Below are positions 1-64,000 of a DNA stretch of 64,000 bases, piece after piece. The stretch's first letter is position 1; each line of letters starts with the position of its first letter. This DNA is from Acidibrevibacterium fodinaquatile (GTDB lineage Bacteria > Pseudomonadota > Alphaproteobacteria > Acetobacterales > Acetobacteraceae). The translations under genes were made by a program, and so were the position numbers. Below the pieces are notes generated by a model. It had not been told where the DNA came from. It saw only the letters and a program-made list of their open reading frames with translations, and made no database searches. Where the stretch lies: contig NZ_CP029176.1 of the NCBI RefSeq assembly GCF_003352165.1, forward strand, positions 372,001 through 436,000. The letters are read 5' to 3'.

Positions 1-398
1 AGCTTCCTGCGGCCCCCACGGCCACAGAGGCGTTCGCAGCTCTGCGCGCCCTTCCTGCGTCCGGGCCAGCACGAGCGACGATTGATTGGATCAACAATCA
101 GATTCACGCAGTTGGGCGCTTGGCCTTTACCCGCGAGGAAATCGAAGCGGTGATCGCGCGAAACGTAGCGTTGCGCAGGCAGCATGGTGGCGGCGGGTCG
201 CATCTCTTCAACGCAATGACGGTTCAACAGGCCAAAAATCGCGAGTTCGAGGGCGTCGTCGTCATCTGGCCGTATCAGGTGGGGGGCGATGTCGAGCACA
301 AGCGCCGGCTGCTTTACAACGCGGTCACGCGAGCGAAGCGGTGGTGCAACATCATCGTTCAAAGCCAGAATATTCTCGGGTCGGCGCCGTTTGCTTAA
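1..398 (+). CDS. SF1 (UvrD/Rep-like) helicase, C-terminal fragment cut by window edge
   Basis: The reading frame (codons from base 3) is open from the left edge and stops at TAA 396-398, leaving about 131 residues. The last 60 residues carry the pattern of the second RecA domain of UvrD-type helicases: an 'AKNREFEGVVV' stretch like motif V and 'LLYNAVTRAKRW' like motif VI, whose arginine contacts ATP. The ATP-binding half is outside the window. It ends 10 bases before the HNH gene start, with the ribosome site of that gene overlapping its stop, so the two are probably co-transcribed. A helicase plus nuclease next to an integrase suggests a defence or DNA-processing module; the function is inferred. 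Confidence 0.6.
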   Translation, partial: LPAAPTATEAFAALRALPASGPARATIDWINNQIHAVGRLAFTREEIEAVIARNVALRRQHGGGGSHLFNAMTVQQAKNREFEGVVVIWPYQVGGDVEHKRRLLYNAVTRAKRWCNIIVQSQNILGSAPFA

Positions 399-408
399 GG
401 AGGAACGA

Positions 409-1605
409 GTGCCGATCTGCGCCATTTGCGGCCAGGACATAGCGCCCGCCGATGACTCCGAGGAGCACATTCTGCCCGGCGCGATCGGCGGGCGCCGAAC
501 CGTGGGCGGATTCCTGCACGACGGCTGCAATCACCGCTCGGGCCATACCTGGGACGCGGCGCTTGAAAAGCAGCTGCGACCGCTGGCTCTGCATTTCGGC
601 GTGAAGCGCCAACGTGGGCGGACCTTACGCATGGCGGTCACCACGACCGCTGGTGAGAACCTCCTGCTAAACGCCGGCGGCCAGCTGGAAATGGCCCGGC
701 CGGAGATCAAGCGCACGCCGATCCCGGATGGCGAGACCATCGCGGTCAAGGCCGGGTCGATTGCCCAGGCGCGCGACGTGCTGGAAGGGGTGAAGCGCAA
801 ATATCCGAAGGTGGACGTGGAGGCGGCCTTGGCCGGCGCCGAAATCCAACGGTCCTACGCGAAGGGCGTCGTGCGCATTGACTTGAACTTCGGGGGCCCA
901 TTGTCGGGCCGGTCCCTCGTCAAGAGCGCCTTGGCGCTGGCACACGTGACTGGCCTCCCGATAGTCCAATGCCGCGACGCGTTGGCCTACCTGCGCGATG
1001 CCGACGCAGAGCCCTGCTTCGGCTACTACTACGTCGATGACCCCGTCGACGGCCGGCCGCCGGCGATGCCGCTGCACTGTGTCGCCATCGATGCCAATCC
1101 TGAGACAGGATTGATCTTGGGCTACGTGGAATACTTCGGCATCCACCGGGCCGTGGTCTGCCTCGGCCGTGACTATGTCGGCGACCGCCTGAAGGCGGTC
1201 TATGCCCTCGATCCGCGCACCGGCGAGACCGTGGAAGTCGCGGTGCGCCTCGATTTCGACGTCGCCGATGTGCGGGCGATCTACGATTATGAGCGCGACG
1301 ATGCCGAAAAGCGGCAACAGGCCTTCGGCGCCGTGTTCGGACCAGTCTTGGGCTCGCATCAGGCCGCTGAACGTGACCGGGTGGTCCGCGACAGCCTGAA
1401 CTTCGCCTGGGCCAACTGCGGCGGCGTGCCGGATCAGCCACTGACCGCTGAGCATCTAGCAAAGCTGATGGAGCTGTTCGCCGACCGTGCCACGCCGTGG
1501 TGGAAGCACGTCACGGGCCTGAGCGATGCGGCGGCGCGCCAACTCGCCTTGGCCTATATCAGCCAGGTGCTGGCCGTAACGCAATCGACGCCGGTTAAGC
1601 CTTGA
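409..1605 (+). CDS. HNH endonuclease domain protein
   Basis: 398 residues from a GTG at 409. I chose this start because a strong AAGGAGG lies just upstream and a longer frame would overlap the helicase. Residues 3-50 form an HNH/zinc module: 'CAIC' at the N-terminus, then 'EEHILPGAIGG', then 'CNHRSGHTWD' with the final H/N residues. This is the usual order of metal-binding cysteines and catalytic histidine in the HNH_5-like group. The remaining 340 residues match nothing I recognise and may recognise a substrate or partner. The helicase lies directly upstream, so a nuclease-helicase pair is plausible. The next gene converges on it. Confidence 0.65.
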   Translation: MPICAICGQDIAPADDSEEHILPGAIGGRRTVGGFLHDGCNHRSGHTWDAALEKQLRPLALHFGVKRQRGRTLRMAVTTTAGENLLLNAGGQLEMARPEIKRTPIPDGETIAVKAGSIAQARDVLEGVKRKYPKVDVEAALAGAEIQRSYAKGVVRIDLNFGGPLSGRSLVKSALALAHVTGLPIVQCRDALAYLRDADAEPCFGYYYVDDPVDGRPPAMPLHCVAIDANPETGLILGYVEYFGIHRAVVCLGRDYVGDRLKAVYALDPRTGETVEVAVRLDFDVADVRAIYDYERDDAEKRQQAFGAVFGPVLGSHQAAERDRVVRDSLNFAWANCGGVPDQPLTAEHLAKLMELFADRATPWWKHVTGLSDAAARQLALAYISQVLAVTQSTPVKP

Positions 1606-1661
1606 GGGCGAAGGCTCCGGGCTTGACCGGTCTGGTAGACCTGATGCCCGGGCTTCCGCGC

Positions 1662-2951
1662 TTACCTGCGACGGCGGCGGCGCCAGGGACGATCAGAATC
1701 CTCTGTCAGATTCTCCTGCCAATCGTGAATTGACTGGTCCATCTGGCCCATCAAATCTGGCCTGGCGTCCATATCGGCCACAAGGGCAACGCTAACGAAC
1801 CCCGGCTCGTTCTCGACAGCCGGTAGCCGCCAGACCTCGTATCGCGTCACTCCGTTCTTGGTTCCGGCTGGTGGCGTTGGATTGGGTCCCCATGACATGG
1901 CGAGCTTCGGGTCGCGGGTGCGCAATTCATCGAAATCGATCGTCCAACGATGATCCGAGACGGCCCCAAACGCCGGCACGATGCCAGGGATCAGGTAATC
2001 ACGAACGATGTTGTCAAGGTCATGCAGGACCGAGGCGGGGGTCTTCGGATTTGGCCGAACAACGACCTCAAGTGCTACGGCGACCACCAACGGATTGATG
2101 ATCCAGTCCCAACGCTTCTTGAACGCAGCGATCTCATCAGCCACTTTCTGCCTGAACGCGGACGAACCACCCGTCGCGATCGGCAGCTCGCCAACCTGCA
2201 GCCGGAGCTTCGATTCCCCGATCAAGCTGGCCCACGTAGTCTTGTCGACGCCGGTTGGAATGCCTTTTGGCAACCCGTACATCCAACTCAACACGGGGAT
2301 GTTTACGCCGCTCCGACCTAATAGCCCACGCTGCGCGCTCCATCGGGCCATCTTGCGATAGGCCTCGTACAGCTCGTCGCCGAGAGCTTTGCGAGAAGGT
2401 GCCTCATCGCGAATGAGGTCGCGGAAGGTGTCGATCCACTCGCTTTCGCGATCCTCCTCATAGTAAGCATCCATAGTCTCCGCAGCATGGATGGCCTTGG
2501 TAGCCAGCTCTAGGTCGTCGAGCATCGCGGCGAAAGGCCTTGCTTCGATACCGATATTGGGCCGGTCTTCGCCGTGTCGGCACATGACCGAGAGCGCCTG
2601 AATTTGGCTATCATCGAAATAAAGCAGGCTCTTCTTCGGCCAATCGATGCCGTCGATCCTCTTGCCGAGGAGATCCAGAAGGTTCTTGGCGATCGTATGA
2701 GCGTGGGGCGGCGACTTGTTCGATGTCGCGAGCTCTAGCTTCAAAGCAATACCGCTCCGAAAGGTGCCACGCTTTGCCTCGCTGAGTTGTTCGGCTACCG
2801 CGGACTGAAAAGCAGCTCGGTCGGCGGGCGACATCTTTTTCGACTGGGGTTCGATATCGTCGATACTGATGTGGATGCGCCGCCGCCGCCGCTGCTCATA
2901 GCGGGCGGATGCGCCGGCGTCGGTCGCCATGAAGCTCTTGAAATCGGTCAC
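1662..2951 (-). CDS. protein with two RusA-like (Holliday junction resolvase-like) segments
   Basis: 429 residues, not matching any protein I know end to end. Two parts resemble the RusA resolvase core. Segment 1 (about residues 63-140) has K89 in the lysine position of RusA and 'YFDDSQIQAL' (D113, D114) like the second acidic pair of RusA, but the first acidic pair is replaced by H83 and H85. Segment 2 (about 285-330) has 'HDLDN' (D311, D313) like the missing first acidic pair, followed by R317 where RusA has lysine, and no DD pair. The two halves could complete one active site. It lies between an HNH gene and an integrase on the island. Assignment is by motif only. Confidence 0.45.
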   Translation of the reverse strand: MTDFKSFMATDAGASARYEQRRRRRIHISIDDIEPQSKKMSPADRAAFQSAVAEQLSEAKRGTFRSGIALKLELATSNKSPPHAHTIAKNLLDLLGKRIDGIDWPKKSLLYFDDSQIQALSVMCRHGEDRPNIGIEARPFAAMLDDLELATKAIHAAETMDAYYEEDRESEWIDTFRDLIRDEAPSRKALGDELYEAYRKMARWSAQRGLLGRSGVNIPVLSWMYGLPKGIPTGVDKTTWASLIGESKLRLQVGELPIATGGSSAFRQKVADEIAAFKKRWDWIINPLVVAVALEVVVRPNPKTPASVLHDLDNIVRDYLIPGIVPAFGAVSDHRWTIDFDELRTRDPKLAMSWGPNPTPPAGTKNGVTRYEVWRLPAVENEPGFVSVALVADMDARPDLMGQMDQSIHDWQENLTEDSDRPWRRRRRR

Positions 2952-3035
2952 CGGCGTCCTTCCGGTCGGAAAGACTGAGACATGTGACGATCTACGCGGT
3001 TCGCTTGTCCGGCATCAAGTGCGGGGTAGTCGACG

Positions 3036-4391
3036 CTATGCAGCAAGACGCTCCTCGCCGGCACCGTCGCTCTCCGTTCCCTCCGCCTTGCAAAGGAAGC
3101 GCGCAAGAGCAGCTTTACGGGAGTCGCGATCCAGGGCGTATGCGGTTTGCTTAAATTCCTTCCCGTTCATGAGGCCATCTATGTACCCGGCGATTGTATC
3201 CGCCGCCATGATCAGGGCGGTGTCGAGCGCATGGATGTATTTGCTGGTAACAGAGCCCTTTGAGTGACCGACCAAGGCGGCAATCGTCACCTCGGTGAAG
3301 CCGAGGTCGTTGGCGATGCTCGCGAAGCTGTGGCGGAGGACGTGTGGCGTCACATCGGAAAGCGGAGAGTCCTTGAAGAGTTGCTCCCAGTGGTTGGGGA
3401 AGCTCCCGAACGCGTTGTCCTCGCCACGGCCGGGGAAGACATATGTGCCCGCCTCGTCGGTGCGTCGTTGCTCCAGATACTCGACAACCGGCAACCCGAT
3501 CGGGCGGATGGATTCGCCTTCCTTGCTATCTTCGAGCCGCAGACAGCTCGCTTCGGTGTCCGCCTCGGTCCACTTCAGGCTGATCATTTCGCTGCGACGG
3601 CAGCCAGTCAGGGCGATTTGGCGAATGATATCCACCGTCATCGCGTACCTCTCCTCCTCGGCGGCTTTGCGCAGCATCTCGCCTAGCGTTCGATACTCCG
3701 CTTCGGACAGTCGTCGCTTTCGCACGTTGTCCTTTGGCTTGCGGAGACCGTGGGCCGGATTGGACGTGATGATCCCGGCCTCTACCGCATAGGTTAGAAT
3801 GCCGCCGAGGAGTCCGACCGTTCGCGTGGCCGTTCCGGCCCCACCGCGGACAATGGCCTTGCCGCGCAGCTTCTTCGTTTTAACCGAAACTCGGGTCTTG
3901 CCGGCCATGATGTCCTTCAAGACCTTGTTGATGTCGGCCTTGGTCAGATCCTTCACGCGGCGCGTCCCCAGGAGCGGAATGATGTGCCGCTCGATGCGCC
4001 CGGTGTCCGTGACAATTGTCGTCGGCTTTTTAGGGCGCCCGCCTTTCCCGAGGATAAGACCTGCGTTGAGGTCATTGAGATAGAGGGTGCAAAGCTCTTT
4101 GACCGTGATGGCGTTATGATCAAGCTGGCGTTCTTCAGCGGGATTGTCCCCCTGGGCAACGCGACCCAATTGCACCTTCGCCTCCTGCCTCGCCGCTTCG
4201 GCGGTCCAGACGCCATGCAAGCCGATCGTGTAGCGGCGCGAGCGGCCCAATGCCCGGTATTGAAGGACGTAGCTACGCTTGCCAGAAGCAAAGACGCGCA
4301 GGCCGAAACCTGGTAGCTCGTCATCCCAGATGACGTAGTCTTTCTCGCGGGGCTCGGCAGCGTCGACGAGCCGCTTCGTGAGCTTAGCCAT
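3036..4391 (-). CDS. int: tyrosine site-specific integrase (P4-type)
   Basis: 451 residues from ATG 4391 ('MAKLTKRLVD', typical of this family); a longer frame adds only six residues. The N-terminal DUF4102 arm-binding region (about 1-90, 'DELPGFGLRVFASGKRSYVLQY') is followed by a core-binding SAM-like domain and a catalytic domain. Catalytic residues are visible: Arg in 'ALTGCRRSEMISLKW', 'HVLRHSFAS' (H-x-x-R), a later His in 'LVGHS' and the nucleophile Tyr in 'SKYIHA'. It would recombine the island with the tRNA-Arg 3' end, whose copy lies 180 bases upstream at 4572-4616. It appears intact. Confidence 0.93.
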   Translation of the reverse strand: MAKLTKRLVDAAEPREKDYVIWDDELPGFGLRVFASGKRSYVLQYRALGRSRRYTIGLHGVWTAEAARQEAKVQLGRVAQGDNPAEERQLDHNAITVKELCTLYLNDLNAGLILGKGGRPKKPTTIVTDTGRIERHIIPLLGTRRVKDLTKADINKVLKDIMAGKTRVSVKTKKLRGKAIVRGGAGTATRTVGLLGGILTYAVEAGIITSNPAHGLRKPKDNVRKRRLSEAEYRTLGEMLRKAAEEERYAMTVDIIRQIALTGCRRSEMISLKWTEADTEASCLRLEDSKEGESIRPIGLPVVEYLEQRRTDEAGTYVFPGRGEDNAFGSFPNHWEQLFKDSPLSDVTPHVLRHSFASIANDLGFTEVTIAALVGHSKGSVTSKYIHALDTALIMAADTIAGYIDGLMNGKEFKQTAYALDRDSRKAALARFLCKAEGTESDGAGEERLAA

Positions 4392-4571
4392 GGGAATTCT
4401 CCCGTCCAAACCCCCATTCTCGCGTAAGCACCACGTAAGCAGCTGGACGCAAGTCGGAGCGTCTCCGAGAGTACGCCGGGCGATTCAAAATTTCAATTTG
4501 TTTAGTGATTACAGTAACATAGCGCATCGGAGCGAAACCCATCGTAAAGCGTCGAAGGGCAGGTTAAATTG

Positions 4572-4616
4572 CTCCGAAGGCAGAGGTCACAGGTTCGAAT
4601 CCTGTCGGGTGCGCCA
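4572..4616 (+). other. attachment site: 3' fragment of tRNA-Arg(CCG)
   Basis: These 45 bases equal the 3' part of a tRNA: anticodon loop CTCCGAA (anticodon CCG), 3' anticodon strand GGCAG, a T arm with TTCGAAT loop, acceptor strand CGGGTGC, discriminator G and CCA. The bases before 4572 do not pair with GGCAG and no 5' half exists, so this is not a working tRNA. Together with the integrase 180 bases away it marks the island boundary; the island lies to the left, and the restored full tRNA-Arg should be at its other end outside the window. Confidence 0.8.
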
Positions 4617-4764
4617 TTTCAGAACAGAACTCTGAACACCGGCGACGCCCGGCTTTCCGCCCGAAGCGGCGACCAGGGTGCGTAGCAGTTCGGACTTCGA
4701 TCCCATGATGCGGATTTCCTTGTCCGCGACCTTGACGCGCTGGGCTAGGGCGCACAGGCGATCG
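4617..4764 (-). pseudogene. C-terminal remnant of a serine recombinase
   Basis: One minus-strand frame across this stretch reads without stops through 'LAQRVKVADKEIRIMG' and 'SKSELLRTLVAAS', the style of the extreme C-terminus of large serine recombinases of Proteobacteria. The frame runs on into the antisense of the tRNA-Arg fragment ('KWRTRQ'). It is cut at about 4764, where the GNAT gene ends. This looks like the scar of an older integrated element at the same tRNA. Called by recognition of about 50 residues only. Confidence 0.4.
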
Positions 4765-5271
4765 TCATGGCGATATCAGGTTCAACGCCGTTCTGATCGG
4801 CAGATAGAGGGTGCGTGGCCGCCGGTCCAAAGGCGTGAAACCGAAGGCGGCATAGAAGGCTGCCGCTTGGTCGTCGATCGCGTCGGCGAAGATGGCGTGG
4901 GCGCCGATCGGCGCTGTCGCCACGGTCTTGATGGCGTCGAACAGCAGGGCTTCCCCGAGCCCTTGTCCGGCATAATCGCTATGCCGCCCAAGCCAGCCGA
5001 TCAGCACGGCGGGAACGGTCGGGTAGCGCGGCAGCCTCGTTGCCAGCGGCTCGGGAACCTCGTTCAAGGGCACATTGCTGGACGACAGGGTATAGAAGCC
5101 GGCCACTCGATCCGTCGCGATCTCCCTGGCGACGAAACAGGTGGCGTATTTGCGCTTCACGTCCTGCGAGACGGTCTCGCGGAAGTAGCTGTCGACCCGG
5201 TCATTGCCGCAGGTGAAATCCGCCCGCTTGTGTGCCTTCGCCAGCGGCTCGATGGCGAAGCGGACGCTCAC
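4765..5271 (-). CDS. GNAT-family N-acetyltransferase, probable toxin of a type II TA pair
   Basis: 168 residues. The start 'MSVRFAIEPLAKAHKRADFTC' and the 'FTCGNDRVDSYF' block are typical of TacT/AtaT-like toxins, which acetylate the amino group of charged tRNAs using acetyl-CoA. The acetyl-CoA loop is 'DYAGQGLGEALLFDA' (Q/R-x-x-G-x-G/A type) and the C-terminal half has 'AAAFYAAFGF'. Its ATG overlaps the antitoxin stop by four bases (ATGA), so the two are translationally coupled. Activity is inferred from the family and gene order. Confidence 0.82.
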   Translation of the reverse strand: MSVRFAIEPLAKAHKRADFTCGNDRVDSYFRETVSQDVKRKYATCFVAREIATDRVAGFYTLSSSNVPLNEVPEPLATRLPRYPTVPAVLIGWLGRHSDYAGQGLGEALLFDAIKTVATAPIGAHAIFADAIDDQAAAFYAAFGFTPLDRRPRTLYLPIRTALNLISP

Positions 5272-5558
5272 CGGCGTTCGATCAGCTCGGCATGACGCTT
5301 CGCGGCACGGGCCAGCCGCTCGTTCGGTTGGGGCGGATTGATCAGCGCTTCGGCGAAGCGGATTTGGTCCTCGCGCGCAAGACGCATGATCTCGGCATCC
5401 TCGACGACGCGCCTTGCGTCCTCGCCGGCGGTAGCGATGAGGTAGCCGGTCAGGGTCAGGCCGCGCAGACGGGCGGCGCGCTGCATCTGGTCATAGACTT
5501 GGACCGGAATCCGCGCTTCCAACCGCGCGGTCTCAGCTTCGACTTGCGGCTTGGGCAT
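5268..5558 (-). CDS. DUF1778 ribbon-helix-helix antitoxin
   Basis: 96 residues from ATG 5558, chosen because AAGGAG lies 7 bases upstream; a longer in-frame extension has no ribosome site. Residues 9-50 ('ARLEARIPVQVYDQMQRAA', 'RGLTLTGYLIATA') fit the DUF1778 ribbon-helix-helix DNA-binding domain. The charged C-terminal tail ('INPPQPNERLARAAKRHAE') would wrap and neutralise the GNAT toxin. It lies upstream of the toxin and overlaps it. A perfect palindrome lies 25 bases upstream of the start, as expected for autorepression. Confidence 0.85.
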   Translation of the reverse strand: MPKPQVEAETARLEARIPVQVYDQMQRAARLRGLTLTGYLIATAGEDARRVVEDAEIMRLAREDQIRFAEALINPPQPNERLARAAKRHAELIERR

Positions 5559-5582
5559 AAGGATCTCCTTTGCCTTCATCAT

Positions 5583-5601
5583 ATACGGCAAAATGCCGTA
5601 T
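5583..5601. promoter_or_regulatory. palindromic operator of the GNAT-RHH toxin-antitoxin operon
   Basis: ATACGGCA - AAA - TGCCGTAT is a perfect 8-base inverted repeat with a 3-base spacer, 25 bases upstream of the antitoxin ATG. RHH antitoxins of this kind typically bind such repeats to repress their own promoter. Binding is inferred from position and symmetry. Confidence 0.65.
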
Positions 5602-5661
5602 TGTTCAAGATGCTTCATAGCCCCAGCCCGAGCTGCCGCTTGCGGCTGAACTCCCAGGCGA

Positions 5662-5775
5662 TGCTCTAGAGCGAGGGAGGTTTTGATTGAACCATCCTGT
5701 TCCATCAAAACCGGCCAACTTGCTCGCCAAAATAGGGGTGGAGCGTGATCGACTTAAACCGATCGCGCTCTAGCG
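5662..5775. repeat. compound palindromic intergenic element
   Basis: Three inverted repeats lie in a row: GCTCTAGAGC near 5664-5673; a 14-base stem with one mismatch (arms 5679-5692 and 5699-5712, loop CATCCT); and an 11-base stem with one mismatch (arms near 5741-5751 and 5761-5771). The last arm contains the stop codon of the hlyD-like gene. The nested architecture resembles REP/RIME-like mobile palindromic units of alphaproteobacteria. I see no second copy in this window, so mobility is not shown. Confidence 0.45.
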
Positions 5776-6882
5776 CACGCTCACCGTGGGCTCGACCGAG
5801 ATCCCGAGCGGGAGGGGCAGTTGCGGGTCAAGCCCGCTGTCGATATCGATTTTTACCGGCACCCGCTGGACGATCTTGACGAAATTGCCGGTGGCGTTTT
5901 CCGGCGGGAAGGCGGTGAATTTGCTGCCCGATCCCTTCTGGATGCTGTCGACATGGCCGGTGAGGGAAAGCGCGGGATAGGCATCGACCCGGATCATGAC
6001 CTTCTGCCCCGGGCGCATGCGATCGAGCTGGGTTTCCTTGAAATTGGCGGTGATCCAGACTTGCGGCGAGACGATCGCGAGAATCTGCTGGCCGGGCTGG
6101 ACGAAATTGCCAAGCTCGACATTGCGCTTGGTGATCCAGCCATCCTGCGGCGCGGTAACGTTGGTGAAGCCGAGATTGATCTCGGCCTGATCGAGCGCCG
6201 CCTGCGCCGCCTCCACCTGGGCATCGAGCTGCTTCACCTGGGTTTCCGCCGCCGCGATGTTCTGGGCGACGAGATTGGCCTCGGCGAGCTGCGCTTGCGC
6301 TTGCCGCACGGCGGCCTCGGCCTGGTCGTCGGCGGCGATGGCGGCGTCGAGCAGTTCGCGCGTGGTCGCCGCCGGCGGCAAGGCGCGCTGACGGCGGAGA
6401 TCGGATTGCGCCTTCACCGCCGCCGCTTGCGCCGAGGCCACCGCCGCCTGCGCCGAGGCCAGGCGCGCGGGATAGGTGGTTTTGGCGATGTCGAGGCTGA
6501 TGCGGGCATTGTCGCGCTGGGCGCGCGCGAGTTCGAGCTGGCCGCGCGCCTGGTCGCGGGCGGCGCGGAACGGGCGCGGATCGATCGCGACCAGAAGATC
6601 GCCGCGATGGACGAACTGATTGTCATCGACCGCGAGGGTGATCACGTTGCCCGAGACTTGCGGCGCGATGGTGATGGCGCGGCCGTCGGTATAGGCATCA
6701 TCGGTGCTCACCTCGTCGCGCGTGAGATACCAATAATAACCGGCGGCGGCGACGACGCCGAGCGCGATCAGCGCGAACAGCCCGCGTTTCCAGGGCAGCC
6801 GCCGCCGCGAAGGCGCGCGGAGCGGTGCGTTGCGCGTGATATCGGCCGGTGCCGGCTCCTCGGTATCCTGATAGTCCGCCAT
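5770..6882 (-). CDS. HlyD/EmrA-family membrane fusion protein
   Basis: 370 residues from ATG 6882, with AAGGAG 10 bases upstream. There is a short cytoplasmic N-terminus, one transmembrane helix (about 31-53, 'GLFALIALGVVAAAGYYWYL'), then the marker 'STDDAYTDGRAITIAPQVSG', a biotinyl-lipoyl half, an Ala/Gln-rich coiled-coil hairpin (about 115-230) and the second lipoyl half plus beta barrel ('VTAPQDGWITKRNVELGNFV'). Such proteins bridge an inner-membrane MFS or ABC pump to the outer-membrane channel for drug efflux. No EmrB-like MFS partner is adjacent. A TetR-type operator precedes it. Confidence 0.88.
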   Translation of the reverse strand: MADYQDTEEPAPADITRNAPLRAPSRRRLPWKRGLFALIALGVVAAAGYYWYLTRDEVSTDDAYTDGRAITIAPQVSGNVITLAVDDNQFVHRGDLLVAIDPRPFRAARDQARGQLELARAQRDNARISLDIAKTTYPARLASAQAAVASAQAAAVKAQSDLRRQRALPPAATTRELLDAAIAADDQAEAAVRQAQAQLAEANLVAQNIAAAETQVKQLDAQVEAAQAALDQAEINLGFTNVTAPQDGWITKRNVELGNFVQPGQQILAIVSPQVWITANFKETQLDRMRPGQKVMIRVDAYPALSLTGHVDSIQKGSGSKFTAFPPENATGNFVKIVQRVPVKIDIDSGLDPQLPLPLGISVEPTVSVR

Positions 6883-6933
6883 GCGTCAGCTCCTTGCGGC
6901 GCGGGATGAGAGCGGTCTCGCCACGCCAATAAA

Positions 6934-6948
6934 ACCGAACCGTTCGGT
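6934..6948. promoter_or_regulatory. TetR-type operator upstream of the hlyD-like gene
   Basis: ACCGAAC - C - GTTCGGT is a perfect 7-base inverted repeat 52 bases upstream of the ATG. Its sequence resembles ACCGTTCGGT-like operators of TetR/AcrR repressors that control efflux genes. No tetR gene lies next to it, so the regulator must be encoded elsewhere. Assignment by pattern. Confidence 0.5.
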
Positions 6949-6999
6949 CAGCAAGGCGCTCCATGCATCCGGCGCCCCGATTATCATCATTCTGTGATC

Positions 7000-8730
7000 C
7001 TATTCCACAAATGCCTGCGTGCGCACCAGCCGGGCGTAAAGCCCGTCCTCGGCGAGGAGGGCGCGATGCCCGCCCTGCTCGGCGGTGCGGCCGGCCTCCA
7101 GCACCACGACGAGATCGGCATCCCGCACCGTCGAGAGCCGATGGGCGACGACGATGGTGGTGCGGCCGGCGCGCAGCCGGGCCAGGGCGGCTTGCACCGC
7201 GGCTTCGCTTTCGGCGTCGAGCGCGCTGGTCGCCTCGTCGAGCAGCAGGATGCGCGGGTCGCGGAGAATGGCTCTCGCCAGTGCCACGCGCTGGCGCTGG
7301 CCGCCGGAAAGCCGCTGCCCGCCGGGGCCGACGCGGGTTTCAAACCCCTCGGGCAGGGTGGTGATGAACTCCCCCGCCGCCGCCAGCGCCGCCGCCCGCA
7401 CCGCGGCATCGCTCGCCCCCGGCCGTCCCATGCGGATATTGGCGGCGATGGTATCATCGAACAACAGCGCGTCCTGGCCGACATAGGCGATGGCATCGCG
7501 CAGCGAGGCGAGTGTCACCGCCCGCACATCGGCGCCATCGACCAGAACCCGCCCGGCGCTTGCATCCATCAGCCGCGGGATGAGCGCGAGCGCGGTCGAT
7601 TTGCCCGCCCCCGACGGCCCCACCAGCGCCACCGTCTGCCCCGGTTCGGCGGCAAACGAGAGCCCGCGGAGCCCGGCGCGGCCATCGGGATAGGAGAACC
7701 AGACGGCATCGAACACCACCCGCCCGTGGCCCGTGGGCAGCGGCGGCGCGCCCGGCGGGTCGACCACCGACGCCGGCTCGTCGATCACCGCGAAGATGCG
7801 GACGAGGCCGGCGAGCCCCTCCTGCAGCGCCGCATTCATCGTCCCGAGGGCGCGCAGCGGGCGCGAGGCGATGAGGAGGGCGGCGACGAAGCCGGTGAAA
7901 TTGCCGACGCTCGCCCCCCCCATCGCCGCCCGCCAGCCGGCGAAGCCGATCACCGCCGCAACCGCGACGCCGCCCAGCACCTCGAGCACCGGGTCGATCC
8001 GCGCCCGCGCCCGCGCCATGCCGTAAAGCGCCCGGTAAAGCCGCGCGAACGCGCCCTCGGCGCGCGCCGTCTCGGCCTCTTCGAGGCGATAGGCGCGGAC
8101 GGTGCGCGCCTGTGCGAAGCTTTCATGCAACAGCGCCGCGGTCTCGCCCATGCGTTCCTGCATGCCGCCCGAGGCCCGGCGCACTCGCCGCCCGACCCGG
8201 TCGATCGGCAGCGCCGCCAGCGGATAAAGCGCCGCCGCGATCAGGCTCAGCATCCAGTCGAGATAAAGCATCGAGCCGATCAGCCCGACCACCGTCAGCA
8301 CATCGGCGATACCGTTCACCGCCCGCGTCATCGCCTCGCGGATCACCGTCGCGTCGGTCGTGAAACGCGCGGCGAGCTGCGCCGGCGCCTCGCGCTCCAA
8401 GCGCGCGAGATCGGCGCGCACGAGATGGCGGAACATGTCCCCTTGCAGGCCGCGAATGGTCTGCAGCACCACGTTCTGGACCGCGACATTCTGAAAATAC
8501 TGCGCAAGCGCCTTGATCGTGGTGATCGCGAGCACGAGCGCCGGCACCTGATAGAGAATCCGCGCATCTTTCGCGGCAAACAGCGAAAACGCGTGCTCGA
8601 TCACCACCGGATAAAGCGCGGTCGCGCCCGACATCAGGAGGGTTGCGACGATGACGAGGCCGACCCGGCGCCATTGGCCGCGGATCTGTTCGCGCCAGAG
8701 CCGGCGCAGCAGAGGGAGCGTGCCGGTCAT
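7000..8730 (-). CDS. ABC exporter, fused permease-ATPase (MsbA/lipid A-type)
   Basis: 576 residues from ATG 8730, which overlaps the cca stop by four bases. Residues 1-300 form a six-helix ABC exporter membrane domain ('VGLVIVATLLMSGATALYPVVIEHAF' begins helix 1). The nucleotide-binding domain has Walker A 'GPSGAGKST', signature 'LSGGQRQR', Walker B 'ILLLDEATSALD' and switch His in 'IVVAHRLSTV'. All catalytic residues are present. It should export a hydrophobic substrate or lipid from the inner leaflet as a homodimer. The substrate is unknown; msbA-like annotation would be a guess. Co-transcribed with cca. Confidence 0.92.
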   Translation of the reverse strand: MTGTLPLLRRLWREQIRGQWRRVGLVIVATLLMSGATALYPVVIEHAFSLFAAKDARILYQVPALVLAITTIKALAQYFQNVAVQNVVLQTIRGLQGDMFRHLVRADLARLEREAPAQLAARFTTDATVIREAMTRAVNGIADVLTVVGLIGSMLYLDWMLSLIAAALYPLAALPIDRVGRRVRRASGGMQERMGETAALLHESFAQARTVRAYRLEEAETARAEGAFARLYRALYGMARARARIDPVLEVLGGVAVAAVIGFAGWRAAMGGASVGNFTGFVAALLIASRPLRALGTMNAALQEGLAGLVRIFAVIDEPASVVDPPGAPPLPTGHGRVVFDAVWFSYPDGRAGLRGLSFAAEPGQTVALVGPSGAGKSTALALIPRLMDASAGRVLVDGADVRAVTLASLRDAIAYVGQDALLFDDTIAANIRMGRPGASDAAVRAAALAAAGEFITTLPEGFETRVGPGGQRLSGGQRQRVALARAILRDPRILLLDEATSALDAESEAAVQAALARLRAGRTTIVVAHRLSTVRDADLVVVLEAGRTAEQGGHRALLAEDGLYARLVRTQAFVE

Positions 8731-9878
8731 GACGCGGTGGTCTCCTTGACGAGGTCGGCGAGGATGGCGCGGCACGCCGCGGCGTCGGGGCAGCCGGCTT
8801 GCAGCCACCGCGCCCGGGCTTGCGCGAGCAGGCGGCCGATTTCGGGCCCTGGCGGCACCCCGAGCGCGAGGACATCACGCCCGGCGAGCGGGAAAACCGG
8901 CGCTGGGGTCGCGCCGATCCGCGCGGCGAGCGCCTCATCGCCGGCGATCAGGGCGCGGCCGGCGAGGATGTCGGCCGGGGTTTCGGCGAGCGCTTGCGCG
9001 AGAAAGCGGGGATCGGGCGGCGGCGCGCGGAGGGCGGCAAGGCGGGCGCGCTCGGCGCGGGAGAGATGGAGGCGATCGGCGAGCGCTTCTGGATCGCCGC
9101 GCAGAATGGCGGCAAGGCGGAGCAGCGGATCGGGGCACGCCGGCAACCTCGCCCCGGCATCGGCGCCTTCGGGCAGCACGGCGGCGAGCACGCCGAGTTC
9201 GGCCATCAGCCGCAGGGTCGGCGCCGGATCGGGGGCGGCGAGCAGGCGTTTTATTTCGCTCCAGACTCTCTCCGGCGACAGCCCGGCAAGGCCGGGGATG
9301 GCAGCCTGCAGGCTTGCTTTCGTCGCCGCATCCGGCGGGGTGCGGCCATAACGCGCCTGAAACCGAAAAAACCGGAGGAGGCGGAGATAATCCTCGGCGA
9401 GGCGGCGCGCCGGATCGCCGACGAACCGCACCCGCCCGGCGGCGAGATCGTCAAGGCCGCCGCAATAATCGTAAACCGCGCCGTCCGGCGTCATCGAGAG
9501 GGCGTTGATGGTGAAATCGCGCCGCTGCGCATCCTCCTCCCAGGCATCGGTGAAGGCAACGCGGGCATGGCGGCCATCGGTTTCGAGGTCGCGCCGGAGC
9601 GTCGTGATCTCGACGGCGCGGGGGCCGGCGAGCGTCGTCACCGTGCCGTGGGCGAGCCCGGTCGGGATGGCGTGCAGCCCCGCCCGGCGCAGCGCCGCCA
9701 TCACCTCGTCCGGCGGCAGTGGCGTCGCGAGATCGATATCGCTGACGGCGATCCCGAGCACGGCATCGCGCACCGCGCCGCCCACCACCCGCGCCGAGGG
9801 GAGGGCCGCGAACACCCGCGCCAAGGCGGGCTCGGCGAGGAAAGCCGGCGGCGGAAGGTGGCAAGCCGGGAGGGTCAT
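8727..9878 (-). CDS. cca: CCA tRNA nucleotidyltransferase / poly(A) polymerase family
   Basis: 383 residues from ATG 9878 ('MTLPACHLPPPAFLAEP'). The class II nucleotidyltransferase head shows 'VVGGAVRDAVLG' and the two catalytic aspartates in 'VSDIDLATP', followed by 'TVTTLAGPRAVEITTLR', 'RRDFTINALSMTP' and the helical RNA-binding region starting 'EDYLRLLRFFRFQARYG'. It adds the 3' CCA end to tRNA using CTP and ATP. The HD domain seen in some enterobacterial enzymes is absent. It sits between the NUDIX gene (13-base gap) and the ABC exporter (overlap), a layout I know from alphaproteobacteria. Confidence 0.93.
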   Translation of the reverse strand: MTLPACHLPPPAFLAEPALARVFAALPSARVVGGAVRDAVLGIAVSDIDLATPLPPDEVMAALRRAGLHAIPTGLAHGTVTTLAGPRAVEITTLRRDLETDGRHARVAFTDAWEEDAQRRDFTINALSMTPDGAVYDYCGGLDDLAAGRVRFVGDPARRLAEDYLRLLRFFRFQARYGRTPPDAATKASLQAAIPGLAGLSPERVWSEIKRLLAAPDPAPTLRLMAELGVLAAVLPEGADAGARLPACPDPLLRLAAILRGDPEALADRLHLSRAERARLAALRAPPPDPRFLAQALAETPADILAGRALIAGDEALAARIGATPAPVFPLAGRDVLALGVPPGPEIGRLLAQARARWLQAGCPDAAACRAILADLVKETTAS

Positions 9879-9891
9879 AGGCGAGAGGCTA

Positions 9892-10491
9892 TCACAGACC
9901 GGGAAGGCTGCGCAGGGCTTCGGCGAGCTGCACCAGGATCGCCGCCGTCGCCCCCCAGATGACATGCTCGGGGTGCGGATAGACCCAGAACTCGCGCATC
10001 ATGCCGCGAAAGGGGGCGCGCTCGCGGGTTGGCGCGGCGGGATCGAGCACGGTTGCGAGCGGCAGCGTGAAAATCGCCTCGACCTCCGCCGGCGCCGGGC
10101 GGAGCGCCATCGCGGGCGGGATCAGGCCGAGCACCGGGGTGATGCGAAAGCCGGTGCCGGTGACATGATCGCAAAGCCGCCCGGCAAGCTCGACCTCAGC
10201 GGGATCGAGGGCGATTTCTTCCTCCGCCTCGCGCAGCGCCGCGGCCTCGGGCGAGGCATCGGTGGGGTCGATGCGGCCGCCGGGGAAGCTCACCTGGCCG
10301 GCATGGCGGGCAAGGGTCGCGGTGCGTTTGGTCAGCAGCACGGCGGGCTCTGACCCAAGCACCAGCGGCACCAAGACGGCGGCGGCAATCTGCGCGCCTT
10401 CCCAGGGTGGGGGTTCGCGCGCTGGCCCGCCGCGCAGTGCGCCGCAGCGGCCGAGCGCGGCGAGGCGGGCGCGCAATTCCTGCTCGGTCAT
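9892..10491 (-). CDS. NUDIX hydrolase, CoA pyrophosphatase type
   Basis: 199 residues from ATG 10491; a GTG at 10584 would add 31 residues but overlap the DUF1285 gene by 77 bases. The CoA-diphosphatase signature 'LLTKRTATLARHAGQVSFPGG' runs into the NUDIX box with 'ALREAEEEIAL' (R-E-x-x-E-E), binding the metal. It probably hydrolyses CoA or acyl-CoA to phosphopantetheine and 3',5'-ADP. The C-terminus 'HPEHVIWGATAAIL' is typical of the family. It follows DUF1285 by 16 bases in the same operon. Confidence 0.9.
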   Translation of the reverse strand: MTEQELRARLAALGRCGALRGGPAREPPPWEGAQIAAAVLVPLVLGSEPAVLLTKRTATLARHAGQVSFPGGRIDPTDASPEAAALREAEEEIALDPAEVELAGRLCDHVTGTGFRITPVLGLIPPAMALRPAPAEVEAIFTLPLATVLDPAAPTRERAPFRGMMREFWVYPHPEHVIWGATAAILVQLAEALRSLPGL

Positions 10492-10507
10492 CGCTCGCGC
10501 GGCGTCG

Positions 10508-11080
10508 TTAGAGATCGTCGTCGGCGCAAGAGTCACCGAGGGGGAAAAACCGCCCGCAGCTCCAGACGCCGAGCCGTCGCTCACCGTTCACGTCATGCGG
10601 TTCGGCCAGCGCTGCGAGTTCGTAATAGACCGGGCGGGCGATGCGGGCTTCGATCGGGAAGCGCCCGGCGCCATCACGAAGCTTGATATAGGGCGTTGGC
10701 GCGCAGGTGATCGGGTCGTGGGCGATCCGGATCGGGTGATCGGGCCCGGCGGTGACAATTTGGTCGATATTGGTTCTGAAGGAAAGCACTTGATCGCGAC
10801 CATGGCCGCGCCAATCGACCTCGACGGCGACGAAAGGCGCGTCCTCCACCTCGATGCGGCCGCGCTCGCCCGGCGTCTCCAGCCAGAAACTGCCATCGGC
10901 TTCGCGTTTTAGAACCGAGGCGAAGAGACAGACCAGCTCTTTGCGCCCAATCGGGCTGCGGCAATAGAGCCAAGTGCCATCGCGGCGGATGAGAAAGGGC
11001 ATGTCGCCACACTCCACCGGCATCCGCTTGGGGCGCGAGAGCGCCGCCTTCTTCATTCCGATGGCTCCGATATCATTCAT
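10508..11080 (-). CDS. DUF1285 domain protein
   Basis: 190 residues from ATG 11080 with GGAG upstream. The visible features 'CGDMPFLIRRDGTWLYCRSPIGRKELVCLFASVL' (in two blocks) and 'VEVDWRGHGRDQVLSFRTN' fit DUF1285, a family with two small beta-rich domains and no proven activity. It is the first gene of the DUF1285-NUDIX-cca-ABC operon and diverges from moxR across a 266-base promoter region. The fixed neighbourhood suggests a housekeeping function linked to coenzyme or RNA metabolism; this is only an inference. Confidence 0.88.
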   Translation of the reverse strand: MNDIGAIGMKKAALSRPKRMPVECGDMPFLIRRDGTWLYCRSPIGRKELVCLFASVLKREADGSFWLETPGERGRIEVEDAPFVAVEVDWRGHGRDQVLSFRTNIDQIVTAGPDHPIRIAHDPITCAPTPYIKLRDGAGRFPIEARIARPVYYELAALAEPHDVNGERRLGVWSCGRFFPLGDSCADDDL

Positions 11081-11346
11081 GCTCCACCCCTTTCGCCGGT
11101 TCTCCGCCCCGCCGCCAACGCGCCTCAAGCGTTCGCGACCCCTCGGGGGCTCGCCCTGCGTAACCCGTGCCCCACATATAGGAACGCTTGCCGGGGCGAG
11201 GAAAGAGCGCGCATAGAGATTTCGCGTGCCTTACGTTGCATCTTGGGCCTTCGCGCCGAGCCCGCTCGCCGGCGGCTCTTTGCGGGCGAAGATTGCGAAG
11301 GCGAGCGGCGGACGAAAACGGGACAACCAAGGATGGGGCTGCGGTG

Positions 11347-12342
11347 ATGGCGGGCGATAGCGAAAGCACCTTGGCGCTGGCTGAGATCGAGGGGCTGGCG
11401 CCGCGTCTCGCAGCACTCCGCGCCGAGATCGGCCAGGCGATTTTCGGCCAGCAGGCGGTTATCGAGCAGACCCTGATCACCTTGCTCGCCGGCGGGCATG
11501 TTCTGCTCGTCGGCGTGCCGGGGCTCGGCAAGACGCTGCTGGTCGAAACACTCGGGACGGTGCTGGGCCTTACCGCGCGCCGGGTGCAGTTCACGCCCGA
11601 TCTGATGCCGGCCGATATTCTCGGCAGCGAAGTGCTCGACGAGGGCGCGGACGGGCGGCGGCGCTTTCGCTTTCTGCCGGGGCCGGTGTTCTGCCAGCTT
11701 TTGATGGCCGATGAGATCAACCGCGCGAGCCCCCGCACCCAGTCCGCCCTCCTGCAGGCGATGCAAGAGGGGAAGGTTGCGATCGGCGGCACCGAACATC
11801 CCCTGCCGCGGCCGTTTCACGTTCTCGCGACCCAGAACCCGATCGAGCAGGAAGGCACCTATCCGCTGCCCGAGGCGCAGCTCGATCGCTTCCTGATGGA
11901 AATCGATATCGGCTATCCCGATCTCGCCGATGAACGCGCCATGCTGCTCGCAACCACCTCCGATCGCGAACTTGCGCTCCGCCCGGTGATCGATGGCGAG
12001 GCGCTGCGGGCCGCGCAACGCCTGGTGCGGCGCTTGCCGGTCGGCGAAAGCGTGGTCAGCGCGATCCTCGCCCTGGTGCGCGGCGCGCGCCCCGAAAGCG
12101 CAGCGCTCGCCGATCTCGCAAGCCAGATCGCCTGGGGGCCGGGGCCGCGCGCGGCGCAAGCGCTGATGCTCGCGGTGCGCGCCCGCGCTCTGCTCGACGG
12201 CCGGATCGCACCCAGCCTCGATGATGTCGTGGCGCTCGCGGCGCCGGTGCTGCGCCATCGCATGGCGCTCACCTTCGCCGCCCGCGCCGACGGGGTGACG
12301 CTCGCCGGGGTGATCGCGCGGCTGGTGGAACGCCTGGGATGA
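11347..12342 (+). CDS. MoxR-family AAA+ ATPase
   Basis: 331 residues from ATG 11347 with AAGGA upstream; an overlong frame begins earlier without a ribosome site. Walker A is 'GVPGLGKT', Walker B 'LLMADEINRASP', sensor 1 'VLATQNPIEQEGTYPLPEAQLDRF', and a C-terminal lid domain follows. MoxR proteins act as chaperones for metal-cofactor insertion or complex assembly together with VWA proteins. The stop overlaps the ATG of the DUF58 gene, and four genes follow in a coupled row. Confidence 0.94.
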   Translation: MAGDSESTLALAEIEGLAPRLAALRAEIGQAIFGQQAVIEQTLITLLAGGHVLLVGVPGLGKTLLVETLGTVLGLTARRVQFTPDLMPADILGSEVLDEGADGRRRFRFLPGPVFCQLLMADEINRASPRTQSALLQAMQEGKVAIGGTEHPLPRPFHVLATQNPIEQEGTYPLPEAQLDRFLMEIDIGYPDLADERAMLLATTSDRELALRPVIDGEALRAAQRLVRRLPVGESVVSAILALVRGARPESAALADLASQIAWGPGPRAAQALMLAVRARALLDGRIAPSLDDVVALAAPVLRHRMALTFAARADGVTLAGVIARLVERLG

Positions 12343-13193
12343 GGGCGGCGGCGCGCCGGGCGGAAGCGCTCGCAGCGCGGCTGCCGCCCTTGCTGCTCGC
12401 CGCCGAGCGGGTGGCGGCGACGGTTGCCGCGGGCCTCCATGGCCGCCGGCGGGTCGGCGAGGGCGATAGTTTCTGGCAGTTTCGGCCTTTCGCCACCGGC
12501 GATGCGACCGCGCGTATCGATTGGCGGCAATCGGCGAAATCGCATCGCACGTTCGTCCGCGAAACCGAATGGGAGGCGGCGCAGACCTGCTTTCTCTGGC
12601 GCGATGCCTCGCCCTCGATGCGCTGGCGCTCGGCCTTGGCGCCGGTCGAGAAAGCGGCGCGGGCCGAGCTTTTGCTGCTGGCGCTGGCGGCGCTTTTGCT
12701 GCGTGGCGGCGAGCGGGTGCGGCTGATCGATACCGCAACCCCGTTTTCCGCCGGCACGGCAGCCCTCGCCGGCCTCGCCGAGGCGCTGGCGCGCGCGCCG
12801 GAAGGCGCCGGCCTGCCGCAAGCGGGCGCGCTGCCGCGCTTTGCCACGGTCGTGCTGATCAGCGATTTTTTGAGCCCGATCACGGAGATCAGTGCCCTGC
12901 TCGGCCGCTTTGCGGCGCTTTCGGCGCGCGGCGTGTTGCTGCACATCCTCGACCCCGCCGAGCGCGATCTTCCCTATGACGGGCGGGTGCGGTTTCTCGG
13001 CCTCGAAGGCGAAGGCGAGATGGTCATTCCCCGCGTCGAAGGGGTGCGGGCGGCCTATCAGGCGCGGCTTGCGGCGCAAACCGCGGCGGTCGCCGAAAGC
13101 GCCCGCAAGGCCGGCTTCGGCTTTGCGAGCCACCTCACCGACCGGCCGCCGGAGACGGCGTTGCTCGCGCTTTATATGGCGCTCGCGGCATGA
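12339..13193 (+). CDS. DUF58 domain protein (MoxR partner)
   Basis: 284 residues; ATG overlaps the moxR stop. The block 'EGDSFWQFRPFATGDATARI' and the following 'DWRQSAKSHRTFVRETEWE' is the DUF58 signature, leading into a VWA-like fold whose MIDAS-like strand is 'CFLWRDASPSMRWRS' (D-x-S-x-S). It is the usual second gene of MoxR operons, thought to tether the ATPase to a substrate. The stop overlaps the next ATG by four bases. Confidence 0.9.
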   Translation: MRAAARRAEALAARLPPLLLAAERVAATVAAGLHGRRRVGEGDSFWQFRPFATGDATARIDWRQSAKSHRTFVRETEWEAAQTCFLWRDASPSMRWRSALAPVEKAARAELLLLALAALLLRGGERVRLIDTATPFSAGTAALAGLAEALARAPEGAGLPQAGALPRFATVVLISDFLSPITEISALLGRFAALSARGVLLHILDPAERDLPYDGRVRFLGLEGEGEMVIPRVEGVRAAYQARLAAQTAAVAESARKAGFGFASHLTDRPPETALLALYMALAA

Positions 13194-15853
13194 GCTTCGA
13201 GACGCCTTGGCTGCTTGCCGCGCTCGCCCTGCTGCCGGTGCTGTGGTGGCTGCTCCGCGTCACGCCGCCGGCGCCGCGGCGGCAGAGTTTTCCGGCCTTG
13301 CGCTTGCTCCTCGGCCTCAAACCCGCCGAGGAAAGCGCCGCGCGCACGCCGCTCTGGCTGCTCGCCCTGCGCCTGCTCGCCGCCGGCCTCATCATTCTCG
13401 GCCTTGCCGGGCCGATCAGCGGCGGCGGCGGCGCCTTGCCGGGCAGCGGGCCGTTGCTCCTCGTGATCGACAATTCCTGGGCCGCCGCCGCGACGTGGGG
13501 GGCGCGCCGGGACGCTGCCGAGGGGGTTCTCGACCGCGCCGAACGCGCCGGGCGACCGGTCGCTTTGCTGGCGACGGCGCCGCTCCCCGATGGCACGCCG
13601 CCGCGCCCGACACCGCCGATGCCGGTCGCCGACGCGCGGGCGCGCCTGGCCGCGATCGTCCCCGAACCCTGGCCGCCGGCGCGCGCGGCGGCGGCGGCGG
13701 CGCTCGCGGCAAAGCCTTGGCCGAATGCCGGCATCGTCTATCTCCCGGATGGTCTCGCGGCGCCCGATGACCGCGCCTTCGCCGCCGCCCTCGCCGCGAT
13801 CGGCCCGGTTCTGGTCTTGCAAGGGGCGCCGATGCCGCCCCGGCTTTTGCTGGCGCCGCGGGTCGCCGGCGAAGCGCTCGCGGTGCGGCTCGCGCAGTTG
13901 CCGGTTGCCGGGCCGAGCCCACCCGCCATTGTGCTTGCCGAAACCGGCGATGGCCGCGCCCTGGCGCAAACCGCGATCACGCTCGGGCCTGGGGCTGCGG
14001 GCGGCGAGGCGGCGTTTCGCCTGCCGCCGGAGATCCGCAATCAGCTCGCCCGGCTGGTGCTGGCGGGGCCGGCCTCGGCGGGTGGCGTGGTTTTGCTCGA
14101 CGAGCGCTGGCGCCGCCGCCCGGTCGGGCTTGCCGCGGCCGACGCGATCAGCGCCGAGGTGCCGCTGATCGGCGATCTCTACTATCTCCGGCGCGCGCTC
14201 TCCCCCTATGCCGAGATTCGCGAGGGCAATCTCGCCGATCTGCTGGCCCGGCCGCTCTCGGTCCTCATCCTCGCCGACCGGCCGATCGCCGATGCCGATG
14301 AGGCCGCCGCGGTCGCCCGTTTCGTCGATGGCGGCGGCGTTTTGGTCCGCTTCGCCGGGCCGCGGCTCGCCGAACACCCCGACAGCTTCCTGCCGGTGCG
14401 GCTGATCACCGGCGATCGCGCGATCGGCGGCGCGATGTCCTGGGGGCAGCCCGCGCATCTCGCGCCGTTTCCGCCCACCTCGCCCTTCGCCGGTCTTTCG
14501 GTGCCCGATGAGGTGACGGTCACCCGCCAGGTGCTCGCCGAGCCGACGGCGGCGCTCGCCGGCCAGACTTGGGCCGCGCTCAGCGACGGCACCCCGCTGG
14601 TGACCGCTGCGGCGCGCGGGGCGGGGCGGGTCGTGCTGTTTCATGTCACCGCCAATGCCGATTGGTCCGATCTGCCGCTTTCTGGCCTTTTCATCGAGAT
14701 GCTGCGCCGGATCGTCGGGCTTTCCGCCGGGATCGCGGCGCCGCGCGATGCCGCGCCACTCGCCCCGGCCGAGACGCTCGACGGGTTCGGCGTGCTCGGC
14801 CCGCCGGGCTCTAGCGCGCGCCCGCTCGCCGTCGCCGCGTTTCTGACGACGCCGCCCTCGCCCGCCTTCCCGCCCGGGCTCTTTGGGCCGGAAAACGCGA
14901 GGGTTGCGCGCAATCTCGCCGATGGCCTGCCACCGCTCGCCGCCGCCGGCGCGATCGCCGGCGCGCGGGTCGCAGATTATGGCGCGCTTGGCCGCACGCG
15001 CGCCTTCGGCCCCGACCTGCTGGCGGCGGCGCTCGCCCTCTTCGTGCTCGATCTGCTGCTTTCGCTGTTCCTGCGCGGGGTTTTACGCGCCCGCTGGGCC
15101 GCGCTCGCCCTTCTCCTCGCCGTGCCGATCGCAGGGCGCGCGGAGATGCCGGCGAGCGACAATCCGGCGCTGCAAACGCGGCTCGCCTATGTCGTGACCG
15201 GCGATGAGGATGTCGACCGAGTGTCACGGAGCGGCCTTGCCGGGCTTTCCGATTACGTCAACGAGCACACCGCCGCCAGCCTCGCAGCACCGACCGCGGT
15301 GACGCCGGGGAGCGACGATCTGAGCTTCTATCCGCTGCTCTATTGGCCGATCACCACGGCGCCGCCGGCCGCCGGCGAGGTCGCGGCGCTCAATGACTAT
15401 ATGAGCCATGGCGGCATCATCCTGATCGACACCCGCGACGCCGATGCCGGGGCCGCGTTCAATCCCGGGGGGGCGGCGATGCTGCGCCGGCTCGGCGCCG
15501 CGCTCAGTATTCCGCCGCTCGCACCGCTCACCGTCGATCACGTGCTGGCGCGGACCTTTTATCTGCTCCGCGATTTTCCCGGGCGTTATGACGGCGCGAC
15601 GGTCTGGGTGCAGCGCGATCAGGACCGCAGCAATGACAGCGTGAGCCCGGTGATCATCGGCGCCAATGACTGGGCGGCGGCCTGGGCGACCGATGCCGAC
15701 GGCCACCACCCCTACGCCGTCATCCCCGGCGGCGAGCGCCAGCGCCTGCTCGCCTACCGTTTCGGGGTCAATCTCGTGATGTATGCCCTGACCGGCAATT
15801 ACAAGGGCGATCAGGTGCATGTGCCGGCACTTCTGGAGCGGCTTGGGCAATGA
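13190..15853 (+). CDS. BatA-like N-terminus / DUF4159 membrane protein
   Basis: 887 residues. Two transmembrane helices at the N-terminus ('PWLLAALALLPVLWWLL' and 'LWLLALRLLAAGLIILGLAGP') match the BatA/aerotolerance N-terminal domain. The long Ala/Leu-rich middle has a glutamine-amidotransferase-like fold pattern ('GDLYYLRRALSPYAEIREG', 'VARFVDGGGVLVRFAGPRLA'). One more helix near 600-640 is followed by the DUF4159 domain from about 665 ('LQTRLAYVVTGDEDVDRVS', 'LNDYMSHGGIILIDTRDAD'). It is probably an inner-membrane periplasmic component of the MoxR system. It overlaps both neighbours by four bases. Confidence 0.85.
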   Translation: MSFETPWLLAALALLPVLWWLLRVTPPAPRRQSFPALRLLLGLKPAEESAARTPLWLLALRLLAAGLIILGLAGPISGGGGALPGSGPLLLVIDNSWAAAATWGARRDAAEGVLDRAERAGRPVALLATAPLPDGTPPRPTPPMPVADARARLAAIVPEPWPPARAAAAAALAAKPWPNAGIVYLPDGLAAPDDRAFAAALAAIGPVLVLQGAPMPPRLLLAPRVAGEALAVRLAQLPVAGPSPPAIVLAETGDGRALAQTAITLGPGAAGGEAAFRLPPEIRNQLARLVLAGPASAGGVVLLDERWRRRPVGLAAADAISAEVPLIGDLYYLRRALSPYAEIREGNLADLLARPLSVLILADRPIADADEAAAVARFVDGGGVLVRFAGPRLAEHPDSFLPVRLITGDRAIGGAMSWGQPAHLAPFPPTSPFAGLSVPDEVTVTRQVLAEPTAALAGQTWAALSDGTPLVTAAARGAGRVVLFHVTANADWSDLPLSGLFIEMLRRIVGLSAGIAAPRDAAPLAPAETLDGFGVLGPPGSSARPLAVAAFLTTPPSPAFPPGLFGPENARVARNLADGLPPLAAAGAIAGARVADYGALGRTRAFGPDLLAAALALFVLDLLLSLFLRGVLRARWAALALLLAVPIAGRAEMPASDNPALQTRLAYVVTGDEDVDRVSRSGLAGLSDYVNEHTAASLAAPTAVTPGSDDLSFYPLLYWPITTAPPAAGEVAALNDYMSHGGIILIDTRDADAGAAFNPGGAAMLRRLGAALSIPPLAPLTVDHVLARTFYLLRDFPGRYDGATVWVQRDQDRSNDSVSPVIIGANDWAAAWATDADGHHPYAVIPGGERQRLLAYRFGVNLVMYALTGNYKGDQVHVPALLERLGQ

Positions 15854-17931
15854 GCGCGGCCAATACGATCGCCGCCCTTCGCTTCGCGCCGCTGGTGCCG
15901 CTCTGGCTGCTCGGCCTCTTGGCGCTCGCGGCGCTTATTGTGCTGGCGCCGGCGCTGTGGCGGCGGGCGCGGGGGGTTTGGTGGCGGCTGGCCGCGTTTC
16001 TCGTTCTGCTGCTCTGGCTCGCCGGGCCGCGCCTGGTGCAGGAGACGCGGCAAGGCTTGAGCGATATCGGTTTGCTGGTGATCGATCACAGCGCCTCGAT
16101 GGCGATCGGCGAGCGCGCCGCACTTGCGGACGCGGCGCGGGCGCGGCTCGTCGAAGACGCGGCAAAATTCCCCGATCTCGAGCTTCGCAGCGTCATCGTC
16201 CCCGATACCGGCCATGACGGCACGCAGCTTTTCGCCGCAGCGCGGCGGGCGCTCGCCGATATTCCCGAAAGCCGCCGCGCTGGCATCATCGCGATCACCG
16301 ATGGCGAGGTCCATGACATTCCCGCCAAGCCCGATTGGGGGGGCGCGCCGCTGCAGGTGCTGATCCCGGCCAAGGGCGAGGAGACCGATCGTAGCCTCCG
16401 CGTCCTCGAGGCGCCGGGCTATGGCATCGTCGGCCGCTCGGTCACTCTGCGGGTCGAGATCGACGATCTTGGCGTCGCCCGCCCGGCGCGCGAGACGGCG
16501 CTGACGTTGCGGCGCGATGGCGAGCCGCCGCGCGTCCTGCAAGCGCCGATCGGCCACCCCTATGACATCGAAATCCCGATCACGCGGGCCGGCCCCTCGG
16601 TGATCGATCTCCAAGCGGCGCCCCTCCCTGGGGCGGTGACGGCGCTCAATGCCCGCGCCGTCGTCACCATCAACGGCGTGCGTGATCGCCTGCGGGTTCT
16701 TCTGGTCTCTGGCGAGCCGCATCCCGGCGAGCGCACCTGGCGGCGTCTCCTGAAAGCCGATCCGGCGGTCGATCTCGTTCATTTCACCATCCTCCGCCCG
16801 CCCGAGAAGGACGATCTGACGCCGCTCAACGAGCTGGCCCTGATCGCCTTTCCGGTGCGCGAATTGTTCCAAGTCAAGATCAACCAGTTTGATCTGATTA
16901 TTCTCGACCGCTTCCAGAGCCGCGGCATTCTCCCGATGATCTATCTCCAGAATATCGCCGACTATGTCCGCCGGGGTGGGGCGCTGTTGATGAGCGTCGG
17001 GCCGGAATTCGCCGGCCCCGGCAGCCTGAGCGCAACCCCGCTCGCCGATATTCTGCCGGCCGAGCCGGCGGAGGGGGAGGATGCGGTGGTCAACGGCGCG
17101 TTCCGCCCGCAGGTGACGGCGCTCGGCGAACGCCATCCGGTGACCGCCGCTCTTCCCGGCTGGCATGAGGGGGCGGCGCCGGCCTGGGGGTCGTGGTATC
17201 GCCATATCGCGGTCGGCGAGGGGCATGGCCAAGTGGTGATGCAGACGCCGGACGGCCAGCCGCTCTTGCTGCTCGATCATGTCGGCAAGGGGCGGGTCGC
17301 GCTGTTGCTTTCCGATCAGATCTGGCTCTGGTCGCGCGGCCATCAGGGCGGCGGGCCGCAAGCGGAATTGTTGCGGCGGGTCGCGCATTGGCTGATGAAG
17401 GAGCCCGAGCTCGAGGAAAACGCCCTTTCGGCGCGCATCGAGGACGGGCGCCTTTCGATCGAAAGCCGCAGCCTCGCGGCCCATCCGCCGGGCGCGGTGA
17501 CGGTGACCGACCCCGAGGGGCGAAAGAGCACGGTCGCGCTGAGCGAGACCGCGCCGGGACGGGCGACGGCGACACTACCGGCAAGCGTGCCCGGCGTGTG
17601 GCGGGCGGATGCGGACGGGCGCACCGCTTTCGCCGCCGCGGCCGGCGGCGACCCGCTGGAAATGGCCGATCTCCGCGCCACCGCGACCAAGCTCGCGCCG
17701 CTGGTTGCGGCGAGCGGCGGCAGCATCCATTGGCTCGACCCCGACGGCGCGCCGGCGCTCCGCCGCACCGAACCCGATGCCCGCGGCGCCGGCGCGCATT
17801 GGATTGGCTTGCGCCGCAATCACGATCACATCGTGACCGGCATCGCGGCGTTGCCGCTCTTGCCGAACGTCGCCGCATTGGCGATCATTCTCGCGCTCAT
17901 GCTCATCGCCTGGCGGCAAGAAGGCCGATGA
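15850..17931 (+). CDS. membrane protein with VWA-like domain, last member of MoxR operon
   Basis: 693 residues. Two N-terminal helices ('LVPLWLLGLLALAALIVLAPAL', shown in part, and 'RLAAFLVLLLWLAGPRL') are followed by a VWA-like strand 'IGLLVIDHSASMAIGERAA', a near-MIDAS D-x-S-x-S. A second Rossmann/amidotransferase-like region ends with 'YVRRGGALLMSVGPEFAGPG'. A C-terminal helix ('ALPLLPNVAALAIILALMLI') closes it. It probably works with the preceding gene as a periplasm-facing partner of MoxR. No catalytic triad is evident. Confidence 0.8.
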   Translation: MSAANTIAALRFAPLVPLWLLGLLALAALIVLAPALWRRARGVWWRLAAFLVLLLWLAGPRLVQETRQGLSDIGLLVIDHSASMAIGERAALADAARARLVEDAAKFPDLELRSVIVPDTGHDGTQLFAAARRALADIPESRRAGIIAITDGEVHDIPAKPDWGGAPLQVLIPAKGEETDRSLRVLEAPGYGIVGRSVTLRVEIDDLGVARPARETALTLRRDGEPPRVLQAPIGHPYDIEIPITRAGPSVIDLQAAPLPGAVTALNARAVVTINGVRDRLRVLLVSGEPHPGERTWRRLLKADPAVDLVHFTILRPPEKDDLTPLNELALIAFPVRELFQVKINQFDLIILDRFQSRGILPMIYLQNIADYVRRGGALLMSVGPEFAGPGSLSATPLADILPAEPAEGEDAVVNGAFRPQVTALGERHPVTAALPGWHEGAAPAWGSWYRHIAVGEGHGQVVMQTPDGQPLLLLDHVGKGRVALLLSDQIWLWSRGHQGGGPQAELLRRVAHWLMKEPELEENALSARIEDGRLSIESRSLAAHPPGAVTVTDPEGRKSTVALSETAPGRATATLPASVPGVWRADADGRTAFAAAAGGDPLEMADLRATATKLAPLVAASGGSIHWLDPDGAPALRRTEPDARGAGAHWIGLRRNHDHIVTGIAALPLLPNVAALAIILALMLIAWRQEGR

Positions 17932-18054
17932 GCGGCGCGAGCCACCATCGACAGCAGGGAGGGGTGTGTCTTCCAAAACATCGATTCCCCTGAACGCGGC
18001 ACATCACCGGGCGCGTCCCCGCCTTGGCCGGCGCTGCTCGCGCTGATCGGGTTC

Positions 18055-18498
18055 GTGGGGCTCGCGCTGCTCGTTGGCGGCGCGTCCGGCGCGATCACCG
18101 AGATTTCGGTGCATGATTGGTATCCCTCGCTCACCCGTCCGCCCGGGACGCCGCCCAACCGGGCTTTCCCGGTGGTCTGGTCGGTGCTCTATGTGCTGAT
18201 CGGCGTTGCCGGCTGGCGGGTCTGGCGCGAGCCGCGCGTCGTGACACCCCGGCGGGCGCGGGCGCTCAGCCTCTGGGGCTGGCAATTGCTGTGCAATGCG
18301 CTCTGGACGCCGGCGTTTTTCGGGCTCGAAAGCCCGCTCGCCGGCCTTGCGGTGATGGCGGCGCTGATCGTCATGATCGCCATCACCATCGTCGCTTTTT
18401 CGCGTATCGATCGGCTTGCCACCACGTTGATGCTGCCTTATGCGGGCTGGGTGCTCTATGCTGCCTATCTCAATGCCGGATTTTGGTGGCTGAACTGA
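18055..18498 (+). CDS. TspO/MBR family tryptophan-rich sensory protein
   Basis: 147 residues from GTG 18055, but the start is doubtful: helix 1 seems to begin upstream ('PPWPALLALIGF' is in frame) where no ATG, GTG or TTG exists. Five hydrophobic helices are visible. Family marks include 'HDWYPSLTRPPGTPPNRAF', 'PVVWSVLYVLIGVAGWRVW' and 'NALWTPAFFGLESPLAG'. TspO binds tetrapyrroles or cholesterol-like ligands in the membrane and affects stress and pigment regulation. It follows the MoxR operon by 120 bases in the same frame as its last gene. Confidence 0.85.
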   Translation: MGLALLVGGASGAITEISVHDWYPSLTRPPGTPPNRAFPVVWSVLYVLIGVAGWRVWREPRVVTPRRARALSLWGWQLLCNALWTPAFFGLESPLAGLAVMAALIVMIAITIVAFSRIDRLATTLMLPYAGWVLYAAYLNAGFWWLN

Positions 18499-18515
18499 AG
18501 GAGCGAGAGGGTTCA

Positions 18516-19193
18516 ATGCGCGTTTTTGCCGATCATCGCTCGCGATGGCGCGCCGGTGCGATCGCGCCGGCGCTGGCGTTGGCGGCGCTGCTCGCGACGG
18601 GCTTGGTGGCGAATGGCGCGTTCGCGCAGGTGGCAACCCCTGTCGGCGGCGCGGGCGGCGCGCCGGGGGGCGCGCCGGGGGGCGCCGGGCCGGCCGGCTC
18701 CAACGCCAGCGACAAGGAAGCGCCGGCGCTCGCGCCCGCCTTGCCGGGCGCGGTTTCGACCACCGATCAGGTCGCGCCGGCGAGCAAGCCGGCGGCGGAA
18801 ATGTCCCCCAATGACGCGCTGTTTGACGCGATCGAGCGCGGCGATCTCGCGGGCGTGCGCGATGCGCTGTCGCGCGGGGCGCAACTGAACGCGCATGACG
18901 TGCTCGGCGAGACGCCGCTCGAGCTTGCCGTCGATCTCGGCTGGCATGCGATCGCGTTCACCTTGCTCTCGATGCGTGGCGCCGCCAGCGGCGATGACAA
19001 CGCGCAGAATGGGGTTGCGGATATTTCGGTGCTGAGCCGTTCGGAGTCCAAAATGGCGGCGCTGACGCGGCTGCCGGACGCGGCGCCGCGTGGCGGGCAC
19101 GCGGCGCCGGCCGGCGCCATCGCGACCGGAATTGCCTTCACCGGCACGCCCGACCCGGGGGCGGGCTTTCTCGGCTTCGCGCCCCCCCATTGA
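18516..19193 (+). CDS. secreted ankyrin-repeat-like protein
   Basis: 225 residues from ATG 18516 with GAAGGAG upstream; a longer frame reads the tspO gene in another phase. A signal peptide (Arg-rich start, hydrophobic 'ALALAALLATGLVANGAFA', cleavage near A-Q) precedes a Gly/Pro/Ala linker. One clear ankyrin-like unit follows: 'NDALFDAIERGDLAGVRDAL', 'RGAQLNAHDVLGETPLELAV', 'DLGWHAIAFTLL'. The rest is low complexity. It may be a periplasmic protein-binding module; nothing shows a partner. Confidence 0.7.
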   Translation: MRVFADHRSRWRAGAIAPALALAALLATGLVANGAFAQVATPVGGAGGAPGGAPGGAGPAGSNASDKEAPALAPALPGAVSTTDQVAPASKPAAEMSPNDALFDAIERGDLAGVRDALSRGAQLNAHDVLGETPLELAVDLGWHAIAFTLLSMRGAASGDDNAQNGVADISVLSRSESKMAALTRLPDAAPRGGHAAPAGAIATGIAFTGTPDPGAGFLGFAPPH

Positions 19194-19239
19194 CGCCGTG
19201 CCCGCGTGCCTTGCGTTTTCTTGGAGGAGATAGGGTTCG

Positions 19240-19788
19240 ATGACGAACGGAAAGCGAAACCTGGCGCGTCGGCTGGTGGCGGCTTGGCTGGCCGCGCTTT
19301 GGCTCGCGCCCGCGTTCGCCGCCGCGGCCGAGCCGTGTGCGCGGCCGGCGGACAAAAGCGCGTTCGATGTCGCGGCCTTGAAAAGCCGCCTGATGATCAC
19401 CGCGCTGACCTGCAACGCGCACGAGAAATACAACGATTTCGTCACCCGCTATCGCCTGACCCTCGATCAGCAGGACAAAATCCTCGACGCCTATTTCGCC
19501 CGCGCCTATGGCCGCGCCGCGCGCAAGCGGCATGACGATTACACGACGCTGCTCGCCAATACCCTCTCCGAACAGGGGTTAAAGCAGGGCACGCAGTTCT
19601 GTGATCAGAATCTCAACGCCTTCGCCCAGGTGATGGCGCTGCGTGACGGCGCCGCACTCCCCGATTTCGCCGCCGGGCAAGCGATCGTGCAGCCGATTTC
19701 GCTCACCCTCTGCCCGGCCGCGCCGGCCGGTAAAACCAAGGCGAAGACGCAAGCGCAAAAAAGCCAGACGCAGAAATCGTCGTCCTGA
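19240..19788 (+). CDS. hypothetical periplasmic protein
   Basis: 182 residues with GGAGGA upstream of the ATG. A signal peptide ('RRLVAAWLAALWLAPAFAAAA') is followed by a compact helical domain with four cysteines (in 'EPCARPAD', 'ALTCNAHE', 'QFCDQN', 'TLCPAAP'), likely two disulfides. The C-terminal tail is Lys/Gln/Ser-rich ('KTKAKTQAQKSQTQKSSS'). The helix 'YRLTLDQQDKILDAYFARAYG' looks like a binding surface. I do not recognise the family. It is 46 bases after the ankyrin gene and may share its operon. Confidence 0.7.
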   Translation: MTNGKRNLARRLVAAWLAALWLAPAFAAAAEPCARPADKSAFDVAALKSRLMITALTCNAHEKYNDFVTRYRLTLDQQDKILDAYFARAYGRAARKRHDDYTTLLANTLSEQGLKQGTQFCDQNLNAFAQVMALRDGAALPDFAAGQAIVQPISLTLCPAAPAGKTKAKTQAQKSQTQKSSS

Positions 19789-19818
19789 CCGGCGCCGCGA
19801 CAAAGCGGGCGTGCCCCG

Positions 19819-22209
19819 TCAGGCCGCAGCGCCGCTTTCGATCGCCGCCAGCACGCTCTCGGGCGTGATCGGCAGCGCCGCAACCCGCGCCCCGAGCGGC
19901 GAGAGCGCGTCATTCACCGCGTTCAAGACCGCCGCCGCCGCGCCAGCGGTGCCGGCTTCGCCCGCGCCTTTGGCGCCAATGGTCGACTCGGCGGTGGGCG
20001 AGCAGAGATGGGTAATGTCGATATCCGGCATTTCGGCCGCCATCGGCACCAGATAATCGGCGAGGTTGGCGTTTTGCAGCTGCCCCTCGGCGTCATAGCG
20101 GCAGTGTTCGAACAAGGCGGCGCCGAGCCCCTGCACCACGCCGCCGCGGATCTGTTCATCGACGAGGCGGGGATTGATCACCCGGCCGCAATCTTCGACC
20201 ACGAAATGGCGGAGCAGCGTGACCGTGCCGGTTTCGCGATCGAGTTCGAGATAAGAGCCTTGGACGCCATTGGTGAAGGCGAAGGGATATTCGCGCGGCA
20301 CGTAATGGCGGGTCGCGATCAGCTCCGGCTGGAGGCCTTCGGGCAGGGTGTCGGGGCGGAAATAGACGATGCGCGCGAGTTCGGCGAGATCGAGCCGCCG
20401 ATTGCCCGTCTCGCGATCGACGATGGCGTTGTCGCGAATGTCGAGAGCGTCGGGCTTGGCTTGCAGGATGGCGCCGGCGATGGTGAGGATCTGCGCGCGC
20501 AAAGCGGCGGCGGCGCGCCAAGCGGCTTCGCCGGCGATGCCCGCCCCGCGTGACGCCCAGGTGCCGCCGCCATAAGGCGTCATATCGGTATCGCCGAGGA
20601 CGACGCGCACCCGCGCCATCGTCACCCCGAGCGCGCTCGCCGCGATCTGCGCGATCATCGTCGCACTTCCCTGGCCCTGCTCGGTGACGCTGCTTTGGAG
20701 GGTGACGTTGCCGCTGGCATCGAGCCGGACGACGGCGCCATCCTGGGAGGAAATCCGCGCGCCGCCGACGCCATAAAACGCCGCGCCGGGATTGGTGATT
20801 TCAACGAAGCTCGCAATCCCGATGCCGCGCAGAATGCCGCGCTCGCGCAGCCGCGCTTGCTCGCGGCGCAGGGACGGATAATCCATCATCGCCGCGATCT
20901 TCTCATGGGCGGCGTGATGCGACAGCGCTTCAAAGCGCAGCCCGGCCGCCGAGGTGCAGGGATAGGCGTCATCGGCGATGAGATTGCGCCGCCGCATCGC
21001 CAGCGGATCGAGCCCGAGGGCGGCGGCGGCGCGGTCGATCAGCGATTCCGTCACCGTGGTTGCGATCGGGTGGCCGACGGCGCGATATTGGCTCATCGGC
21101 GTCTTGGTCTGAAACACCACCCGGGCGCGCGCCCGGTAATGGGCGAAATCATAGGGGGCGCCGACGAGATTGACGACCTGATTGGCTTCGACGGCGCTGG
21201 TGCGGGGATAGACGGAATAGGGGCCGATGCCGGTGAGATCGTCAATCGCAAAGGCGGTGATGCGGCCATCGCGCATGACGCCGAGGCGGGCGGTGACGCG
21301 ATGGTCGCGGGCGTGAATGTCAGAGGCGAAACTCTCCAGCCGGTCGGCAACGAACTTCACCGGCCGGGCGAGGAGGCGCGCGAGGGTGACGGTCGCCATC
21401 TCGTCGGGATAGGCATGGACCTTGATGCCGAACGAGCCGCCGACATCATGGCAGAGGATGCGCACTTGCGCTTCGGCAAGGCCGAGCTGGGTCGCATAGA
21501 TGTTTTGCAGCATGTGCGGCGCTTGCGTGCCCTGATGCACCGTGAGCCGCTCGGCCGCCGGATCCCATTCGGCGAGCACCGCGCGCGGCTCGAGCGTCAC
21601 GCCGGTATGGCGGCCGAAGGTCAGGGTCTCGGTGATCACCTGGTCGGCGCTGGCCAACGCGTCATCGACGGCGCCGACCTCGAGCAGGCGTTCGAAGGCG
21701 AGATTGTCGCCGAGTTCGGGGTGCAGCACCATGGCGCCGGGGGCGAGCGCGGCTTCGGGATCGGTCAGCGCCGGCAGCGGCTCATAATCGACGACGACCA
21801 GCTCGGCCGCGTCTTCGGCGAGCGCGCGGCTTTCGGCGACGATGGCGGCGACGGCCTCGCCCTGCCAGCAGGCGCGCTCGATCGCGAGCGGGTATTGCGG
21901 CGGCGATTTCAGCCCTTTGAGATGGCTGAGCACGCCGACCCAGGGGCGGACATGCGCTGCGAGATCGGCGCCGGTGAACACCGCGGCAACGCCCGCCAGC
22001 GCGCGCGCCGGCGCGGTGTCGATCGCGCGGATGCGGGCATGGGCGTGGGGTGAGCGCAAAAAAACGACATGCAGCATGCGCGGGACGACGAGATCGGAGA
22101 CGAAACGCCCGCCGCCGCGCGCGAGCCGCGCCGCATCCGGCCGCGGCACGGCGCGGCCGATATAGGAATTCGGCCGATCGAGCGGCGAAAGCCCGCCTGT
22201 CCCGCTCAT
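19819..22209 (-). CDS. xanthine dehydrogenase/CoxL-family molybdopterin-binding subunit
   Basis: 796 residues. The start 'YIGRAVPRPDAARLARGGG' is typical of CoxL-like hydroxylase large subunits, followed by the aldehyde oxidase a/b hammerhead and the molybdopterin domains ('HDVGGSFGIKVHAYPDE', 'EQGQGSATMIAQIAASALGV'). The catalytic Glu lies in 'GAKGAGEAGTAG'. The active-site loop reads 'QYRAVGHP', not the AYxCSFR of form I CO dehydrogenase, so CO oxidation is unlikely; the substrate is unknown. No small Fe-S or FAD subunit gene is next to it, which is unusual. Confidence 0.88.
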   Translation of the reverse strand: MSGTGGLSPLDRPNSYIGRAVPRPDAARLARGGGRFVSDLVVPRMLHVVFLRSPHAHARIRAIDTAPARALAGVAAVFTGADLAAHVRPWVGVLSHLKGLKSPPQYPLAIERACWQGEAVAAIVAESRALAEDAAELVVVDYEPLPALTDPEAALAPGAMVLHPELGDNLAFERLLEVGAVDDALASADQVITETLTFGRHTGVTLEPRAVLAEWDPAAERLTVHQGTQAPHMLQNIYATQLGLAEAQVRILCHDVGGSFGIKVHAYPDEMATVTLARLLARPVKFVADRLESFASDIHARDHRVTARLGVMRDGRITAFAIDDLTGIGPYSVYPRTSAVEANQVVNLVGAPYDFAHYRARARVVFQTKTPMSQYRAVGHPIATTVTESLIDRAAAALGLDPLAMRRRNLIADDAYPCTSAAGLRFEALSHHAAHEKIAAMMDYPSLRREQARLRERGILRGIGIASFVEITNPGAAFYGVGGARISSQDGAVVRLDASGNVTLQSSVTEQGQGSATMIAQIAASALGVTMARVRVVLGDTDMTPYGGGTWASRGAGIAGEAAWRAAAALRAQILTIAGAILQAKPDALDIRDNAIVDRETGNRRLDLAELARIVYFRPDTLPEGLQPELIATRHYVPREYPFAFTNGVQGSYLELDRETGTVTLLRHFVVEDCGRVINPRLVDEQIRGGVVQGLGAALFEHCRYDAEGQLQNANLADYLVPMAAEMPDIDITHLCSPTAESTIGAKGAGEAGTAGAAAAVLNAVNDALSPLGARVAALPITPESVLAAIESGAAA

Positions 22210-22391
22210 CCGCGATACCTCATCCGCCAGGTCTCATCCGCGATACCCCTCAGCGGCGACTTTCCCCCGAACCGGCGCTCACGCCAAGCGGAAAATCAGC
22301 GATCCATGATCGACCGCCGCATCCGAGCGGCTTGCCGCTCCTGCGCGCTCTATGGTAAGGAGCCCCCGCGCACTCGCCAAAAGGCCGGCTT

Positions 22392-22465
22392 TGGGGGATA
22401 GTTTAGCGGTAGAACTCCCGGCTCTGACCCGGGCAGCCTTGGTTCGAATCCAGGTCCCCCAGCCA
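22392..22465 (+). tRNA. tRNA-Gln(CUG)
   Basis: 74 bases. Acceptor TGGGGGA pairs with TCCCCCA. The anticodon stem CCCGG/CCGGG encloses CTCTGAC with anticodon CTG (codon CAG). The T arm has TTGG-TTCGAAT-CCAG, then discriminator G and encoded CCA at 22463-22465. The gene is complete. Directly after it come three copies of AATCAGCC (22465-22496), with no meaning that I can see. Confidence 0.95.
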
Positions 22466-22584
22466 ATCAGCCGATCGGCCAATCAGCCAATCAGCCGATC
22501 CATGGCAAACGCCGGGGCTAGGCGCCGCTCGATGCGCTGTCGCGGCCAAGGATGATCGCGGCGGCGCGCAGGGATCACCAAGGC

Positions 22585-23643
22585 TCAATACCGCAAGGCG
22601 GCATTCACGCCGGCCAAGGCCGCCGCGCCCGGGCAGAGGGCAGCATCGTCCAAAGCGTTGAGCGGCGTTGCCACCGTATTGAGATGGCGGTGGAGATCCT
22701 CGGGCTCAGGGGTGACATAAAGCAGGCCGGTGACGATCTCGCCGGCCACGGTCCGCTCCTGCAGATAGGCGAGCGCGCTGGTGCGGTCATGCGGATTGTA
22801 ATCGGCGGCGAGCTTGCGCAGGCGCAACACGCCGCCATCATGCTGCACCACTTCCTCGACCGCGCCCGGCGCGTACTCGGCGGTGATGGCGGCGCGGGCG
22901 GTGATGTAATCGAGCCGGTTCACCGCCTCGTTATGTTCGCGCACATAGTCGAAGCTCTTGGTGCTGCCCGGGTGGTTGTTGAACTGAACGCAGGGCGAGA
23001 GACAATCGATGAAGGCGGCGCCAGGATGCTGGAGCGCCGCCTTGATCAGCGGCACGAGCTGTTCCTTGTCGCCGGAGAAGCTGCGGGCGACGAAGGTTGC
23101 CCCGAGCTGCAACGCCAAAGCCACCAGATCGACTGCTGAATCGGCGTTGGTGACACCTTTTTTGCTCGTCGAACCGCGGTCGGAGGTCGCCGAGAATTGC
23201 CCCTTCGTCAAGCCATAGACGCCGTTATTCTCGACGATATAGGTCATGTTGATGCCGCGCCGCAGCCCGTGCGCGAATTGCCCGAGGCCGATCGAGGCCG
23301 AATCACCATCGCCCGAGACGCCGAGATAGATCAGATCGCGATTGGCGAGATAGGCGCCGGTCGCAACGCTCGGCATGCGGCCATGCACGGAATTGAAGCC
23401 GTGCGCCGCGCCAAGGAAATAGGTTGGTGTTTTCGACGAACACCCGATGCCAGAGAGTTTCGCGATACGGTGCGGCGGCAGCGACAGCTCGAAACAGGCG
23501 CGGATGATCGCGGCGCTGATCGAATCATGGCCGCAGCCGGCGCAGAGCGTGGAAATCGCGCCCTCATAATCGCGCCGCGTATAGCCGACCGCGTTGGTCG
23601 CGAGTTCCGGGTGATGCAGTTGCGGTTTCGGCAGGAAACTCAT
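22585..23643 (-). CDS. korB: 2-oxoacid (2-oxoglutarate):ferredoxin oxidoreductase, beta subunit
   Basis: 352 residues from ATG 23643 ('MSFLPKPQLHHPELATN'); an upstream extension of 61 residues is low complexity. Family marks are 'STLCAGCGHDSIS' (Fe-S ligand cysteines), 'IGCSSKTPTYFLG' and the thiamine diphosphate motif 'GVSGDGDSASIGLGQFAHGL' ending at 'ENNGVYGLTKGQ' (GDG...NN). With KorA it converts 2-oxoglutarate or another 2-oxoacid plus CoA into acyl-CoA and CO2, passing electrons to ferredoxin. It lies 82 bases after korA in one operon. Confidence 0.9.
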   Translation of the reverse strand: MSFLPKPQLHHPELATNAVGYTRRDYEGAISTLCAGCGHDSISAAIIRACFELSLPPHRIAKLSGIGCSSKTPTYFLGAAHGFNSVHGRMPSVATGAYLANRDLIYLGVSGDGDSASIGLGQFAHGLRRGINMTYIVENNGVYGLTKGQFSATSDRGSTSKKGVTNADSAVDLVALALQLGATFVARSFSGDKEQLVPLIKAALQHPGAAFIDCLSPCVQFNNHPGSTKSFDYVREHNEAVNRLDYITARAAITAEYAPGAVEEVVQHDGGVLRLRKLAADYNPHDRTSALAYLQERTVAGEIVTGLLYVTPEPEDLHRHLNTVATPLNALDDAALCPGAAALAGVNAALRY

Positions 23644-23725
23644 GGGGTGTGGTCCGATGCAATGCCCCCGCGTGAGCACGCGGCGAGGAGGGGGATGAGA
23701 GAGGGAAAAGACAGCGCAGCCCAGA

Positions 23726-25561
23726 TCATGGCGCCGCCTTGCGCAAGGGGACGACGTTGCTGGCACCGCCAATCGTGCCGCCGATGGCGTCGGCGATGAA
23801 TTCCGCGGTGATCGGCGTTCCGTCATAATGCAGCACCCGCACCAGACGGGCGGGATCGATCTCGCCTTCGAGGATCAGCAGCGCGCGCAACTGCGCATCG
23901 CGGTTCTGCTCGACGACGAAAACCTTTTCGTGTTGCGCGATGAAGGCGAACACCTCGTCATGGAAGGGAAAGGCGCGGATACGCAGAAGATCGAGGGGCA
24001 CGCCGTCGGCCGCCAGCATATCCGCGGCTTCGTTCATGGCAGGCGCGGTCGAGCCATAATAAATCGCGCCAAATGGCGCCGGCGTTGCGGCGTCACGCCG
24101 CTCCGGCCGCGGCACGAGTGCCTTGGCGGTTGCGAATTTGCGGAGCAGCCGCTCCATGTTGCGCTGGTAGGCATCGCCCTCTTCGGTATAGCGGGCATAT
24201 TCGTCGCGGCTGGTGCCGCGGGTGAAATAGGCGCCCTTGGTTGGATGCGTGCCGGGCAAGGTGCGATAGGGGATGCCGTCGCCATCGACATCGCGATAGC
24301 GCCCGAAATCCCGGCCCGCTTCCAGCTCCGCCGCCGTCATCACCTTGCCGCGATCCATGCGCCGCGCATCGCTCCAGGTGAAGGGCGCGCAGAGGCGTTC
24401 ATTCATGCCGATATCGAGATCGAGCATGACGAAAACCGGGGTTTGCAGCCGATCGGCGAGATCGAACGCCTGCGCGCCGAACAGAAAGCATTCGTGCGGG
24501 TCTTCAGGAAACAGCAGGACATGCTTGGTGTCGCCATGCGAGGCATAGGCGCAGGCCATCACGTCGCCTTGCTGGGTGCGGGTTGGCATGCCGGTCGAGG
24601 GGCCGGCGCGCTGGACGTCGAACACGACTGCCGGAATCTCCGCGAAATAGGCGAGGCCGAGAAATTCCTGCATCAGCGAGATGCCGGGGCCGGAGGTCGC
24701 GGTGAAGGCGCGCGCGCCGTTCCAGCCCGCCCCGATCACCATGCCGATCGCCGCGAGTTCGTCCTCCGCCTGCACGATCGCGGCGCGCAGGCGCCCGGTT
24801 TCGGGCTCTTTGCGAAAGCGATTGGTATAGCGCGTGAAGGCTTCGGCGAGCGAGGTCGAAGGCGTGATCGGATACCAAGCGCAAACCGTCGCGCCGCCAT
24901 AAATCGCACCGAGTGCGGCGGCACTGTTGCCGTCGATGAAAATACGCTCGCCGACCGCCTCCGCACGCTGCACGCGCAAGCCGATCGGGCAGGCGAAATG
25001 CGCGCGCGCATAGTCATAGCCGAGCCGCATCGCCGTCACGTTCGGCGCGATCAGCTTCTCCTTGGCTTTGAATTGCTCGGCAAGCAAATGCTCAAGCACC
25101 GTCGGCGCGATGTCGAGCAAGGCGGCGAGCGCGCCGACATACATGATGTTTTTGAAAATCTGTCGCTCGCGCGGCTCGGCGTAGGTTTCGTTGCAGAGCG
25201 CCGTCAGCGGCATGCCGAGAACCGTGATATCGTCACGCAGTTTGCGCACGATCCGGGTCGAATCATAAAACAGATAGCCGCCCGGCTTGATCGCGGCGAG
25301 ATCGCGCTCCCAAGTCTGCGGGTTCATCGCGACCATGAGATCAGTGCCGGCGCGCGCGCCGAGATGGCCGGATTGCGAAACCCTCACCTCATACCAAGTC
25401 GGCAGCCCTTGGATATTGGAGGGAAAAATATTGCGCGGCGTCGCCGGCACGCCCATGCGCAAGATCGCGCGGGCGAACAGGGCATTGGCGCTGGCCGAGC
25501 CGGAGCCGTTGATATTGGCGAAGCGGACGATGAAATCATTGATCTGGGGTGCGGCGGTCAT
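23726..25561 (-). CDS. korA: 2-oxoacid:ferredoxin oxidoreductase, fused gamma-alpha subunit
   Basis: 611 residues from ATG 25561; the frame continues upstream over the neighbouring gene but without a start of its own. Residues 1-190 are the gamma domain ('FIVRFANINGSGSASANAL', 'GLPTWYEVRVSQSGHLGAR'). From about 205 comes the PFOR alpha domain ('FIDGNSAAALGAIYGGATV', 'AWYPITPSTSLAEAFTRY') with 'FTATSGPGISLMQEFLGLA', then the C-terminal domain II. Such gamma-alpha fusions are the norm in KorAB enzymes. The substrate is probably 2-oxoglutarate but cannot be proven from sequence. Confidence 0.9.
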   Translation of the reverse strand: MTAAPQINDFIVRFANINGSGSASANALFARAILRMGVPATPRNIFPSNIQGLPTWYEVRVSQSGHLGARAGTDLMVAMNPQTWERDLAAIKPGGYLFYDSTRIVRKLRDDITVLGMPLTALCNETYAEPRERQIFKNIMYVGALAALLDIAPTVLEHLLAEQFKAKEKLIAPNVTAMRLGYDYARAHFACPIGLRVQRAEAVGERIFIDGNSAAALGAIYGGATVCAWYPITPSTSLAEAFTRYTNRFRKEPETGRLRAAIVQAEDELAAIGMVIGAGWNGARAFTATSGPGISLMQEFLGLAYFAEIPAVVFDVQRAGPSTGMPTRTQQGDVMACAYASHGDTKHVLLFPEDPHECFLFGAQAFDLADRLQTPVFVMLDLDIGMNERLCAPFTWSDARRMDRGKVMTAAELEAGRDFGRYRDVDGDGIPYRTLPGTHPTKGAYFTRGTSRDEYARYTEEGDAYQRNMERLLRKFATAKALVPRPERRDAATPAPFGAIYYGSTAPAMNEAADMLAADGVPLDLLRIRAFPFHDEVFAFIAQHEKVFVVEQNRDAQLRALLILEGEIDPARLVRVLHYDGTPITAEFIADAIGGTIGGASNVVPLRKAAP

Positions 25562-25569
25562 GGCGGCGC

Positions 25570-27363
25570 TCACAGCGCAGGCGCGGGTTGCGGCGCGCCG
25601 ACTTGCGCGAGATCGAGCAGAAAACGCTGCATATCCCACGCGCCGGTCGGGCAGCGTTCGGCACAAAGGCCGCAATGGAGGCAGACATCCTCGTCTTTCG
25701 CCATGATGCGGCCGGTTTTCAGCCCATGCGCGACATAAAGCGCCTGCTCGAGATGATGCGCCGGCGCGTTGAGGCGGGTGCGCAGCTCGGCCTCCGTCCC
25801 ATCGGCGGTGAAGGTGATGCAATCGACCGGGCAGATATCGACGCAGGCATCGCATTCGATGCAGAGTTTGGCGGAGAAGACGGTCTGCACGTCACAGTTG
25901 AGGCAGCGCTGCGCCTCCTTGAAGGCAAGCTCAGCATCGAAGCCGAGTTCGACCTCCGCCGCGATGTCGCGAAGCGCCCTCCCTTTTTCGATATGTGGCA
26001 CTTTGTAGCGGAGATCGATGGAGACGGCGTTGTCATAGCTCCATTCATGAATGCCCATTTTCTGGCTGACCAGCGCGACATGCGGCGGCGGCCGGTCATG
26101 CGGATCCTGGCCACGCAGCATGAGGTCGATCGATATCGCCGCCTGATGCCCGTGCGCGACCGCCCAAATGATGTTTTTCGGCCCAAAAGCCGCGTCCCCG
26201 CCGAAAAACACGTGCGGCAGCGTCGATTGCAGCGTCACCGGATCGAGCACCGGCAGGCCGTTGCGCTCAAAGGCGATGCCGGCGTCGCGCTCGATCCAGG
26301 GGAAGGCGTTTTCCTGCCCGATCGCGACCAGAACGTCATCGGCGGGAACGAACGCGTCGGGCTCGCCGGTCGGCACGAGATGGCGGCGGCCATTTGCGTC
26401 ATACTCGGCGCGCACGCGCGTAAACGTCATGCCGACCAGCCGGCCCTGCTCATGCACTACCGTTTTCGGCGCGAGATAATTGAGGATCGGGATGTCTTCG
26501 CGCATCGCGTCCTCTTTTTCCCAAGGCGACGCCTTCATCTCCTCAAAGCCGGAGCGGACGATGACGCGCACCTCCTCGCCGCCCAAGCGGCGGGCAGAGC
26601 GGCAGCAATCCATCGCCGTATTGCCGCCGCCGAGCACGATGACGCGCTTGCCGATCGCCTTCACATGGCCGAAGCTGACGGAAGCCAGCCAGTCGATGCC
26701 GATATGGATGTTGGCCGCCGCCTCGGCGCGGCCGGGAACCTCGAGATCGCGCCCGCGCGGCGCGCCGCAGCCGACGAAAATCGCGTCATACCCCTCCCCG
26801 AGCAAGGTTTTCAGGCTGTTGACGCGTTCGCCGAGCCGCGCGCGCACGCCGAGATCGAGAACATAGCCCACTTCCTCGTCGATCACCGTCTCGGGCAGGC
26901 GAAAGCGGGGAATTTGGAAGCGAATGAAGCCGCCGGCCTTCGCCTCGCCATCGAAAATCGTGACATCGTGGCCGGCGGCGGCGAGATCGCGCGCGACCGT
27001 GAGCGATGCCGGCCCGGCGCCGACGCAGGCGATCCGCCTCCCCGTCCGCGTCGCCGGCGGCCGCGGCATGCGCTCCGTGATATCGCCCTTATAATCGGCG
27101 GCGACGCGTTTGAGGCGGCAGATCGCGACCGGATCCGCCTCCACCCGGCCGCGGCGGCAGGCCGGCTCGCACGGGCGGTCACAGGTGCGGCCGAGAATGC
27201 CGGGGAAAACATTGGATTTCCAGTTTACCATATAGGCATCGGCATAGCGCCCGGCGGCGATCAGCCGGATATATTCCGGGACTTGCGTGTGGGCCGGACA
27301 GGCCCATTGGCAATCGACGACTTTGTGAAAATAGTCGGGATTACCGATATCGGTCGACTGCAA
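25570..27363 (-). CDS. FAD/NAD(P) oxidoreductase (GltD-like) with N- and C-terminal Fe-S domains
   Basis: 597 residues from TTG 27363, preceded by GGAAGGAAA; no ATG fits. The N-terminal Fe-S domain (Fer4_20) has 'CQWACPAH' and 'CDRPCEPACRRG'. The FAD site is 'CVGAGPASLTVARDLAAAG' and the NAD(P) site 'VLGGGNTAMDCCRSARRLGG'. The C-terminus adds two 4Fe-4S clusters: 'CIECDACVDICPVDC' and 'CLHCGLCAERCPTG'. It precedes korA by 8 bases, so it very likely moves electrons between the KorAB ferredoxin-type clusters and NAD(P)H. It may replace a free ferredoxin. Confidence 0.9.
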   Translation of the reverse strand: MQSTDIGNPDYFHKVVDCQWACPAHTQVPEYIRLIAAGRYADAYMVNWKSNVFPGILGRTCDRPCEPACRRGRVEADPVAICRLKRVAADYKGDITERMPRPPATRTGRRIACVGAGPASLTVARDLAAAGHDVTIFDGEAKAGGFIRFQIPRFRLPETVIDEEVGYVLDLGVRARLGERVNSLKTLLGEGYDAIFVGCGAPRGRDLEVPGRAEAAANIHIGIDWLASVSFGHVKAIGKRVIVLGGGNTAMDCCRSARRLGGEEVRVIVRSGFEEMKASPWEKEDAMREDIPILNYLAPKTVVHEQGRLVGMTFTRVRAEYDANGRRHLVPTGEPDAFVPADDVLVAIGQENAFPWIERDAGIAFERNGLPVLDPVTLQSTLPHVFFGGDAAFGPKNIIWAVAHGHQAAISIDLMLRGQDPHDRPPPHVALVSQKMGIHEWSYDNAVSIDLRYKVPHIEKGRALRDIAAEVELGFDAELAFKEAQRCLNCDVQTVFSAKLCIECDACVDICPVDCITFTADGTEAELRTRLNAPAHHLEQALYVAHGLKTGRIMAKDEDVCLHCGLCAERCPTGAWDMQRFLLDLAQVGAPQPAPAL

Positions 27364-27707
27364 GCGCGTTTCCTTCCGTTTGCCCGCCAGCCGTTTGCCC
27401 GCCAGCGCTCAGGGGGGCAGCCTATTCCGCGATCGCCTGCTTGCGATACGGGTGGCATATCGCCCCATTGTTGGTTTTAATGATAGCGAGGTTTCGCCTG
27501 CGCCGAAAGAGCGGGCGGCAAGGCAAGCGAAGGGCTGGGGTGGGGCAGAAACGCCTTTTTGCGCGGGCCTGGCGCGCGCCTTGGGCCAAGCCCCGGCATG
27601 CTCGCAAGGCTGCGTCTCAATCCTGGCATGGCTCAGAGGGCATGGCTCAGCGGGCATGGCTCAGCGGGCATGGCTCGCGCCGCCGGCGCCCGGCGCGGTT
27701 TAGCGCC
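27364..27707. other. intergenic region between the kor operon and the 2OG oxygenase gene
   Basis: 344 bases without a convincing gene; short open frames here have no ribosome site and biased composition. It must hold the promoter of the kor operon near 27380-27480, where the sequence is locally less GC-rich ('CCCATTGTTGGTTTTAATG'). The far end carries the 14-base tandem repeat. No terminator hairpin with a T-run is visible. Confidence 0.5.
27625..27676. repeat. 14-base tandem repeat, 3.7 copies
   Basis: The unit GGCATGGCTCAGMG repeats from 27625 three times with one base change and a partial fourth copy. It ends about 30 bases before the stop of the 2OG oxygenase gene, within noncoding sequence. 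Possibly replication slippage; no function is evident. Confidence 0.85.
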
Positions 27708-28337
27708 TCACGCCGCTGCGGTCAGGCGCTTGACGAAGGCGGAGAGGCGATGGCGGCGGAGCTCGGAGCGGGCGGCGGCGTCGTTCGTCATATAATTGAG
27801 CTGGATGACGAAGCGCTGACCGATGAAGGTTTTATGGCCGTGCCAGGCCGTCGCGCTGTTGGGAAAGACGAGCAGGGTGCCGTTCACCGGCGGCACCTCG
27901 ACCGCGAAATCCTCGAGATCGCGGCTGCGGAGCAGGCGGAGGCAGCCCTCGTGCTGGCCCCAGGACTCGTCTTCGGGGTTGAGATAGAGCAGCACGGTGA
28001 CGCGTTTCGCGGTCGAATCGCAATGGATATGCCCGTCGCGCTCGGTGGATTGGCCGCGCAGCGTCACCATCGTCGGCGCGTCATCGAGGTCGAGGCCGAA
28101 CCGTGTCGCGATGGCGGCGCGAAACCGCGGGCCCTCGAGTTCGCCGACCAACGCCGCGGCCGCGGGGCCAAGCGCCAGGGAGGCGATCGGGAACGAGCCG
28201 CGCTTGGTCATCCGCGGCAGATCACCAAACACCGCCGGCAGCGCCGGCTCGGGCACGAAATGCGGCACGACGATATGGGGGAACGGGTCGGTCGCGACCG
28301 GCGCGACGCTCAGGCGCTCGTAATCGAGGAGGGTCAT
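27708..28337 (-). CDS. 2OG-Fe(II) oxygenase superfamily protein
   Basis: 209 residues from ATG 28337 with GGAGG upstream overlapping it. The iron ligands are visible as 'DGHIHCDSTAKRVTVLLYLN' (H-x-D) and a distal His in 'SATAWHGHKTF'. The 2-oxoglutarate carboxylate would be held by Arg in 'QRFVIQLNYM'. The block 'NGTLLVFPNSATAWHGHKTF' is common in prolyl-4-hydroxylase-like small oxygenases of bacteria. The substrate is unknown. It diverges from zapE across 108 bases. Confidence 0.82.
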   Translation of the reverse strand: MTLLDYERLSVAPVATDPFPHIVVPHFVPEPALPAVFGDLPRMTKRGSFPIASLALGPAAAALVGELEGPRFRAAIATRFGLDLDDAPTMVTLRGQSTERDGHIHCDSTAKRVTVLLYLNPEDESWGQHEGCLRLLRSRDLEDFAVEVPPVNGTLLVFPNSATAWHGHKTFIGQRFVIQLNYMTNDAAARSELRRHRLSAFVKRLTAAA

Positions 28338-28445
28338 GGCGGGCTCGCTCAGGGTTGTCTCGCCACGCTTATATAGCACGGTTCGCGGCCACTTCATCCA
28401 CCGCGATTGCCCGCCGCCGGCGGTGGCGCTATGGGCCAGGCCAGC

Positions 28446-29606
28446 ATGGATGACCAGAGCCGACCATTGCGGGCCGAGCAAGGCCCGCTTGCCGCCTATC
28501 GTGCCCGCCTCGCCGAGGGCGTTCTCGCAACCGACCCCGCCCAGGCGCTTCTGGCGGAGCGGCTGCAGGACCTATGGGCGCGGCTTCGCGATTATGACCC
28601 GCAGCCACAGCCGGCGAGCAACGGGCTGCTCGCGCGTTTCCTCCGCCGCAAGCCGGCCGAGGGCGCGCCCGAGGAACGGCCGCACGGGCTTTATATCGTC
28701 GGCGAGGTCGGGCGCGGCAAATCGATGCTGATGGACATGTTTTTCGCGAGCGCCCCCCTCCAGCGCAAGCGCCGCCTGCATTTCCACCGTTTCATGCAGG
28801 ATGCGCATGCCAGCGTGCATCGCTGGAAGCAGCGCCACCCCGAGGGCGCCGACCCGATCCCGCCGCTCGCCGACGACATCGCCGCCGGCGCGGCACTCCT
28901 CTGTTTTGACGAGTTCCAGGTCAATGACATCGCGGATGCGATGATTCTCGGCCGCTTGTTCGAGGCGCTGTTTGCGCGCGGCGTCGTCGTTGTCGCGACC
29001 TCGAACACCTTGCCCGACGATCTATTTCGCGGCCAGCCCGGGCGCGACGCCTTTCTCCCCTTCATCGAACTGATCAAAAGCCATCTCGACGTGCTGGTGA
29101 TGGAGGGGGGGCGGGATTGGCGGCGGCGGCGGCTCGAGAGCATGGCCGCCTGGCTGGTTCCGGCGGATGCGCGGGCGGAGGCGGCGCTCGATGAGATTTT
29201 CGCGACCCTCGCCGAAGGGGTGGCGCCGGCGCCGGCTCGCCTTCACGTGATGGGGCGGCGTTTCCTGGTGCCGCTCGCCGCGGGGCATGTCGCGCGCTTC
29301 GATTTCGCCACATTGTGCGGCACAGCCCTCGGCGCCGGCGATTATCTCGCGCTCGCGACCCATTACCAGGCGCTGGTGCTCGATGCCGTGCCGCGTCTGT
29401 CGCCCGATAATTTCGGCGAGGCGCGGCGCTTCATCACCTTGATCGATGCGCTCTACGACCATCGCGTCAAACTCTTCGCCTCCGCCGCCGCGCCGCCGGA
29501 CGGACTCTATCGCGATGGCGAGGGCGCGCGCGCCTTCGAGCGCACCGCCTCACGGCTGATCGAAATGCAAAGCCGCGCCTATCTCGCGCTCAGCCATCTC
29601 ACGTGA
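28446..29606 (+). CDS. zapE: AFG1/ZapE-family ATPase
   Basis: 386 residues from ATG 28446; ATG 28431 is an equal candidate, and neither has a good ribosome site. Walker A is 'GEVGRGKSMLMDMFF', Walker B 'ALLCFDEFQVNDIADAM', and the sensor region 'VVVVATSNTLPDDLF'. ZapE is an AAA-like protein that acts at the Z-ring late in division; the mitochondrial counterpart Afg1 aids respiratory complex turnover. Its 3' end overlaps the last gene of the phage block by eight bases on the opposite strand. Confidence 0.93.
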   Translation: MDDQSRPLRAEQGPLAAYRARLAEGVLATDPAQALLAERLQDLWARLRDYDPQPQPASNGLLARFLRRKPAEGAPEERPHGLYIVGEVGRGKSMLMDMFFASAPLQRKRRLHFHRFMQDAHASVHRWKQRHPEGADPIPPLADDIAAGAALLCFDEFQVNDIADAMILGRLFEALFARGVVVVATSNTLPDDLFRGQPGRDAFLPFIELIKSHLDVLVMEGGRDWRRRRLESMAAWLVPADARAEAALDEIFATLAEGVAPAPARLHVMGRRFLVPLAAGHVARFDFATLCGTALGAGDYLALATHYQALVLDAVPRLSPDNFGEARRFITLIDALYDHRVKLFASAAAPPDGLYRDGEGARAFERTASRLIEMQSRAYLALSHLT

Positions 29607-30369
29607 CGGAAAGCGAGAGCGCGAGCACGCGCATCGCCGCCTCGAGCCGCGCCCAATCGACGCCCGCGGGGTCGGCCCCCGTGGCGCGGAGCCAATCGGG
29701 CGAGAGCAGCGCATAGGCTTCCTCGGCGTAGGTTGCCCACCATTCCCAGGTCATTTGCTTGAGCGCGCCCCAGGTCACGCAGATCGGCCCGATTTCGTTG
29801 TAGCCGACGAGCGGCACGCAGTGCCCACCCCACGAGCCCGGCGCATCGGAGATGGACGCCCAGACGTCTTCGTTCTGCGCCGAAAGCGGCAGCGCGACGC
29901 CGGCGTAGAGATTGCCGAAGGTCGCGACCGCCCGCCGCACGGCGTCGAGATCACGCGGGTCGACCGAAGCCGCGCCGGTGAGCGTGTCCGGGCCACCGTC
30001 GGGGGTTGGCATCCCGGTCGTCGCCCAATAGCGGAGCACATCGCCACAGAGCGCGCCGCGATCGGTCGCGGGATCGCCGGGCACGTAGCCAGAGACCGCG
30101 CTGTAAGCGGCGAGCACTTGCGCGTCGTCCATCACCACCGGGTGCGCGTCGGTGTAAGACGTCCATTGCTGAATGACGTGGCCGACGGCCGCGCAGGCGC
30201 AATCGCCAACCTCATCATTCGCCAGCATCGGCCACGCATTGATGCGCGAAAACCAATCGGCGGACGCCGGGCTTGCGAGGGGTGCCGCGAGATAGTCGCG
30301 GAGCGGCGCAAGACGCGGATCTTGCGGCGCGCGCACGCGGCCGAGTTTCATGTTCGAATGGTCGGTCAT
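29599..30369 (-). CDS. papain-like cysteine peptidase-type protein, last gene of phage block
   Basis: 256 residues from ATG 30369 with GGAGAAAG upstream. A Cys-rich 'DCACAAVGHVIQQWT' at the start of a helix and 'WGGHCVPLVGYNE' later provide the Cys-His arrangement of papain or C39-like peptidases. There is no signal peptide. It is the last gene of the minus-strand phage operon, overlapping the 65-residue gene by four bases. It could be a virion-associated or delivered protein, or an extra (moron) gene. Peptidase activity is inferred from motifs only. Confidence 0.6.
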   Translation of the reverse strand: MTDHSNMKLGRVRAPQDPRLAPLRDYLAAPLASPASADWFSRINAWPMLANDEVGDCACAAVGHVIQQWTSYTDAHPVVMDDAQVLAAYSAVSGYVPGDPATDRGALCGDVLRYWATTGMPTPDGGPDTLTGAASVDPRDLDAVRRAVATFGNLYAGVALPLSAQNEDVWASISDAPGSWGGHCVPLVGYNEIGPICVTWGALKQMTWEWWATYAEEAYALLSPDWLRATGADPAGVDWARLEAAMRVLALSLSVT

Positions 30370-30563
30370 AGGGCTTTCTCCTCGCGCCCGCAGCGCCAGC
30401 TTTGCAGGCGGTAGCTCGGATGATCGCGCAGCCAGCGCTCGGCTTCGGTCTGCCCGGCAAGCAAACAAGCGATCGGGGTTGGGAACGGCGCGGCGAGCGT
30501 GCGCGTCTCGCACGCGGGCGCGCTCATCAGGCAGACGATGAAAGAAAGCGTGATGGGGTCCAT
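30366..30563 (-). CDS. small phage-block protein with hydrophobic N-terminus
   Basis: 65 residues. Its N-terminus 'MDPITLSFIVCLMSAPACE' is a weak signal or membrane segment, followed by 'CLLAGQTEAERWLRDHPSYR' and 'LQSWRCG'. Three to four cysteines might form disulfides. The stop overlaps the next ATG (ATGA) and its start lies inside the end of the lipase gene, a tight packing typical of real phage genes. Function unknown; an export to the periplasm is possible. Confidence 0.6.
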   Translation of the reverse strand: MDPITLSFIVCLMSAPACETRTLAAPFPTPIACLLAGQTEAERWLRDHPSYRLQSWRCGREEKAL

Positions 30564-31162
30564 AATTGGGTGTCCTCGAAGGGCGCGAGCGCGCGCTCAT
30601 AAGCGCCGATGTGATGATCGGCGAGCGGATCGTCCGCCGGGGTGCCGATCTCGATTTGGCGGCGCGGGTGGAGATAGACGCCTGGCAGCCACGGCACATC
30701 CGGCACCGGATCGTCGCCGTTGCGATAGCTGCGGACGGCAATCGGTGAGAGGAGGCGCCGCAGTTTCCACGAGCCGCAACGCGGCGCGCCGAAGGTGACG
30801 ACGGCAGCCGGCGGCGTCCGTCGTGCTACCAGAATGCCGGCGAGCAGGAGCGCGAGCGCGCCGCCGAGCGAATGGCCGACGACGATCGCGCCGCTGAAAT
30901 TGACGGACGCCATCGGCGCGCGCCGGTAAAGCGCCCAGGCGCCGGCGCAAAAGCCGGCGTGGCAGATCCCAAGCGTTCCATCCCACGTCGGCCACGCCGC
31001 AAAATCGCGCAGCCACTCGCCGATTTCGCGCTTGGTGCCGGGGATCGCGAAGATCGGACGCTCGTCGACGAGGGTGTAAAGCGCCGAGAGTTCGCCGGCG
31101 AACCAGGTTGCACGCGTATAGCTCTGCGCGACGAGGCGGCAGAGATCGAGATCAGACGGCAT
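30527..31162 (-). CDS. class 3 lipase-like alpha/beta hydrolase
   Basis: 211 residues from ATG 31162. The nucleophile elbow is 'VVGHSLGGALALLLAG' (G-H-S-L-G-G, the class 3 lipase form). 'VVTFGAPRCGSWKL' follows as in that family, and Asp ('YRNGDDPVPDVPW') and His ('DHHIGAYERAL') complete a triad. There is no signal peptide. It sits directly behind the endolysin gene in the lysis region, so an enzyme that attacks membrane or surface lipids is conceivable. It overlaps genes on both sides. Confidence 0.78.
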   Translation of the reverse strand: MPSDLDLCRLVAQSYTRATWFAGELSALYTLVDERPIFAIPGTKREIGEWLRDFAAWPTWDGTLGICHAGFCAGAWALYRRAPMASVNFSGAIVVGHSLGGALALLLAGILVARRTPPAAVVTFGAPRCGSWKLRRLLSPIAVRSYRNGDDPVPDVPWLPGVYLHPRRQIEIGTPADDPLADHHIGAYERALAPFEDTQLWTPSRFLSSSA

Positions 31163-31685
31163 CGAGCAGCCCTCCCGCCGCAAGCGCGATGCGGCAAATC
31201 CGAAGACGCCAGCCCGCGAGAAAGCGCGGGTCGTCGGGAAGCGCCGCGAGGCGCGCGGCCTGAAACCTCGCGCAGAGCCCGAGCAAATCTTTGCGGCGTG
31301 CTTCGAGAGCGGCGAGCGTCACGGGGCCAATCACGCCATCGGTCGCCACGCCGAGAGCCGCTTGCAGCCAGCGCGACGCTTCCGCGACCCCGTCATTGAC
31401 CGCAGCATCGAAGACCAGCATCGCGAGCGCCGGCGGCAGCTTGTCGCCCGCGATCGGCGCCCAGTAATCGCGGGCATAAATCGCCTTCGCGTCCTCGAGC
31501 GTGAGGGACGCGATATCGAGCCCGGGATAAGCCGCTGCACTGATCCCGAATTTCGTCCCACGACAGGCACCGCGCCCGACGCTGCCGCCGGTCCAGTTGC
31601 CGGGATCGTCGGGGTCGGCGGAAAAGCCGCCTTCCTCGCCGATCGTCTCAGCGAAGCAGCGCGCGAAAACCTCAGTGGCCAGCAC
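31152..31685 (-). CDS. endolysin, glycoside hydrolase 108 type
   Basis: 177 residues from GTG 31685. The catalytic region reads 'AETIGEEGGFSADPDDPGNW' with Glu in E-E-G-G and then 'GTKFGISAAAYPGLD', the mark of GH108 N-acetylmuramidases. A C-terminal peptidoglycan-binding part begins near 'LGVATDGVIGPVTLAAL'. There is no signal peptide, so it needs a holin. It should degrade the cell wall for particle release. It overlaps the lipoprotein gene upstream by 14 bases. Confidence 0.9.
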   Translation of the reverse strand: MLATEVFARCFAETIGEEGGFSADPDDPGNWTGGSVGRGACRGTKFGISAAAYPGLDIASLTLEDAKAIYARDYWAPIAGDKLPPALAMLVFDAAVNDGVAEASRWLQAALGVATDGVIGPVTLAALEARRKDLLGLCARFQAARLAALPDDPRFLAGWRLRICRIALAAGGLLDAV

Positions 31686-32160
31686 GGAAGTCTTGCGCCT
31701 GCTCGGCGAGCACCCGCTCGGCCTCAGATGCTGTCATCGCCGCACTGGCGGCGGCTGGCGCCGGCAGCCCAACGGCGGATTCGAGCACCGGCAGCATGAC
31801 ATTGGCGGCGGCGAGAATCTCGGGCACCGGCGCCGGCAGCGTCGGCACCTCGGAAAGCGCCGCGACCATGGCATTGACGGCAGCAGCGAGCTGCGCCACC
31901 TCCGGCTGCGCCGCGCTCGCGCTGGTCGCCTGCGCCACTGCCGCCGCCGCCGCTTGCACCGCCGAAAGCGCGTTATCGAGCTGAACGAGTTGGGCTGCGC
32001 TCAAGACATTGGCGTTGCGCAAATCCTTGGCGGCGGCGGCAAGGCCGGTTGCGATGTTGTCGGCGTCGGTCGCAACCGTCGGGAGCGAGACCGCGCCGTT
32101 GACGCAGGCCCCGAGCAGGAAAGCAGCGCCGGCGAAAGCGGCGATGGGGAACAGACGCAT
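31672..32160 (-). CDS. lipoprotein in lysis region
   Basis: 162 residues from ATG 32160. The signal sequence 'MRLFPIAAFAGAAFLLGAC' ends in a lipobox (L-L-G-A-C19), so it should be lipid-anchored. The rest is Ala-rich and helical, likely a coiled coil ('AQLVQLDNALSAVQAAAAAV'). In a lysis cassette a small outer-membrane lipoprotein could be the outer spanin, though this one is longer than usual. Its start touches the stop of the next gene upstream. Confidence 0.65.
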   Translation of the reverse strand: MRLFPIAAFAGAAFLLGACVNGAVSLPTVATDADNIATGLAAAAKDLRNANVLSAAQLVQLDNALSAVQAAAAAVAQATSASAAQPEVAQLAAAVNAMVAALSEVPTLPAPVPEILAAANVMLPVLESAVGLPAPAAASAAMTASEAERVLAEQAQDFRAGH

Positions 32161-32420
32161 CAGTGTTTCTCCTCGGATTGGGGGGCTTGGGATGGCGCGC
32201 CGAGCTGCGCGGCAAGCTGCTCTGCGGCGCGGGCGAGAGTCTCCGCGTCGGCCTTGGCGGCGTTGTTGTCGGGCAGCAAAATCGAAACGACCGCGCCGAC
32301 GACGATCGGCAGCGCCGCCGCCCACGTCATTTGCTTCGTCAGCACCGCCTCGAGCGCACCACACAAAGCGGCAAGGCCGGCAACCGTGCTCGGTTGCCGG
32401 AGAGTGTCACGAACAGTCAT
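32160..32420 (-). CDS. putative holin (two hydrophobic segments)
   Basis: 86 residues. Two hydrophobic segments are visible, about residues 11-28 and 31-50 ('TWAAALPIVVGAVVSILLP'), followed by a charged, Ala/Gln-rich tail ending in 'SEEKH'. Size, topology and place upstream of the endolysin fit a class II holin, which would permeabilise the inner membrane. There is no sequence family that I can name, so the role is inferred from position. Confidence 0.55.
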   Translation of the reverse strand: MTVRDTLRQPSTVAGLAALCGALEAVLTKQMTWAAALPIVVGAVVSILLPDNNAAKADAETLARAAEQLAAQLGAPSQAPQSEEKH

Positions 32421-32431
32421 GGAAACTCCTC

Positions 32432-32812
32432 TCAGCGCGTCGCGCCATCCAAAGGCCGTGGATGGGCAGTCAAAATCGCGGTATCGAGTCGTGTGTTGAT
32501 TTGGCTGAGGGCGGCGTTGATCTGCGCGATCACCGCCCGCTCGGCATCGACGCTTTCATCGATGCGCCGGCCGATCCCGGCGAAGCGCTCGGCTTCGTCG
32601 GCGCGCGCGGCGATCAATTGCTGCTGCAAACTTTCGATGGATTTCTCGCGCAGCGTGATCTCGGCGGTGATCCGCTCCTCCTCATGGCCGACGGTGACGG
32701 CGACGTAAAACACCGAACTGATCACCGCGCCGACCATACCGAGCAGCGACAGAAGATTGCCAGCGGTGACGACACCATCAAAGCGGACGTGATGGTTTTT
32801 GCCGTCTTCCAT
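32432..32812 (-). CDS. membrane-anchored coiled-coil protein of lysis region
   Basis: 126 residues from ATG 32812. One transmembrane helix near 18-40 ('GNLLSLLGMVGAVISSVFYV') precedes a long charged coiled coil ('EERITAEITLREKSIESLQQ' and on). The single-helix coiled-coil form fits an inner spanin or holin accessory. Start and stop overlap neighbours by one base. Role inferred from context only. Confidence 0.6.
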   Translation of the reverse strand: MEDGKNHHVRFDGVVTAGNLLSLLGMVGAVISSVFYVAVTVGHEEERITAEITLREKSIESLQQQLIAARADEAERFAGIGRRIDESVDAERAVIAQINAALSQINTRLDTAILTAHPRPLDGATR

Positions 32813-33177
32813 CACGCGTCTCCGGCGCCGGCGAGACACGTATCGACCGGTGCGCCATTGAACTCGGGCAAGCGGCGCGGGTTGCCGTCACGCGCCTCGC
32901 TCGCGGCCTTGGCAAGCTTCGCCTTGAGGGCTGAGTAAAGCATCGCCGTGGTGATCGCATGCCAATCCGTCCCCGGCGGGAAATCGGCGAGCATCAACGC
33001 ATAGCATCGCGGCGTCCCGAGCGGGTTACACCCGGCGCGCCGCGCCGCCTCCGAGACATACCCGGCCAGCGCGATTTCGATGCGTTTGGCATCGAAGAAA
33101 TCCTGGCGATGGACGATGCGCCAGTAGGTCACTGGCGCGCCGGTGTGATCGGGATCGAGCGATTTCGTCAGAGCCAT
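32812..33177 (-). CDS. hypothetical phage protein
   Basis: 121 residues with no recognised domain. The sequence is soluble and mixed alpha/beta, with 'LDPDHTGAPVTYWRIVHRQD', 'RIEIALAGYVSEAARRAG' and 'YSALKAKLAKAA'. It lies between the fibre gene and the lysis genes with 12 bases to the former. The beginning resembles short phage proteins sometimes placed next to tail fibres (possible assembly helper), but this is a guess. Confidence 0.5.
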   Translation of the reverse strand: MALTKSLDPDHTGAPVTYWRIVHRQDFFDAKRIEIALAGYVSEAARRAGCNPLGTPRCYALMLADFPPGTDWHAITTAMLYSALKAKLAKAASEARDGNPRRLPEFNGAPVDTCLAGAGDA

Positions 33178-33189
33178 CGTGGAAACTTC

Positions 33190-36100
33190 CTATTGCAGGC
33201 GCGCCCAAAGCGCGCTGGTCGCGAAGAAAATGAAGCGGGCGGCGCTGTTTGCCGAAAGCGCCGTCGGCGCACCGGAAATCGTCTGCCCGGTATTGGCGTT
33301 GAGGGTGAGCGCGGTGATGGCGGGGATGGTCGCGATGGTCACTTCCTGGCCATCGATCGGTGCCGCCGGCAGGGTGACGCTCAGAGCAGCCAGCGTCGCG
33401 CTGCCGGCGATCTGCAACAGCGAACAATTATTTGGAACGACGAGCGCGGCACCGCTCGCCGGCGTTTGATAGCTGTAGGATTGTTCGGCGCGCGCCCCGA
33501 GCAGCGCGACCGGAGAGCCGCCGGCGCCGACGGAGCCGAGCGCAACCGCGCCGTCGCCGGCGCCGGCGAGTGTCACGCCGTTGGCGGCAAGCGCGCCGGC
33601 GCTGCTGATCGCCGCCGGCGCGCTCGCGCTGCCGGGTGTGAGGTTCAGATAATTCGCGAAGTTGGCGATCGGCGTGAGACGGGCGGCATCGGCGCCATTG
33701 GCGGAAAAATGCAGAACGCCATTCCCCTGTGTTGCAAGCGCGAGATCGACAGCAGCGTCTGCGCCCGCGCTCGCAAGGCCCGGCGGCGCGCCGTTTCCGG
33801 CGCCAAACAGCCGAAGCCCGTTGACCGCGCCCGCGACAACGCTATTGAGCGCCGGCGCATAGGCGTAATTCGGCTTGTCCCAGCCATTGCCGACATCATG
33901 GACGTTGGCGGACGCCGTCGTCGTGAGCGCCGCGACACTCAGCGTCTCGGTCGCGCCAGAGGAGGCGCTTGCGCTGACGCTGATGCCTGCTTGCGCTGGT
34001 GCGTAGAGCACGAGCGTCTCGGAATTGGGATGAGCGGTGACGAAAACCCCTGCGGCGGGCGCATAATTTCCCGAAAGCACGGCAAGCGGGCTTGCGAACG
34101 TCACTGCGCCGTTGAAGGCGATCTCGGCAGTGATGGCGGCACTGAGTGTCACCGTATTGCCGGCGATCGCAGTGATCCGCGCACCGGCCGGGATGGCCGC
34201 GTTGCCGTAGGCCACCATGCCAACCGCGAGCGCGCTTGCATCATAGAGCGTAAGCGTGCTCGCCCCCGCGAGTGCGGTCTGCAGGGTCGTCGCCGGCGCG
34301 ATCACGCTCGCCGCCTGAACCGCGTTCGCAAGCCCAAGCGCCGCGCTCGCGAGAGTATCGCCGCTGACGAGCGTGTAGCTCACCGCAACCGGGCCGCCGA
34401 TCAACGCGCTGCCCGATACCGTGAGCGTCAACACATCACCGGCTGTTGGCGCCCCGCCGATGGTGACGGCGTCGGCGGCAAGCAATCCGCTCGCGATCGC
34501 GCTCGCACCCTTGGTGTTGACCGAGCTGTTGCCCGCGAGCGTCAAAAGCCCGCCATTGGTTTCGATATCGATCGGCACAGCGCAGCCGGAAAAACAATTC
34601 CCGACAATGGTCGCTGCGAGAATGTTGCTGATCTGGACGCCGACACCGCCATCTTGCGGCAGAACATCATTGCCGATGAGAGAGAGACGCGCGTTCGGCG
34701 CATCGATGCGAAGAGCAGGTTGCGGCGAAATCACGCCGTTATGGGCATAGCGCGTGAGCTTGCTGTCGGTGATGCGAATCTCGTAGACATAATCGCCTTT
34801 GATGTCGAAAATCATGCCCTCGCAAAAACCGACCTCCATGTTGGCAACGGTCAGCATGAGATCGGCGCCGGAGGCCGATTCGTAAACATTCGGCGCGGGA
34901 TTTTCGATCAGAAACAGCGGCAGTGGCGCCGAGGTGTCGCCTGTGATATAGCCATAGACGCTGAAATTCTCGAAATGCGTGGTTTGCAGGACGCCATGAT
35001 TGACGACTTGCAAAACCGAGCCGATCGAGTCGAAATTCGTCTCGGTAAAATTTCCCGCAAGCGTGCCGCCATCGACGAGGATCGCGGTGCGATAGCCGAA
35101 CACGAAATTACCGACCGCAATCGGCCCGCCATTGGTCGTCGAGGAGGGCGCGGTGGCGCTACCATTGCCGGAAACGAGCAGCCAGACGCTCCGCGTTGTC
35201 GCGTAATTGCGGAGATAGTAGTTATTCTGAATGGCTTCGAACGTGGCACCACCGGCGAGCGCCGCCAGCGTCGGCACGGTGATGGTAACGGTATTGCCCG
35301 AGATGCTGGCGATGGTGGCATTATAGGGAATAGCGCCATTGCCGCTGAGCGGCATGCCGGGCACGAGATTGGCGACGCTGTTGACCGGGAGCGCCGTGCT
35401 GCCGGCGGCAACACCGGCGGCGAGCGTCAGCGTGACCGCAACCGTTGCCGCGGCACCGCCGCCATAATGCAGCATCTCGTCCTGGAACACGCCCCAAGAA
35501 AAGAAATTGTCCGACATGAAGATGATGTCGGCGACGTTGGGAAGATTGAAACAAACATTGAGGGCGCAAATGCGGTTGCGCGTAAACATCACATCGCCGA
35601 CCGTGGTCGACGCCGGAACCGCGAAGAAATCATAGGCGTTGGTGACCTGATTGTCGGTGAACACCACGTCAGCAACAGCGGAAATCCCGGTCATGCCAAG
35701 AAATAGCGGCGGATAGACGATCGGGCCGCTCGGCTGGTCGACCTGGTTCGGGTAGTAAAAACAAAGGCGCTCGATCAGCACCGAGGCGCCGATCAGAAAC
35801 GGCGATTGCGCCGTCGCGGTGATCCAGATCTGGCTGCCGTTTTTGCCATAGGGATAGCCGAAATCGGTGCCGCCATCGCCGATCAGGGCAACGTTCTGGA
35901 GCGTGATTTGAGCGGCGCCAGCAAGCAAAATCGGGCCACCGGCCGGGATATAAAGCGCTTTGTTGGCAGCGCTTGCGGCGGCGACGGCGGCGGCGAACGC
36001 CACCGAATCATCGGTTGTGCCGTTCCGCGCAAGGCCAAAATCATTGACATTGATGCGATCGGCAAAGCGCGCGGCAAGCGAACGTGCCGTCGTGGTCGCG

Positions 36101-36555
36101 TTTGCGATCGCCGTCGCGCTGGAGAGATCGGTCGCGCTGACGCTGCCGCCGCTGATCGCGACGGCAGACGCGCTTTGTGTCGCGAGACTCCCAAGCCCGA
36201 GATTGCCGCGCGCCAGCGTCGGATTGGCGAGATCGGAGAGATTGTTTGTGCTCTGCAACGCACCGGTCAAGCGCGGATCGTTGCCGGCGGCAACTGTTCC
36301 CGCCGTCGTGCCGATATTTGCCGAAAGCGTCGCATTGGCGAAAGTAAGACCATTGCCGATCGCGATCGTCTCCGGGCTCCCGGCCCCGAGGCTCGCGCGC
36401 CCGAGCAGCGAGCCGGTCGGCACGCTGAGCGCGGGCTCGGTGCCGGCGAGCAAGGTGGCAACCGTGACCGAGCTGGTCACGCCATTTTGCTGCAAGGGCA
36501 ACTCGTCATCGGAATTGACCGAGGTGACGGTGGGCAGTTGCGGAATGGTGGGCAT
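33190..36555 (-). CDS. tail fibre/spike protein with pectate-lyase-like beta helix (1)
   Basis: 1121 residues from ATG 36555. The first 80 or so residues ('IPQLPTVTSVNSDDELPLQQ', 'NGVTSSVTVATLLAG') match the start of the next upstream gene product and should attach to the baseplate. Near 150-200 lies 'FADRINVNDFGLARNGTTDD', the pectate-lyase-superfamily entry motif for a right-handed beta helix. Repeats with Gly/Asn turns and Ig-like stretches ('AAGSTALPVNSVANLVPGMP') follow. It probably binds or cuts surface polysaccharide. No catalytic residues can be assigned. Confidence 0.75.
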   Translation of the reverse strand: MPTIPQLPTVTSVNSDDELPLQQNGVTSSVTVATLLAGTEPALSVPTGSLLGRASLGAGSPETIAIGNGLTFANATLSANIGTTAGTVAAGNDPRLTGALQSTNNLSDLANPTLARGNLGLGSLATQSASAVAISGGSVSATDLSSATAIANATTTARSLAARFADRINVNDFGLARNGTTDDSVAFAAAVAAASAANKALYIPAGGPILLAGAAQITLQNVALIGDGGTDFGYPYGKNGSQIWITATAQSPFLIGASVLIERLCFYYPNQVDQPSGPIVYPPLFLGMTGISAVADVVFTDNQVTNAYDFFAVPASTTVGDVMFTRNRICALNVCFNLPNVADIIFMSDNFFSWGVFQDEMLHYGGGAAATVAVTLTLAAGVAAGSTALPVNSVANLVPGMPLSGNGAIPYNATIASISGNTVTITVPTLAALAGGATFEAIQNNYYLRNYATTRSVWLLVSGNGSATAPSSTTNGGPIAVGNFVFGYRTAILVDGGTLAGNFTETNFDSIGSVLQVVNHGVLQTTHFENFSVYGYITGDTSAPLPLFLIENPAPNVYESASGADLMLTVANMEVGFCEGMIFDIKGDYVYEIRITDSKLTRYAHNGVISPQPALRIDAPNARLSLIGNDVLPQDGGVGVQISNILAATIVGNCFSGCAVPIDIETNGGLLTLAGNSSVNTKGASAIASGLLAADAVTIGGAPTAGDVLTLTVSGSALIGGPVAVSYTLVSGDTLASAALGLANAVQAASVIAPATTLQTALAGASTLTLYDASALAVGMVAYGNAAIPAGARITAIAGNTVTLSAAITAEIAFNGAVTFASPLAVLSGNYAPAAGVFVTAHPNSETLVLYAPAQAGISVSASASSGATETLSVAALTTTASANVHDVGNGWDKPNYAYAPALNSVVAGAVNGLRLFGAGNGAPPGLASAGADAAVDLALATQGNGVLHFSANGADAARLTPIANFANYLNLTPGSASAPAAISSAGALAANGVTLAGAGDGAVALGSVGAGGSPVALLGARAEQSYSYQTPASGAALVVPNNCSLLQIAGSATLAALSVTLPAAPIDGQEVTIATIPAITALTLNANTGQTISGAPTALSANSAARFIFFATSALWARLQ

Positions 36556-36583
36556 GGTAAGCCTTTCGTGACGGGTCGCGAAA

Positions 36584-39136
36584 TCAGGCGACGGCAACCC
36601 AGCCGGTTGCCGCGGTTCCGGTTTGCTTCACCCAGAATGTGCTGCCGACACCGCCGGCGAGATTGCGGTAATCAGAGCCAGGTGGCGCGGCGATGACGCC
36701 TTCCGGCGAGCCGGTGCCGATGGTCGAGATCACACCCTCGGGCGCGGCGTCAGAGGTGATGCGAAGAACGCCTGCGCCATTGGGATGAAGGCGCACATCG
36801 CCGCCATTGACGCTGCCGAACGTGACCGATCCATCCCCAGGAAACGCGAAATAGCCGCCGAGCGGCACGATGCCGGCGCGCCACGCGCCATAGGTCACCG
36901 TCCATTCAACATCACTATTGGCCGGCACCGTGAGGTCGAACAATGTCCAGTTTTCCTGAAACGGCGCCGAGCCGACGCGGGTAAACACGACGGCTTCGTT
37001 GCAGCGCGTGCGAAGCCGCCGGCCGGTTGGCAGCGGCGCCGAGACATAGGCGGTTGCGGCGGCCCCGGTGCCGTCACCGCTAATAGTGACCGGAATGGAC
37101 GCCCCGATCGCGCCATAGCCACTGCCGGCATTGGTCAGCGCGATGCCGATGATCGCGCCATTGCGAATGAATGCGATCGCGCTGGCGCCACTGCCGGGCC
37201 CGCCGATCGCGACAGTCGCCTCGGTATAATTCGCCCCACCTTCGATGACGCGAACGAAGCCGATCGCACCCGCCATGGCATATTGTGAGGAAGACACCAT
37301 GCTGGCGATCGGCCCGGTGACCGTGGTGATCATGACCTCGTCAGCAATGTCGGGAAATACCAGCGTTTGCGGCCCGCTGCCGCTGGCGAGCGGATTGATG
37401 GTAAGAAGCGCCGTGTCGTTCCAGGAGTTGCCGGAGATCAACACAGAATCGGTGGCGGCCGTCAGGCACTGCGCGATCGTCGCCGCACCCGTCCCCATGA
37501 AGCGGTTGTTCCGTATGACGACGTTCTCCGGCCCATCGCGCAGAACGATGCCGCCGCCTTGCGAAAACCCGATCCAATTGTCGCTGATGGTGAGGTTCGT
37601 GCAGCTGATACCGAAATTGTTGCCGTGGCCGTCGGTTTCGACATTATTGACTTGAATGGCCCAGAGCGTGCTCCCCTGGATACGGTTGCGCGAGACCCGC
37701 ATATTCTCGCTGCCGCCAGGATTGATACCGATCGCAGCACCCGAGATGAAATTGCCGACGATATCGCCATGGATCGCGCCACCCGAATCGATGCCGTAAG
37801 GCGCCGTGCCGCTAAGCCAGACGATGGTATTATTGCCGATCAGACTGTAGGCGGTATTGGCGAGCAGACCCGCACCATTGGCGCCGTTATCAACAAGCAT
37901 GTTGCCGGTGACGGCAAGCGCCTGTCCCGCAACGGCGATGCCGTAATCGCTATTGTCATGGCAGATATTATTGGCAACCAGAATCGCCAGCGCGTCGGGA
38001 TTGGCATTGCCCCAGACCGGCGGCGTCGTATTGCTCTGGTTGAAATTGCCGATCGAGATGCCGCGCTGATTGTTCCAAGCGCGGCAATTGGCGACAAGGC
38101 AGAGATGAAGTTTTTGAAGGAAGTTTGGATCGGTGTAGTCGATGACGATGCCATAGCTGCCATTGTCATGGGCGCGCGTTCCGGTAATCGCAACCCCCAT
38201 CACCGCCTGCACCCAGATCCCATGGATCGCATTGCCATAGGCTTCGCAATCGCGAATTTCGTATTGCACGCTCTCAGGATCGGAGGCCTGAATGACGAGG
38301 CCGGAGCCCATCGTCGGCCCGCCGGCGCCGGTGAAAACGCAGGTCTCAAACACCGCCTTGGTGCAAGCAGGCGTAACCAGAACCGCCCAGCTATCGGTGG
38401 TGATGGTGGCGTTGGCGTCAAAGATGATGCCGGCGGCGTAGAACGCGGCACTCGAGATCGATATCCACGCATCGCCGGTGCTTTGCGCGCCGCGGCGGAG
38501 GATCGTCTGCCCGGGCGCGCCGAGGAGAACGGCGCTCGCGGTGTTCGGCGTCCATTGGCCGGTCAAGAGATAGGTCTTCGGGCCAAAGCGCAGCGGACGG
38601 CCGGAGGCAAGGGCGGCGTTGATCGCGGCGGTATCGTCGGTCACGCCATCGCCCTTGGCGCCGAAGCTCTCGACGCTGACGCTGTCTTCGAGAAACTCTC
38701 CAAGCGTGCGGCTGGCGGTTGCGCCGTTGGCGACGGCGACCATGCCGGAGGCGGAAATATTGGGCAGTGTCGCGATATTTTGCATGAACTGCGCGTAAGG
38801 CACCGCGACATTGCCGCCGTTCTGCCCGAGCGGGACGAGATCGCCGGGCTGTGGCGCGATCCCGGCGCCGAGTGCCGGCACCGAATAGGGCGCCGCCGCG
38901 GCGCTCAGAACGCCGTTCGCGAGCGAGAGATTGGCGCCGATACCGATCGCTTGCGCGCCGCCGACGCCAGGGCCAGGATTGCCGAGAAGCGCGTTGGCGC
39001 CAAGGGCAAAGGCGGGCTGCACGCCGGCCAATATCTGCGCGCGGGTGACCTTGCGGGTGATGCCGTTCTGGCTCGTCGGATATTCGTCGGTGTCGGCCGC
39101 GGAGATCGCCGGCGGCAGGGCGTCGATGGTCATCAT
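36584..39136 (-). CDS. tail fibre/spike protein with pectate-lyase-like beta helix (2)
   Basis: 850 residues. The N-terminal module ('IDALPPAISAADTDEYPTSQ', 'NGITRKVTRAQILAGVQPAF') is paralogous to that of the neighbouring fibre. 'VSVESFGAKGDGVTDDTAAI' is the classic pectate-lyase-like entry motif of phage depolymerases, followed by a long parallel beta-helix region with many N/D turns ('NNICHDNSDYGIAVAGQALA'). The C-terminus has 'STFWVKQTGTAATGWVAVA', a common fibre end. It likely recognises and may degrade host polysaccharide. It ends 28 bases before the next fibre gene. Confidence 0.8.
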   Translation of the reverse strand: MMTIDALPPAISAADTDEYPTSQNGITRKVTRAQILAGVQPAFALGANALLGNPGPGVGGAQAIGIGANLSLANGVLSAAAAPYSVPALGAGIAPQPGDLVPLGQNGGNVAVPYAQFMQNIATLPNISASGMVAVANGATASRTLGEFLEDSVSVESFGAKGDGVTDDTAAINAALASGRPLRFGPKTYLLTGQWTPNTASAVLLGAPGQTILRRGAQSTGDAWISISSAAFYAAGIIFDANATITTDSWAVLVTPACTKAVFETCVFTGAGGPTMGSGLVIQASDPESVQYEIRDCEAYGNAIHGIWVQAVMGVAITGTRAHDNGSYGIVIDYTDPNFLQKLHLCLVANCRAWNNQRGISIGNFNQSNTTPPVWGNANPDALAILVANNICHDNSDYGIAVAGQALAVTGNMLVDNGANGAGLLANTAYSLIGNNTIVWLSGTAPYGIDSGGAIHGDIVGNFISGAAIGINPGGSENMRVSRNRIQGSTLWAIQVNNVETDGHGNNFGISCTNLTISDNWIGFSQGGGIVLRDGPENVVIRNNRFMGTGAATIAQCLTAATDSVLISGNSWNDTALLTINPLASGSGPQTLVFPDIADEVMITTVTGPIASMVSSSQYAMAGAIGFVRVIEGGANYTEATVAIGGPGSGASAIAFIRNGAIIGIALTNAGSGYGAIGASIPVTISGDGTGAAATAYVSAPLPTGRRLRTRCNEAVVFTRVGSAPFQENWTLFDLTVPANSDVEWTVTYGAWRAGIVPLGGYFAFPGDGSVTFGSVNGGDVRLHPNGAGVLRITSDAAPEGVISTIGTGSPEGVIAAPPGSDYRNLAGGVGSTFWVKQTGTAATGWVAVA

Positions 39137-39138
39137 GC

Positions 39139-39627
39139 TCAGCTGCCCGTGATCAGAATCGGATTGCCGTTTTGATCGATGAGAATGAGGCCAGTGTTGG
39201 TGATCAGATCATCCGGCAGAACCGGCAGCGAGGAGAGGGAATAGACCGGCAGCAAAATGCTGCGCGCGAGCGTGCGGCCGGAAAAGGTGGTGATCGTGAC
39301 AGTGACGGTGTAAACCGTGCCAGATTGGCCAGCAGCGAGCCAGAGAACCGCGATCGCGCCATTGGCGAGCGCGGAATTCAGCGTGAGATCGCCGGGATTG
39401 TCGGGCGCGATGGTCACCGAGAGCGTCGAGATCCCGTCGCCAGGATTGCCCGCGAGCGCTGCCGAGACGTCGAATTGATAGTCGAGAACATCATTCGGGT
39501 CCTTGAGCGGCCAGATCGGCAGGGCCGGCACCGCCGGCTGGGTTCCGCGTGGCACCGGGACGAAACCGTCGAGCACCACCGTGCGCGCGGTCGAGGGCTG
39601 CCAGACATGGGTTGCGGGCGTGGACAT
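39139..39627 (-). CDS. phage structural protein, fibre-associated
   Basis: 162 residues. Beta-rich sequence with 'VVLDGFVPVPRGTQPAVPAL', 'VLDYQFDVSAALAGNPGDGI' and 'LSVTIAPDNPGDLTLNSALA' resembles an Ig-like phage protein found between fibre genes; I recall the pattern but cannot name the family. It lies 2 bases from the fibre gene and 21 from the glycine-rich protein. Probably a fibre connector or decoration. Confidence 0.6.
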   Translation of the reverse strand: MSTPATHVWQPSTARTVVLDGFVPVPRGTQPAVPALPIWPLKDPNDVLDYQFDVSAALAGNPGDGISTLSVTIAPDNPGDLTLNSALANGAIAVLWLAAGQSGTVYTVTVTITTFSGRTLARSILLPVYSLSSLPVLPDDLITNTGLILIDQNGNPILITGS

Positions 39628-39648
39628 GGCGTTCTCCGAAACTGCTGA

Positions 39649-40884
39649 TCACCACTCAAGAATGACGAGACCGTTGGCGCCCGTGCCGCCGGCGCCGTCG
39701 GCGATGCCGCCGGAGGCACCAGCGCCGGCGAAGGCGCCATCAAGCCCCGGGAGACTGGTCGAGCTGCTTCCCGCCGGCCCAAAGGCGCCGCCGCCGCCAA
39801 AGGCCGCGCCACCGCTCCCGCCGACCAAGCCGCCGCCGGGAAAGACGAGGCCGTTTTGGCCAAACTGCCCAGAAATACCGAGGCTTCCGCCAGAGCCGGT
39901 GCCACCGTTGGCGGCGGCGACGCCAGCGCCGTTGGCGCTGCCGCTGCCGCCCGGCGCGCCCCCTGTCGCTGACGCAAACGTGCCGAAACTGGTCGTGCCA
40001 CCGGCGAGGCCTGAGGTGCCGCCGGCGCCAACGGTGATCGCAATCGTGGTCCCGGGTGTTACGGGGAAATACCCCTCGGCATAGCCGCCGCCGCTGCCGC
40101 CGGCGCCACTGCCGCCGCCACCCGCGCCGCCGCCCGCCCCCCAGAGCCGTGCGCGCACCTGCGAAATACCGCTCGGCACCGTCCATGTCCCGCTTTGGCC
40201 AAACGCGGTCATGCGCGAAACACCCGGCGTCAGCGCGGGGAGTTTGAAGGGAATGAAGGGCGCGGTCGCCAAGGTTTCGATGTTTGCCGCGGTGATGCTG
40301 GTGGCGCCGTAAGCGACGGTGATGACATAGAGCCCAAACCAGCCGCTATCGACCGGCGGCGTCGTTTGCGTGCCGGTCGGGGCCGGCGCGCCGGATTTCA
40401 CCTGCAACTGCACGCGCTCGATGCGGGCGGTATTTTGCGCCGCGCCGGAATTCGACGGGCCACTATAAGGCTGCGCCGGATTGGCGGCGTTGTAATAGGG
40501 AAGAATGACGGGATCGGTGTCGCTTTCGAGGAAGCTCGCCTCAATGAGATAGGCGATGGACTCGCCCGAAGAGGTCGGCGCGGTCAGCGTGAAGCTCGTC
40601 GGGGTGGTGTTGATGCCCATCTTCACCAAAGGATCGGTATTATCGGCCGGAAGCGCGCCATAGGCGAGCGGGTCGATGGTGGTGAGCGTGGTGATGCTGC
40701 CAGGACCGACCGTGACGCTCATCGAGGCCGGCGAGGTCGGGGCGCAGGCGAGGCCATCGACGACGGTATTGCTCCCGAGCGTTGCCTGCACGAGATAGCC
40801 AAGGGCGATGAGCGTGTTGCGATTGATGGTGAGAATATCAGTGTCGAGCGGGATCGCGCCCGGATAGACGATGTTGCGGTCCAT
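39649..40884 (-). CDS. glycine-rich tail fibre protein
   Basis: 411 residues. The N-terminal part ('MDRNIVYPGAIPLDTDILTI') recurs in baseplate-attached fibres. The C-terminal 160 residues are an alternating polyglycine domain ('RLWGAGGGAGGGGSGAGGSG', 'GGYAEGYFPVTPGTTIAITV') with a terminal 'GANGLVILEW'. Such polyglycine sandwiches occur at the receptor-binding tip of contractile phage fibres (gp38-like adhesins). It occupies the place of gpH in P2-like order, after the gpI-like gene. Confidence 0.75.
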   Translation of the reverse strand: MDRNIVYPGAIPLDTDILTINRNTLIALGYLVQATLGSNTVVDGLACAPTSPASMSVTVGPGSITTLTTIDPLAYGALPADNTDPLVKMGINTTPTSFTLTAPTSSGESIAYLIEASFLESDTDPVILPYYNAANPAQPYSGPSNSGAAQNTARIERVQLQVKSGAPAPTGTQTTPPVDSGWFGLYVITVAYGATSITAANIETLATAPFIPFKLPALTPGVSRMTAFGQSGTWTVPSGISQVRARLWGAGGGAGGGGSGAGGSGGGYAEGYFPVTPGTTIAITVGAGGTSGLAGGTTSFGTFASATGGAPGGSGSANGAGVAAANGGTGSGGSLGISGQFGQNGLVFPGGGLVGGSGGAAFGGGGAFGPAGSSSTSLPGLDGAFAGAGASGGIADGAGGTGANGLVILEW

Positions 40885-40923
40885 GGGTTCTCCTCTAGCG
40901 GCGGACGTTGCGGCGCCGGATGG

Positions 40924-41580
40924 TCAGTTGCTGATGCGGGTCCAGGCGATGGTCGCGGCCGGCAGCACCGCGGCGATGGCGGCGTCGATGTCGCTGTCGC
41001 TAATGCCGAGGCTGGCGAGAGCGAGATCGGCATATTCGATCGGCCCGACACCATAACCGCCGCCAGCATTCCAGCCGGCAACGTTGGCGATACCGTTTTC
41101 CCGTGGCCGATAGGCGGTGACGAAGCACTGAAATGGTAAATTGAGATCGCCCCAGCCGCCGGCGACGCCATAGCCCGCGCCACCGCTTGTGTAGCTGCCG
41201 GTATCTTCTGGGCGGGTCGGCTCGAAAATCACCGGCGCGCGTCCCGTAAGATCAACGAGCGCTTGCGAAAGCGCCTCGCGCGTTGCTTGCGGGCGAAGAA
41301 TATTTTGGTCGATGCGGGCGCGAAAAGCCGCGTCGCTCTCGCCGGCTTTGCGCGGCAGACCATTGCCGAAGAAATCGAGCGAAATCATATCAAGAAAAAT
41401 GCCGGTCGCGGTCGCGATCCTGGTTTGCGTGATGACATAGGCGAGCAGGCTATAGACGAAGGCCCAGATCGCGCCGATGCCGGCGAGCAGCGCGTTGAGA
41501 ATGGGGCTCGGAGTGCCGAACCATGGCGGCAGAACGGCCTTGATGCGCGCTGCCATGTCATTCTGGTCGCCGGTCGCCAT
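40924..41580 (-). CDS. baseplate protein in gpI position
   Basis: 218 residues. It starts with a helical part ('ARIKAVLPPWFGTPSPILNA', 'LLAGIGAIWAFVYSLLAYVI') and has 'SLDFFGNGLPRKAGESDAAF' and 'ILRPQATREALSQALVDLTG', a pattern seen in tail proteins that follow baseplate J. It stands one base after the gpJ-like gene and before the fibres, so it should be the P2 gpI equivalent linking the baseplate wedge to fibres. Assignment rests on order and general pattern. Confidence 0.7.
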   Translation of the reverse strand: MATGDQNDMAARIKAVLPPWFGTPSPILNALLAGIGAIWAFVYSLLAYVITQTRIATATGIFLDMISLDFFGNGLPRKAGESDAAFRARIDQNILRPQATREALSQALVDLTGRAPVIFEPTRPEDTGSYTSGGAGYGVAGGWGDLNLPFQCFVTAYRPRENGIANVAGWNAGGGYGVGPIEYADLALASLGISDSDIDAAIAAVLPAATIAWTRISN

Positions 41581-41581
41581 C

Positions 41582-42703
41582 TCAATTCACCACCACGCTC
41601 GCCGCCGTGATCACACCGGTTGCCGGCGGCACGAGATCGGCATTGACACCGTTGATGCTGAGCGCCGTCACGTTGGTAACGGCGGGATCGGCGTCATAGG
41701 CGAGTTGTGCGAGACGCGAGATCGGCAAGGATGCGCCAATGGCAAGGGTTGCGATGAAGTTGGTAATCGCGGTACTGATCTCGGCGGCGATGGTGGTGAG
41801 CGACGCGGCGGGAGACAGCGTCACGGTGAGCGAAATCGCGGCCGCAATCGGCGTCGGCGGCAAGACCGCATAGCGCGATCCCACTGGCCGCACTGCCTCA
41901 ATCGCGGCACTCACGGTCGTGATCAAGCTCGCGGGCGGATTGCCGCTCCCGTCATTGATGGTCACCGTAAAAAATCCCATTTCGGTGTTGCCCGCGGGAT
42001 CGGTATTCTCCTGCAGCAGATAGGTGATGCCTTGCTGGATGCCGGCGATCGCGTTGCCGATCGCGATCGGCGTCGCAAGCGAGCGGGAATTGATATAGTT
42101 GACGAAGCGGGCGCGAAATGCGGTGTCGCTTTCGGCGTTGGTGCCGCCGGTAAAGGCGAGTGGATTGGTGACCTGGTCGATGCCGGGAATGGCGGTTGCC
42201 AGCAATGTTATGGTGTTCGGCTGAACATTGCCCGCCGTGCCGGTCGCGAGAGCGATGACCGGAACGCTCACCGAGGCGACGCTGGCGGCGATGGCATAGC
42301 CATTTTGCGCGGCACTCCAGGCGGGGTTGGTGGTGACCGCGATCACCGCGAAACTCTGCGTGCCGTCCGCCGTTCGCACCTCAGCGCCGACCGGGATCAG
42401 CGCCGCGTTGCTCGGCGTGAAGCGCGAGAAGGTGACATTGCCCTCCGCCGCGATCGCGGGAAGCCGGGTCAGGCCATAATCCGCCATCCAGCTATCGAGA
42501 TTCGTGCCGGTGCTGGTCGCAGCCCGCGTCATCGAGAGCACTTGAAGAATGAGCCATTGCAACCACAACGCAACCGAGCTGCTCGCCTCGAGCACGGCGC
42601 GCAGCACCGATCCCACTGAGAGATCGAGCAACGCCGTGCTGGCGCCTTGCACCGCCGCCGCGGCGTTCTGCACCAGAGTCGTAAAATTTTGCAGATTGAG
42701 CAT
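41582..42703 (-). CDS. baseplate wedge protein, gpJ family
   Basis: 373 residues. Baseplate J marks: 'LLDLSVGSVLRAVLEASSSV' near the start, 'GTNLDSWMADYGLTRLPAIA', 'AEGNVTFSRFTPSNAALIPV' and 'NPLAFTGGTNAESDTAFRAR'. It forms the inner baseplate ring of contractile tails. The start overlaps the gpW-like stop by one base. Confidence 0.92.
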   Translation of the reverse strand: MLNLQNFTTLVQNAAAAVQGASTALLDLSVGSVLRAVLEASSSVALWLQWLILQVLSMTRAATSTGTNLDSWMADYGLTRLPAIAAEGNVTFSRFTPSNAALIPVGAEVRTADGTQSFAVIAVTTNPAWSAAQNGYAIAASVASVSVPVIALATGTAGNVQPNTITLLATAIPGIDQVTNPLAFTGGTNAESDTAFRARFVNYINSRSLATPIAIGNAIAGIQQGITYLLQENTDPAGNTEMGFFTVTINDGSGNPPASLITTVSAAIEAVRPVGSRYAVLPPTPIAAAISLTVTLSPAASLTTIAAEISTAITNFIATLAIGASLPISRLAQLAYDADPAVTNVTALSINGVNADLVPPATGVITAASVVVN

Positions 42704-43077
42704 TATGACGGGTTCCGAATTCCAAACGAAAGCAGTTGCGTCTGGCCACTCGCGGCATCGACATAGCTGATCATGACGGCGATAGCGCCGAGCGTGTCAT
42801 ATGAAACGTCGATGGTTGGCGCAGGCGTTTGCGCAACGGCGCTTTCTTTGGCCAATTGGGTGCGAATGATGGCCTCGATCTGGAGCGGATTGGCGGGCTG
42901 GCCGACGAATTGCGCGAGCCCCGCGCCATATTGCGGCTGCCAGATATAATCACCGGGATTGGTGAGCAGCCGGCGCAGCACCCGTTGCTGCGCCCGGAGG
43001 GCGCCGGAAACCAGCGCGAGATCGCCGCGCGCATCGACCGAGAGATCATTCCCCCATTGCTGGAAGAGATCGTTCAT
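42703..43077 (-). CDS. gpW/gp25-like baseplate protein
   Basis: 124 residues: 'DLSVDARGDLALVSGALRAQ', 'QRVLRRLLTNPGDYIWQPQY' and 'GAGLAQFVGQPANPLQIEAI'. This is the style of the lysozyme-like-fold gp25/gpW baseplate protein that links sheath and wedge. It lies between the gpV-like and gpJ-like genes, in the expected P2 order. Confidence 0.85.
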   Translation of the reverse strand: MNDLFQQWGNDLSVDARGDLALVSGALRAQQRVLRRLLTNPGDYIWQPQYGAGLAQFVGQPANPLQIEAIIRTQLAKESAVAQTPAPTIDVSYDTLGAIAVMISYVDAASGQTQLLSFGIRNPS

Positions 43078-43100
43078 CAGCGCACCTTCTTTCCTTGTCG

Positions 43101-43652
43101 TCAGTTTTGCGGGGATGGCGGCGACGTCGTGGTGCCGGTGACGGTGTGGGTGTGTTCATCGTAGGTGGCGCGGAGAGACGCGAGGGTTCCGTGCCCGTCG
43201 GCGACATCGCCGGTCGCGGTGATCGTGCCGTTGACCGAGAGATTGCCGGTCACATTTAGGGTCGTCGCATTGACGGCTATGGAGCCATCAGCAAGCAGTT
43301 TCACGAAACTGCCGCTTTGGTGGACCAGCCAGAACTCGCCGGCGGGCGCCTGCGGCGGGGGTGCCGCGAGGCTAAACGCGCCGCCGACGATGACGCCATG
43401 TTCCGAATCCCCCTCATGCGTGATGACGAGAACCTGATCGCCGGGCGAAGGCGGCGCGACGAGACCCCAGCCATTGCCGACCCAGGCGGTTAGGATCGGC
43501 AGCCAGCCGCTCAGCACGCCTTCCGGCTGCAAAAGCACCCGCGCCGTGTAGCTGGTGGGATCGACGCTGCTGACGAGCGCAAAGCGCGGCTGCGCAATCG
43601 CTTGGTCGAGCGCGCCGGCATGCGCCCTGAGCGCGTTGAGAAAGCGTTCCAT
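43101..43652 (-). CDS. baseplate spike protein, gpV-like
   Basis: 183 residues. An OB-like N-terminal domain ('FALVSSVDPTSYTARVLLQP', 'WLPILTAWVGNGWGLVAPPS', 'PGDQVLVITHEGDSEHGVIV') is followed by a beta-helical stalk ('INATTLNVTGNLSVNGT'-like; residues about 128-150) and a short His-containing tip ('THTVTGTT'). This matches gpV/gp45 spikes that puncture the outer membrane. It follows the hub gene by 8 bases. Confidence 0.87.
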   Translation of the reverse strand: MERFLNALRAHAGALDQAIAQPRFALVSSVDPTSYTARVLLQPEGVLSGWLPILTAWVGNGWGLVAPPSPGDQVLVITHEGDSEHGVIVGGAFSLAAPPPQAPAGEFWLVHQSGSFVKLLADGSIAVNATTLNVTGNLSVNGTITATGDVADGHGTLASLRATYDEHTHTVTGTTTSPPSPQN

Positions 43653-43660
43653 GGTGATCC

Positions 43661-44887
43661 TCAGGGCGTCGTCGTGCCGATGACGAGATTGCCGGGCGGT
43701 GTGACTTCGCGGCCCGGCGAGGTGTTTTTTGCGCGAATGCGTTCGGTGAAGCCGCCATCGAAGCGAATTTCCCGCTCGATCGTGTCGATGAAATAGAGCT
43801 GATCGAACGCCGTGCCGGTGCCGCTGATCGCGATCATGTCGCGTGGGGTGAGCGTCAGTTCGCCGGGCAGACGCACGATCACCACCCGTTCATGCAGCGT
43901 CAATTCTTGCAATTTCGCCGTCGCATAGCGCAGCGCCTCATCGGGGGTGAGGTTTGGGCGCACGAACACGTAGCTCTGCGGCCGCGCGCCTTGGCTGCCG
44001 AGGGCGGAAACCCCGCTCGCCGTCACCGTCTGGGTAAACGCGGCGCCCTGGCGGCTGTTCCAGCTCTTGACCGTCACCGAAATATCACCAGCGAGCGTAA
44101 GCGCGCGTTCCATGACGATATCAAGCGCATTGGAATTACCGCTCTCGGGATTGGCAGACAATGTCAGCGCGGGAACCGAGGCCGGATTGGGCGGCTGGAA
44201 ATAAAGCGTCGTGCCTTGCACGAAAACGTCAAAACCCTCGCGCTCGGCAAGCCAAACCAGAAGATTCCATTCCGTCGTCGCACGCGAGAATTGATCGAGG
44301 GTGATGCGATCATGCTCGCTGTTGTAATAGCGCCCGACCGGGGTCGTCGTCGGCGTGACCACCGCTTGCAAATTATGGTTGCCCGCAAGCGTGGTTGCGA
44401 TATCGGAGGCGGTTTGGTTGGCGAAGCTCTGCTGGATGCGGCTTTCGATGAACACCGCGGTGAGATCACGGCCCTGAAGCTGCACCGTCTGCCGCAGAAC
44501 GTCGATTTGCACGCTATCGACGGCTCCTTGAATGAGGCTGACCCAAGCCATCGCGCCGAGCGGCGCGGTCGCCGGCGCGAACCCGGCTTGGAGATCGACG
44601 AGGAAGAAATTCTGCGTGCTCCAGAAGGCAGCGGTTGCGACCGCATCGACGCCGAGCGCGATCGTGATGGTGAAGCGATCGGCGGCGTAATGGTTGTTGA
44701 CGGCAACGAAGGCATCCTTCACGCCCTGCACGACGAGATCGCCAACCAAAAGGCGCAGCCTTGGCGCACGCACCACGCCGCCAGCGCTCGCGCCATTGCC
44801 GGCGGCGGCGTTAAGCAAGCCGGTGCCGACAGCGCCTGAGGCGAGCGCGGCCCCGGCCGGAAACAGATCGCCGACGAGCCCGCTCAT
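43661..44887 (-). CDS. baseplate hub protein, gpD-like
   Basis: 408 residues. Marks of late-control-D/hub proteins: 'ADRFTITIALG', 'RDLTAVFIESRIQQSFANQT', 'ASDIATTLAGNHNLQAVVTP', 'WNLLVWLAEREGFDVFVQGT' and a C-terminal 'LTPRDMIAISGTGTAFDQLY'. It should form the trimeric hub carrying the spike. Its start overlaps the tail-X stop by four bases. Confidence 0.88.
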   Translation of the reverse strand: MSGLVGDLFPAGAALASGAVGTGLLNAAAGNGASAGGVVRAPRLRLLVGDLVVQGVKDAFVAVNNHYAADRFTITIALGVDAVATAAFWSTQNFFLVDLQAGFAPATAPLGAMAWVSLIQGAVDSVQIDVLRQTVQLQGRDLTAVFIESRIQQSFANQTASDIATTLAGNHNLQAVVTPTTTPVGRYYNSEHDRITLDQFSRATTEWNLLVWLAEREGFDVFVQGTTLYFQPPNPASVPALTLSANPESGNSNALDIVMERALTLAGDISVTVKSWNSRQGAAFTQTVTASGVSALGSQGARPQSYVFVRPNLTPDEALRYATAKLQELTLHERVVIVRLPGELTLTPRDMIAISGTGTAFDQLYFIDTIEREIRFDGGFTERIRAKNTSPGREVTPPGNLVIGTTTP

Positions 44888-45069
44888 TGCGGCGCGATCC
44901 CGCCGGTTGCGTTGGGATCGGGATCGGGGATGAGCAGCGTCACCACGCCGCTCAGCATCGGGTCGCTGAGGTTATTGAGTTCGGCAATGCGGATCCATTG
45001 CGTCGCATCATTGAGATATTGCGCGGCGATTTGAAAGAGATTGCCGCCGGCGATCGTGATCGTCTGCAT
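44884..45069 (-). CDS. tail protein X (LysM-like)
   Basis: 61 residues from ATG 45069: 'MQTITIAGGNLFQIAAQYLN' followed by 'DATQWIRIAELNNLSDPMLS'. This is the compact LysM-like fold of phage tail X, which here sits between hub and the preceding baseplate gene, touching both. Probably binds the hub or local peptidoglycan. Confidence 0.85.
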   Translation of the reverse strand: MQTITIAGGNLFQIAAQYLNDATQWIRIAELNNLSDPMLSGVVTLLIPDPDPNATGGIAPQ

Positions 45070-45815
45070 CACGAACTCGCGTTGCCGAGATTGGTTGCGG
45101 TGCGCCCGACATAGCCTTGCGCCGCGGCGAGCCCGGCGAGCGTGCCGGCCGCTGCCGTCGCTTGCGAAAGCGCGCTGGCGCCGGCGAGCGCGTTGCTGCC
45201 GGCGAGCGGCGCTGCCGTGCCGGCAAGCGCCGTCGCCGCTTGCCCCATGCCGCCGGCAATGCTCGCTTGCAGACCATTGACCGCGTTTTGCGCGCCGAGA
45301 TAGGCGCTGGTGCCGAGCGTGGTCGCCCCCGGTGCCGCGAGCGCGCTGGTGGCGCCGGCGAAATTGATGTCGCTGGTCTGCGCAAGCGTTGCGGCGTTGG
45401 CGAGATCGCTCGTTGCCTGGCCGGTAAGGGTTGCGACAAGACCTTCCGCAAACTGCACTTCGTCTTGAACGACGGTGCAGGCAATGCGATAGGGAATCCA
45501 CCATCCTGCTTGATATTCCGCCGTGAATTCCGAAATCACCACGGAATAGAAAAACACGTCCCAAGAGAGCGGCAGCGTCAGCCCAGCACCGCGCAGCGTG
45601 TCGAGAAGCAGCGCGCGTTCGCTGGCCGCGGCCCCCGTGAAGATACCCGACCAGGTGATCGTCGCATCGTCGCGGCCCATCGCATCGATCACGCGTGCGC
45701 CACCGGGAAGCCGATGCACGGCGAGGCGTTGCGCGCCACCGAAGGAAAGAAAAGGCGGAATCTCGAACCCCGAGAATAGCACGGGGCCGAGCGTCAGCGT
45801 CACGTCGGACATCAC
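45069..45815 (-). CDS. tail/baseplate protein in gpU-like position
   Basis: 248 residues. The first 130 ('LGPVLFSGFEIPPFLSFGGA', 'QRLAVHRLPGGARVIDAMGR', 'DDATITWSGIFTGAAASERA') resemble small tail terminator or hub-adaptor proteins; the second half is an Ala-rich helical tail. It is directly upstream of tail X, as gpU-like proteins are in P2-like phages. Exact family not recognised. Confidence 0.65.
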   Translation of the reverse strand: MMSDVTLTLGPVLFSGFEIPPFLSFGGAQRLAVHRLPGGARVIDAMGRDDATITWSGIFTGAAASERALLLDTLRGAGLTLPLSWDVFFYSVVISEFTAEYQAGWWIPYRIACTVVQDEVQFAEGLVATLTGQATSDLANAATLAQTSDINFAGATSALAAPGATTLGTSAYLGAQNAVNGLQASIAGGMGQAATALAGTAAPLAGSNALAGASALSQATAAAGTLAGLAAAQGYVGRTATNLGNASS

Positions 45816-45845
45816 GTCCTCATTGTCAAAGAAATCGGTGCGGAC

Positions 45846-46823
45846 TCAGGGCACCACCGGCGCGCCCGGCCAGAGCGGGCCGAGCCGCGGATCAACCCCG
45901 GAATAGCCCGAGGGCGGCCGTGCCGCGCTCGCCGCCAGCGTTTCGCCGAACCAATGTCCGACGCGCGCGCCATCGAGAAAGACATCGCCATGAATGCTGA
46001 TCGTGCCGCCCGCACTCGCCGGCGACGGGCCGCTTGGCGCGGCGGGCGGGCCGGCGTCAAACAGCGGCGAGGCCGGCGCGGTTGCTGTCGCGGCACGTGA
46101 GGCTTGCGGCAGCGGGCGGGTTCGCGGCATCGTCGCCGACGCCGCAGGCGCTGCGGTTTCGCCCGGCATCGCCATCGTGTTGAGGATGACGGCGCGCGCA
46201 TTCTCTCGAGGCGCGCCCTCATCATTGGGCGCCGCGTCAGCGAAAGGTGCGCTCGGCATGAGGCCGCGGGTGAGCGCGAGCAGATCATCGAGGGCGAGGC
46301 CCTCGGGGGCGAGCGGCGGTGGCGGCGGCGGCGCGGCAAGGCGCGCGGCGGACGGCGCGGCCGGGGCGCGCGCGGGCTCGGCCTCGCCGCGTGGCATGGC
46401 GGCGGAGGCGAAGGGCAGAACCTCGATCCGCGAGGGTTGCGGCGCCGCGCTCTCCTCTGACACCGCCATTGGCGGCGGTGCGAAGGGATGCGCGGGCAAA
46501 GCCGGCTCGGGGTTTGCGGCGCTTTCGCTGCTCTCCGGCGCAGCCTCGTTGCGGGCGGCAGGCGCGGCGGCCGGCGGCGCGGACCATGCCGGCGTCTCAA
46601 CGCTTTCGCCTTTCCTTGAGGCCGGCGCGGGCCTTATCGCTGCACTCGCGCCCCGCGCCGCGGCGAGCGCGGGGCCGGCGGCAGCGCGGAGTGCGGCAAG
46701 CTCTGAAAGACTTTCCCCGAGTGCTTGATTGAGACTTTCGAGATCACCACGGATCGCGGCAATCCCGGGCGAAATTTCGTCATCGAGCGAGAGCGTGATG
46801 CCGATGCTATAAGCGTCATTCAT
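45846..46823 (-). CDS. Pro/Ala-rich protein in tape-measure position
   Basis: 325 residues. The start 'SIGITLSLDDEISPGIAAIR' and helix 'GDLESLNQALGESLSELAAL' recall the N-terminus of tape-measure proteins. About 200 residues of Pro/Ala/Arg low complexity follow, then a small domain ('GTISIHGDVFLDGARVGHWF'). It has no transmembrane or long coiled coil and is far shorter than usual tape measures (600 residues or more). Either this is a degenerate tape measure or tail length is set otherwise. It overlaps the gene upstream by four bases. Confidence 0.5.
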   Translation of the reverse strand: MNDAYSIGITLSLDDEISPGIAAIRGDLESLNQALGESLSELAALRAAAGPALAAARGASAAIRPAPASRKGESVETPAWSAPPAAAPAARNEAAPESSESAANPEPALPAHPFAPPPMAVSEESAAPQPSRIEVLPFASAAMPRGEAEPARAPAAPSAARLAAPPPPPPLAPEGLALDDLLALTRGLMPSAPFADAAPNDEGAPRENARAVILNTMAMPGETAAPAASATMPRTRPLPQASRAATATAPASPLFDAGPPAAPSGPSPASAGGTISIHGDVFLDGARVGHWFGETLAASAARPPSGYSGVDPRLGPLWPGAPVVP

Positions 46824-47152
46824 GGCAATTCGGCGATGGCGCTTGCGATCTCATCGGCGATTTCGCGTGCGATGTCGGCGGCGATCTCGGGGGCGAGGTC
46901 GGTGGCGGCGGGGGCGAGGAACGGGCGCGGGCGGACGCGGTGGGTGCCGAATTCGCGCATAGCGGCCTCGTCCCCGCCCGCGCCGACCACGGCTTGCGTG
47001 CTGTCGCTCGCGCTTGAGAGGGGAATGGCATCGCCGGCGCGCGCACCGGCCGCCTCGGCGAGGCGGGCTGCGGCGCGCGCGAGCAGGGAGCGCTTGCGCG
47101 CCTCGAGATCGAGTGTTGCGAGACGGCGCGAAAGATCGCGAATGCCGGTCAC
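46820..47152 (-). CDS. gp10-like/minor tail protein
   Basis: 110 residues from GTG 47152. It has the sentence 'MREFGTHRVRPRPFLAPA', as in HK97 gp10-like and virion morphogenesis proteins, and a helical N-terminus ('SRRLATLDLEARKRSLLARA'). Its GTG overlaps the stop of the frameshift extension (GTGA). The place between tail chaperone and tape-measure position is unusual for gp10-like proteins. Confidence 0.6.
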   Translation of the reverse strand: MTGIRDLSRRLATLDLEARKRSLLARAAARLAEAAGARAGDAIPLSSASDSTQAVVGAGGDEAAMREFGTHRVRPRPFLAPAATDLAPEIAADIAREIADEIASAIAELP

Positions 47153-47325
47153 CGGTCTTGCTCCTGCCAGGTGAGAGTGGACCAGTCAAAGCGCCTTCCC
47201 TCGAGGGTGCCGAGCACAACCACGTAGGCGAGACGCTCATCATCGGGAAGGCTGAAGGCAACGTCGAATGGCACCCCGTTCCGCACCAAATAGAGACAAT
47301 CGATGAGATCGGGGTGCCGGCTCAG
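47149..47325 (-). CDS. -1 frameshift extension of tail assembly chaperone (GT-like)
   Basis: A 58-residue frame without its own start continues from the slippery site A AAA AAC (47325-47331) when ribosomes shift by -1: 'LSRHPDLIDCLYLVRNGVPF', then 'DVAFSLPDDERLAYVVVLGT', ending 'WSTLTWQEQDR'. It ends at TGA 47149-47151, overlapping the next gene's GTG. The composition is clearly coding. It would give a longer chaperone form of about 172 residues, like lambda G/GT or P2 E/E+E'. Confidence 0.75.
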   Translation of the reverse strand: MSRHPDLIDCLYLVRNGVPFDVAFSLPDDERLAYVVVLGTLEGRRFDWSTLTWQEQDR

Positions 47326-47669
47326 TTTTTTGCTGAGTCCTGGGTTGCGCGCTTGTCCGCTTGGGCCGCCTGAAACGCCGCGGCGACGGCGGCGAGCCCT
47401 TCGTCGCCGAGCTTTTGCACGATCATCTCGATCTGCCCTTCATTGGCCGGCGCCGGCAGCGGCAAATCGTCGATCGCGGCAACCGCGCAGGCGAGCAGCG
47501 CCATCGCGAGATAAGGCTCGTTTTGCCCGAGCTGCGGCCCGACCGCTTTGAACAGACGGAGTTTCTCCAAGGCCCCGATGCGCCGGAGCACGAGCTTGCG
47601 CCCGAGCGTATCGGTGATCGTCGTCGCGGTCTCAGCGGCGGCGACGATGCGCGATTGCGGCCCGCCCAT
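47322..47669 (-). CDS. tail assembly chaperone (G-like)
   Basis: 115 residues from ATG 47669, which overlaps the tube stop by one base. The sequence ('TITDTLGRKLVLRRIGALEK', 'LRLFKAVGPQLGQNEPYLAM') fits phage tail assembly chaperones, which protect the tape measure during tail building. The gene ends in GCA AAA AAC TGA. The slippery heptamer sits in the loop of the inverted repeat CTCAG/CTGAG. It precedes the genes in tape-measure position. Confidence 0.82.
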   Translation of the reverse strand: MGGPQSRIVAAAETATTITDTLGRKLVLRRIGALEKLRLFKAVGPQLGQNEPYLAMALLACAVAAIDDLPLPAPANEGQIEMIVQKLGDEGLAAVAAAFQAAQADKRATQDSAKN

Positions 47670-48097
47670 CAAACGCGGGTGCGAAAGGAGGCGAAGAATT
47701 CGAGCCGCTGGCGCACCGGCGCATCGCCCCGCCACGACCCGGCATTGGCCAGCCGAAAAACCACGTCGCTATACTGAAACGTCGAGACCGAGCCATCGAC
47801 TTCAGCGATATACTGATAGACCGTCGAGGTCGGCATCGCGCCCTGGGCGTAGTAGGCGGCTTCGATGCTGGCGATGAAATTATCGACATCGGCGGTGCCG
47901 CGTTCGAGATCGAAACCGCCCTCCCCGCCCTTCGGCAATTCGGCACCCATTTGGACACCATCGAGCCGGTCAACGCGCACCTGCGCCGTCAATTGTCGGC
48001 TCTCAAAGCCGGTGACATAGGTGAGATCGATCTGCCCCGAAGGTCCGATGACGACCAGCGTGCAGTCGCTGCCAATGGAAAATTGCGTGCCCGACAC
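47669..48097 (-). CDS. tail tube protein
   Basis: 142 residues. 'GSDCTLVVIGPSGQIDLTYV', 'TGFESRQLTAQVRVDRLDGV' and 'GWRGDAPVRQ'-like C-terminal strands (near 128-140) form the beta-barrel pattern of contractile tail tubes. It follows the sheath gene by 12 bases and precedes the chaperone, matching the FI-FII-E order of P2. It should stack in hexamers to form the inner tube. Confidence 0.82.
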   Translation of the reverse strand: MSGTQFSIGSDCTLVVIGPSGQIDLTYVTGFESRQLTAQVRVDRLDGVQMGAELPKGGEGGFDLERGTADVDNFIASIEAAYYAQGAMPTSTVYQYIAEVDGSVSTFQYSDVVFRLANAGSWRGDAPVRQRLEFFASFRTRV

Positions 48098-48109
48098 GGG
48101 AATGTCTCC

Positions 48110-49690
48110 TTAAGCGATCTGCCCGGACGGCAGGGTCTGGTTCTGGATGGTGACGGTCTGGCCGCCATCGACATTGACGATGAATTTCTCGTTGATCGCC
48201 ATGTATTGCACCTGCACATCGGCCTGGACGTAGCCGAGCGCGGTGCGTGAGGCTGGGTTATTGGAGGTATCGCACACCACCTGAAACGGGGCCGCGCCGC
48301 TGCTGGTCGCGCCCAGCATGCCTTGACCCAGCATCGCTTGCAGGAAGGAAAGCAAGGTCGCGCGGATTTGCGAAAACAGCGCGGCGTTGATCGGCTGGCC
48401 GACGAATTGCCCCATGCCGGCTTCCAGGGTCGCGGCGATGTAGTTGGTAAGCCGCGTGTAATTATCGCCATCATTGGCCGGGTTGGTCGAGGTGTTGAAG
48501 CCGCCGCGCACCCCCCAGAAGCTTCCCGCCGGCTGCGGATTGGCGATGACGTCGATGCCAGCCGTGAACAAGGCATCGAGATCGGCGGTGGAATAGGTGT
48601 TGGCGAGCGGCGCCCCCGGCGCGCCCGAGCGCTGGCTGCCGACCACGCCATAGAGCGGCTTGTTGAGGCTCGATTGCTCGGGCGAAAGATTGGCGAGCCT
48701 TCCTGCAACAAAGCCCTGCGGCGAGACCAGACGGATGAGATTATTGGTCTGGTCATTCCACCAGATCCAATCGCCGAACATCAGCTTTGCGGCGTAGCTA
48801 TCAAGGCCAACGCTCTGGATGGTCGCGACCGCATCGGTGATGGTATCGCCCTGCGGCCCGGTCAGGATCATGTAGATCCCCTCCGAGAGGCCGAACGCCG
48901 CCTGCGTCGTCCATTGCGTCTGATCGACGCTATCGGCAAGAACGGCGATCGAGCAACCTTGGCCGCCGAGCGCATACATTCCGGTGCGTGGCGTCGTGCT
49001 GTGGCCGATCAAGGTCGTCGAGGTGACGTTGCTTGCGCCATCGCTGCCGGGTGTGCCGTAGCTGAAAGCAAACGCCTCGCTGGTTGGGGTCACGGTCAGG
49101 GTATTGCCGAGCGAGGCGACGACGAGCTGCGAGGGGCCGCGCAACGACCCCTGGCCGAGATTGATGGCATTGACAAGGTTTTGCCAAAAAGTCGCGCCGG
49201 TGCCGCCGATATTGTTGAAGACTTCCGGCGTGAATCCGGGCAGGCTGAAGGTGATTTGCCAGGTGCCGGCTTGGCTTCCCGGCATGATGCTCCCGGTGAT
49301 CTGATTGCCGAAGCTCCCGGTATAAAGCGCGGTCAGGACCAGCGGGCCGTTGGTGCCGGTATAGAAAAGTCCGAGCTGGGCCGCGGTATCGGTGCCGTCG
49401 GTTACGCGCACGCAGCGGAAATTCTGTGCGCCTTGCTGAATCGCGGTTGCGACCTGCGTTCCCATATCATATTGGCGTGGCTGCAATTGGCCGAAGGTTG
49501 CGACATAGTCGGCCATCGTGCCGACGATCGCCGGCTGATTGACCGGGCCCCAGGTCGCGGTGCCGACGACGCCGATAATGTCGGTCGGCACGCCATTGAG
49601 AACCAGGTTCTGCGGCGGCACGATCTGAACATAGAGATCAGGCACCACCAACGCGGTGGTGTTGAGGCTGCCTTGCGTTACGATCGGCAT
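48110..49690 (-). CDS. contractile tail sheath protein
   Basis: 526 residues. Sheath features: N-terminal arm 'VPDLYVQIVPPQNLVLNGVP', 'TDIIGVVGTATWGPVNQPAI', 'FGQLQPRQYDMGTQVATAIQ' and the conserved C-terminal 'FWGVRGGFNTSTNPANDGDN' with 'YTRLTNYIAATLEAGMGQFV'. It proves a contractile (myovirus-type) tail. Confidence 0.94.
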   Translation of the reverse strand: MPIVTQGSLNTTALVVPDLYVQIVPPQNLVLNGVPTDIIGVVGTATWGPVNQPAIVGTMADYVATFGQLQPRQYDMGTQVATAIQQGAQNFRCVRVTDGTDTAAQLGLFYTGTNGPLVLTALYTGSFGNQITGSIMPGSQAGTWQITFSLPGFTPEVFNNIGGTGATFWQNLVNAINLGQGSLRGPSQLVVASLGNTLTVTPTSEAFAFSYGTPGSDGASNVTSTTLIGHSTTPRTGMYALGGQGCSIAVLADSVDQTQWTTQAAFGLSEGIYMILTGPQGDTITDAVATIQSVGLDSYAAKLMFGDWIWWNDQTNNLIRLVSPQGFVAGRLANLSPEQSSLNKPLYGVVGSQRSGAPGAPLANTYSTADLDALFTAGIDVIANPQPAGSFWGVRGGFNTSTNPANDGDNYTRLTNYIAATLEAGMGQFVGQPINAALFSQIRATLLSFLQAMLGQGMLGATSSGAAPFQVVCDTSNNPASRTALGYVQADVQVQYMAINEKFIVNVDGGQTVTIQNQTLPSGQIA

Positions 49691-49694
49691 CGTT

Positions 49695-49847
49695 TCAGCC
49701 TCCGCTCAACGGCGTGGTGGCGTTGACGCGCACCACGGCGTTGGCATTCTCGCTGGCAAGAATGCTTGCGATGGTTGCGGCGTCGGTAATCAGCGCGCCT
49801 TTGGCATACGACCCGAACGGCCGCACGACCACCAGGTTGGTTGTCAT
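49695..49847 (-). CDS. small phage protein before sheath gene
   Basis: 50 residues, too short for most gene finders. ATG 49847 with GGAG 10 bases upstream, stop TGA at 49695, 4 bases before the sheath start. Reads 'MTTNLVVVRPFGSYAKGALI', then 'TDAATIASILASENANAVVR'. It looks like a small adaptor domain; I recall similar proteins beside sheath genes but cannot name the family. Confidence 0.75.
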   Translation of the reverse strand: MTTNLVVVRPFGSYAKGALITDAATIASILASENANAVVRVNATTPLSGG

Positions 49848-49878
49848 GATCCACTCTCCAGGACAGGGGAATATCGCG

Positions 49879-50706
49879 TCAGTCAGTCAGGGATACCGAG
49901 GCGTTGCCCACGGTGCCGATCGTCGTCGTGCCGAACAGCATCGAAGCCAAGCTCGCCGTCTGCAAGGTCGGGTATTCGACCGAGTAGAGCAGGTCGCGGC
50001 GATAAAGCGACGCGTTTTCCTGACGGTCGAGGGTGATGCTTTGCCGAAAACGCAGGCGCCCGACGCTGCCATCGGGAAACGGAAGAAAATAGGTCGCAGC
50101 GAGCGCGCTATCGACGGCGATCATCGCCGCATCGCGCAAGGCGGGATCGGCGCACCAGGCGATGAGGCGGAAAATCTGCTCCTGGCGGCGAACCTGGTTG
50201 AAAATCCCTTGGGTTGCGACGGTGCGCGCGATCAGGCGCTGCACACCGGGGATGGTTATCGTCGCGTTCGACAATTGCACCAAGCGATTGGCCATGATCT
50301 GGCTTGCAAGGTTGGCCGCGACATTGGCCGGTGCATCGCCGCTCTGGCAGGGATAGACGTAGGTGTTAGCGTCGGCGAGAATGCCGGCGATTTGGCCCGG
50401 GCCGGCGCTGCCGGCGAAGGTTGCGCTGTCTGCGGTCGTCGTCACCGTCAAGGTCGGCGCGACCGGCGCCGGGTTGCTCCATTTCGGCAGATAGCGGGTG
50501 GTGTTGCGCTCGCCACTATCCTCGGGAAAGACCGTGAGATTGACATAGCCGGCGGCAAGGTCGGCATCGAGCGCGTTGCTTTCCGGCCAGCCGCGATAAA
50601 GCCGCACCGGCGCGCCGCAGACGCTCGGCCCGCTCAACCCTTGCGGGTAGAGGGCGGCCATCGCGGCATTGACGAGGGCGGCTTCGACATCGGATTGATC
50701 GGCCAT
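49879..50706 (-). CDS. phage structural protein (tail completion region)
   Basis: 275 residues from ATG 50706. Sequence includes 'ALVNAAMAALYPQGLSGPSV', 'CGAPVRLYRGWPESNALDAD' and 'VYPCQSGDAPANVAANLASQ'. It recalls proteins at the head-tail or tail terminator position of alphaproteobacterial prophages. Its place between the connector genes and the sheath supports a tail terminator. The ATG overlaps the upstream stop by one base. Confidence 0.6.
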   Translation of the reverse strand: MADQSDVEAALVNAAMAALYPQGLSGPSVCGAPVRLYRGWPESNALDADLAAGYVNLTVFPEDSGERNTTRYLPKWSNPAPVAPTLTVTTTADSATFAGSAGPGQIAGILADANTYVYPCQSGDAPANVAANLASQIMANRLVQLSNATITIPGVQRLIARTVATQGIFNQVRRQEQIFRLIAWCADPALRDAAMIAVDSALAATYFLPFPDGSVGRLRFRQSITLDRQENASLYRRDLLYSVEYPTLQTASLASMLFGTTTIGTVGNASVSLTD

Positions 50707-51362
50707 CAGCTTGCCACCTGCCGGACCACGAGACGCCAACCAAGCTCAGAAAGTTCGGCGCTGCTGACAACGAAATTACGGCCGAGATCGTCCTCGACCA
50801 AATCCTCGACGCGCGGGACGATGCCGGGCAAGCTCGGCAGCAGAAGCGTGAAGGCGGTCAGACGCACATCGGCAGGAAGATCGCCGGCGTAACGCGCGCC
50901 GCCGCCATTGCCGCCTTCCATCATGCTCGCCGGCCAATTGCCAAGGAGCAGGGTCGCGGCTGCGATCTCAACGCCGCCATAGGCCTGCACCCCAAAGCCG
51001 GTCGGGCCGCCCGGGCGGAGGACGGAGACGATGCGCTCGGCAAGAACCGTTACCACCGGGAGCAGCGGCGGCTGGCTCGCGATAAAGAACGTCCGCCCGG
51101 TGTCATGCTCGATGAGATAATCGCCGGGCAGCGTATAGGCGGAATCGAACACGCCATACCAGACCGGATGGCCGTAAGTATTGGCGCGGACAAAGCGCGG
51201 ATCGGTCGCGTTGAACGCCGCGCGCAGTTGCAGATAGCGGTTCGTTGCAGCACACGGATTGGTATTGCCCGCGGGGCGAAAGGCGTTATAGAGCTGCCCG
51301 GTTTTCAACGCGGCGCGTCCCATGCCACGATAAATCAAATCCTGCAAACGATCGGGGTTCAT
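50706..51362 (-). CDS. phage structural protein (head-tail region)
   Basis: 218 residues from ATG 51362 (a TTG at 51374 is an alternative). Contains 'RGMGRAALKTGQLYNAFRPA', 'NTYGHPVWYGVFDSAYTLPG' and 'DYLIEHDTGRTFFIASQPPL'. The phrase about reading a value from tool-like beta strands points to a connector or stopper protein, but I cannot name the family. It lies 4 bases after the preceding connector gene. Confidence 0.55.
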   Translation of the reverse strand: MNPDRLQDLIYRGMGRAALKTGQLYNAFRPAGNTNPCAATNRYLQLRAAFNATDPRFVRANTYGHPVWYGVFDSAYTLPGDYLIEHDTGRTFFIASQPPLLPVVTVLAERIVSVLRPGGPTGFGVQAYGGVEIAAATLLLGNWPASMMEGGNGGGARYAGDLPADVRLTAFTLLLPSLPGIVPRVEDLVEDDLGRNFVVSSAELSELGWRLVVRQVAS

Positions 51363-51366
51363 GGGA

Positions 51367-51768
51367 TCAGACAATCAGCGCGATGCCGCCGTAAGAAAGT
51401 GCGGGGCCAGGGGGAAGCCCGAGAAAGCCGCAAAGACGCCGCCGCCAATCATCGAACAATTCCTCGCGCTGATGGACTTCTTCGCTATTATGCGTCCACA
51501 CCGCGGCACTCGCGGTATCGAGATTGCCGCCAGCGGCAGGAATCGCCACCTCGAGCGGATAAAGCTGCGCGAGATAAACCGAGCGCACAACCGCATATTC
51601 CGCCGGCGCGAGATTGTTCATGCGGTATTCCAGTGTGCCGTAGGCTTGGAAAAACCGCCAGCTTTGAAAGCCCGCAGCCCCGGCGCCATAGGCCGGATAG
51701 CCGCAAAAACGCCGGATATCGGTTTTTTCGGCGTCCGTGAACGGCAGCGTCAAGGGGCTTGCGGACAT
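51367..51768 (-). CDS. head-tail connector-like protein
   Basis: 133 residues. Helical sequence 'PFTDAEKTDIRRFCGYPAYG' and 'YRMNNLAPAEYAVVRSVYLA' looks like the first connector after the capsid gene (gp6-like). The C-terminus is 'LGLPPGPALSYGGIALIV'. It follows the decoration-like gene by 2 bases. Role inferred from position. Confidence 0.6.
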   Translation of the reverse strand: MSASPLTLPFTDAEKTDIRRFCGYPAYGAGAAGFQSWRFFQAYGTLEYRMNNLAPAEYAVVRSVYLAQLYPLEVAIPAAGGNLDTASAAVWTHNSEEVHQREELFDDWRRRLCGFLGLPPGPALSYGGIALIV

Positions 51769-51770
51769 GA

Positions 51771-52079
51771 TCAGTAAACCGTTCCCTGGCCACGCGAGAA
51801 ATAGAGATTGCCGCTTCCCGAGGCCAACACCGCGGCGACGGTTTTAGCAAACTCGCCCGCATGGATCAGCATCCGGCTGCCCGGCGGGATCGGCACATCG
51901 GCGCTGGTCGCGGTCACACTGTTATCCATCCCAAAGCGGATGAAAGCGAGCGCGGCGCTCGCGTTATAGACCAAAACCGCCTCGCCCGAACCGGCCAGCG
52001 CGATCGCGGTGGAGGTGGTGCCGGCGGCGAGCGTTGCCGTCGCCGACACCATCAGCGGTTGCGTCGATCCAATCGCCAT
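51771..52079 (-). CDS. small capsid-associated protein (decoration-like)
   Basis: 102 residues from ATG 52079, 5 bases after the capsid stop. Beta-rich with 'GSGEAVLVYNASAALAFIRF', 'GMDNSVTATSADVPIPPGSR' and 'MLIHAGEFAKTVAAVLASGS'. Position and fold pattern fit a decoration or head-completion protein. A longer upstream frame exists but would lie inside the capsid gene. Confidence 0.65.
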   Translation of the reverse strand: MAIGSTQPLMVSATATLAAGTTSTAIALAGSGEAVLVYNASAALAFIRFGMDNSVTATSADVPIPPGSRMLIHAGEFAKTVAAVLASGSGNLYFSRGQGTVY

Positions 52080-52084
52080 CGTCG

Positions 52085-53407
52085 TCAGCCCACATGCTCG
52101 ATCATGACCGCGCGCTTGAACGCGGCGTTGGTCGCGGTCGGGATGGTGGTCGGGTTGGTGGTGACGTCGGTCGGGGCGCAGAAGCCGCCGATCCAATACC
52201 AGGATTGCGCGATGATCTGCTGCAGGCGATCGATCGGCTCGCGGGTCACCATGGCGACGCCGTCGATGATGCTGATGATCGCATCGCGCGGCGCGACATC
52301 CTCTTCCGCCATGCCGGCATAATCGCCTTCAATCAGCGCGCCCTGGCCGCAAACGATCGGGCGGCGGATATAAAGCCCGGGCAGGCCCGGCGCCGGCTGG
52401 ACATAGGCTTCCGTGGTCGGAACGAAGCGAAGACCAAGGAAGGGGCTTACGAGTTCGCCGCGGCGGAAGGTCTCGGTGTCATAGCCCATGGTGAAGAGCT
52501 GCTTGAAATCGGGATCGGCGAAGAGCTGGCGCGCCGAGACCGGATCGAGATGGCAGTGATAGACGCCGCCGAGATCGGGGACGTTATTGAGGCGGAGCTT
52601 CGCGACGGCATCAAGGAGATTCGCCATCGTCAGCGTGTTGGTCGCCTGCAATTGCGAGGTGTTGGTGGCGCCGCCCGGGCGGATGATGACGGACGCATTC
52701 GCCGCCTGCACGGTGCTGCCGGACGCGCCATCGCCGATCGAAACATTGCTCGAGAAGGTCAGCTCGCCCGACAAGCCGCCCGGCGTGGTCGACGTGCTCG
52801 TCGCATCGACGGCAACGCCGATCAGGGTATAGACATCGGCGCCGACGGTGACGGTGAGGGTATTGCTCGCGCTTACCGCGGTCGGCACGCCATTCACCCA
52901 GACATACTGAAAGCCACGCACATCATCGACGGCGATCGTCGCGGCCGGCGCGCTGAGGCCGGTGGTGACGCGGGTATTGCCGCCGAAATAGGCGGAAAAA
53001 AGCTGATTGCGGGCCAGCTCGTCGAGCGAGCGCCGCGCCTGCTCGCCATTGATCGAGGCGTTGAGCATGAATTGGGAGGCGATGCCGACGCGGCTCGTCA
53101 CCATGTTGAGGTCGGTGGTGGCGCCGTAGAGATTGATCGAGAGGGTGTATTGCTCGATGTTGAAATACTGCGGCGTGAGCCCGTTATCGAGATTGGTGTT
53201 GGTCGCCGGCGCAAGCGGTGTGGTGACCGAGGGCTTGAGGCCGGCGCGGGTCTTGGTCAGGGTTTCGCCGATCCCGACGGCGAAGACCTCACGATCGGCG
53301 ATGTCGCGATAGCCGAGCTTGGAATGGAGTGCCGATTCGAATTCGCGCTCGAGATAGCCCTGCTGGATGATGGGCTGCAACGCCGCGGGGAAATTATTGA
53401 TACCCAT
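52085..53407 (-). CDS. major capsid protein (HK97-like fold)
   Basis: 440 residues: 'LQPIIQQGYLEREFESALHS' N-arm, 'YDTETFRRGELVSPFLGLRF' and 'YIRRPIVCGQGALIEGDYAG', with a central inserted domain of Thr/Ser-rich beta strands (about 150-270). This is the size and layout of HK97-type capsid proteins. No head protease gene is present and the N-terminus is short, so the protein probably assembles without a cleaved delta domain. The putative scaffold gene lies 97 bases upstream. Confidence 0.82.
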   Translation of the reverse strand: MGINNFPAALQPIIQQGYLEREFESALHSKLGYRDIADREVFAVGIGETLTKTRAGLKPSVTTPLAPATNTNLDNGLTPQYFNIEQYTLSINLYGATTDLNMVTSRVGIASQFMLNASINGEQARRSLDELARNQLFSAYFGGNTRVTTGLSAPAATIAVDDVRGFQYVWVNGVPTAVSASNTLTVTVGADVYTLIGVAVDATSTSTTPGGLSGELTFSSNVSIGDGASGSTVQAANASVIIRPGGATNTSQLQATNTLTMANLLDAVAKLRLNNVPDLGGVYHCHLDPVSARQLFADPDFKQLFTMGYDTETFRRGELVSPFLGLRFVPTTEAYVQPAPGLPGLYIRRPIVCGQGALIEGDYAGMAEEDVAPRDAIISIIDGVAMVTREPIDRLQQIIAQSWYWIGGFCAPTDVTTNPTTIPTATNAAFKRAVMIEHVG

Positions 53408-53504
53408 GGGAGATCCTCTGTTTGGGGGATGGTCGGGAAGGTCAGGTCAAAGGCACCGCCCCCGGAGGGATCGGGCGGTTCGTGCCGACGGAGTTCGTCG
53501 CTTT

Positions 53505-53909
53505 TTATCGGCGCCGCAGCATCTCGGCGCGGGCGGCGCGATATTCGGCAGCGGTCATTTCGCTCGCGTGCTTTTGGCGCGGCGGCTCGGCGTGCGGCGG
53601 GGTTGCCCGCGACGACGACGAATGAGCAGCGAAGAGCCAGGGCTTTTCGCGTTTGAGTTTCGTCATCAGCGCGCCCGCGCCCTCGACCTCGCCTTTGTCA
53701 TCGAGTTTGACGGCAGTAGGCTCGATGAGTTTCAAGCCGTCGAGGTCGATCATCCCCGCCTTGATCGCTTCGGCCTTGAGTTCGGCGCGGATGATGCGCG
53801 CGCGCGCGGCCTCGGTCACTTCCTGCAATTGCCGCGTCAAGGCGGCGGTTTCGGCGCGCAACTCCTCGAGTGTTGGTTCCGGCAAAGACGGGTCGCTGGC
53901 TTCGGTCAT
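53505..53909 (-). CDS. putative scaffolding protein
   Basis: 134 residues, mostly helical and charged ('TLEELRAETAALTRQLQEVT', 'EAARARIIRAELKAEAIKAG') with a Pro/Ser-rich tail and a basic end ('MTAAEYRAARAEMLRRR'). The motif 'GMIDLDGLKLI' is common in capsid-assembly scaffolds that stand between portal and capsid genes. The start overlaps the portal stop by four bases. Good match in position; function inferred. Confidence 0.7.
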   Translation of the reverse strand: MTEASDPSLPEPTLEELRAETAALTRQLQEVTEAARARIIRAELKAEAIKAGMIDLDGLKLIEPTAVKLDDKGEVEGAGALMTKLKREKPWLFAAHSSSSRATPPHAEPPRQKHASEMTAAEYRAARAEMLRRR

Positions 53910-55315
53910 GCTTCTCCTTCCGCGACCGCGATGGTCGCGATCTCGTTGCCGATATTGGCGATGTCATAGGTGCTGGCGACGGATTTCAGTGCGCTTTCGC
54001 GCGACAAAAGTCCGGCTTCGGTCAGCGTGGTGAGCGCTTGCGCATCTTTCAGCCGGTCATCGGCCGATGCCGGATACCAGCGCGGCCAGGTGAGGCTGAG
54101 GCTGGCCTCGGGGTCAAGCGGTGGCAGTTCCGCGCCGCGGACGATGAGCGGATAATGCTGGCTTGCCCGCAGCACCATCCGCGCGAGCGCGAGCAACGCC
54201 CCTTCGCCATAGGAAATCCTGAGATTATCGGCGAGCCAAATCAGTCCCTGGTTCATCATTTCCAAAGCGCGGCCGGAGGTGGGGGCGGCGAAGCGCTGCG
54301 CATCGGCACGGTTGCCATGAATGCTTTCGAGGGCGAGTTCGCGGAGCGTGCGCACATAATCGATCACCGCAGCAGACGCGGTGCCGCCGATTTCGAGCAG
54401 CCTTGCGTCGCCCTTTTCGGAAACCACCAGAGCATTAGCAGCACCTTTGATGATCTGATTGTCAGAGGTCGCCGGCTCCTTGATCAGCAGCGTCGGATCG
54501 GAGCTATATTTGAGGCCGCGCCCGGCTTGCGAAAGCTGGTAATCGATCTCGATCGCGGTCTCGACAGCGGCGCGAAAGGTGCTGGCGCCGTCGCGCATAT
54601 CGCCGGTCGCTGAGGGGCCGGGAAGGTTCTTGACCCATACAATGGGAACGAAGCCGAGCCCGTGGCGGACACTGCGCGCGTGATCGATGCGCGGCGTCTC
54701 GTCGCTTGCGATCGGCCACGGCGCGAACCACCACTCCCATTCCGCGTCCCAGCGCCGCTGAAACCAGTATTGCCCAGTCGGATCAGGGACTTCATAGCCT
54801 TGATCGAGGAGATTGCCGCCCGAGACCTTGAATTTCTCGGTGACGGAGGCAAGCGTATCGGGAGCCTCGGCCTCCCAGCGCGGCGTGAGATACATCGTCT
54901 CCAGTGTTTGAAAAAACACCCGTCCCCGCAAAACGCGCATCAGTATGGCGACCGAGCCGACCGAGCCGCGCAAGCAAGCATCGATCATCACCTCGTTGAG
55001 TTTGGCCTCGCGGAGAATGGCGCCGAGCGCATCGCGTACTGCCGGGTCCGGCGAGTCGAGCGCTGGAAAATGGCCTTCGCTGAAGACCAGGGCGACTGAA
55101 TCCTCAACCACCAGTCGGCAAAGATTATACCGCACCGAGGGTCGGCGCTGGCGGAGCGGGATATACTCGCCGCCGGGGCTTCGTTCGTCATAAAACTCAT
55201 AGGGTAAGACGTCATAGAGCGTGCCATCGAGAACCCGGCGCAGGATGTCGAGCTTGCGTGTCCGCGCCGGATAGTCGGGGTCCATGGGGATCAGGCTTGC
55301 GAGTGTGTCGAACAT
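53906..55315 (-). CDS. portal protein
   Basis: 469 residues from ATG 55315; an upstream extension of 66 residues lies within the terminase frame and is not used. 'KLDILRRVLDGTLYDVLPYE', 'VRYNLCRLVVEDSVALVFSE', 'LREAKLNEVMIDACLRGSVG' and 'AVETAIEIDYQLSQAGRGLK' show the portal layout of crown, wing and stem helices. It should form the dodecameric DNA gate. It starts 4 bases after the terminase stop. Confidence 0.83.
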   Translation of the reverse strand: MFDTLASLIPMDPDYPARTRKLDILRRVLDGTLYDVLPYEFYDERSPGGEYIPLRQRRPSVRYNLCRLVVEDSVALVFSEGHFPALDSPDPAVRDALGAILREAKLNEVMIDACLRGSVGSVAILMRVLRGRVFFQTLETMYLTPRWEAEAPDTLASVTEKFKVSGGNLLDQGYEVPDPTGQYWFQRRWDAEWEWWFAPWPIASDETPRIDHARSVRHGLGFVPIVWVKNLPGPSATGDMRDGASTFRAAVETAIEIDYQLSQAGRGLKYSSDPTLLIKEPATSDNQIIKGAANALVVSEKGDARLLEIGGTASAAVIDYVRTLRELALESIHGNRADAQRFAAPTSGRALEMMNQGLIWLADNLRISYGEGALLALARMVLRASQHYPLIVRGAELPPLDPEASLSLTWPRWYPASADDRLKDAQALTTLTEAGLLSRESALKSVASTYDIANIGNEIATIAVAEGEA

Positions 55316-55319
55316 GCCT

Positions 55320-56744
55320 CTACCGCGAAAGAAGCGGCAGATTGACCTGCCGTGTCGCTTGGGGGGCGGCGCTGAGATGGGCGAAGGCGCGCGACAGCGC
55401 ATCCACCTGATCATCCTTGCTGCCGGCGGGAAAGTCGCGCAGTTCCTCGAGGAGCGCGCGCGTGAACGGGGCTTTGACGATGGCGAGATTGCCGCACGCG
55501 GCTTGGCTTGCAACCGGGCTCGCGCGTGTCACCTTGGCGCCGCTTTCGGGTCCGGAGACGATGTGATAGCCGGCGAGTTTACGTGTCAGATAAAGAACCT
55601 GGGCGCGCCCGGCCTGGCCGGGATCCTGCGGCAGCAGAATGGTGGTCTCGCGCCCGTCGCGCTCGGCGCAGGCAAGGATCGCCTGCTCGACCTCGTGCGG
55701 GCCGCCGCGGAGACGCACAATGTCATCAACGATGAAGCGCCCGGCCTCGTCTTTCAGAAGCCGCAACCCGACCGTCCAATCCGGATCGAAGCCCGGGCGG
55801 GCGATGCTGGCGGCGAGATCCCAGGCGCGCACCCGCGCAAGCGGGCGCGGCGCTGCGTCCAAGAGCGTGATCGCATCTGTGCGAAACAACAATCCCTCCG
55901 GCGGGCGTGGCCGCTGTTGATAGAGAGCGGCCCAAGCGCGCTCGCCGATGATCCGGCGTTTGCGGGCTAATGCCTCATGAGTTTCCCATTCCGGCCAGAG
56001 CGGCGCGCCGGCTTCGCGGCCGAGCGGATCATCGGTTTCGGCGAGGGCTGGCAAGCGCAAGACCCGCCAGCGATCGCCGCCGGCGGCTTGCTCGGCGAGA
56101 AGGCGCCCACCGAGATCATCCTCATGCCAACGCGTCATGATCAGCACGACGCGGCCGCCGGGTTTCAGGCGCGAGATCAGATCGCTCTGATACCATTGCC
56201 AAAGATGCGCGCGCGCGGCAGCCGAATCGGCTTCCGCTTGCGATTTGACGGGATCGTCGATGAGCACGAGGTCGGCGCGTCGGCCGGTGATCGGCCCGCG
56301 CACGCCGACCGCGTAATAAGTGCCGCCGGCGCGCGTCGTCCAGTTGGCCGCGGCGCGGGCATCGGGCGCGAGCGCGATCCCGAGGCGGCGATGATGCTCG
56401 GCGACGAGATTGCGCGCCCGCCTTCCGAAATGGCTCGCGAGCGAGGCGGTATGGCACGCCGCGATGACGTTGGAGTGCGGTGCCTGGGTGAACCACCAGG
56501 CGGGAAAGATCACGCTGGCGTAAGTGGATTTTGCCGAGCCCGGCGGCAGCAGCAGCATCAACCGATCGTTTTCGCCGCGCGCTAAGGCCTCGAGTTCAGC
56601 GATGATCAGCCGATGATGCGCCGCCGGGCGATGGCGTTCGGGCGCTAGCGCCAGCATCGCCCAGGCCTGCAAAGAGGTCCGCACCGAACGGCGCAGCGCC
56701 GCTTCCGTGAGCAAGGGCTGCGATTTCGCGTTCGAGATCGGCAT
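55320..56744 (-). CDS. terminase large subunit
   Basis: 474 residues from ATG 56744; ATG 56660 is an alternative. ATPase: 'LMLLLPPGSAKSTYASVIFP' (Walker A variant P-P-G-S-A-K-S-T) and 'RADLVLIDDPVKSQAEADSA' (Walker B). The RNase H-like nuclease starts at 'VRAWDLAASIARPGFDPDWT' and ends with 'DFPAGSKDDQVDALSRAFAH' (last acidic pair). All needed motifs are present, so DNA packaging could work. The 5' end overlaps the small-subunit gene by 149 (or 65) bases. Confidence 0.92.
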   Translation of the reverse strand: MPISNAKSQPLLTEAALRRSVRTSLQAWAMLALAPERHRPAAHHRLIIAELEALARGENDRLMLLLPPGSAKSTYASVIFPAWWFTQAPHSNVIAACHTASLASHFGRRARNLVAEHHRRLGIALAPDARAAANWTTRAGGTYYAVGVRGPITGRRADLVLIDDPVKSQAEADSAAARAHLWQWYQSDLISRLKPGGRVVLIMTRWHEDDLGGRLLAEQAAGGDRWRVLRLPALAETDDPLGREAGAPLWPEWETHEALARKRRIIGERAWAALYQQRPRPPEGLLFRTDAITLLDAAPRPLARVRAWDLAASIARPGFDPDWTVGLRLLKDEAGRFIVDDIVRLRGGPHEVEQAILACAERDGRETTILLPQDPGQAGRAQVLYLTRKLAGYHIVSGPESGAKVTRASPVASQAACGNLAIVKAPFTRALLEELRDFPAGSKDDQVDALSRAFAHLSAAPQATRQVNLPLLSR

Positions 56745-56958
56745 CGTCGAGGGCAGGGGCGGCGTCCTTCGCGCGCGCCCCGCGGCGCTCGGCGGGAACC
56801 GGGGCGCGGCGGGGGTGAAGATAGGGGGCGGCGGCGCGGGCGAGTTCGGCGGCGCCGTCGGCGTCACCCTCCTGCCATTTCGCGCGCATCACCGCGAGCA
56901 GGATGTCGAGCGGGGAGAGGCCGTCGCTCGGCGGGACGTCTGGGGTGGGGGCGGGCAT
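56596..56958 (-). CDS. putative terminase small subunit
   Basis: 120 residues. 'LSPLDILLAVMRAKWQEGDA' and 'DGAAELARAAAPYLHPRRAP' match a sentence seen in small terminase subunits of alphaproteobacterial phages. The C-terminal half overlaps the terminase large gene in another frame. It is the first gene of the phage block. No helix-turn-helix is evident, so DNA recognition is uncertain. Confidence 0.65.
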   Translation of the reverse strand: MPAPTPDVPPSDGLSPLDILLAVMRAKWQEGDADGAAELARAAAPYLHPRRAPVPAERRGARAKDAAPALDDADLEREIAALAHGSGAAPFGADLFAGLGDAGASARTPSPGGASSADHR

Positions 56959-57008
56959 TCTGGCGTTCCGGGGGCGGGCGGCGTGCGTGGTGGCGCCCGC
57001 CCGACATA

Positions 57009-57023
57009 GTTAGTCATGCTAAC
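57009..57023. promoter_or_regulatory. palindrome in the promoter region of the phage structural operon
   Basis: GTTAG - TCATG - CTAAC, a 5-base inverted repeat with 5-base spacer, 51 bases upstream of the first phage gene (terminase small subunit) and 158 bases upstream of the divergent binding-protein gene. It could be an operator for either direction. Found by eye; short enough to occur by chance. Confidence 0.3.
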
Positions 57024-57181
57024 GGGGCTTATACGTCAAACCGGGGCGCGTGGGCAAGCGTTTTTTTTGAAAAATCGCGCGACCCGCCGGCGCGGGCGGA
57101 AATTCGTTCCTTTTGCCGCGAGGTTTCGCTATAGCAAAGGGGTTGCAAAGGTCCATGAGACCAAAAAATGGGGAGGAAAAG

Positions 57182-58396
57182 ATGAAACTCACCCGCCGCA
57201 CGTTGCTCCGCGCGGCCGGCGCCGCGATCCCGTTCGCCGCCGCGCCGGCGCGTGCCGAGAGCAAGAACGTCATTCGCATCGGTGTGCTCACCGACATGTC
57301 CGGCCCCTATCGCGATGTCACCGGGCCAACCTCGGTCGCCTGCGCCCGCCAGGCGGTGGAGGATTTCGCCGGCCAGGGATTTGCCGTCGAGATTCTCGTC
57401 GGCGATCACCAGAACAAACCCGATATCGGCGCGACCATCGCCCGCCAATGGTTCGATCGCGATGGCGTCGACATGATCACCGACGTGCCGACCTCCTCGG
57501 TCGCGCTCGCGGTCAACACCATTTGCCGCGAAAAGAACAAAGCCTATGTCAACACCGGCGCCGGCACCGATGATCTCACCGGCAAGCAATGCACGCCGGT
57601 CACCGTCCATTGGGGCTATGACGTGTTCATGGTCTCGGCCTCGTCGGGCCGCGCGATTTACCGCGCCGGCGGCGATAGCTGGTATTTCATCACCGCCGAT
57701 TATGTTTTCGGCCAGCAGCTCGCGCGCGATGCGAGCGATGTCGTCACCAAACTCGGTGGCAAGGTCTTGGGCAATGCGGTTTATCCCTTTCCTGGGGTGA
57801 CGGATTTTTCGTCCTTTCTGGTGCGCGCCAAGGCGAGTGGCGCGAAGGTGATCGGCTTTGCCAATGCCGGCGATGATACCGTCAATTGCGTGAAACAAGC
57901 GAAGGAGTTCGGCATCACCCGAGACGGCACGCGCCTTGCGGCTTTGGTGTTTTCGGTGACCGGCGTGCATGGCCTCGGGCTCGAGATCGGCCAAGGTCTG
58001 CTGCTCACCGAGAGTTTTTACTGGGATCTGAATGACCGCACCCGCGCCTTCACCCGCCGCGTGCTGCCCAAAACCAACGGCAATTACCCGAACGATGTCC
58101 ACGCCGCGTGTTATGCGGGAACGCTCCATTACCTGAAATCGGTCGCGGCCCTCGGCGTCGCCCGCGCCCGCGATGGCGCTGCCGTCATCGCGCATATGAA
58201 AGAAAACACCGCCGATGACGACGCGTTCGGCCAAACCCGCATCCGCGCCGATGGCCGCGCCATGGTGACGCCCTATTTGTTCGAGGTGAAATCGCCAGCC
58301 GAGAGCAAAGGTGGTTGGGATTACTACAAACTCGTCGCAACCACCCCGCCGATGGACGCAGCGCCGCCCGTTACTGACTGCAAATTCGCCGGGTAA
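57182..58396 (+). CDS. ABC transporter substrate-binding protein, branched-chain amino acid/urea type
   Basis: 404 residues from ATG 57182 with GGGGAGG upstream. A twin-arginine-like signal ('RRTLLRAAGAAIPFAAAPARA') is followed by the Peripla_BP_6 fold: 'IRIGVLTDMSGPYRDVTGPT' at the first strand, 'FITADYVFGQQLARDASDVV' and 'VHAACYAGTLHYLKSV'. It would bind an amino acid or related small organic compound in the periplasm. No permease or ATPase gene is adjacent, so it must work with partners encoded elsewhere. Confidence 0.88.
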   Translation: MKLTRRTLLRAAGAAIPFAAAPARAESKNVIRIGVLTDMSGPYRDVTGPTSVACARQAVEDFAGQGFAVEILVGDHQNKPDIGATIARQWFDRDGVDMITDVPTSSVALAVNTICREKNKAYVNTGAGTDDLTGKQCTPVTVHWGYDVFMVSASSGRAIYRAGGDSWYFITADYVFGQQLARDASDVVTKLGGKVLGNAVYPFPGVTDFSSFLVRAKASGAKVIGFANAGDDTVNCVKQAKEFGITRDGTRLAALVFSVTGVHGLGLEIGQGLLLTESFYWDLNDRTRAFTRRVLPKTNGNYPNDVHAACYAGTLHYLKSVAALGVARARDGAAVIAHMKENTADDDAFGQTRIRADGRAMVTPYLFEVKSPAESKGGWDYYKLVATTPPMDAAPPVTDCKFAG

Positions 58397-59060
58397 AAGC
58401 CAGCCGCCAAGTGCGCCGCTTCAGCGCCGCCAGCATGAGGGTACCAGCAGCGAGCAATCCCGCGCTCGCCGGTTCTGGCACTGATGGCTGGCCGGTGAGC
58501 GTGAGGCTCCCGGTGAAATCGGGATCGACGCTGTAGCTTGCCGCGCCGAAAGTGACGTCGAAAGTCCCGGTATCGACAGCCGCGAGGATTCCAGCTGGGT
58601 TCGTGCTGCTGCCGCGCACGGTAAAGAGCGGGGCGTTGGCAGAGAAATCCACGACGAAACTGTCATTGGCGGTGAGCAGCGAGCTGACCGCGACATGAGC
58701 GCCTTCGTCGTTCGGGGAGTAGGCCCCATCGAACTCGAAAAACGCCTGGAATGGTCCGATCTCATGCCCGTTGACGGTATAGGTGCCGGGAAATTGCTGA
58801 TTGTCGAACGGAATCAGGCCAATATAGTTGGTTGTAATGACGAATTCGGCGGGAATTTGTAGGGTGAGGGTAAAATTTTGGCTCGAGAACAGAGGTGAGC
58901 CTGGGATGGTGGTGAGGTAACTGCCGCTGAGCGTCATCAAATCGGTCCCCGCGCCTGGGGCCGGCACCGCCGGCGATACCGCGACGGTCGCGGCCGCCGA
59001 GCGAGGCAGGGCAAATGGCGCGGCGAGAAAAGCAACGCGAAGAAGCTGCGCAGAACGCAT
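58371..59060 (-). CDS. PEP-CTERM protein (1)
   Basis: 229 residues from ATG 59060. A signal peptide ('LLRVAFLAAPFALPRSAAA') and beta-rich body ('MTLSGSYLTTIPGSPLFSSQ') are followed by 'VPEPASAGLLAAGTLMLAAL' and 'KRRTWR', the PEP-CTERM sorting signal for exosortase, plus a longer tail than usual after the arginines. It should be exported and cleaved near P-E-P. Its end overlaps the convergent binding-protein gene by 26 bases. It resembles the second PEP-CTERM protein. Confidence 0.8.
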   Translation of the reverse strand: MRSAQLLRVAFLAAPFALPRSAAATVAVSPAVPAPGAGTDLMTLSGSYLTTIPGSPLFSSQNFTLTLQIPAEFVITTNYIGLIPFDNQQFPGTYTVNGHEIGPFQAFFEFDGAYSPNDEGAHVAVSSLLTANDSFVVDFSANAPLFTVRGSSTNPAGILAAVDTGTFDVTFGAASYSVDPDFTGSLTLTGQPSVPEPASAGLLAAGTLMLAALKRRTWRLAFTRRICSQ

Positions 59061-59144
59061 GGAGACACTCCTTAACCGGGTTGGCGCGACGAGATTATAG
59101 CCAAAACCTTGCGCCGAGCCATTTTTTGTGTTTGGAGACGGGGG

Positions 59145-59618
59145 ATGAGAGCCAAACGCATTCTGCGCCCCCTTCTGCCCGGCGCGATGGCGACGCTTCT
59201 GGCGCTTGCCCTGCACGCGCCCGGCGCCAAAGCACAAGAGCCGCCGGCGAGCGGCGGCAAGCCCGCCGCGGCCAAGCGCGCCAGCACGCGCCTCGGCCAG
59301 CTCCGCCGCGCCCGCCCCCGCGCCCTCGAGCGCGCGCCGGAAATCGGCACCGCCTCCTGGTACGGCCCCGGGTTTCACGGCAAGCGCACCGCGAGCGGCC
59401 GCCATTTTGACGCAACCGCCATGAGCGCCGCCCACCCTTGGCTTCCGCTCGGCACCTGGGTGCGGGTGAGCCTGGTCGGCTCACAGCGCTTCGTTGACGT
59501 CGTCATCACCGATCGCACCGGCCAGACCTCGCGCGTGATCGACCTCTCCCCCGCCGCCGCGCGCAAGCTCGGGATCCTGAGCCGCGGCACCGCGCAGGTA
59601 GCGGTCTCGCCGCTCTGA
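59145..59618 (+). CDS. rlpA: RlpA-like septal ring lytic transglycosylase
   Basis: 157 residues from ATG 59145 with GGAG upstream. After a signal peptide ('ATLLALALHAPGAKAQ') and a basic linker comes the double-psi beta barrel: 'IGTASWYGPGFHGKRTASGR', 'HFDATAMSAAHPWLPLGTWV' and 'VVITDRTGQTSRVIDLSPAA'. It cleaves glycan strands without stem peptides at division sites. The C-terminal SPOR domain of many RlpA proteins is absent. It precedes a lipoprotein gene by 2 bases. Confidence 0.9.
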   Translation: MRAKRILRPLLPGAMATLLALALHAPGAKAQEPPASGGKPAAAKRASTRLGQLRRARPRALERAPEIGTASWYGPGFHGKRTASGRHFDATAMSAAHPWLPLGTWVRVSLVGSQRFVDVVITDRTGQTSRVIDLSPAAARKLGILSRGTAQVAVSPL

Positions 59619-59620
59619 CC

Positions 59621-60061
59621 ATGCGCGGCCTCGGCGCGGCGCTCGCCTGTCTCGCCCTCGGCGGCTGCGCGACCATCGGCAAGGAACTCAGCACCCAAGC
59701 CTATGACCAGCGCTACACCGGCGAAATCCAGCCGATGGGCGGCGTCCACTGCACCGATGCCATGCCGGCAACCCTGGTCACCCGCGCCGCCGACCTCAGC
59801 GTCGTCTTCACCCCCAATGACGGCGCGCTGGTCATCCGCGGCAGCATGAGCCGCGAGGGCCAGGTGCTCGCGCGCCTCAACACCGCGCCGCCCAACCGCC
59901 CGCCCTATCTGCTTTCGCTCGAGGGAAGACTTGAAAAGGCCGGGTTCAGCGGCGTCTACCAAACCCCGCAATGCGCCTGGAAAGTGGTGCTATACCCCGC
60001 TGTGCCGCCGCCGCACCACTATGTCGATCCCAAAAACGCGCTCGGGATTCCCGGGAATTGA
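59621..60061 (+). CDS. lipoprotein of unknown function
   Basis: 146 residues. The signal 'MRGLGAALACLALGGCATIG' carries a lipobox (A-L-G-G-C16). The body is beta-rich ('GGVHCTDAMPATLVTRAADL', 'SVVFTPNDGALVIRGSMSRE') with two more cysteines that could pair. It starts 2 bases after rlpA, so the two are likely an operon for envelope maintenance. I do not recognise the family. Confidence 0.75.
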   Translation: MRGLGAALACLALGGCATIGKELSTQAYDQRYTGEIQPMGGVHCTDAMPATLVTRAADLSVVFTPNDGALVIRGSMSREGQVLARLNTAPPNRPPYLLSLEGRLEKAGFSGVYQTPQCAWKVVLYPAVPPPHHYVDPKNALGIPGN

Positions 60062-60246
60062 GGCAAAATAAAAGGCGGCCCGATGACCGGAACCGCCCTC
60101 TCTCCAACGAGAAGGATAATCGCCCAATCGGATGGGTCTCGCCGCCAGCCCGAAAGCCGCCGGCCCCAATTTTATGCTTGGGCGAAGGGGAGTTCTAGGG
60201 GGTTGGGCGGATTTGTCAAGGGGGGGACGAGAGGAAAAAGAATGGG

Positions 60247-60315
60247 AAAAAGTTCTTTTTTGAAAAAAAGAACCAAAAAACTTTTGTCCCGTTGGGCTTC
60301 GCCGTTGGCGAAGCC
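60247..60315. repeat. A/T-rich double hairpin (intergenic repeat-like)
   Basis: Arms GTTCTTTTTT (60252-60261) and AAAAAAGAAC (60264-60273) form a hairpin; an outer alternative pairs AAAAGTT with AACTTTT (60279-60285). A second perfect 9-base stem GGCTTCGCC/GGCGAAGCC spans 60295-60315. I recall very similar intergenic sequences from Acetobacteraceae genomes, but have not checked. It could end transcription on both strands between the lipoprotein and zinc-ribbon genes. The remaining bases of the 60062-60326 gap show nothing else. Confidence 0.5.
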
Positions 60316-60326
60316 GGCGCGGAAAA

Positions 60327-60563
60327 TCACGCTTGCGACGGCGGCGGGGATTTGCGATCTTTGGCCAAATTGGCGTTCTTCCGTCTGCCGAGTTTTTTCT
60401 TGGAAGCGGCAAAACCCGCATCGTCGCTTCGATAGGGAGAAACATGCTGCGCGCCGCAAGACGGGCAGTCGTCATCGCACATGGCAGACCATATATCCGT
60501 CCATTTTCGACCACAGCGGTCGCATTCATAATGATTTACAAAATGATTTACGGATTCGCTCAT
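60327..60563 (-). CDS. small zinc-ribbon protein
   Basis: 78 residues with AGGTGGGGG upstream of ATG 60563. Four cysteines in two knuckles: 'YECDRCGRKWTDIWSAMCDD' and 'DCPSCGAQHVSPYRSDD', so one structural zinc. The C-terminus is basic ('KKKLGRRKNANLAKDRK'), which suggests nucleic acid binding. It lies 20 bases behind the DpnI-like gene on the same strand; GC content is back to normal here. Function unknown. Confidence 0.75.
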   Translation of the reverse strand: MSESVNHFVNHYECDRCGRKWTDIWSAMCDDDCPSCGAQHVSPYRSDDAGFAASKKKLGRRKNANLAKDRKSPPPSQA

Positions 60564-60583
60564 GGCGTTTCCCCCACCTGATC

Positions 60584-61351
60584 CTAGCGCAAGCGATACA
60601 GTCCATTTCCCAAAAAATCAAGGTAATGTGTGTCTCTCAAAATTTGCAGTTTTTGTCGGATTTTTGCCTTAATATGCTGATTATGAGGAAAAATACACTT
60701 AAGATGCCCTTCGAATACATAAATTTCATCAATAGAGAAAGTTTTTTTATTTAAAAAATTTACACAATTCATAATTTCAATTATCCAACTTTTTGATTCT
60801 TTGTTTTCTTTTTGAAGGAATAGAGTTTTTTTCCATTGAGATTCGACAATTTCTTTTGTTATTGGAATGTTATCGGATACAAGTGGAATTTTTCCTTCCG
60901 AGGGAATTTTATCGACTAAAATGTTGCAACCAACCCAGCCTTTTCGACGTGCTGATTGAGACAATTCTTTCCTTTTTTCAATGATTGAAGATGTAAAAAA
61001 ATGTCTTGGAATTACAACGAGGTCAGAAACAACCAGATTAAAAGAATCGTATTTCAATATAAATAGATTAGGGTTTCTGCTTTCTTCAATTAGATTTATC
61101 ATAGAAGAGTATGAGCCGTCAATTATCTTTTTAAGATTATGTTTTTTCTGACTCTTTAATTCATAGTTTTCTTTGCAAACAGAGCAATAAAAATCTGAAG
61201 CAGGGTTATTGTTTTTGTATTTATTAATAGATATATATCCACAATTTGGACAATAGATTTCTCTTTGAACCCAAGCCTCGCTTAATACTCTTATTTTCTG
61301 ACTTTGGCTTTTATAGGAATCTGCCAAATTTGTTTCAAAATGCAAATTCAT
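60584..61351 (-). CDS. dpnI: DpnI-type restriction endonuclease (cuts methylated GATC)
   Basis: 255 residues, close to the 254 of DpnI and similar along its whole length as I remember it. A zinc knuckle has C34/C37 ('CPNCG') and C56/C59 ('FYCSVC'); the PD-(D/E)xK site is D53, E64, K66 ('NYELKSQKK'). The C-terminal winged helix reads 'HNQHIKAKIRQKLQILRDTH'. DpnI enzymes cut Gm6ATC, so the host must lack Dam methylation at its GATC sites. The gene is strongly AT-rich in a GC-rich genome, showing recent horizontal transfer. It follows a truncated gene by 15 bases. Confidence 0.92.
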   Translation of the reverse strand: MNLHFETNLADSYKSQSQKIRVLSEAWVQREIYCPNCGYISINKYKNNNPASDFYCSVCKENYELKSQKKHNLKKIIDGSYSSMINLIEESRNPNLFILKYDSFNLVVSDLVVIPRHFFTSSIIEKRKELSQSARRKGWVGCNILVDKIPSEGKIPLVSDNIPITKEIVESQWKKTLFLQKENKESKSWIIEIMNCVNFLNKKTFSIDEIYVFEGHLKCIFPHNQHIKAKIRQKLQILRDTHYLDFLGNGLYRLR

Positions 61352-61366
61352 TTTTGCTCGTGCGCA

Positions 61367-61471
61367 TTATTTTTTACAAATTTCTCCAGGAAAATCCACC
61401 TTCAAGATCGCCTCGGCATGGCCGTGGAATGCGATATCGAAGCCTTTTTCACGAAGTTTTTCCAGACTCAT
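61367..61471 (-). pseudogene. truncated N-terminus of a possible BglII-like restriction endonuclease
   Basis: 34 codons from ATG 61471 to TAA 61367. The first 27 residues ('MSLEKLREKGFDIAFHGHAE', 'AILKVDF') are GC-rich host-like sequence resembling the N-terminus of a bacterial BglII-type restriction-endonuclease family that I recall (pattern: R-G-F-D-I ... H-A-x-A-I-L ... D-F-P). The reading then runs into AT-rich DNA and stops, 15 bases before the DpnI-like gene. So the DpnI gene probably replaced the rest of this gene. Identity of the original gene is uncertain. Confidence 0.45.
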
Positions 61472-61552
61472 GTCATCCCCCGCTCTCCTGTTGCCCTCCC
61501 AGCCATGACAAGCCTAGCATGGCCTGGCCGTAACGACAGAGGAGGAGACCAC

Positions 61553-61996
61553 ATGGCCGCGCACACCATCAAGCCGCTCGTCACCGCCATCGCCATCAAT
61601 ACCGGCGGGCGCAATGGACACTCCGAGACCACCGATCACTCGGTCAGCGTCAACCTCTCGGTGCGTAAGGAAATGGGCGGGCCGGGTCTGCCCAATACCA
61701 CGACGCCCGAACATCTCTTCGCCGCTGGCTATGCCGCTTGCTTCGGCGGCGCCCTCGAATTCGTCGCAAGTCAGCATAAAAAGAATGTCGCCGGCGCCGT
61801 GGTCACTTGCGAAACTGCCGTCGGCCCGCGCGAAGGCGGCGGCTTCGGCATCGCCGTCAAGATCCACGTGAAAGTGCCAACCCTGCCCACCGCCGAAGCC
61901 CGCGCCCTGGTCCAGGAAACCCACGAGAAAATCTGCCCCTACAGCCACGCGACGCGCGGCAATATCGACATCGCGCTCGAAACCGAAGGCGCATAA
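61553..61996 (+). CDS. ohr: Ohr-family organic hydroperoxide reductase
   Basis: 147 residues from ATG 61553 with GAGGAGGAG upstream. 'PLVTAIAINTGGRNGHSETT' start and the peroxidatic Cys63 in 'GYAACFGGALEF' plus resolving Cys128 in 'EKICPYSHATRGN' are the OsmC/Ohr marks. It detoxifies organic and lipid hydroperoxides with dihydrolipoyl electrons. Normally regulated by OhrR; no ohrR gene is here. Confidence 0.92.
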   Translation: MAAHTIKPLVTAIAINTGGRNGHSETTDHSVSVNLSVRKEMGGPGLPNTTTPEHLFAAGYAACFGGALEFVASQHKKNVAGAVVTCETAVGPREGGGFGIAVKIHVKVPTLPTAEARALVQETHEKICPYSHATRGNIDIALETEGA

Positions 61997-62176
61997 CGCC
62001 CGGCGGCGGCGCGCGCGGGGTGACATCGAAGTGACACGGAAAAGTGGTTGACGAAAAGAGACCAAGTTGTTAATGAATAATTAATGATCGATCATCTCAG
62101 GAATCTGCGATCCGGCAAATTTTCGTTGTCTTCGCTTTTAGGTCAACCCCGCGCGCTCAATGTCAGGAGAAGCCGC

Positions 62177-62821
62177 ATGCGCCGCCTCATTCTCGCCGCC
62201 ACCCTCGCCACGACAGCGTCTCTCGCCGCGCCCCAGGCCTGGGCGAGCGCGATCGCCAATCCCAACGATACCTTCACCCTCACCGGGAGCTTCCCCACGC
62301 TCGGCACCAGCGCGCCATTCAGCCCGGGCGCCTTCACCCTGACCGTGACCGCCCCTTCGCAAAGCCAGACGCCATTCGCCTATGACTACGGGCTCAGCAG
62401 TGGCTATATGATCGCCGCCACCGCCGACGGCACCTACACCGCCGCCGGCAGTACCGTCGCATTCTCCACCGCCACCATTGACGTCCAGGGCACCTCGCCC
62501 GACACGCTGCAGATCGCCGGATATATCGGATCGTATGCGATCCCGGCTGTCTTCACCGTCAACGCGGCGAGCCCGCTCTTCACCGCAACCGCGGATAGCG
62601 ACGGGCTCGGCGATACCGGGGTGCTCTATCAATTCACCTCCGGAACTTATACCGCTACCTCCGCCAATGCCAGCGCCCTCGCCGACCCGCCGATCTCTAA
62701 CCCGACGCTCACCATCTCCGGCCAGCAAGCGCCATCCGGCAGCGTGCCCGAACCCGCGACCATGGCCCTCCTCGCGGCACCACTCGCCGCCCTCGGCCTG
62801 ATCCGCCGCCGCCGCGCCTGA
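62177..62821 (+). CDS. PEP-CTERM protein (2)
   Basis: 214 residues from ATG 62177 with AGGAGA upstream. Signal peptide 'MRRLILAATLATTASLAAP' (approximately) is followed by a beta-sandwich-like body ('DTFTLTGSFPTLGTSAPFSP', 'ASPLFTATADSDGLGDTGVL') and 'SVPEPATMALLAAPLAALGL' with 'IRRRRA'. This is a textbook PEP-CTERM sorting signal. Its body resembles PEP-CTERM protein 1 (T-L-T/S-G-S repeats, S/A-P-L-F-T), so the two are probably paralogues. No exosortase gene is in the window. Confidence 0.87.
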   Translation: MRRLILAATLATTASLAAPQAWASAIANPNDTFTLTGSFPTLGTSAPFSPGAFTLTVTAPSQSQTPFAYDYGLSSGYMIAATADGTYTAAGSTVAFSTATIDVQGTSPDTLQIAGYIGSYAIPAVFTVNAASPLFTATADSDGLGDTGVLYQFTSGTYTATSANASALADPPISNPTLTISGQQAPSGSVPEPATMALLAAPLAALGLIRRRRA

Positions 62822-62854
62822 ACCGCCCCGGCGGCAAGCGCGAACGCATCACCC

Positions 62855-62886
62855 AAGCGCGCCGGGGAGCCCTCCTCGGCGCGCTT
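62855..62886 (+). terminator. hairpin terminator after PEP-CTERM gene 2
   Basis: AAGCGCGCCG and CGGCGCGCTT form a perfect 10-base stem with a 12-base loop, 34 bases after the stop codon. Only a weak T-rich tail follows (CTGCGTTGTT), so termination strength is uncertain. Confidence 0.6.
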
Positions 62887-62990
62887 CTGCGTTGTTGGCC
62901 CTGTGTCGTTCCTGGGCCGTGGCCCGCGCTCAGCCGCGCGCCCGCCGCCGTGGCCCTGGCGGTGAAAAGAAACAATGGCGAAGAGGGGGA

Positions 62991-63011
62991 TGGTGCCCAG
63001 GGGCGGAATCG
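62991..63011 (-). other. tRNA-Phe 3'-end relic (putative att)
   Basis: Read on the minus strand, these 21 bases equal the end of a tRNA: part of the T loop (CGATT), T-stem strand CCGCC, acceptor strand CCTGGGC, discriminator A and CCA, as in tRNA-Phe. The 5' part of the tRNA is absent. It looks like the att core left at the end of an integrated element. Length is short, so confidence is moderate. Confidence 0.5.
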
Positions 63012-63156
63012 TGCTTCCAGTCTAACATATTCAAGAATGGTGTACTTTTTGGCTTTTCGTCCTGGCCTATACCAACAAAAATACCATCACGACGTTCTAA
63101 TGTGCGGGTTAGACTCCATCAGGACAGCTTGGTTTCGGATCCAGGATGCGGTCGAA
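63012..63156. other. 145-base segment between two tRNA relics
   Basis: Lower GC than its surroundings and bounded by opposed tRNA 3' fragments. An open frame crosses it on the plus strand but has no recognisable product and runs into the tRNA relic. Probably left over from an integrated element. Confidence 0.4.
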
Positions 63157-63211
63157 GAGTACAACCTTGCCAAGGTTGGGGTCGAGGGTTCGAATCCCTT
63201 CGCCCGCTCCA
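63157..63211 (+). other. 3' fragment of tRNA-Gly(GCC) (putative att site)
   Basis: From GAGTACAACCTTGCC on, the sequence matches the 3' two-thirds of tRNA-Gly: anticodon stem AACCT/AGGTT with loop holding GCC, T arm with TTCGAAT, acceptor strand CGCCCGC, T and CCA (63209-63211). Upstream there is no D arm or matching 5' acceptor, so it is not a working gene. The native terminator follows, so the right side is the original chromosome. Confidence 0.7.
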
Positions 63212-63237
63212 GATTTCTTCAAGAAAATGAAGCGGTT

Positions 63238-63266
63238 AAAACGGTCCTTCGGGGCCGTTTTTTGCT
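63238..63266 (+). terminator. rho-independent terminator of the former tRNA-Gly gene
   Basis: AACGGTCC-TTCG-GGGCCGTT hairpin (one G-U pair) with a UUCG-type loop and a run of six T's, 27 bases after the tRNA-Gly relic. Confidence 0.8.
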
Positions 63267-63518
63267 TCCCCGCCCCCCACGCGAAAGCTGGGGAAGCAGG
63301 GGGGAAGCAGCAGAAAGCGAAAAGCAGCGGGCTACCGGCTGTCGCCGGCATGGAAGGCATCCCAAAGCCACGGTTTGCCGCCTGCGCGACAGGCGGCAAT
63401 GGGTTGCGTTGCGCTCCACCACGAAGGCTGGGTTTGGACGCCATCGCGCTTCCCAGGACGCCCAAGCGAGGCCCATTTTGCTTCACCGGCGCCGATGGCG
63501 ACGCGAATGCGAAACTCA
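63267..63518. other. intergenic region without recognised genes
   Basis: About 250 bases; open frames here read parts of tRNA-flanking sequence and have no ribosome site. No hairpin or repeat stands out besides a short C/G palindrome near 63340. Confidence 0.4.
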
Positions 63519-64000
63519 TCACTCAGCCCTCCCGCCTGCGAGGCGCATCGGCAGCACAAGCCGCAGCGAGTCGGGTAATCGCACGAACCCATGCGCCGCA
63601 TAGAATCCGGCCGCCGGCTCGTCGAGCGCATCGACGACCACCATCGAGGATCCAACCGTGCCGGCGCTCTCGAACGCCCGCTGCAATGCATCGGCGAGAA
63701 GGAGCGCGCCCAAGCGCTGTCCCTGGTGCTCCGTCGCCACGGCCAGCCGACCGATCAAGGTGGCGCTCACCAGCGGATAGCGCGGGATGTGCTTGCGGGC
63801 TGTCTCCGGCACGTCGCCTTGGGAGACCGCCATCGCGCAAAGGGTATAGTAGCCCAAGATACGGGCCGGCTCGCCGACCTCGCTCAGGACGAACACGGCA
63901 TTCGCCCTCCGGCGGACATCCTGGCCGGCCTGGGTCTTGAGGTAGCGATCCAGGCTCTCCACGCCGCAGGTAAAGCTGCTCCGATCGTGCTGCTCGTCGA
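63519..64000 (-). CDS. GNAT-family N-acetyltransferase (toxin-like), cut by window edge
   Basis: About 160 residues are visible; the frame continues past the right edge ('SSFTCGVESLDRYLKTQAGQ'), so the GTG at 63962 is not the start. 'FTCG' and 'SLDRYL' match the TacT/AtaT-like group, and 'EHQGQRLGALLLADALQRAF' is the acetyl-CoA loop. The C-terminus has 'EPAAGFYAAHGF'. It is related in layout to the GNAT at 4765-5271. Its antitoxin, if present, would lie outside the window. Confidence 0.8.
   Translation of the reverse strand, partial: DEQHDRSSFTCGVESLDRYLKTQAGQDVRRRANAVFVLSEVGEPARILGYYTLCAMAVSQGDVPETARKHIPRYPLVSATLIGRLAVATEHQGQRLGALLLADALQRAFESAGTVGSSMVVVDALDEPAAGFYAAHGFVRLPDSLRLVLPMRLAGGRAE

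Follow-up and report, generated by a model that had tools for sequence, protein, structure and literature searches.

Relation to known systems

RcGTA of Rhodobacter and CcGTA of Caulobacter are domesticated head-tail clusters, with regulators which act in trans. The tail of RcGTA is non-contractile. Here we describe a block of phage-derived genes in Acidibrevibacterium fodinaquatile (Acetobacteraceae), found in a stretch of 64,000 nt (positions 372,001–436,000 of contig NZ_CP029176.1) which we will call the window. The block appears to be a cluster of the same kind. A control cassette which we associate with it parallels the RogA repressor and sigma-like GafZ of these agents. Their small terminase (TerS) has no N-terminal helix-turn-helix region, and none is visible by eye in the TerS of the block (10 genomes, with no phage relative for comparison). 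It differs from them by the presence of a sheath gene. Furthermore, GTA_TIM, one of the genes of the RcGTA type (Rhodogtaviriformidae), is matched in only one of 27 carriers of the block, which is not A. fodinaquatile: the block has a different descent. In the accessible text of Kogay 2019 (PMC6821227) no RcGTA-like cluster is reported in 62 Acetobacterales genomes. Among the groups of gene-transfer agents classified in PMC9662315, two, those of Bartonella and Brachyspira, also have non-contractile tails where tails have been seen, according to its available sections.

PBSX is a GTA-like element of Bacillus, whose particles pack fragments of host DNA. It has a contractile tail and an Xre repressor. 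However it belongs to a different phylum.

Related phages are found in Komagataeibacter. The prophages phiKX1 (LC644975) and phiKX2 (LC644976) have 53–54 kb and were recovered from mitomycin-treated strains, as stated in the accessible part of PMC8566455. In phiKX1 the genes for portal, capsid (53%), sheath (51%), baseplate and hub are homologous to those of the block and keep a shared order; the sheath of phiKX2 is also related (51%). In contrast with the block, phiKX1 has an integrase, an XRE regulator, an antirepressor and other early genes. A search of 50 kb of phiKX1 with the large terminase (TerL) of the block gave no match. The Acetobacter "phage" phiAO1 (LC644971) has a TerL 48% identical, a short TerS-like protein and no annotated integrase, but its capsid and sheath have no detectable relation to those of the block and host-type genes are interspersed in it.

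The "DNA Virus Contigs 1-4" from Sphagnum are integrase-less phage regions which align to Acetobacteraceae genomes (PMC12142844, in the part available). Judging from the published description, they are probably pieces of the same element. Their authors interpret these regions as temperate phage or degraded prophage; in the available part of that account we found no synteny survey and no analysis of selection, trees or control. Our literature search, which did not reach most subscription papers and bioRxiv, gave no title or abstract beginning which describes the element as a gene-transfer agent or a domesticated particle.

Organization of the block

The block is formed by about 31 open reading frames on the minus strand, somewhat fewer than the approximately 35 given in the original prediction. 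Pfam, PHROGs and NCBIfam profiles bear out its description as a contractile block with genes for packaging, head, tail, fibres and lysis. Its features are the following, in window coordinates:

29599–56958, minus: whole structural block (genome C1:401599-428958); profile searches and synteny
56596–56958, minus: TerS candidate of 120 aa; N-terminal helix-turn-helix region not visible by eye
55320–56867, minus: TerL, phrog_38; probable start around 56680; has Walker A/B and nuclease motifs
53906–55513, minus: portal, phrog_145; true start after about residue 66
53505–53909, minus: head scaffold, phrog_4866; profile match
52085–53407, minus: major capsid protein, phrog_1357, 440 aa; weak N4-gp56 resemblance, below the model cut-off
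51771–52196, minus: small head protein, guessed to be decoration-like; true start at about residue 37; cluster 21
51367–51768, minus: head-tail connector candidate, conserved; function from position; cluster 9
50706–51374, minus: conserved protein, phrog_14605; profile match
49879–50739, minus: conserved protein, phrog_13532; profile match
48110–49690, minus: tail sheath, phrog_23; profile match
47669–48097, minus: tail tube candidate, phrog_12993; function from position and conservation; dN/dS 0.05
45846–46823, minus: tape-measure candidate, by position; fast evolving, dN/dS 0.36
43661–44887, minus: tail protein, phrog_52; profile match; hub by position
43101–43652, minus: baseplate spike, OB domain; profile match
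42703–43077, minus: baseplate wedge subunit; profile match
41582–42703, minus: baseplate J; profile match
40924–41580, minus: baseplate protein, phrog_26379; profile match
39649–40884, minus: fibre protein with glycine-rich C-terminus; profile match
39139–39627, minus: fibre-tail adaptor, Gp77-like; profile match
36584–39136, minus: beta-helix fibre 1; profile match
33190–36597, minus: beta-helix fibre 2; profile match
31152–31685, minus: GH108 endolysin; profile match
30527–31183, minus: class 3 lipase; profile match; fast evolving, dN/dS 0.53
29599–30372, minus: last gene, phrog_19005, peptidase-like by eye; profile match
59097–59618, plus: RlpA-like DPBB gene (with a lipoprotein gene, 59621–60061); locus marker, outside the particle gene set

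An 81-residue TerS query found no match among 50,697 phage records, and a PADLOC scan of seven genes gave no match either. A head protease had been reported as missing. None was seen, but this is of little weight: among 87 of the 92 features of the related prophage phiKX1 no head protease is annotated either.

At one border the last gene overlaps zapE (28407–29606, plus) by 8 bases. This flush junction, pointed out in the original prediction, is real in A. fodinaquatile but it is not conserved: zapE is not adjacent to the block in two related genomes (G002 and G004). The other edge is, as anticipated, a divergent periplasmic binding-protein gene (57113–58396, PF13458). In 16 genomes from 10 genera the divergent neighbour of the terminase is the RlpA-like gene. 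A flanking open reading frame at 59375–59971 (minus) resembled a conserved phage gene upstream of the block but was discarded: it is a shadow of the RlpA and lipoprotein genes on the opposite strand.

Integration and replication functions

Profile scans of the block genes (Pfam, PHROGs and NCBIfam) detected no replication gene and no integrase, and a tyrosine-recombinase profile built from eight sequences did not find any integrase in the block either. No tyrosine recombinase appeared in the stretches of its relatives, which in the genus reach no further than about 15 kb beyond the block, nor in a second draw of 160 loci, from genomes partly shared with the first. Exact direct repeats shared by the two flanks have at most 16 bp, and the longest one does not abut the block; in 20 trials with Markov-shuffled flanks the longest repeats had 12–17 bp. 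Thus the absence of integrase, replication genes and att sites noted at the outset is maintained. The nearest integrase (3036–4409) was considered and not counted with the block, because it is 25 kb beyond it and nothing alike is found in the stretches of its relatives.

We also considered mobility from the three copies present in the metagenome-assembled genome AlinenLipids_bin-2488, and rejected it. Two of the copies, inverted and identical over 21.3 kb, are best explained as an assembly artefact. The third one differs.

Distribution, descent and selection

For comparison we used 39 genomes, which were not taken at random: they were picked from the matches for contig size and diversity. The order and strand of 17 core genes are kept in all 28 genomes which have them on a single contig, A. 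fodinaquatile included; in 11 further genomes the contig ends truncate the block, and the part which is present agrees. A tree of 12 block genes has 15 of 24 splits in common with the host rpoB tree in 27 genomes, as compared with at most 3 of 24 in 1000 label shuffles. The Mantel r is 0.77 and the permutation maximum 0.21. Five strongly supported splits of the block tree are missing from the rpoB tree, and two conversely. These 27 genomes come from a set of 30, in which one had no rpoB match (G123) and two had only fragments (G108 and G412). There are some gaps in the trees: G025 and G176 have no sequence for some block genes, and G176 also misses part of rpoB.

All six members of the genus have TerL, and in two other genera the sheath occurs in 18 of 25 and 18 of 24 genomes, respectively. 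A related capsid (at least 66% identity) is found in 92 of 394 genomes of the family and in 30 of 91 genera, counted by hand, with a cut-off chosen after a gap was seen in the match list and with four partial or intermediate copies excluded (G162, G255, G303 and G361). Named cultured strains of Acidocella, Acidiphilium, Acidisoma and Rhodopila have close relatives of the block. Its chromosomal position varies between genera; the flanking genes are identical in kind in the six Acidiphilium genomes examined.

Most particle genes, fibres included, have dN/dS values of 0.05–0.17 in the G000-G002 pair, determined with our own Nei-Gojobori script. TerS shows 0.76, within its overlap with TerL. Constraint is weaker in the pair G131-G177 (0.11–0.53). 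From these substitution patterns most particle genes are under purifying selection, and the phage-derived genes of the block evolve with the host genome. We consider it highly likely from such comparisons that the block has been domesticated, as had been proposed, and is inherited vertically. Domestication is strongly supported because synteny, cophylogeny with rpoB, low dN/dS and loci fixed within genera coincide with the absence of a detectable tyrosine integrase; this is what domestication predicts for a comparison of relatives.

A probable control cassette in trans

The control cassette contains an XRE regulator, a GcrA-like protein and a DUF6362 protein. In A. fodinaquatile it is 223 kb away from the block; in eight other genera it is near the terminase. 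The XRE protein is small, about 119 aa, with helix-turn-helix domains as the only recognised ones. The control genes have dN/dS near 0.2 (G000 vs G002).

DUF6362 is present in the 27 carriers tested, 26 of them above the cut-off. In the family it accompanies the capsid: 86 of 92 capsid carriers have it, with no match in the other six, vs 63 of 302 other genomes (Fisher's test, which ignores phylogeny). DUF6362 proteins have no match among the 50,697 phage records and our literature search found no paper on them. The C-terminal half of the predicted model resembles sigma region 4, with no Foldseek match at E ≤ 0.001. The fold matches to sigma region 4 and to Q21 are middling (VIA Z about 7), and the matches to Q21 (6p18, Z 7.0) and AlpA (7xya, Z 6.0) are a lead only.

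Two features are found upstream of the block:

57009–57023, no strand: GTTAG-N5-CTAAC palindrome, operator-like; TerS starts 50 bp downstream
57028–57057, minus: putative promoter TTGCCC-N18-TATAAG, read from the sequence, alike in five genus members

The palindrome begins 4 bp downstream of the -10 element of the putative promoter, and this is its single exact copy in the 4.04-Mb genome. As a general remark, a repressor with its operator is equally expected in a normal prophage.

The cassette of A. fodinaquatile has two similar sites, CTAAC-N7-GTTAG and GTTAG-N5-ATAAC, the latter one letter off; ten other carriers have the exact palindrome at the cassette. In 1.54 Mb of carrier sequence all 20 paired GTTAG/CTAAC sites are located either at the block promoter or at the cassette, vs 0–3 paired sites in Markov shuffles. 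Ten of 24 stretches with the XRE gene have no paired site at the cassette, and the exact palindrome is missing from 16 of 31 carriers, including G004 and all six Acidiphilium. The palindrome is supported by its position alone, because the 31 genomes have 22 places with it and 124 with the reversed control, so that it is the rarer of the two.

On this sequence evidence, the shared operator-like sites appear to tie the cassette to the block, which would very probably be controlled by the XRE protein. The argument that control genes are missing is therefore wrong: as read from the genomes, they are unlinked from the block, not lost, which is a new observation. A putative repressor located elsewhere is thus associated with the block, which is one half of what the original prediction had named as evidence against itself; but we found neither an integrase nor att sites to go with it, and the block is distributed along host descent.

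Nature of the particle

We think it probable that the block encodes a vertically inherited contractile particle controlled in trans, like a gene-transfer agent or PBSX, with packaging and transfer deduced from its genes.

The alternative which survives best is a particle similar to PBSX, in which the packed host DNA would not be delivered: related strains would be killed by the contractile tail, and selection on the genes would come from this killing. Within the genus, the genes for the contractile tail, for both large beta-helix fibres and for lysis are conserved, and the small XRE protein of the cassette also agrees with this possibility. According to the available text of PMC12946183, PBSX itself packages fragments of the chromosome of 13.4 kb and functions as a tailocin. 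However the fibres are 84–88% identical between G000 and G002, with dN/dS 0.13–0.14, although rapid change would be expected from an arms race, and no immunity gene was recognised among the genes read. We consider this alternative possible, with a clearly lower probability than its opposite.

An ordinary temperate or satellite phage which strictly tracks its host, with integration functions elsewhere or unrecognised, is very unlikely. A phage-like regulator and operator-like sites do exist, and the relative phiKX1 combines an integrase with recovery from mitomycin-treated cells, even if PHAST predicts it as incomplete (accessible part of PMC8566455). Against it we have the absence of tyrosine recombinase and att sites, as well as the loci fixed within genera. 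In addition, among the best 80 of at least 474 related stretches in IMG/VR the longest contig has 33.6 kb, about the size of the block. From its sequence features, the block is not an ordinary prophage.

A full contractile tail with a lysis cassette might also correspond to a tailocin or a contractile injection system with the head genes as passengers; but terminase, portal, scaffold and capsid are constrained to the same degree as the tail, and the TerL motifs are present in all 37 complete copies, so that this explanation is even less credible. The least likely of all is a decaying prophage kept by chance: the sheath is missing in 7 of 25 and 6 of 24 genomes in the two other genera (loss or assembly gap), and one particle gene has an in-frame TAG in each of G005 (capsid) and G200 (homologue of gene 45069–45815), but the frames are conserved across many genera with low dN/dS for most particle genes and likewise for the unlinked control genes.

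The trans-controlled contractile particle probably originated and works as follows. A contractile phage would have been captured early in Acetobacteraceae and from then on passed down together with the host, as a structural operon of the chromosome. The XRE protein would repress the promoters of block and cassette through the shared half-sites. After release from repression, the DUF6362 protein could drive the long late operon in trans, by analogy with GafA/GafZ of described gene-transfer agents. The terminase would load the heads with host DNA and lysis would free the particles, which may either deliver DNA to kin, as a gene-transfer agent, or kill competitors, as PBSX. From the genes present, packaging of host DNA is likely; for delivery we see even chances.

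Significance

The block is a strong candidate, as judged from its genes, for a new kind of gene-transfer agent. It stands out by its contractile tail, independent origin and pattern along host descent. The complete version of this idea is more tentative, a little short of an even chance: a functional contractile-tailed gene-transfer agent, not descended from RcGTA, would be present in much of the acid-adapted Acetobacteraceae and inject random host DNA into kin. A three-gene switch would act on it through a dedicated palindrome; it would consist of an XRE repressor, a GcrA-like protein and DUF6362 as late activator or antiterminator, and in several lineages it is not linked to the block. The cassette and the operator-like site provide a direct handle: removal of one gene should switch production on.

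If this is true, evolution has arrived once more at a structural cluster with a switch in trans, this time starting from a contractile phage, and host genes account for many of the "prophage" or viral calls in these genomes and in IMG/VR. If the particle is a functional gene-transfer agent, gene exchange in acidic habitats would depend in part on this element.

Gene content of the block

The source genome has a size of 4.04 Mb and a single copy of the large terminase gene (TerL), found in a cluster of genes for a contractile particle, which we call the block. The genome is G000 in the comparisons below, and the window corresponds to its C1:372001-436000. The features of the window are:

29599-56958, minus strand: the block, with about 31 tightly packed open reading frames
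3036-4409: a tyrosine integrase gene, 25 kb away from the block
60083-60984: a low-GC patch adjoining RlpA/lipoprotein genes
60246-60296: 51 bases of this patch, with a 94% match to a place in another locus, one fetched for an integrase

The block codes for packaging (small terminase, TerS, and large terminase), the head (portal, scaffold, capsid), a contractile tail (sheath, tube, baseplate), fibres and lysis. TerS, the tube and a tape measure were assigned by position or resemblance. The content and single strand described in the original prediction are as stated, while its count of about 35 genes was too high. It had also reported no integrase, replication gene or att repeat: family scans, a tyrosine-recombinase profile and a repeat search found none in the block, nor any att repeat flush with it.

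The recombinase profile was built from eight integrases, including the distant one of the window and that of phiKX1, a Komagataeibacter prophage (LC644975). Applied to the stretches from related genomes it had no match: its only matches were these two members of the model. It found none either in another 160 loci, with 80 each from named genomes and IMG/VR; some of the genomes are common to both sets. In a Pfam integrase search of 24 genomes with block relatives (carriers), none of the matches listed for the other genomes lies closer than about 45 kb to the block. The IMG/VR database has related stretches in a number of at least 474, and of the 80 best the longest contig measures 33.6 kb, close to the length of the block. 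The window genome has 30 integrase-family matches, with two clusters duplicated near C1:3.04 and 3.11 Mb. Since the 51 bases match an integrase-associated locus, the low-GC patch may be a mobile-element remnant.

Synteny and distribution

A comparison of related genomes, suggested as a check with the original prediction, gives a constant gene order, low dN/dS for most particle genes and no detected tyrosine recombinase. Stretches from 39 carriers, including our own, were chosen for contig size and diversity. A core of 17 genes, which runs from TerL to the fibre adaptor, has identical order and strand in all 28 genomes which hold it completely, with a span of 15.7-19.6 kb; in the other 11 stretches, cut short by contig ends, the genes present are in agreement. 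G177 has extra sequence and G169 a four-gene insertion (4566-7528 of the fetched stretch) between portal and scaffold, which includes a relative of window gene 29599-30372. In several genera the endolysin genes come after the fibres.

Flanks are constant within a genus, and the position of the block varies between genera. Six Acidiphilium have it between groESL-usg and ppk-hda-purM, three Rhodopila-like genomes share their own set of flanks, and in 16 genomes from 10 genera the terminase has an RlpA-like gene as its divergent neighbour. The zapE junction pointed out in the original prediction was not found in G002 or G004, of the same genus.

Of 100 related genomes searched, 40 have a TerL match: 6/6 from the genus of the window (74-100% identity, with the window genome counted), 27/54 of other family members and 7/40 outside the family, the latter weak (27-39% identity). 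Capsid matches occur in 168 of 394 family genomes, and their identity values leave a gap between two groups. At 66% identity or more there are 92 genomes from 30 of 91 genera, with alignments which nearly always span all 440 residues. Carriers include Acidocella facilis and aromatica, Acidiphilium rubrum and iwatense, Acidisoma silvae and cellulosilyticum, Acidisphaera sp. L21, a Rhodopila MAG and Acidicaldus organivorans (capsid identity 86%). In two other genera, 18/25 and 18/24 genomes have the sheath. Genera g133 and g108 have genomes with no sheath, several of which retain the DUF6362 gene described below (e.g. G321, G346, G398, G405, G434), so that true losses and assembly gaps are indistinguishable there.

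The second capsid group, mostly with 53-59% identity, is phiKX1-like and found mainly in other genera. In two of them (G030, G261) it has a common locus, with dehydrogenase genes and then argF downstream; no tyrosine recombinase was detected there in 60 kb. In Acidiphilium argF-argD lies about 7 kb downstream of the block, on the same side as the argF of the second group, which may be domesticated too.

Descent and selection

A tree of 12 block genes has 15 of 24 splits in common with the rpoB tree (27 genomes); 1000 label shuffles gave a mean of 0.19 and a maximum of 3. The Mantel r is 0.77, with a permutation maximum of 0.21. Seven strongly supported splits are in conflict, five found only in the block tree and two only in the rpoB tree.

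Between G000 and G002, both of the own genus, most particle genes have a pairwise dN/dS of 0.05-0.17; the two big fibres have 0.13-0.14, and genes of the lysis region, lipase apart, up to 0.20. As a yardstick, two neighbouring host genes have 0.12 and 0.16, RlpA 0.33 and rpoB 0.03. Four genes stand out with higher values: gene 47322-47735 (0.31), the tape-measure candidate (0.36), the lipase (0.53) and TerS (0.76, from few sites and overlapping reading frames). The pair G131-G177 has higher values than G000 and G002 (0.11-0.53). The TerL motifs are present in all 37 complete copies; one further copy is cut by a contig end. Two in-frame TAG codons count against a pattern of conserved genes: one at about codon 337 of 440 of the capsid gene in G005, a MAG, the other in the G200 homologue of window gene 45069-45815. 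In the fetched stretches these genes are at 13940-15259 for G005 and 15537-16250 for G200. Most other genes are open in both genomes.

A putative control cassette and its predicted operator

Control genes had been thought absent. Candidates for them exist as a cassette in C1:651589-654139, 223 kb away from the block in the window genome and 13-15 kb away in G002, G004 and G005. In 13 of the fetched carriers, from 8 genera, TerL has an XRE regulator gene at a distance of up to about 4.5 kb, in most of them together with a small divergent gene for a GcrA-like HTH protein and a DUF6362 gene leading towards the terminase. The cassette is inverted in G015 and G176, and three Acidisoma have it without the GcrA-like gene. 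DUF6362 was found in 27/27 carriers tested, 26 of them above the family cut-off, and in 86 of 92 carriers versus 63 of 302 other family genomes, a statistic which ignores phylogeny. We also fetched this locus from 17 genomes where DUF6362 is not adjacent. Profiles built from adjacent cassettes match DUF6362 and the GcrA-like gene in all 17 and XRE in 11; the six with no XRE match are the Acidiphilium. The three cassette genes have dN/dS near 0.2 for the pair G000 and G002.

The putative block promoter has a palindrome, GTTAG-N5-CTAAC, which begins 4 bp after the -10 hexamer as read in the sequence. The fetched sequence, 1.54 Mb in total, has 20 pairs of GTTAG and CTAAC, counted in both orders at a spacing of 4-9 bases. 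Fifteen are at the cassette; the other 5 lie immediately upstream of TerS and belong to five of the six genomes of the genus. Eight Markov shuffles of the same sequence gave 0-3 pairs. The cassette has such a pair in 14 of 24 stretches with XRE and lacks one in the remaining 10. Genome-wide, the exact palindrome occurs in 22 places in 15 of 31 carriers, each with one place at the element; G000, G001, G002, G003 and G005 have a single one, at the TerS promoter. The other 16, including G004 and all six Acidiphilium, have none. A reversed control pattern is commoner (124 places versus 22), so that it is the position of the sites which is unusual, not their number. A second draw of loci, partly from the same genomes, has 25/25 exact sites at the cassette or upstream of TerS. 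The cassette of the window genome has no exact site; its sites are CTAAC-N7-GTTAG and GTTAG-N5-ATAAC, the latter located over the GcrA promoter and different in one letter. Exact sites off the element (G200:C2:335446, G200:C6:232381, G234:C1:2654018, G123:C23:256971 and three in G121) may be due to chance or be further XRE targets.

We propose that the XRE protein would silence its own divergent promoter and the block: a repressor bound at the predicted TerS-promoter operator would block the start. In the genus of the window the cassette would have split from the block, the TerS operator keeping the two coupled. AlphaFold2 modelled the DUF6362 protein with a mean pLDDT of 83. The C-terminal half of the model is similar to sigma region 4 (VIA Z 7.4), and the whole chain has a weak similarity to the phage 21 Q antiterminator (Z 7.0, 98 residues); a Foldseek search had no match reaching E 0.001. 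In the C. crescentus gene-transfer agent (GTA), RogA is described as holding off production and GafY with GafZ as driving it; GafZ acts as an antiterminator and is predicted to have a sigma-like HTH (PMC11150451); GafA of R. capsulatus has sigma-like domains (PMC9638019). The cassette would be, by analogy, an independent parallel of both controls.

Nature of the element

An active phage of the phiKX1 kind was rejected on present evidence. An RcGTA-like identity was rejected by the presence of a sheath gene and the absence of GTA_TIM, an RcGTA-type gene found in 1/27 carriers and not in the window genome; the survey of Kogay 2019 reports 0 RcGTA-like clusters for its 62 Acetobacterales genomes (PMC6821227). 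A tailocin was rejected, as head and packaging genes are retained under constraint.

The Acetobacter 'phage' phiAO1 (LC644971, 1-34100) is a 34-kb genome from induced particles with no annotated integrase, in which catalase, superoxide dismutase, peroxiredoxin and sorbosone dehydrogenase genes are interspersed with phage genes; it may be a host-borne particle locus itself. Integrase-less regions in peat-moss Acetobacteraceae, termed temperate phage or degraded prophage in PMC12142844, are probably pieces of the block element. Our literature searches on prophages and GTAs of Acetobacteraceae gave no paper which names the block a GTA or a domesticated particle.

TerS seems to lack the N-terminal region which bears the HTH in phage TerS proteins, as judged by eye in 10 genomes; this has been proposed as a trait of GTA-type TerS (PMC6854486). 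Read from its genes, the block is rated as a contractile element of the GTA or PBSX type with an independent origin, whose switch would later have become unlinked from it.
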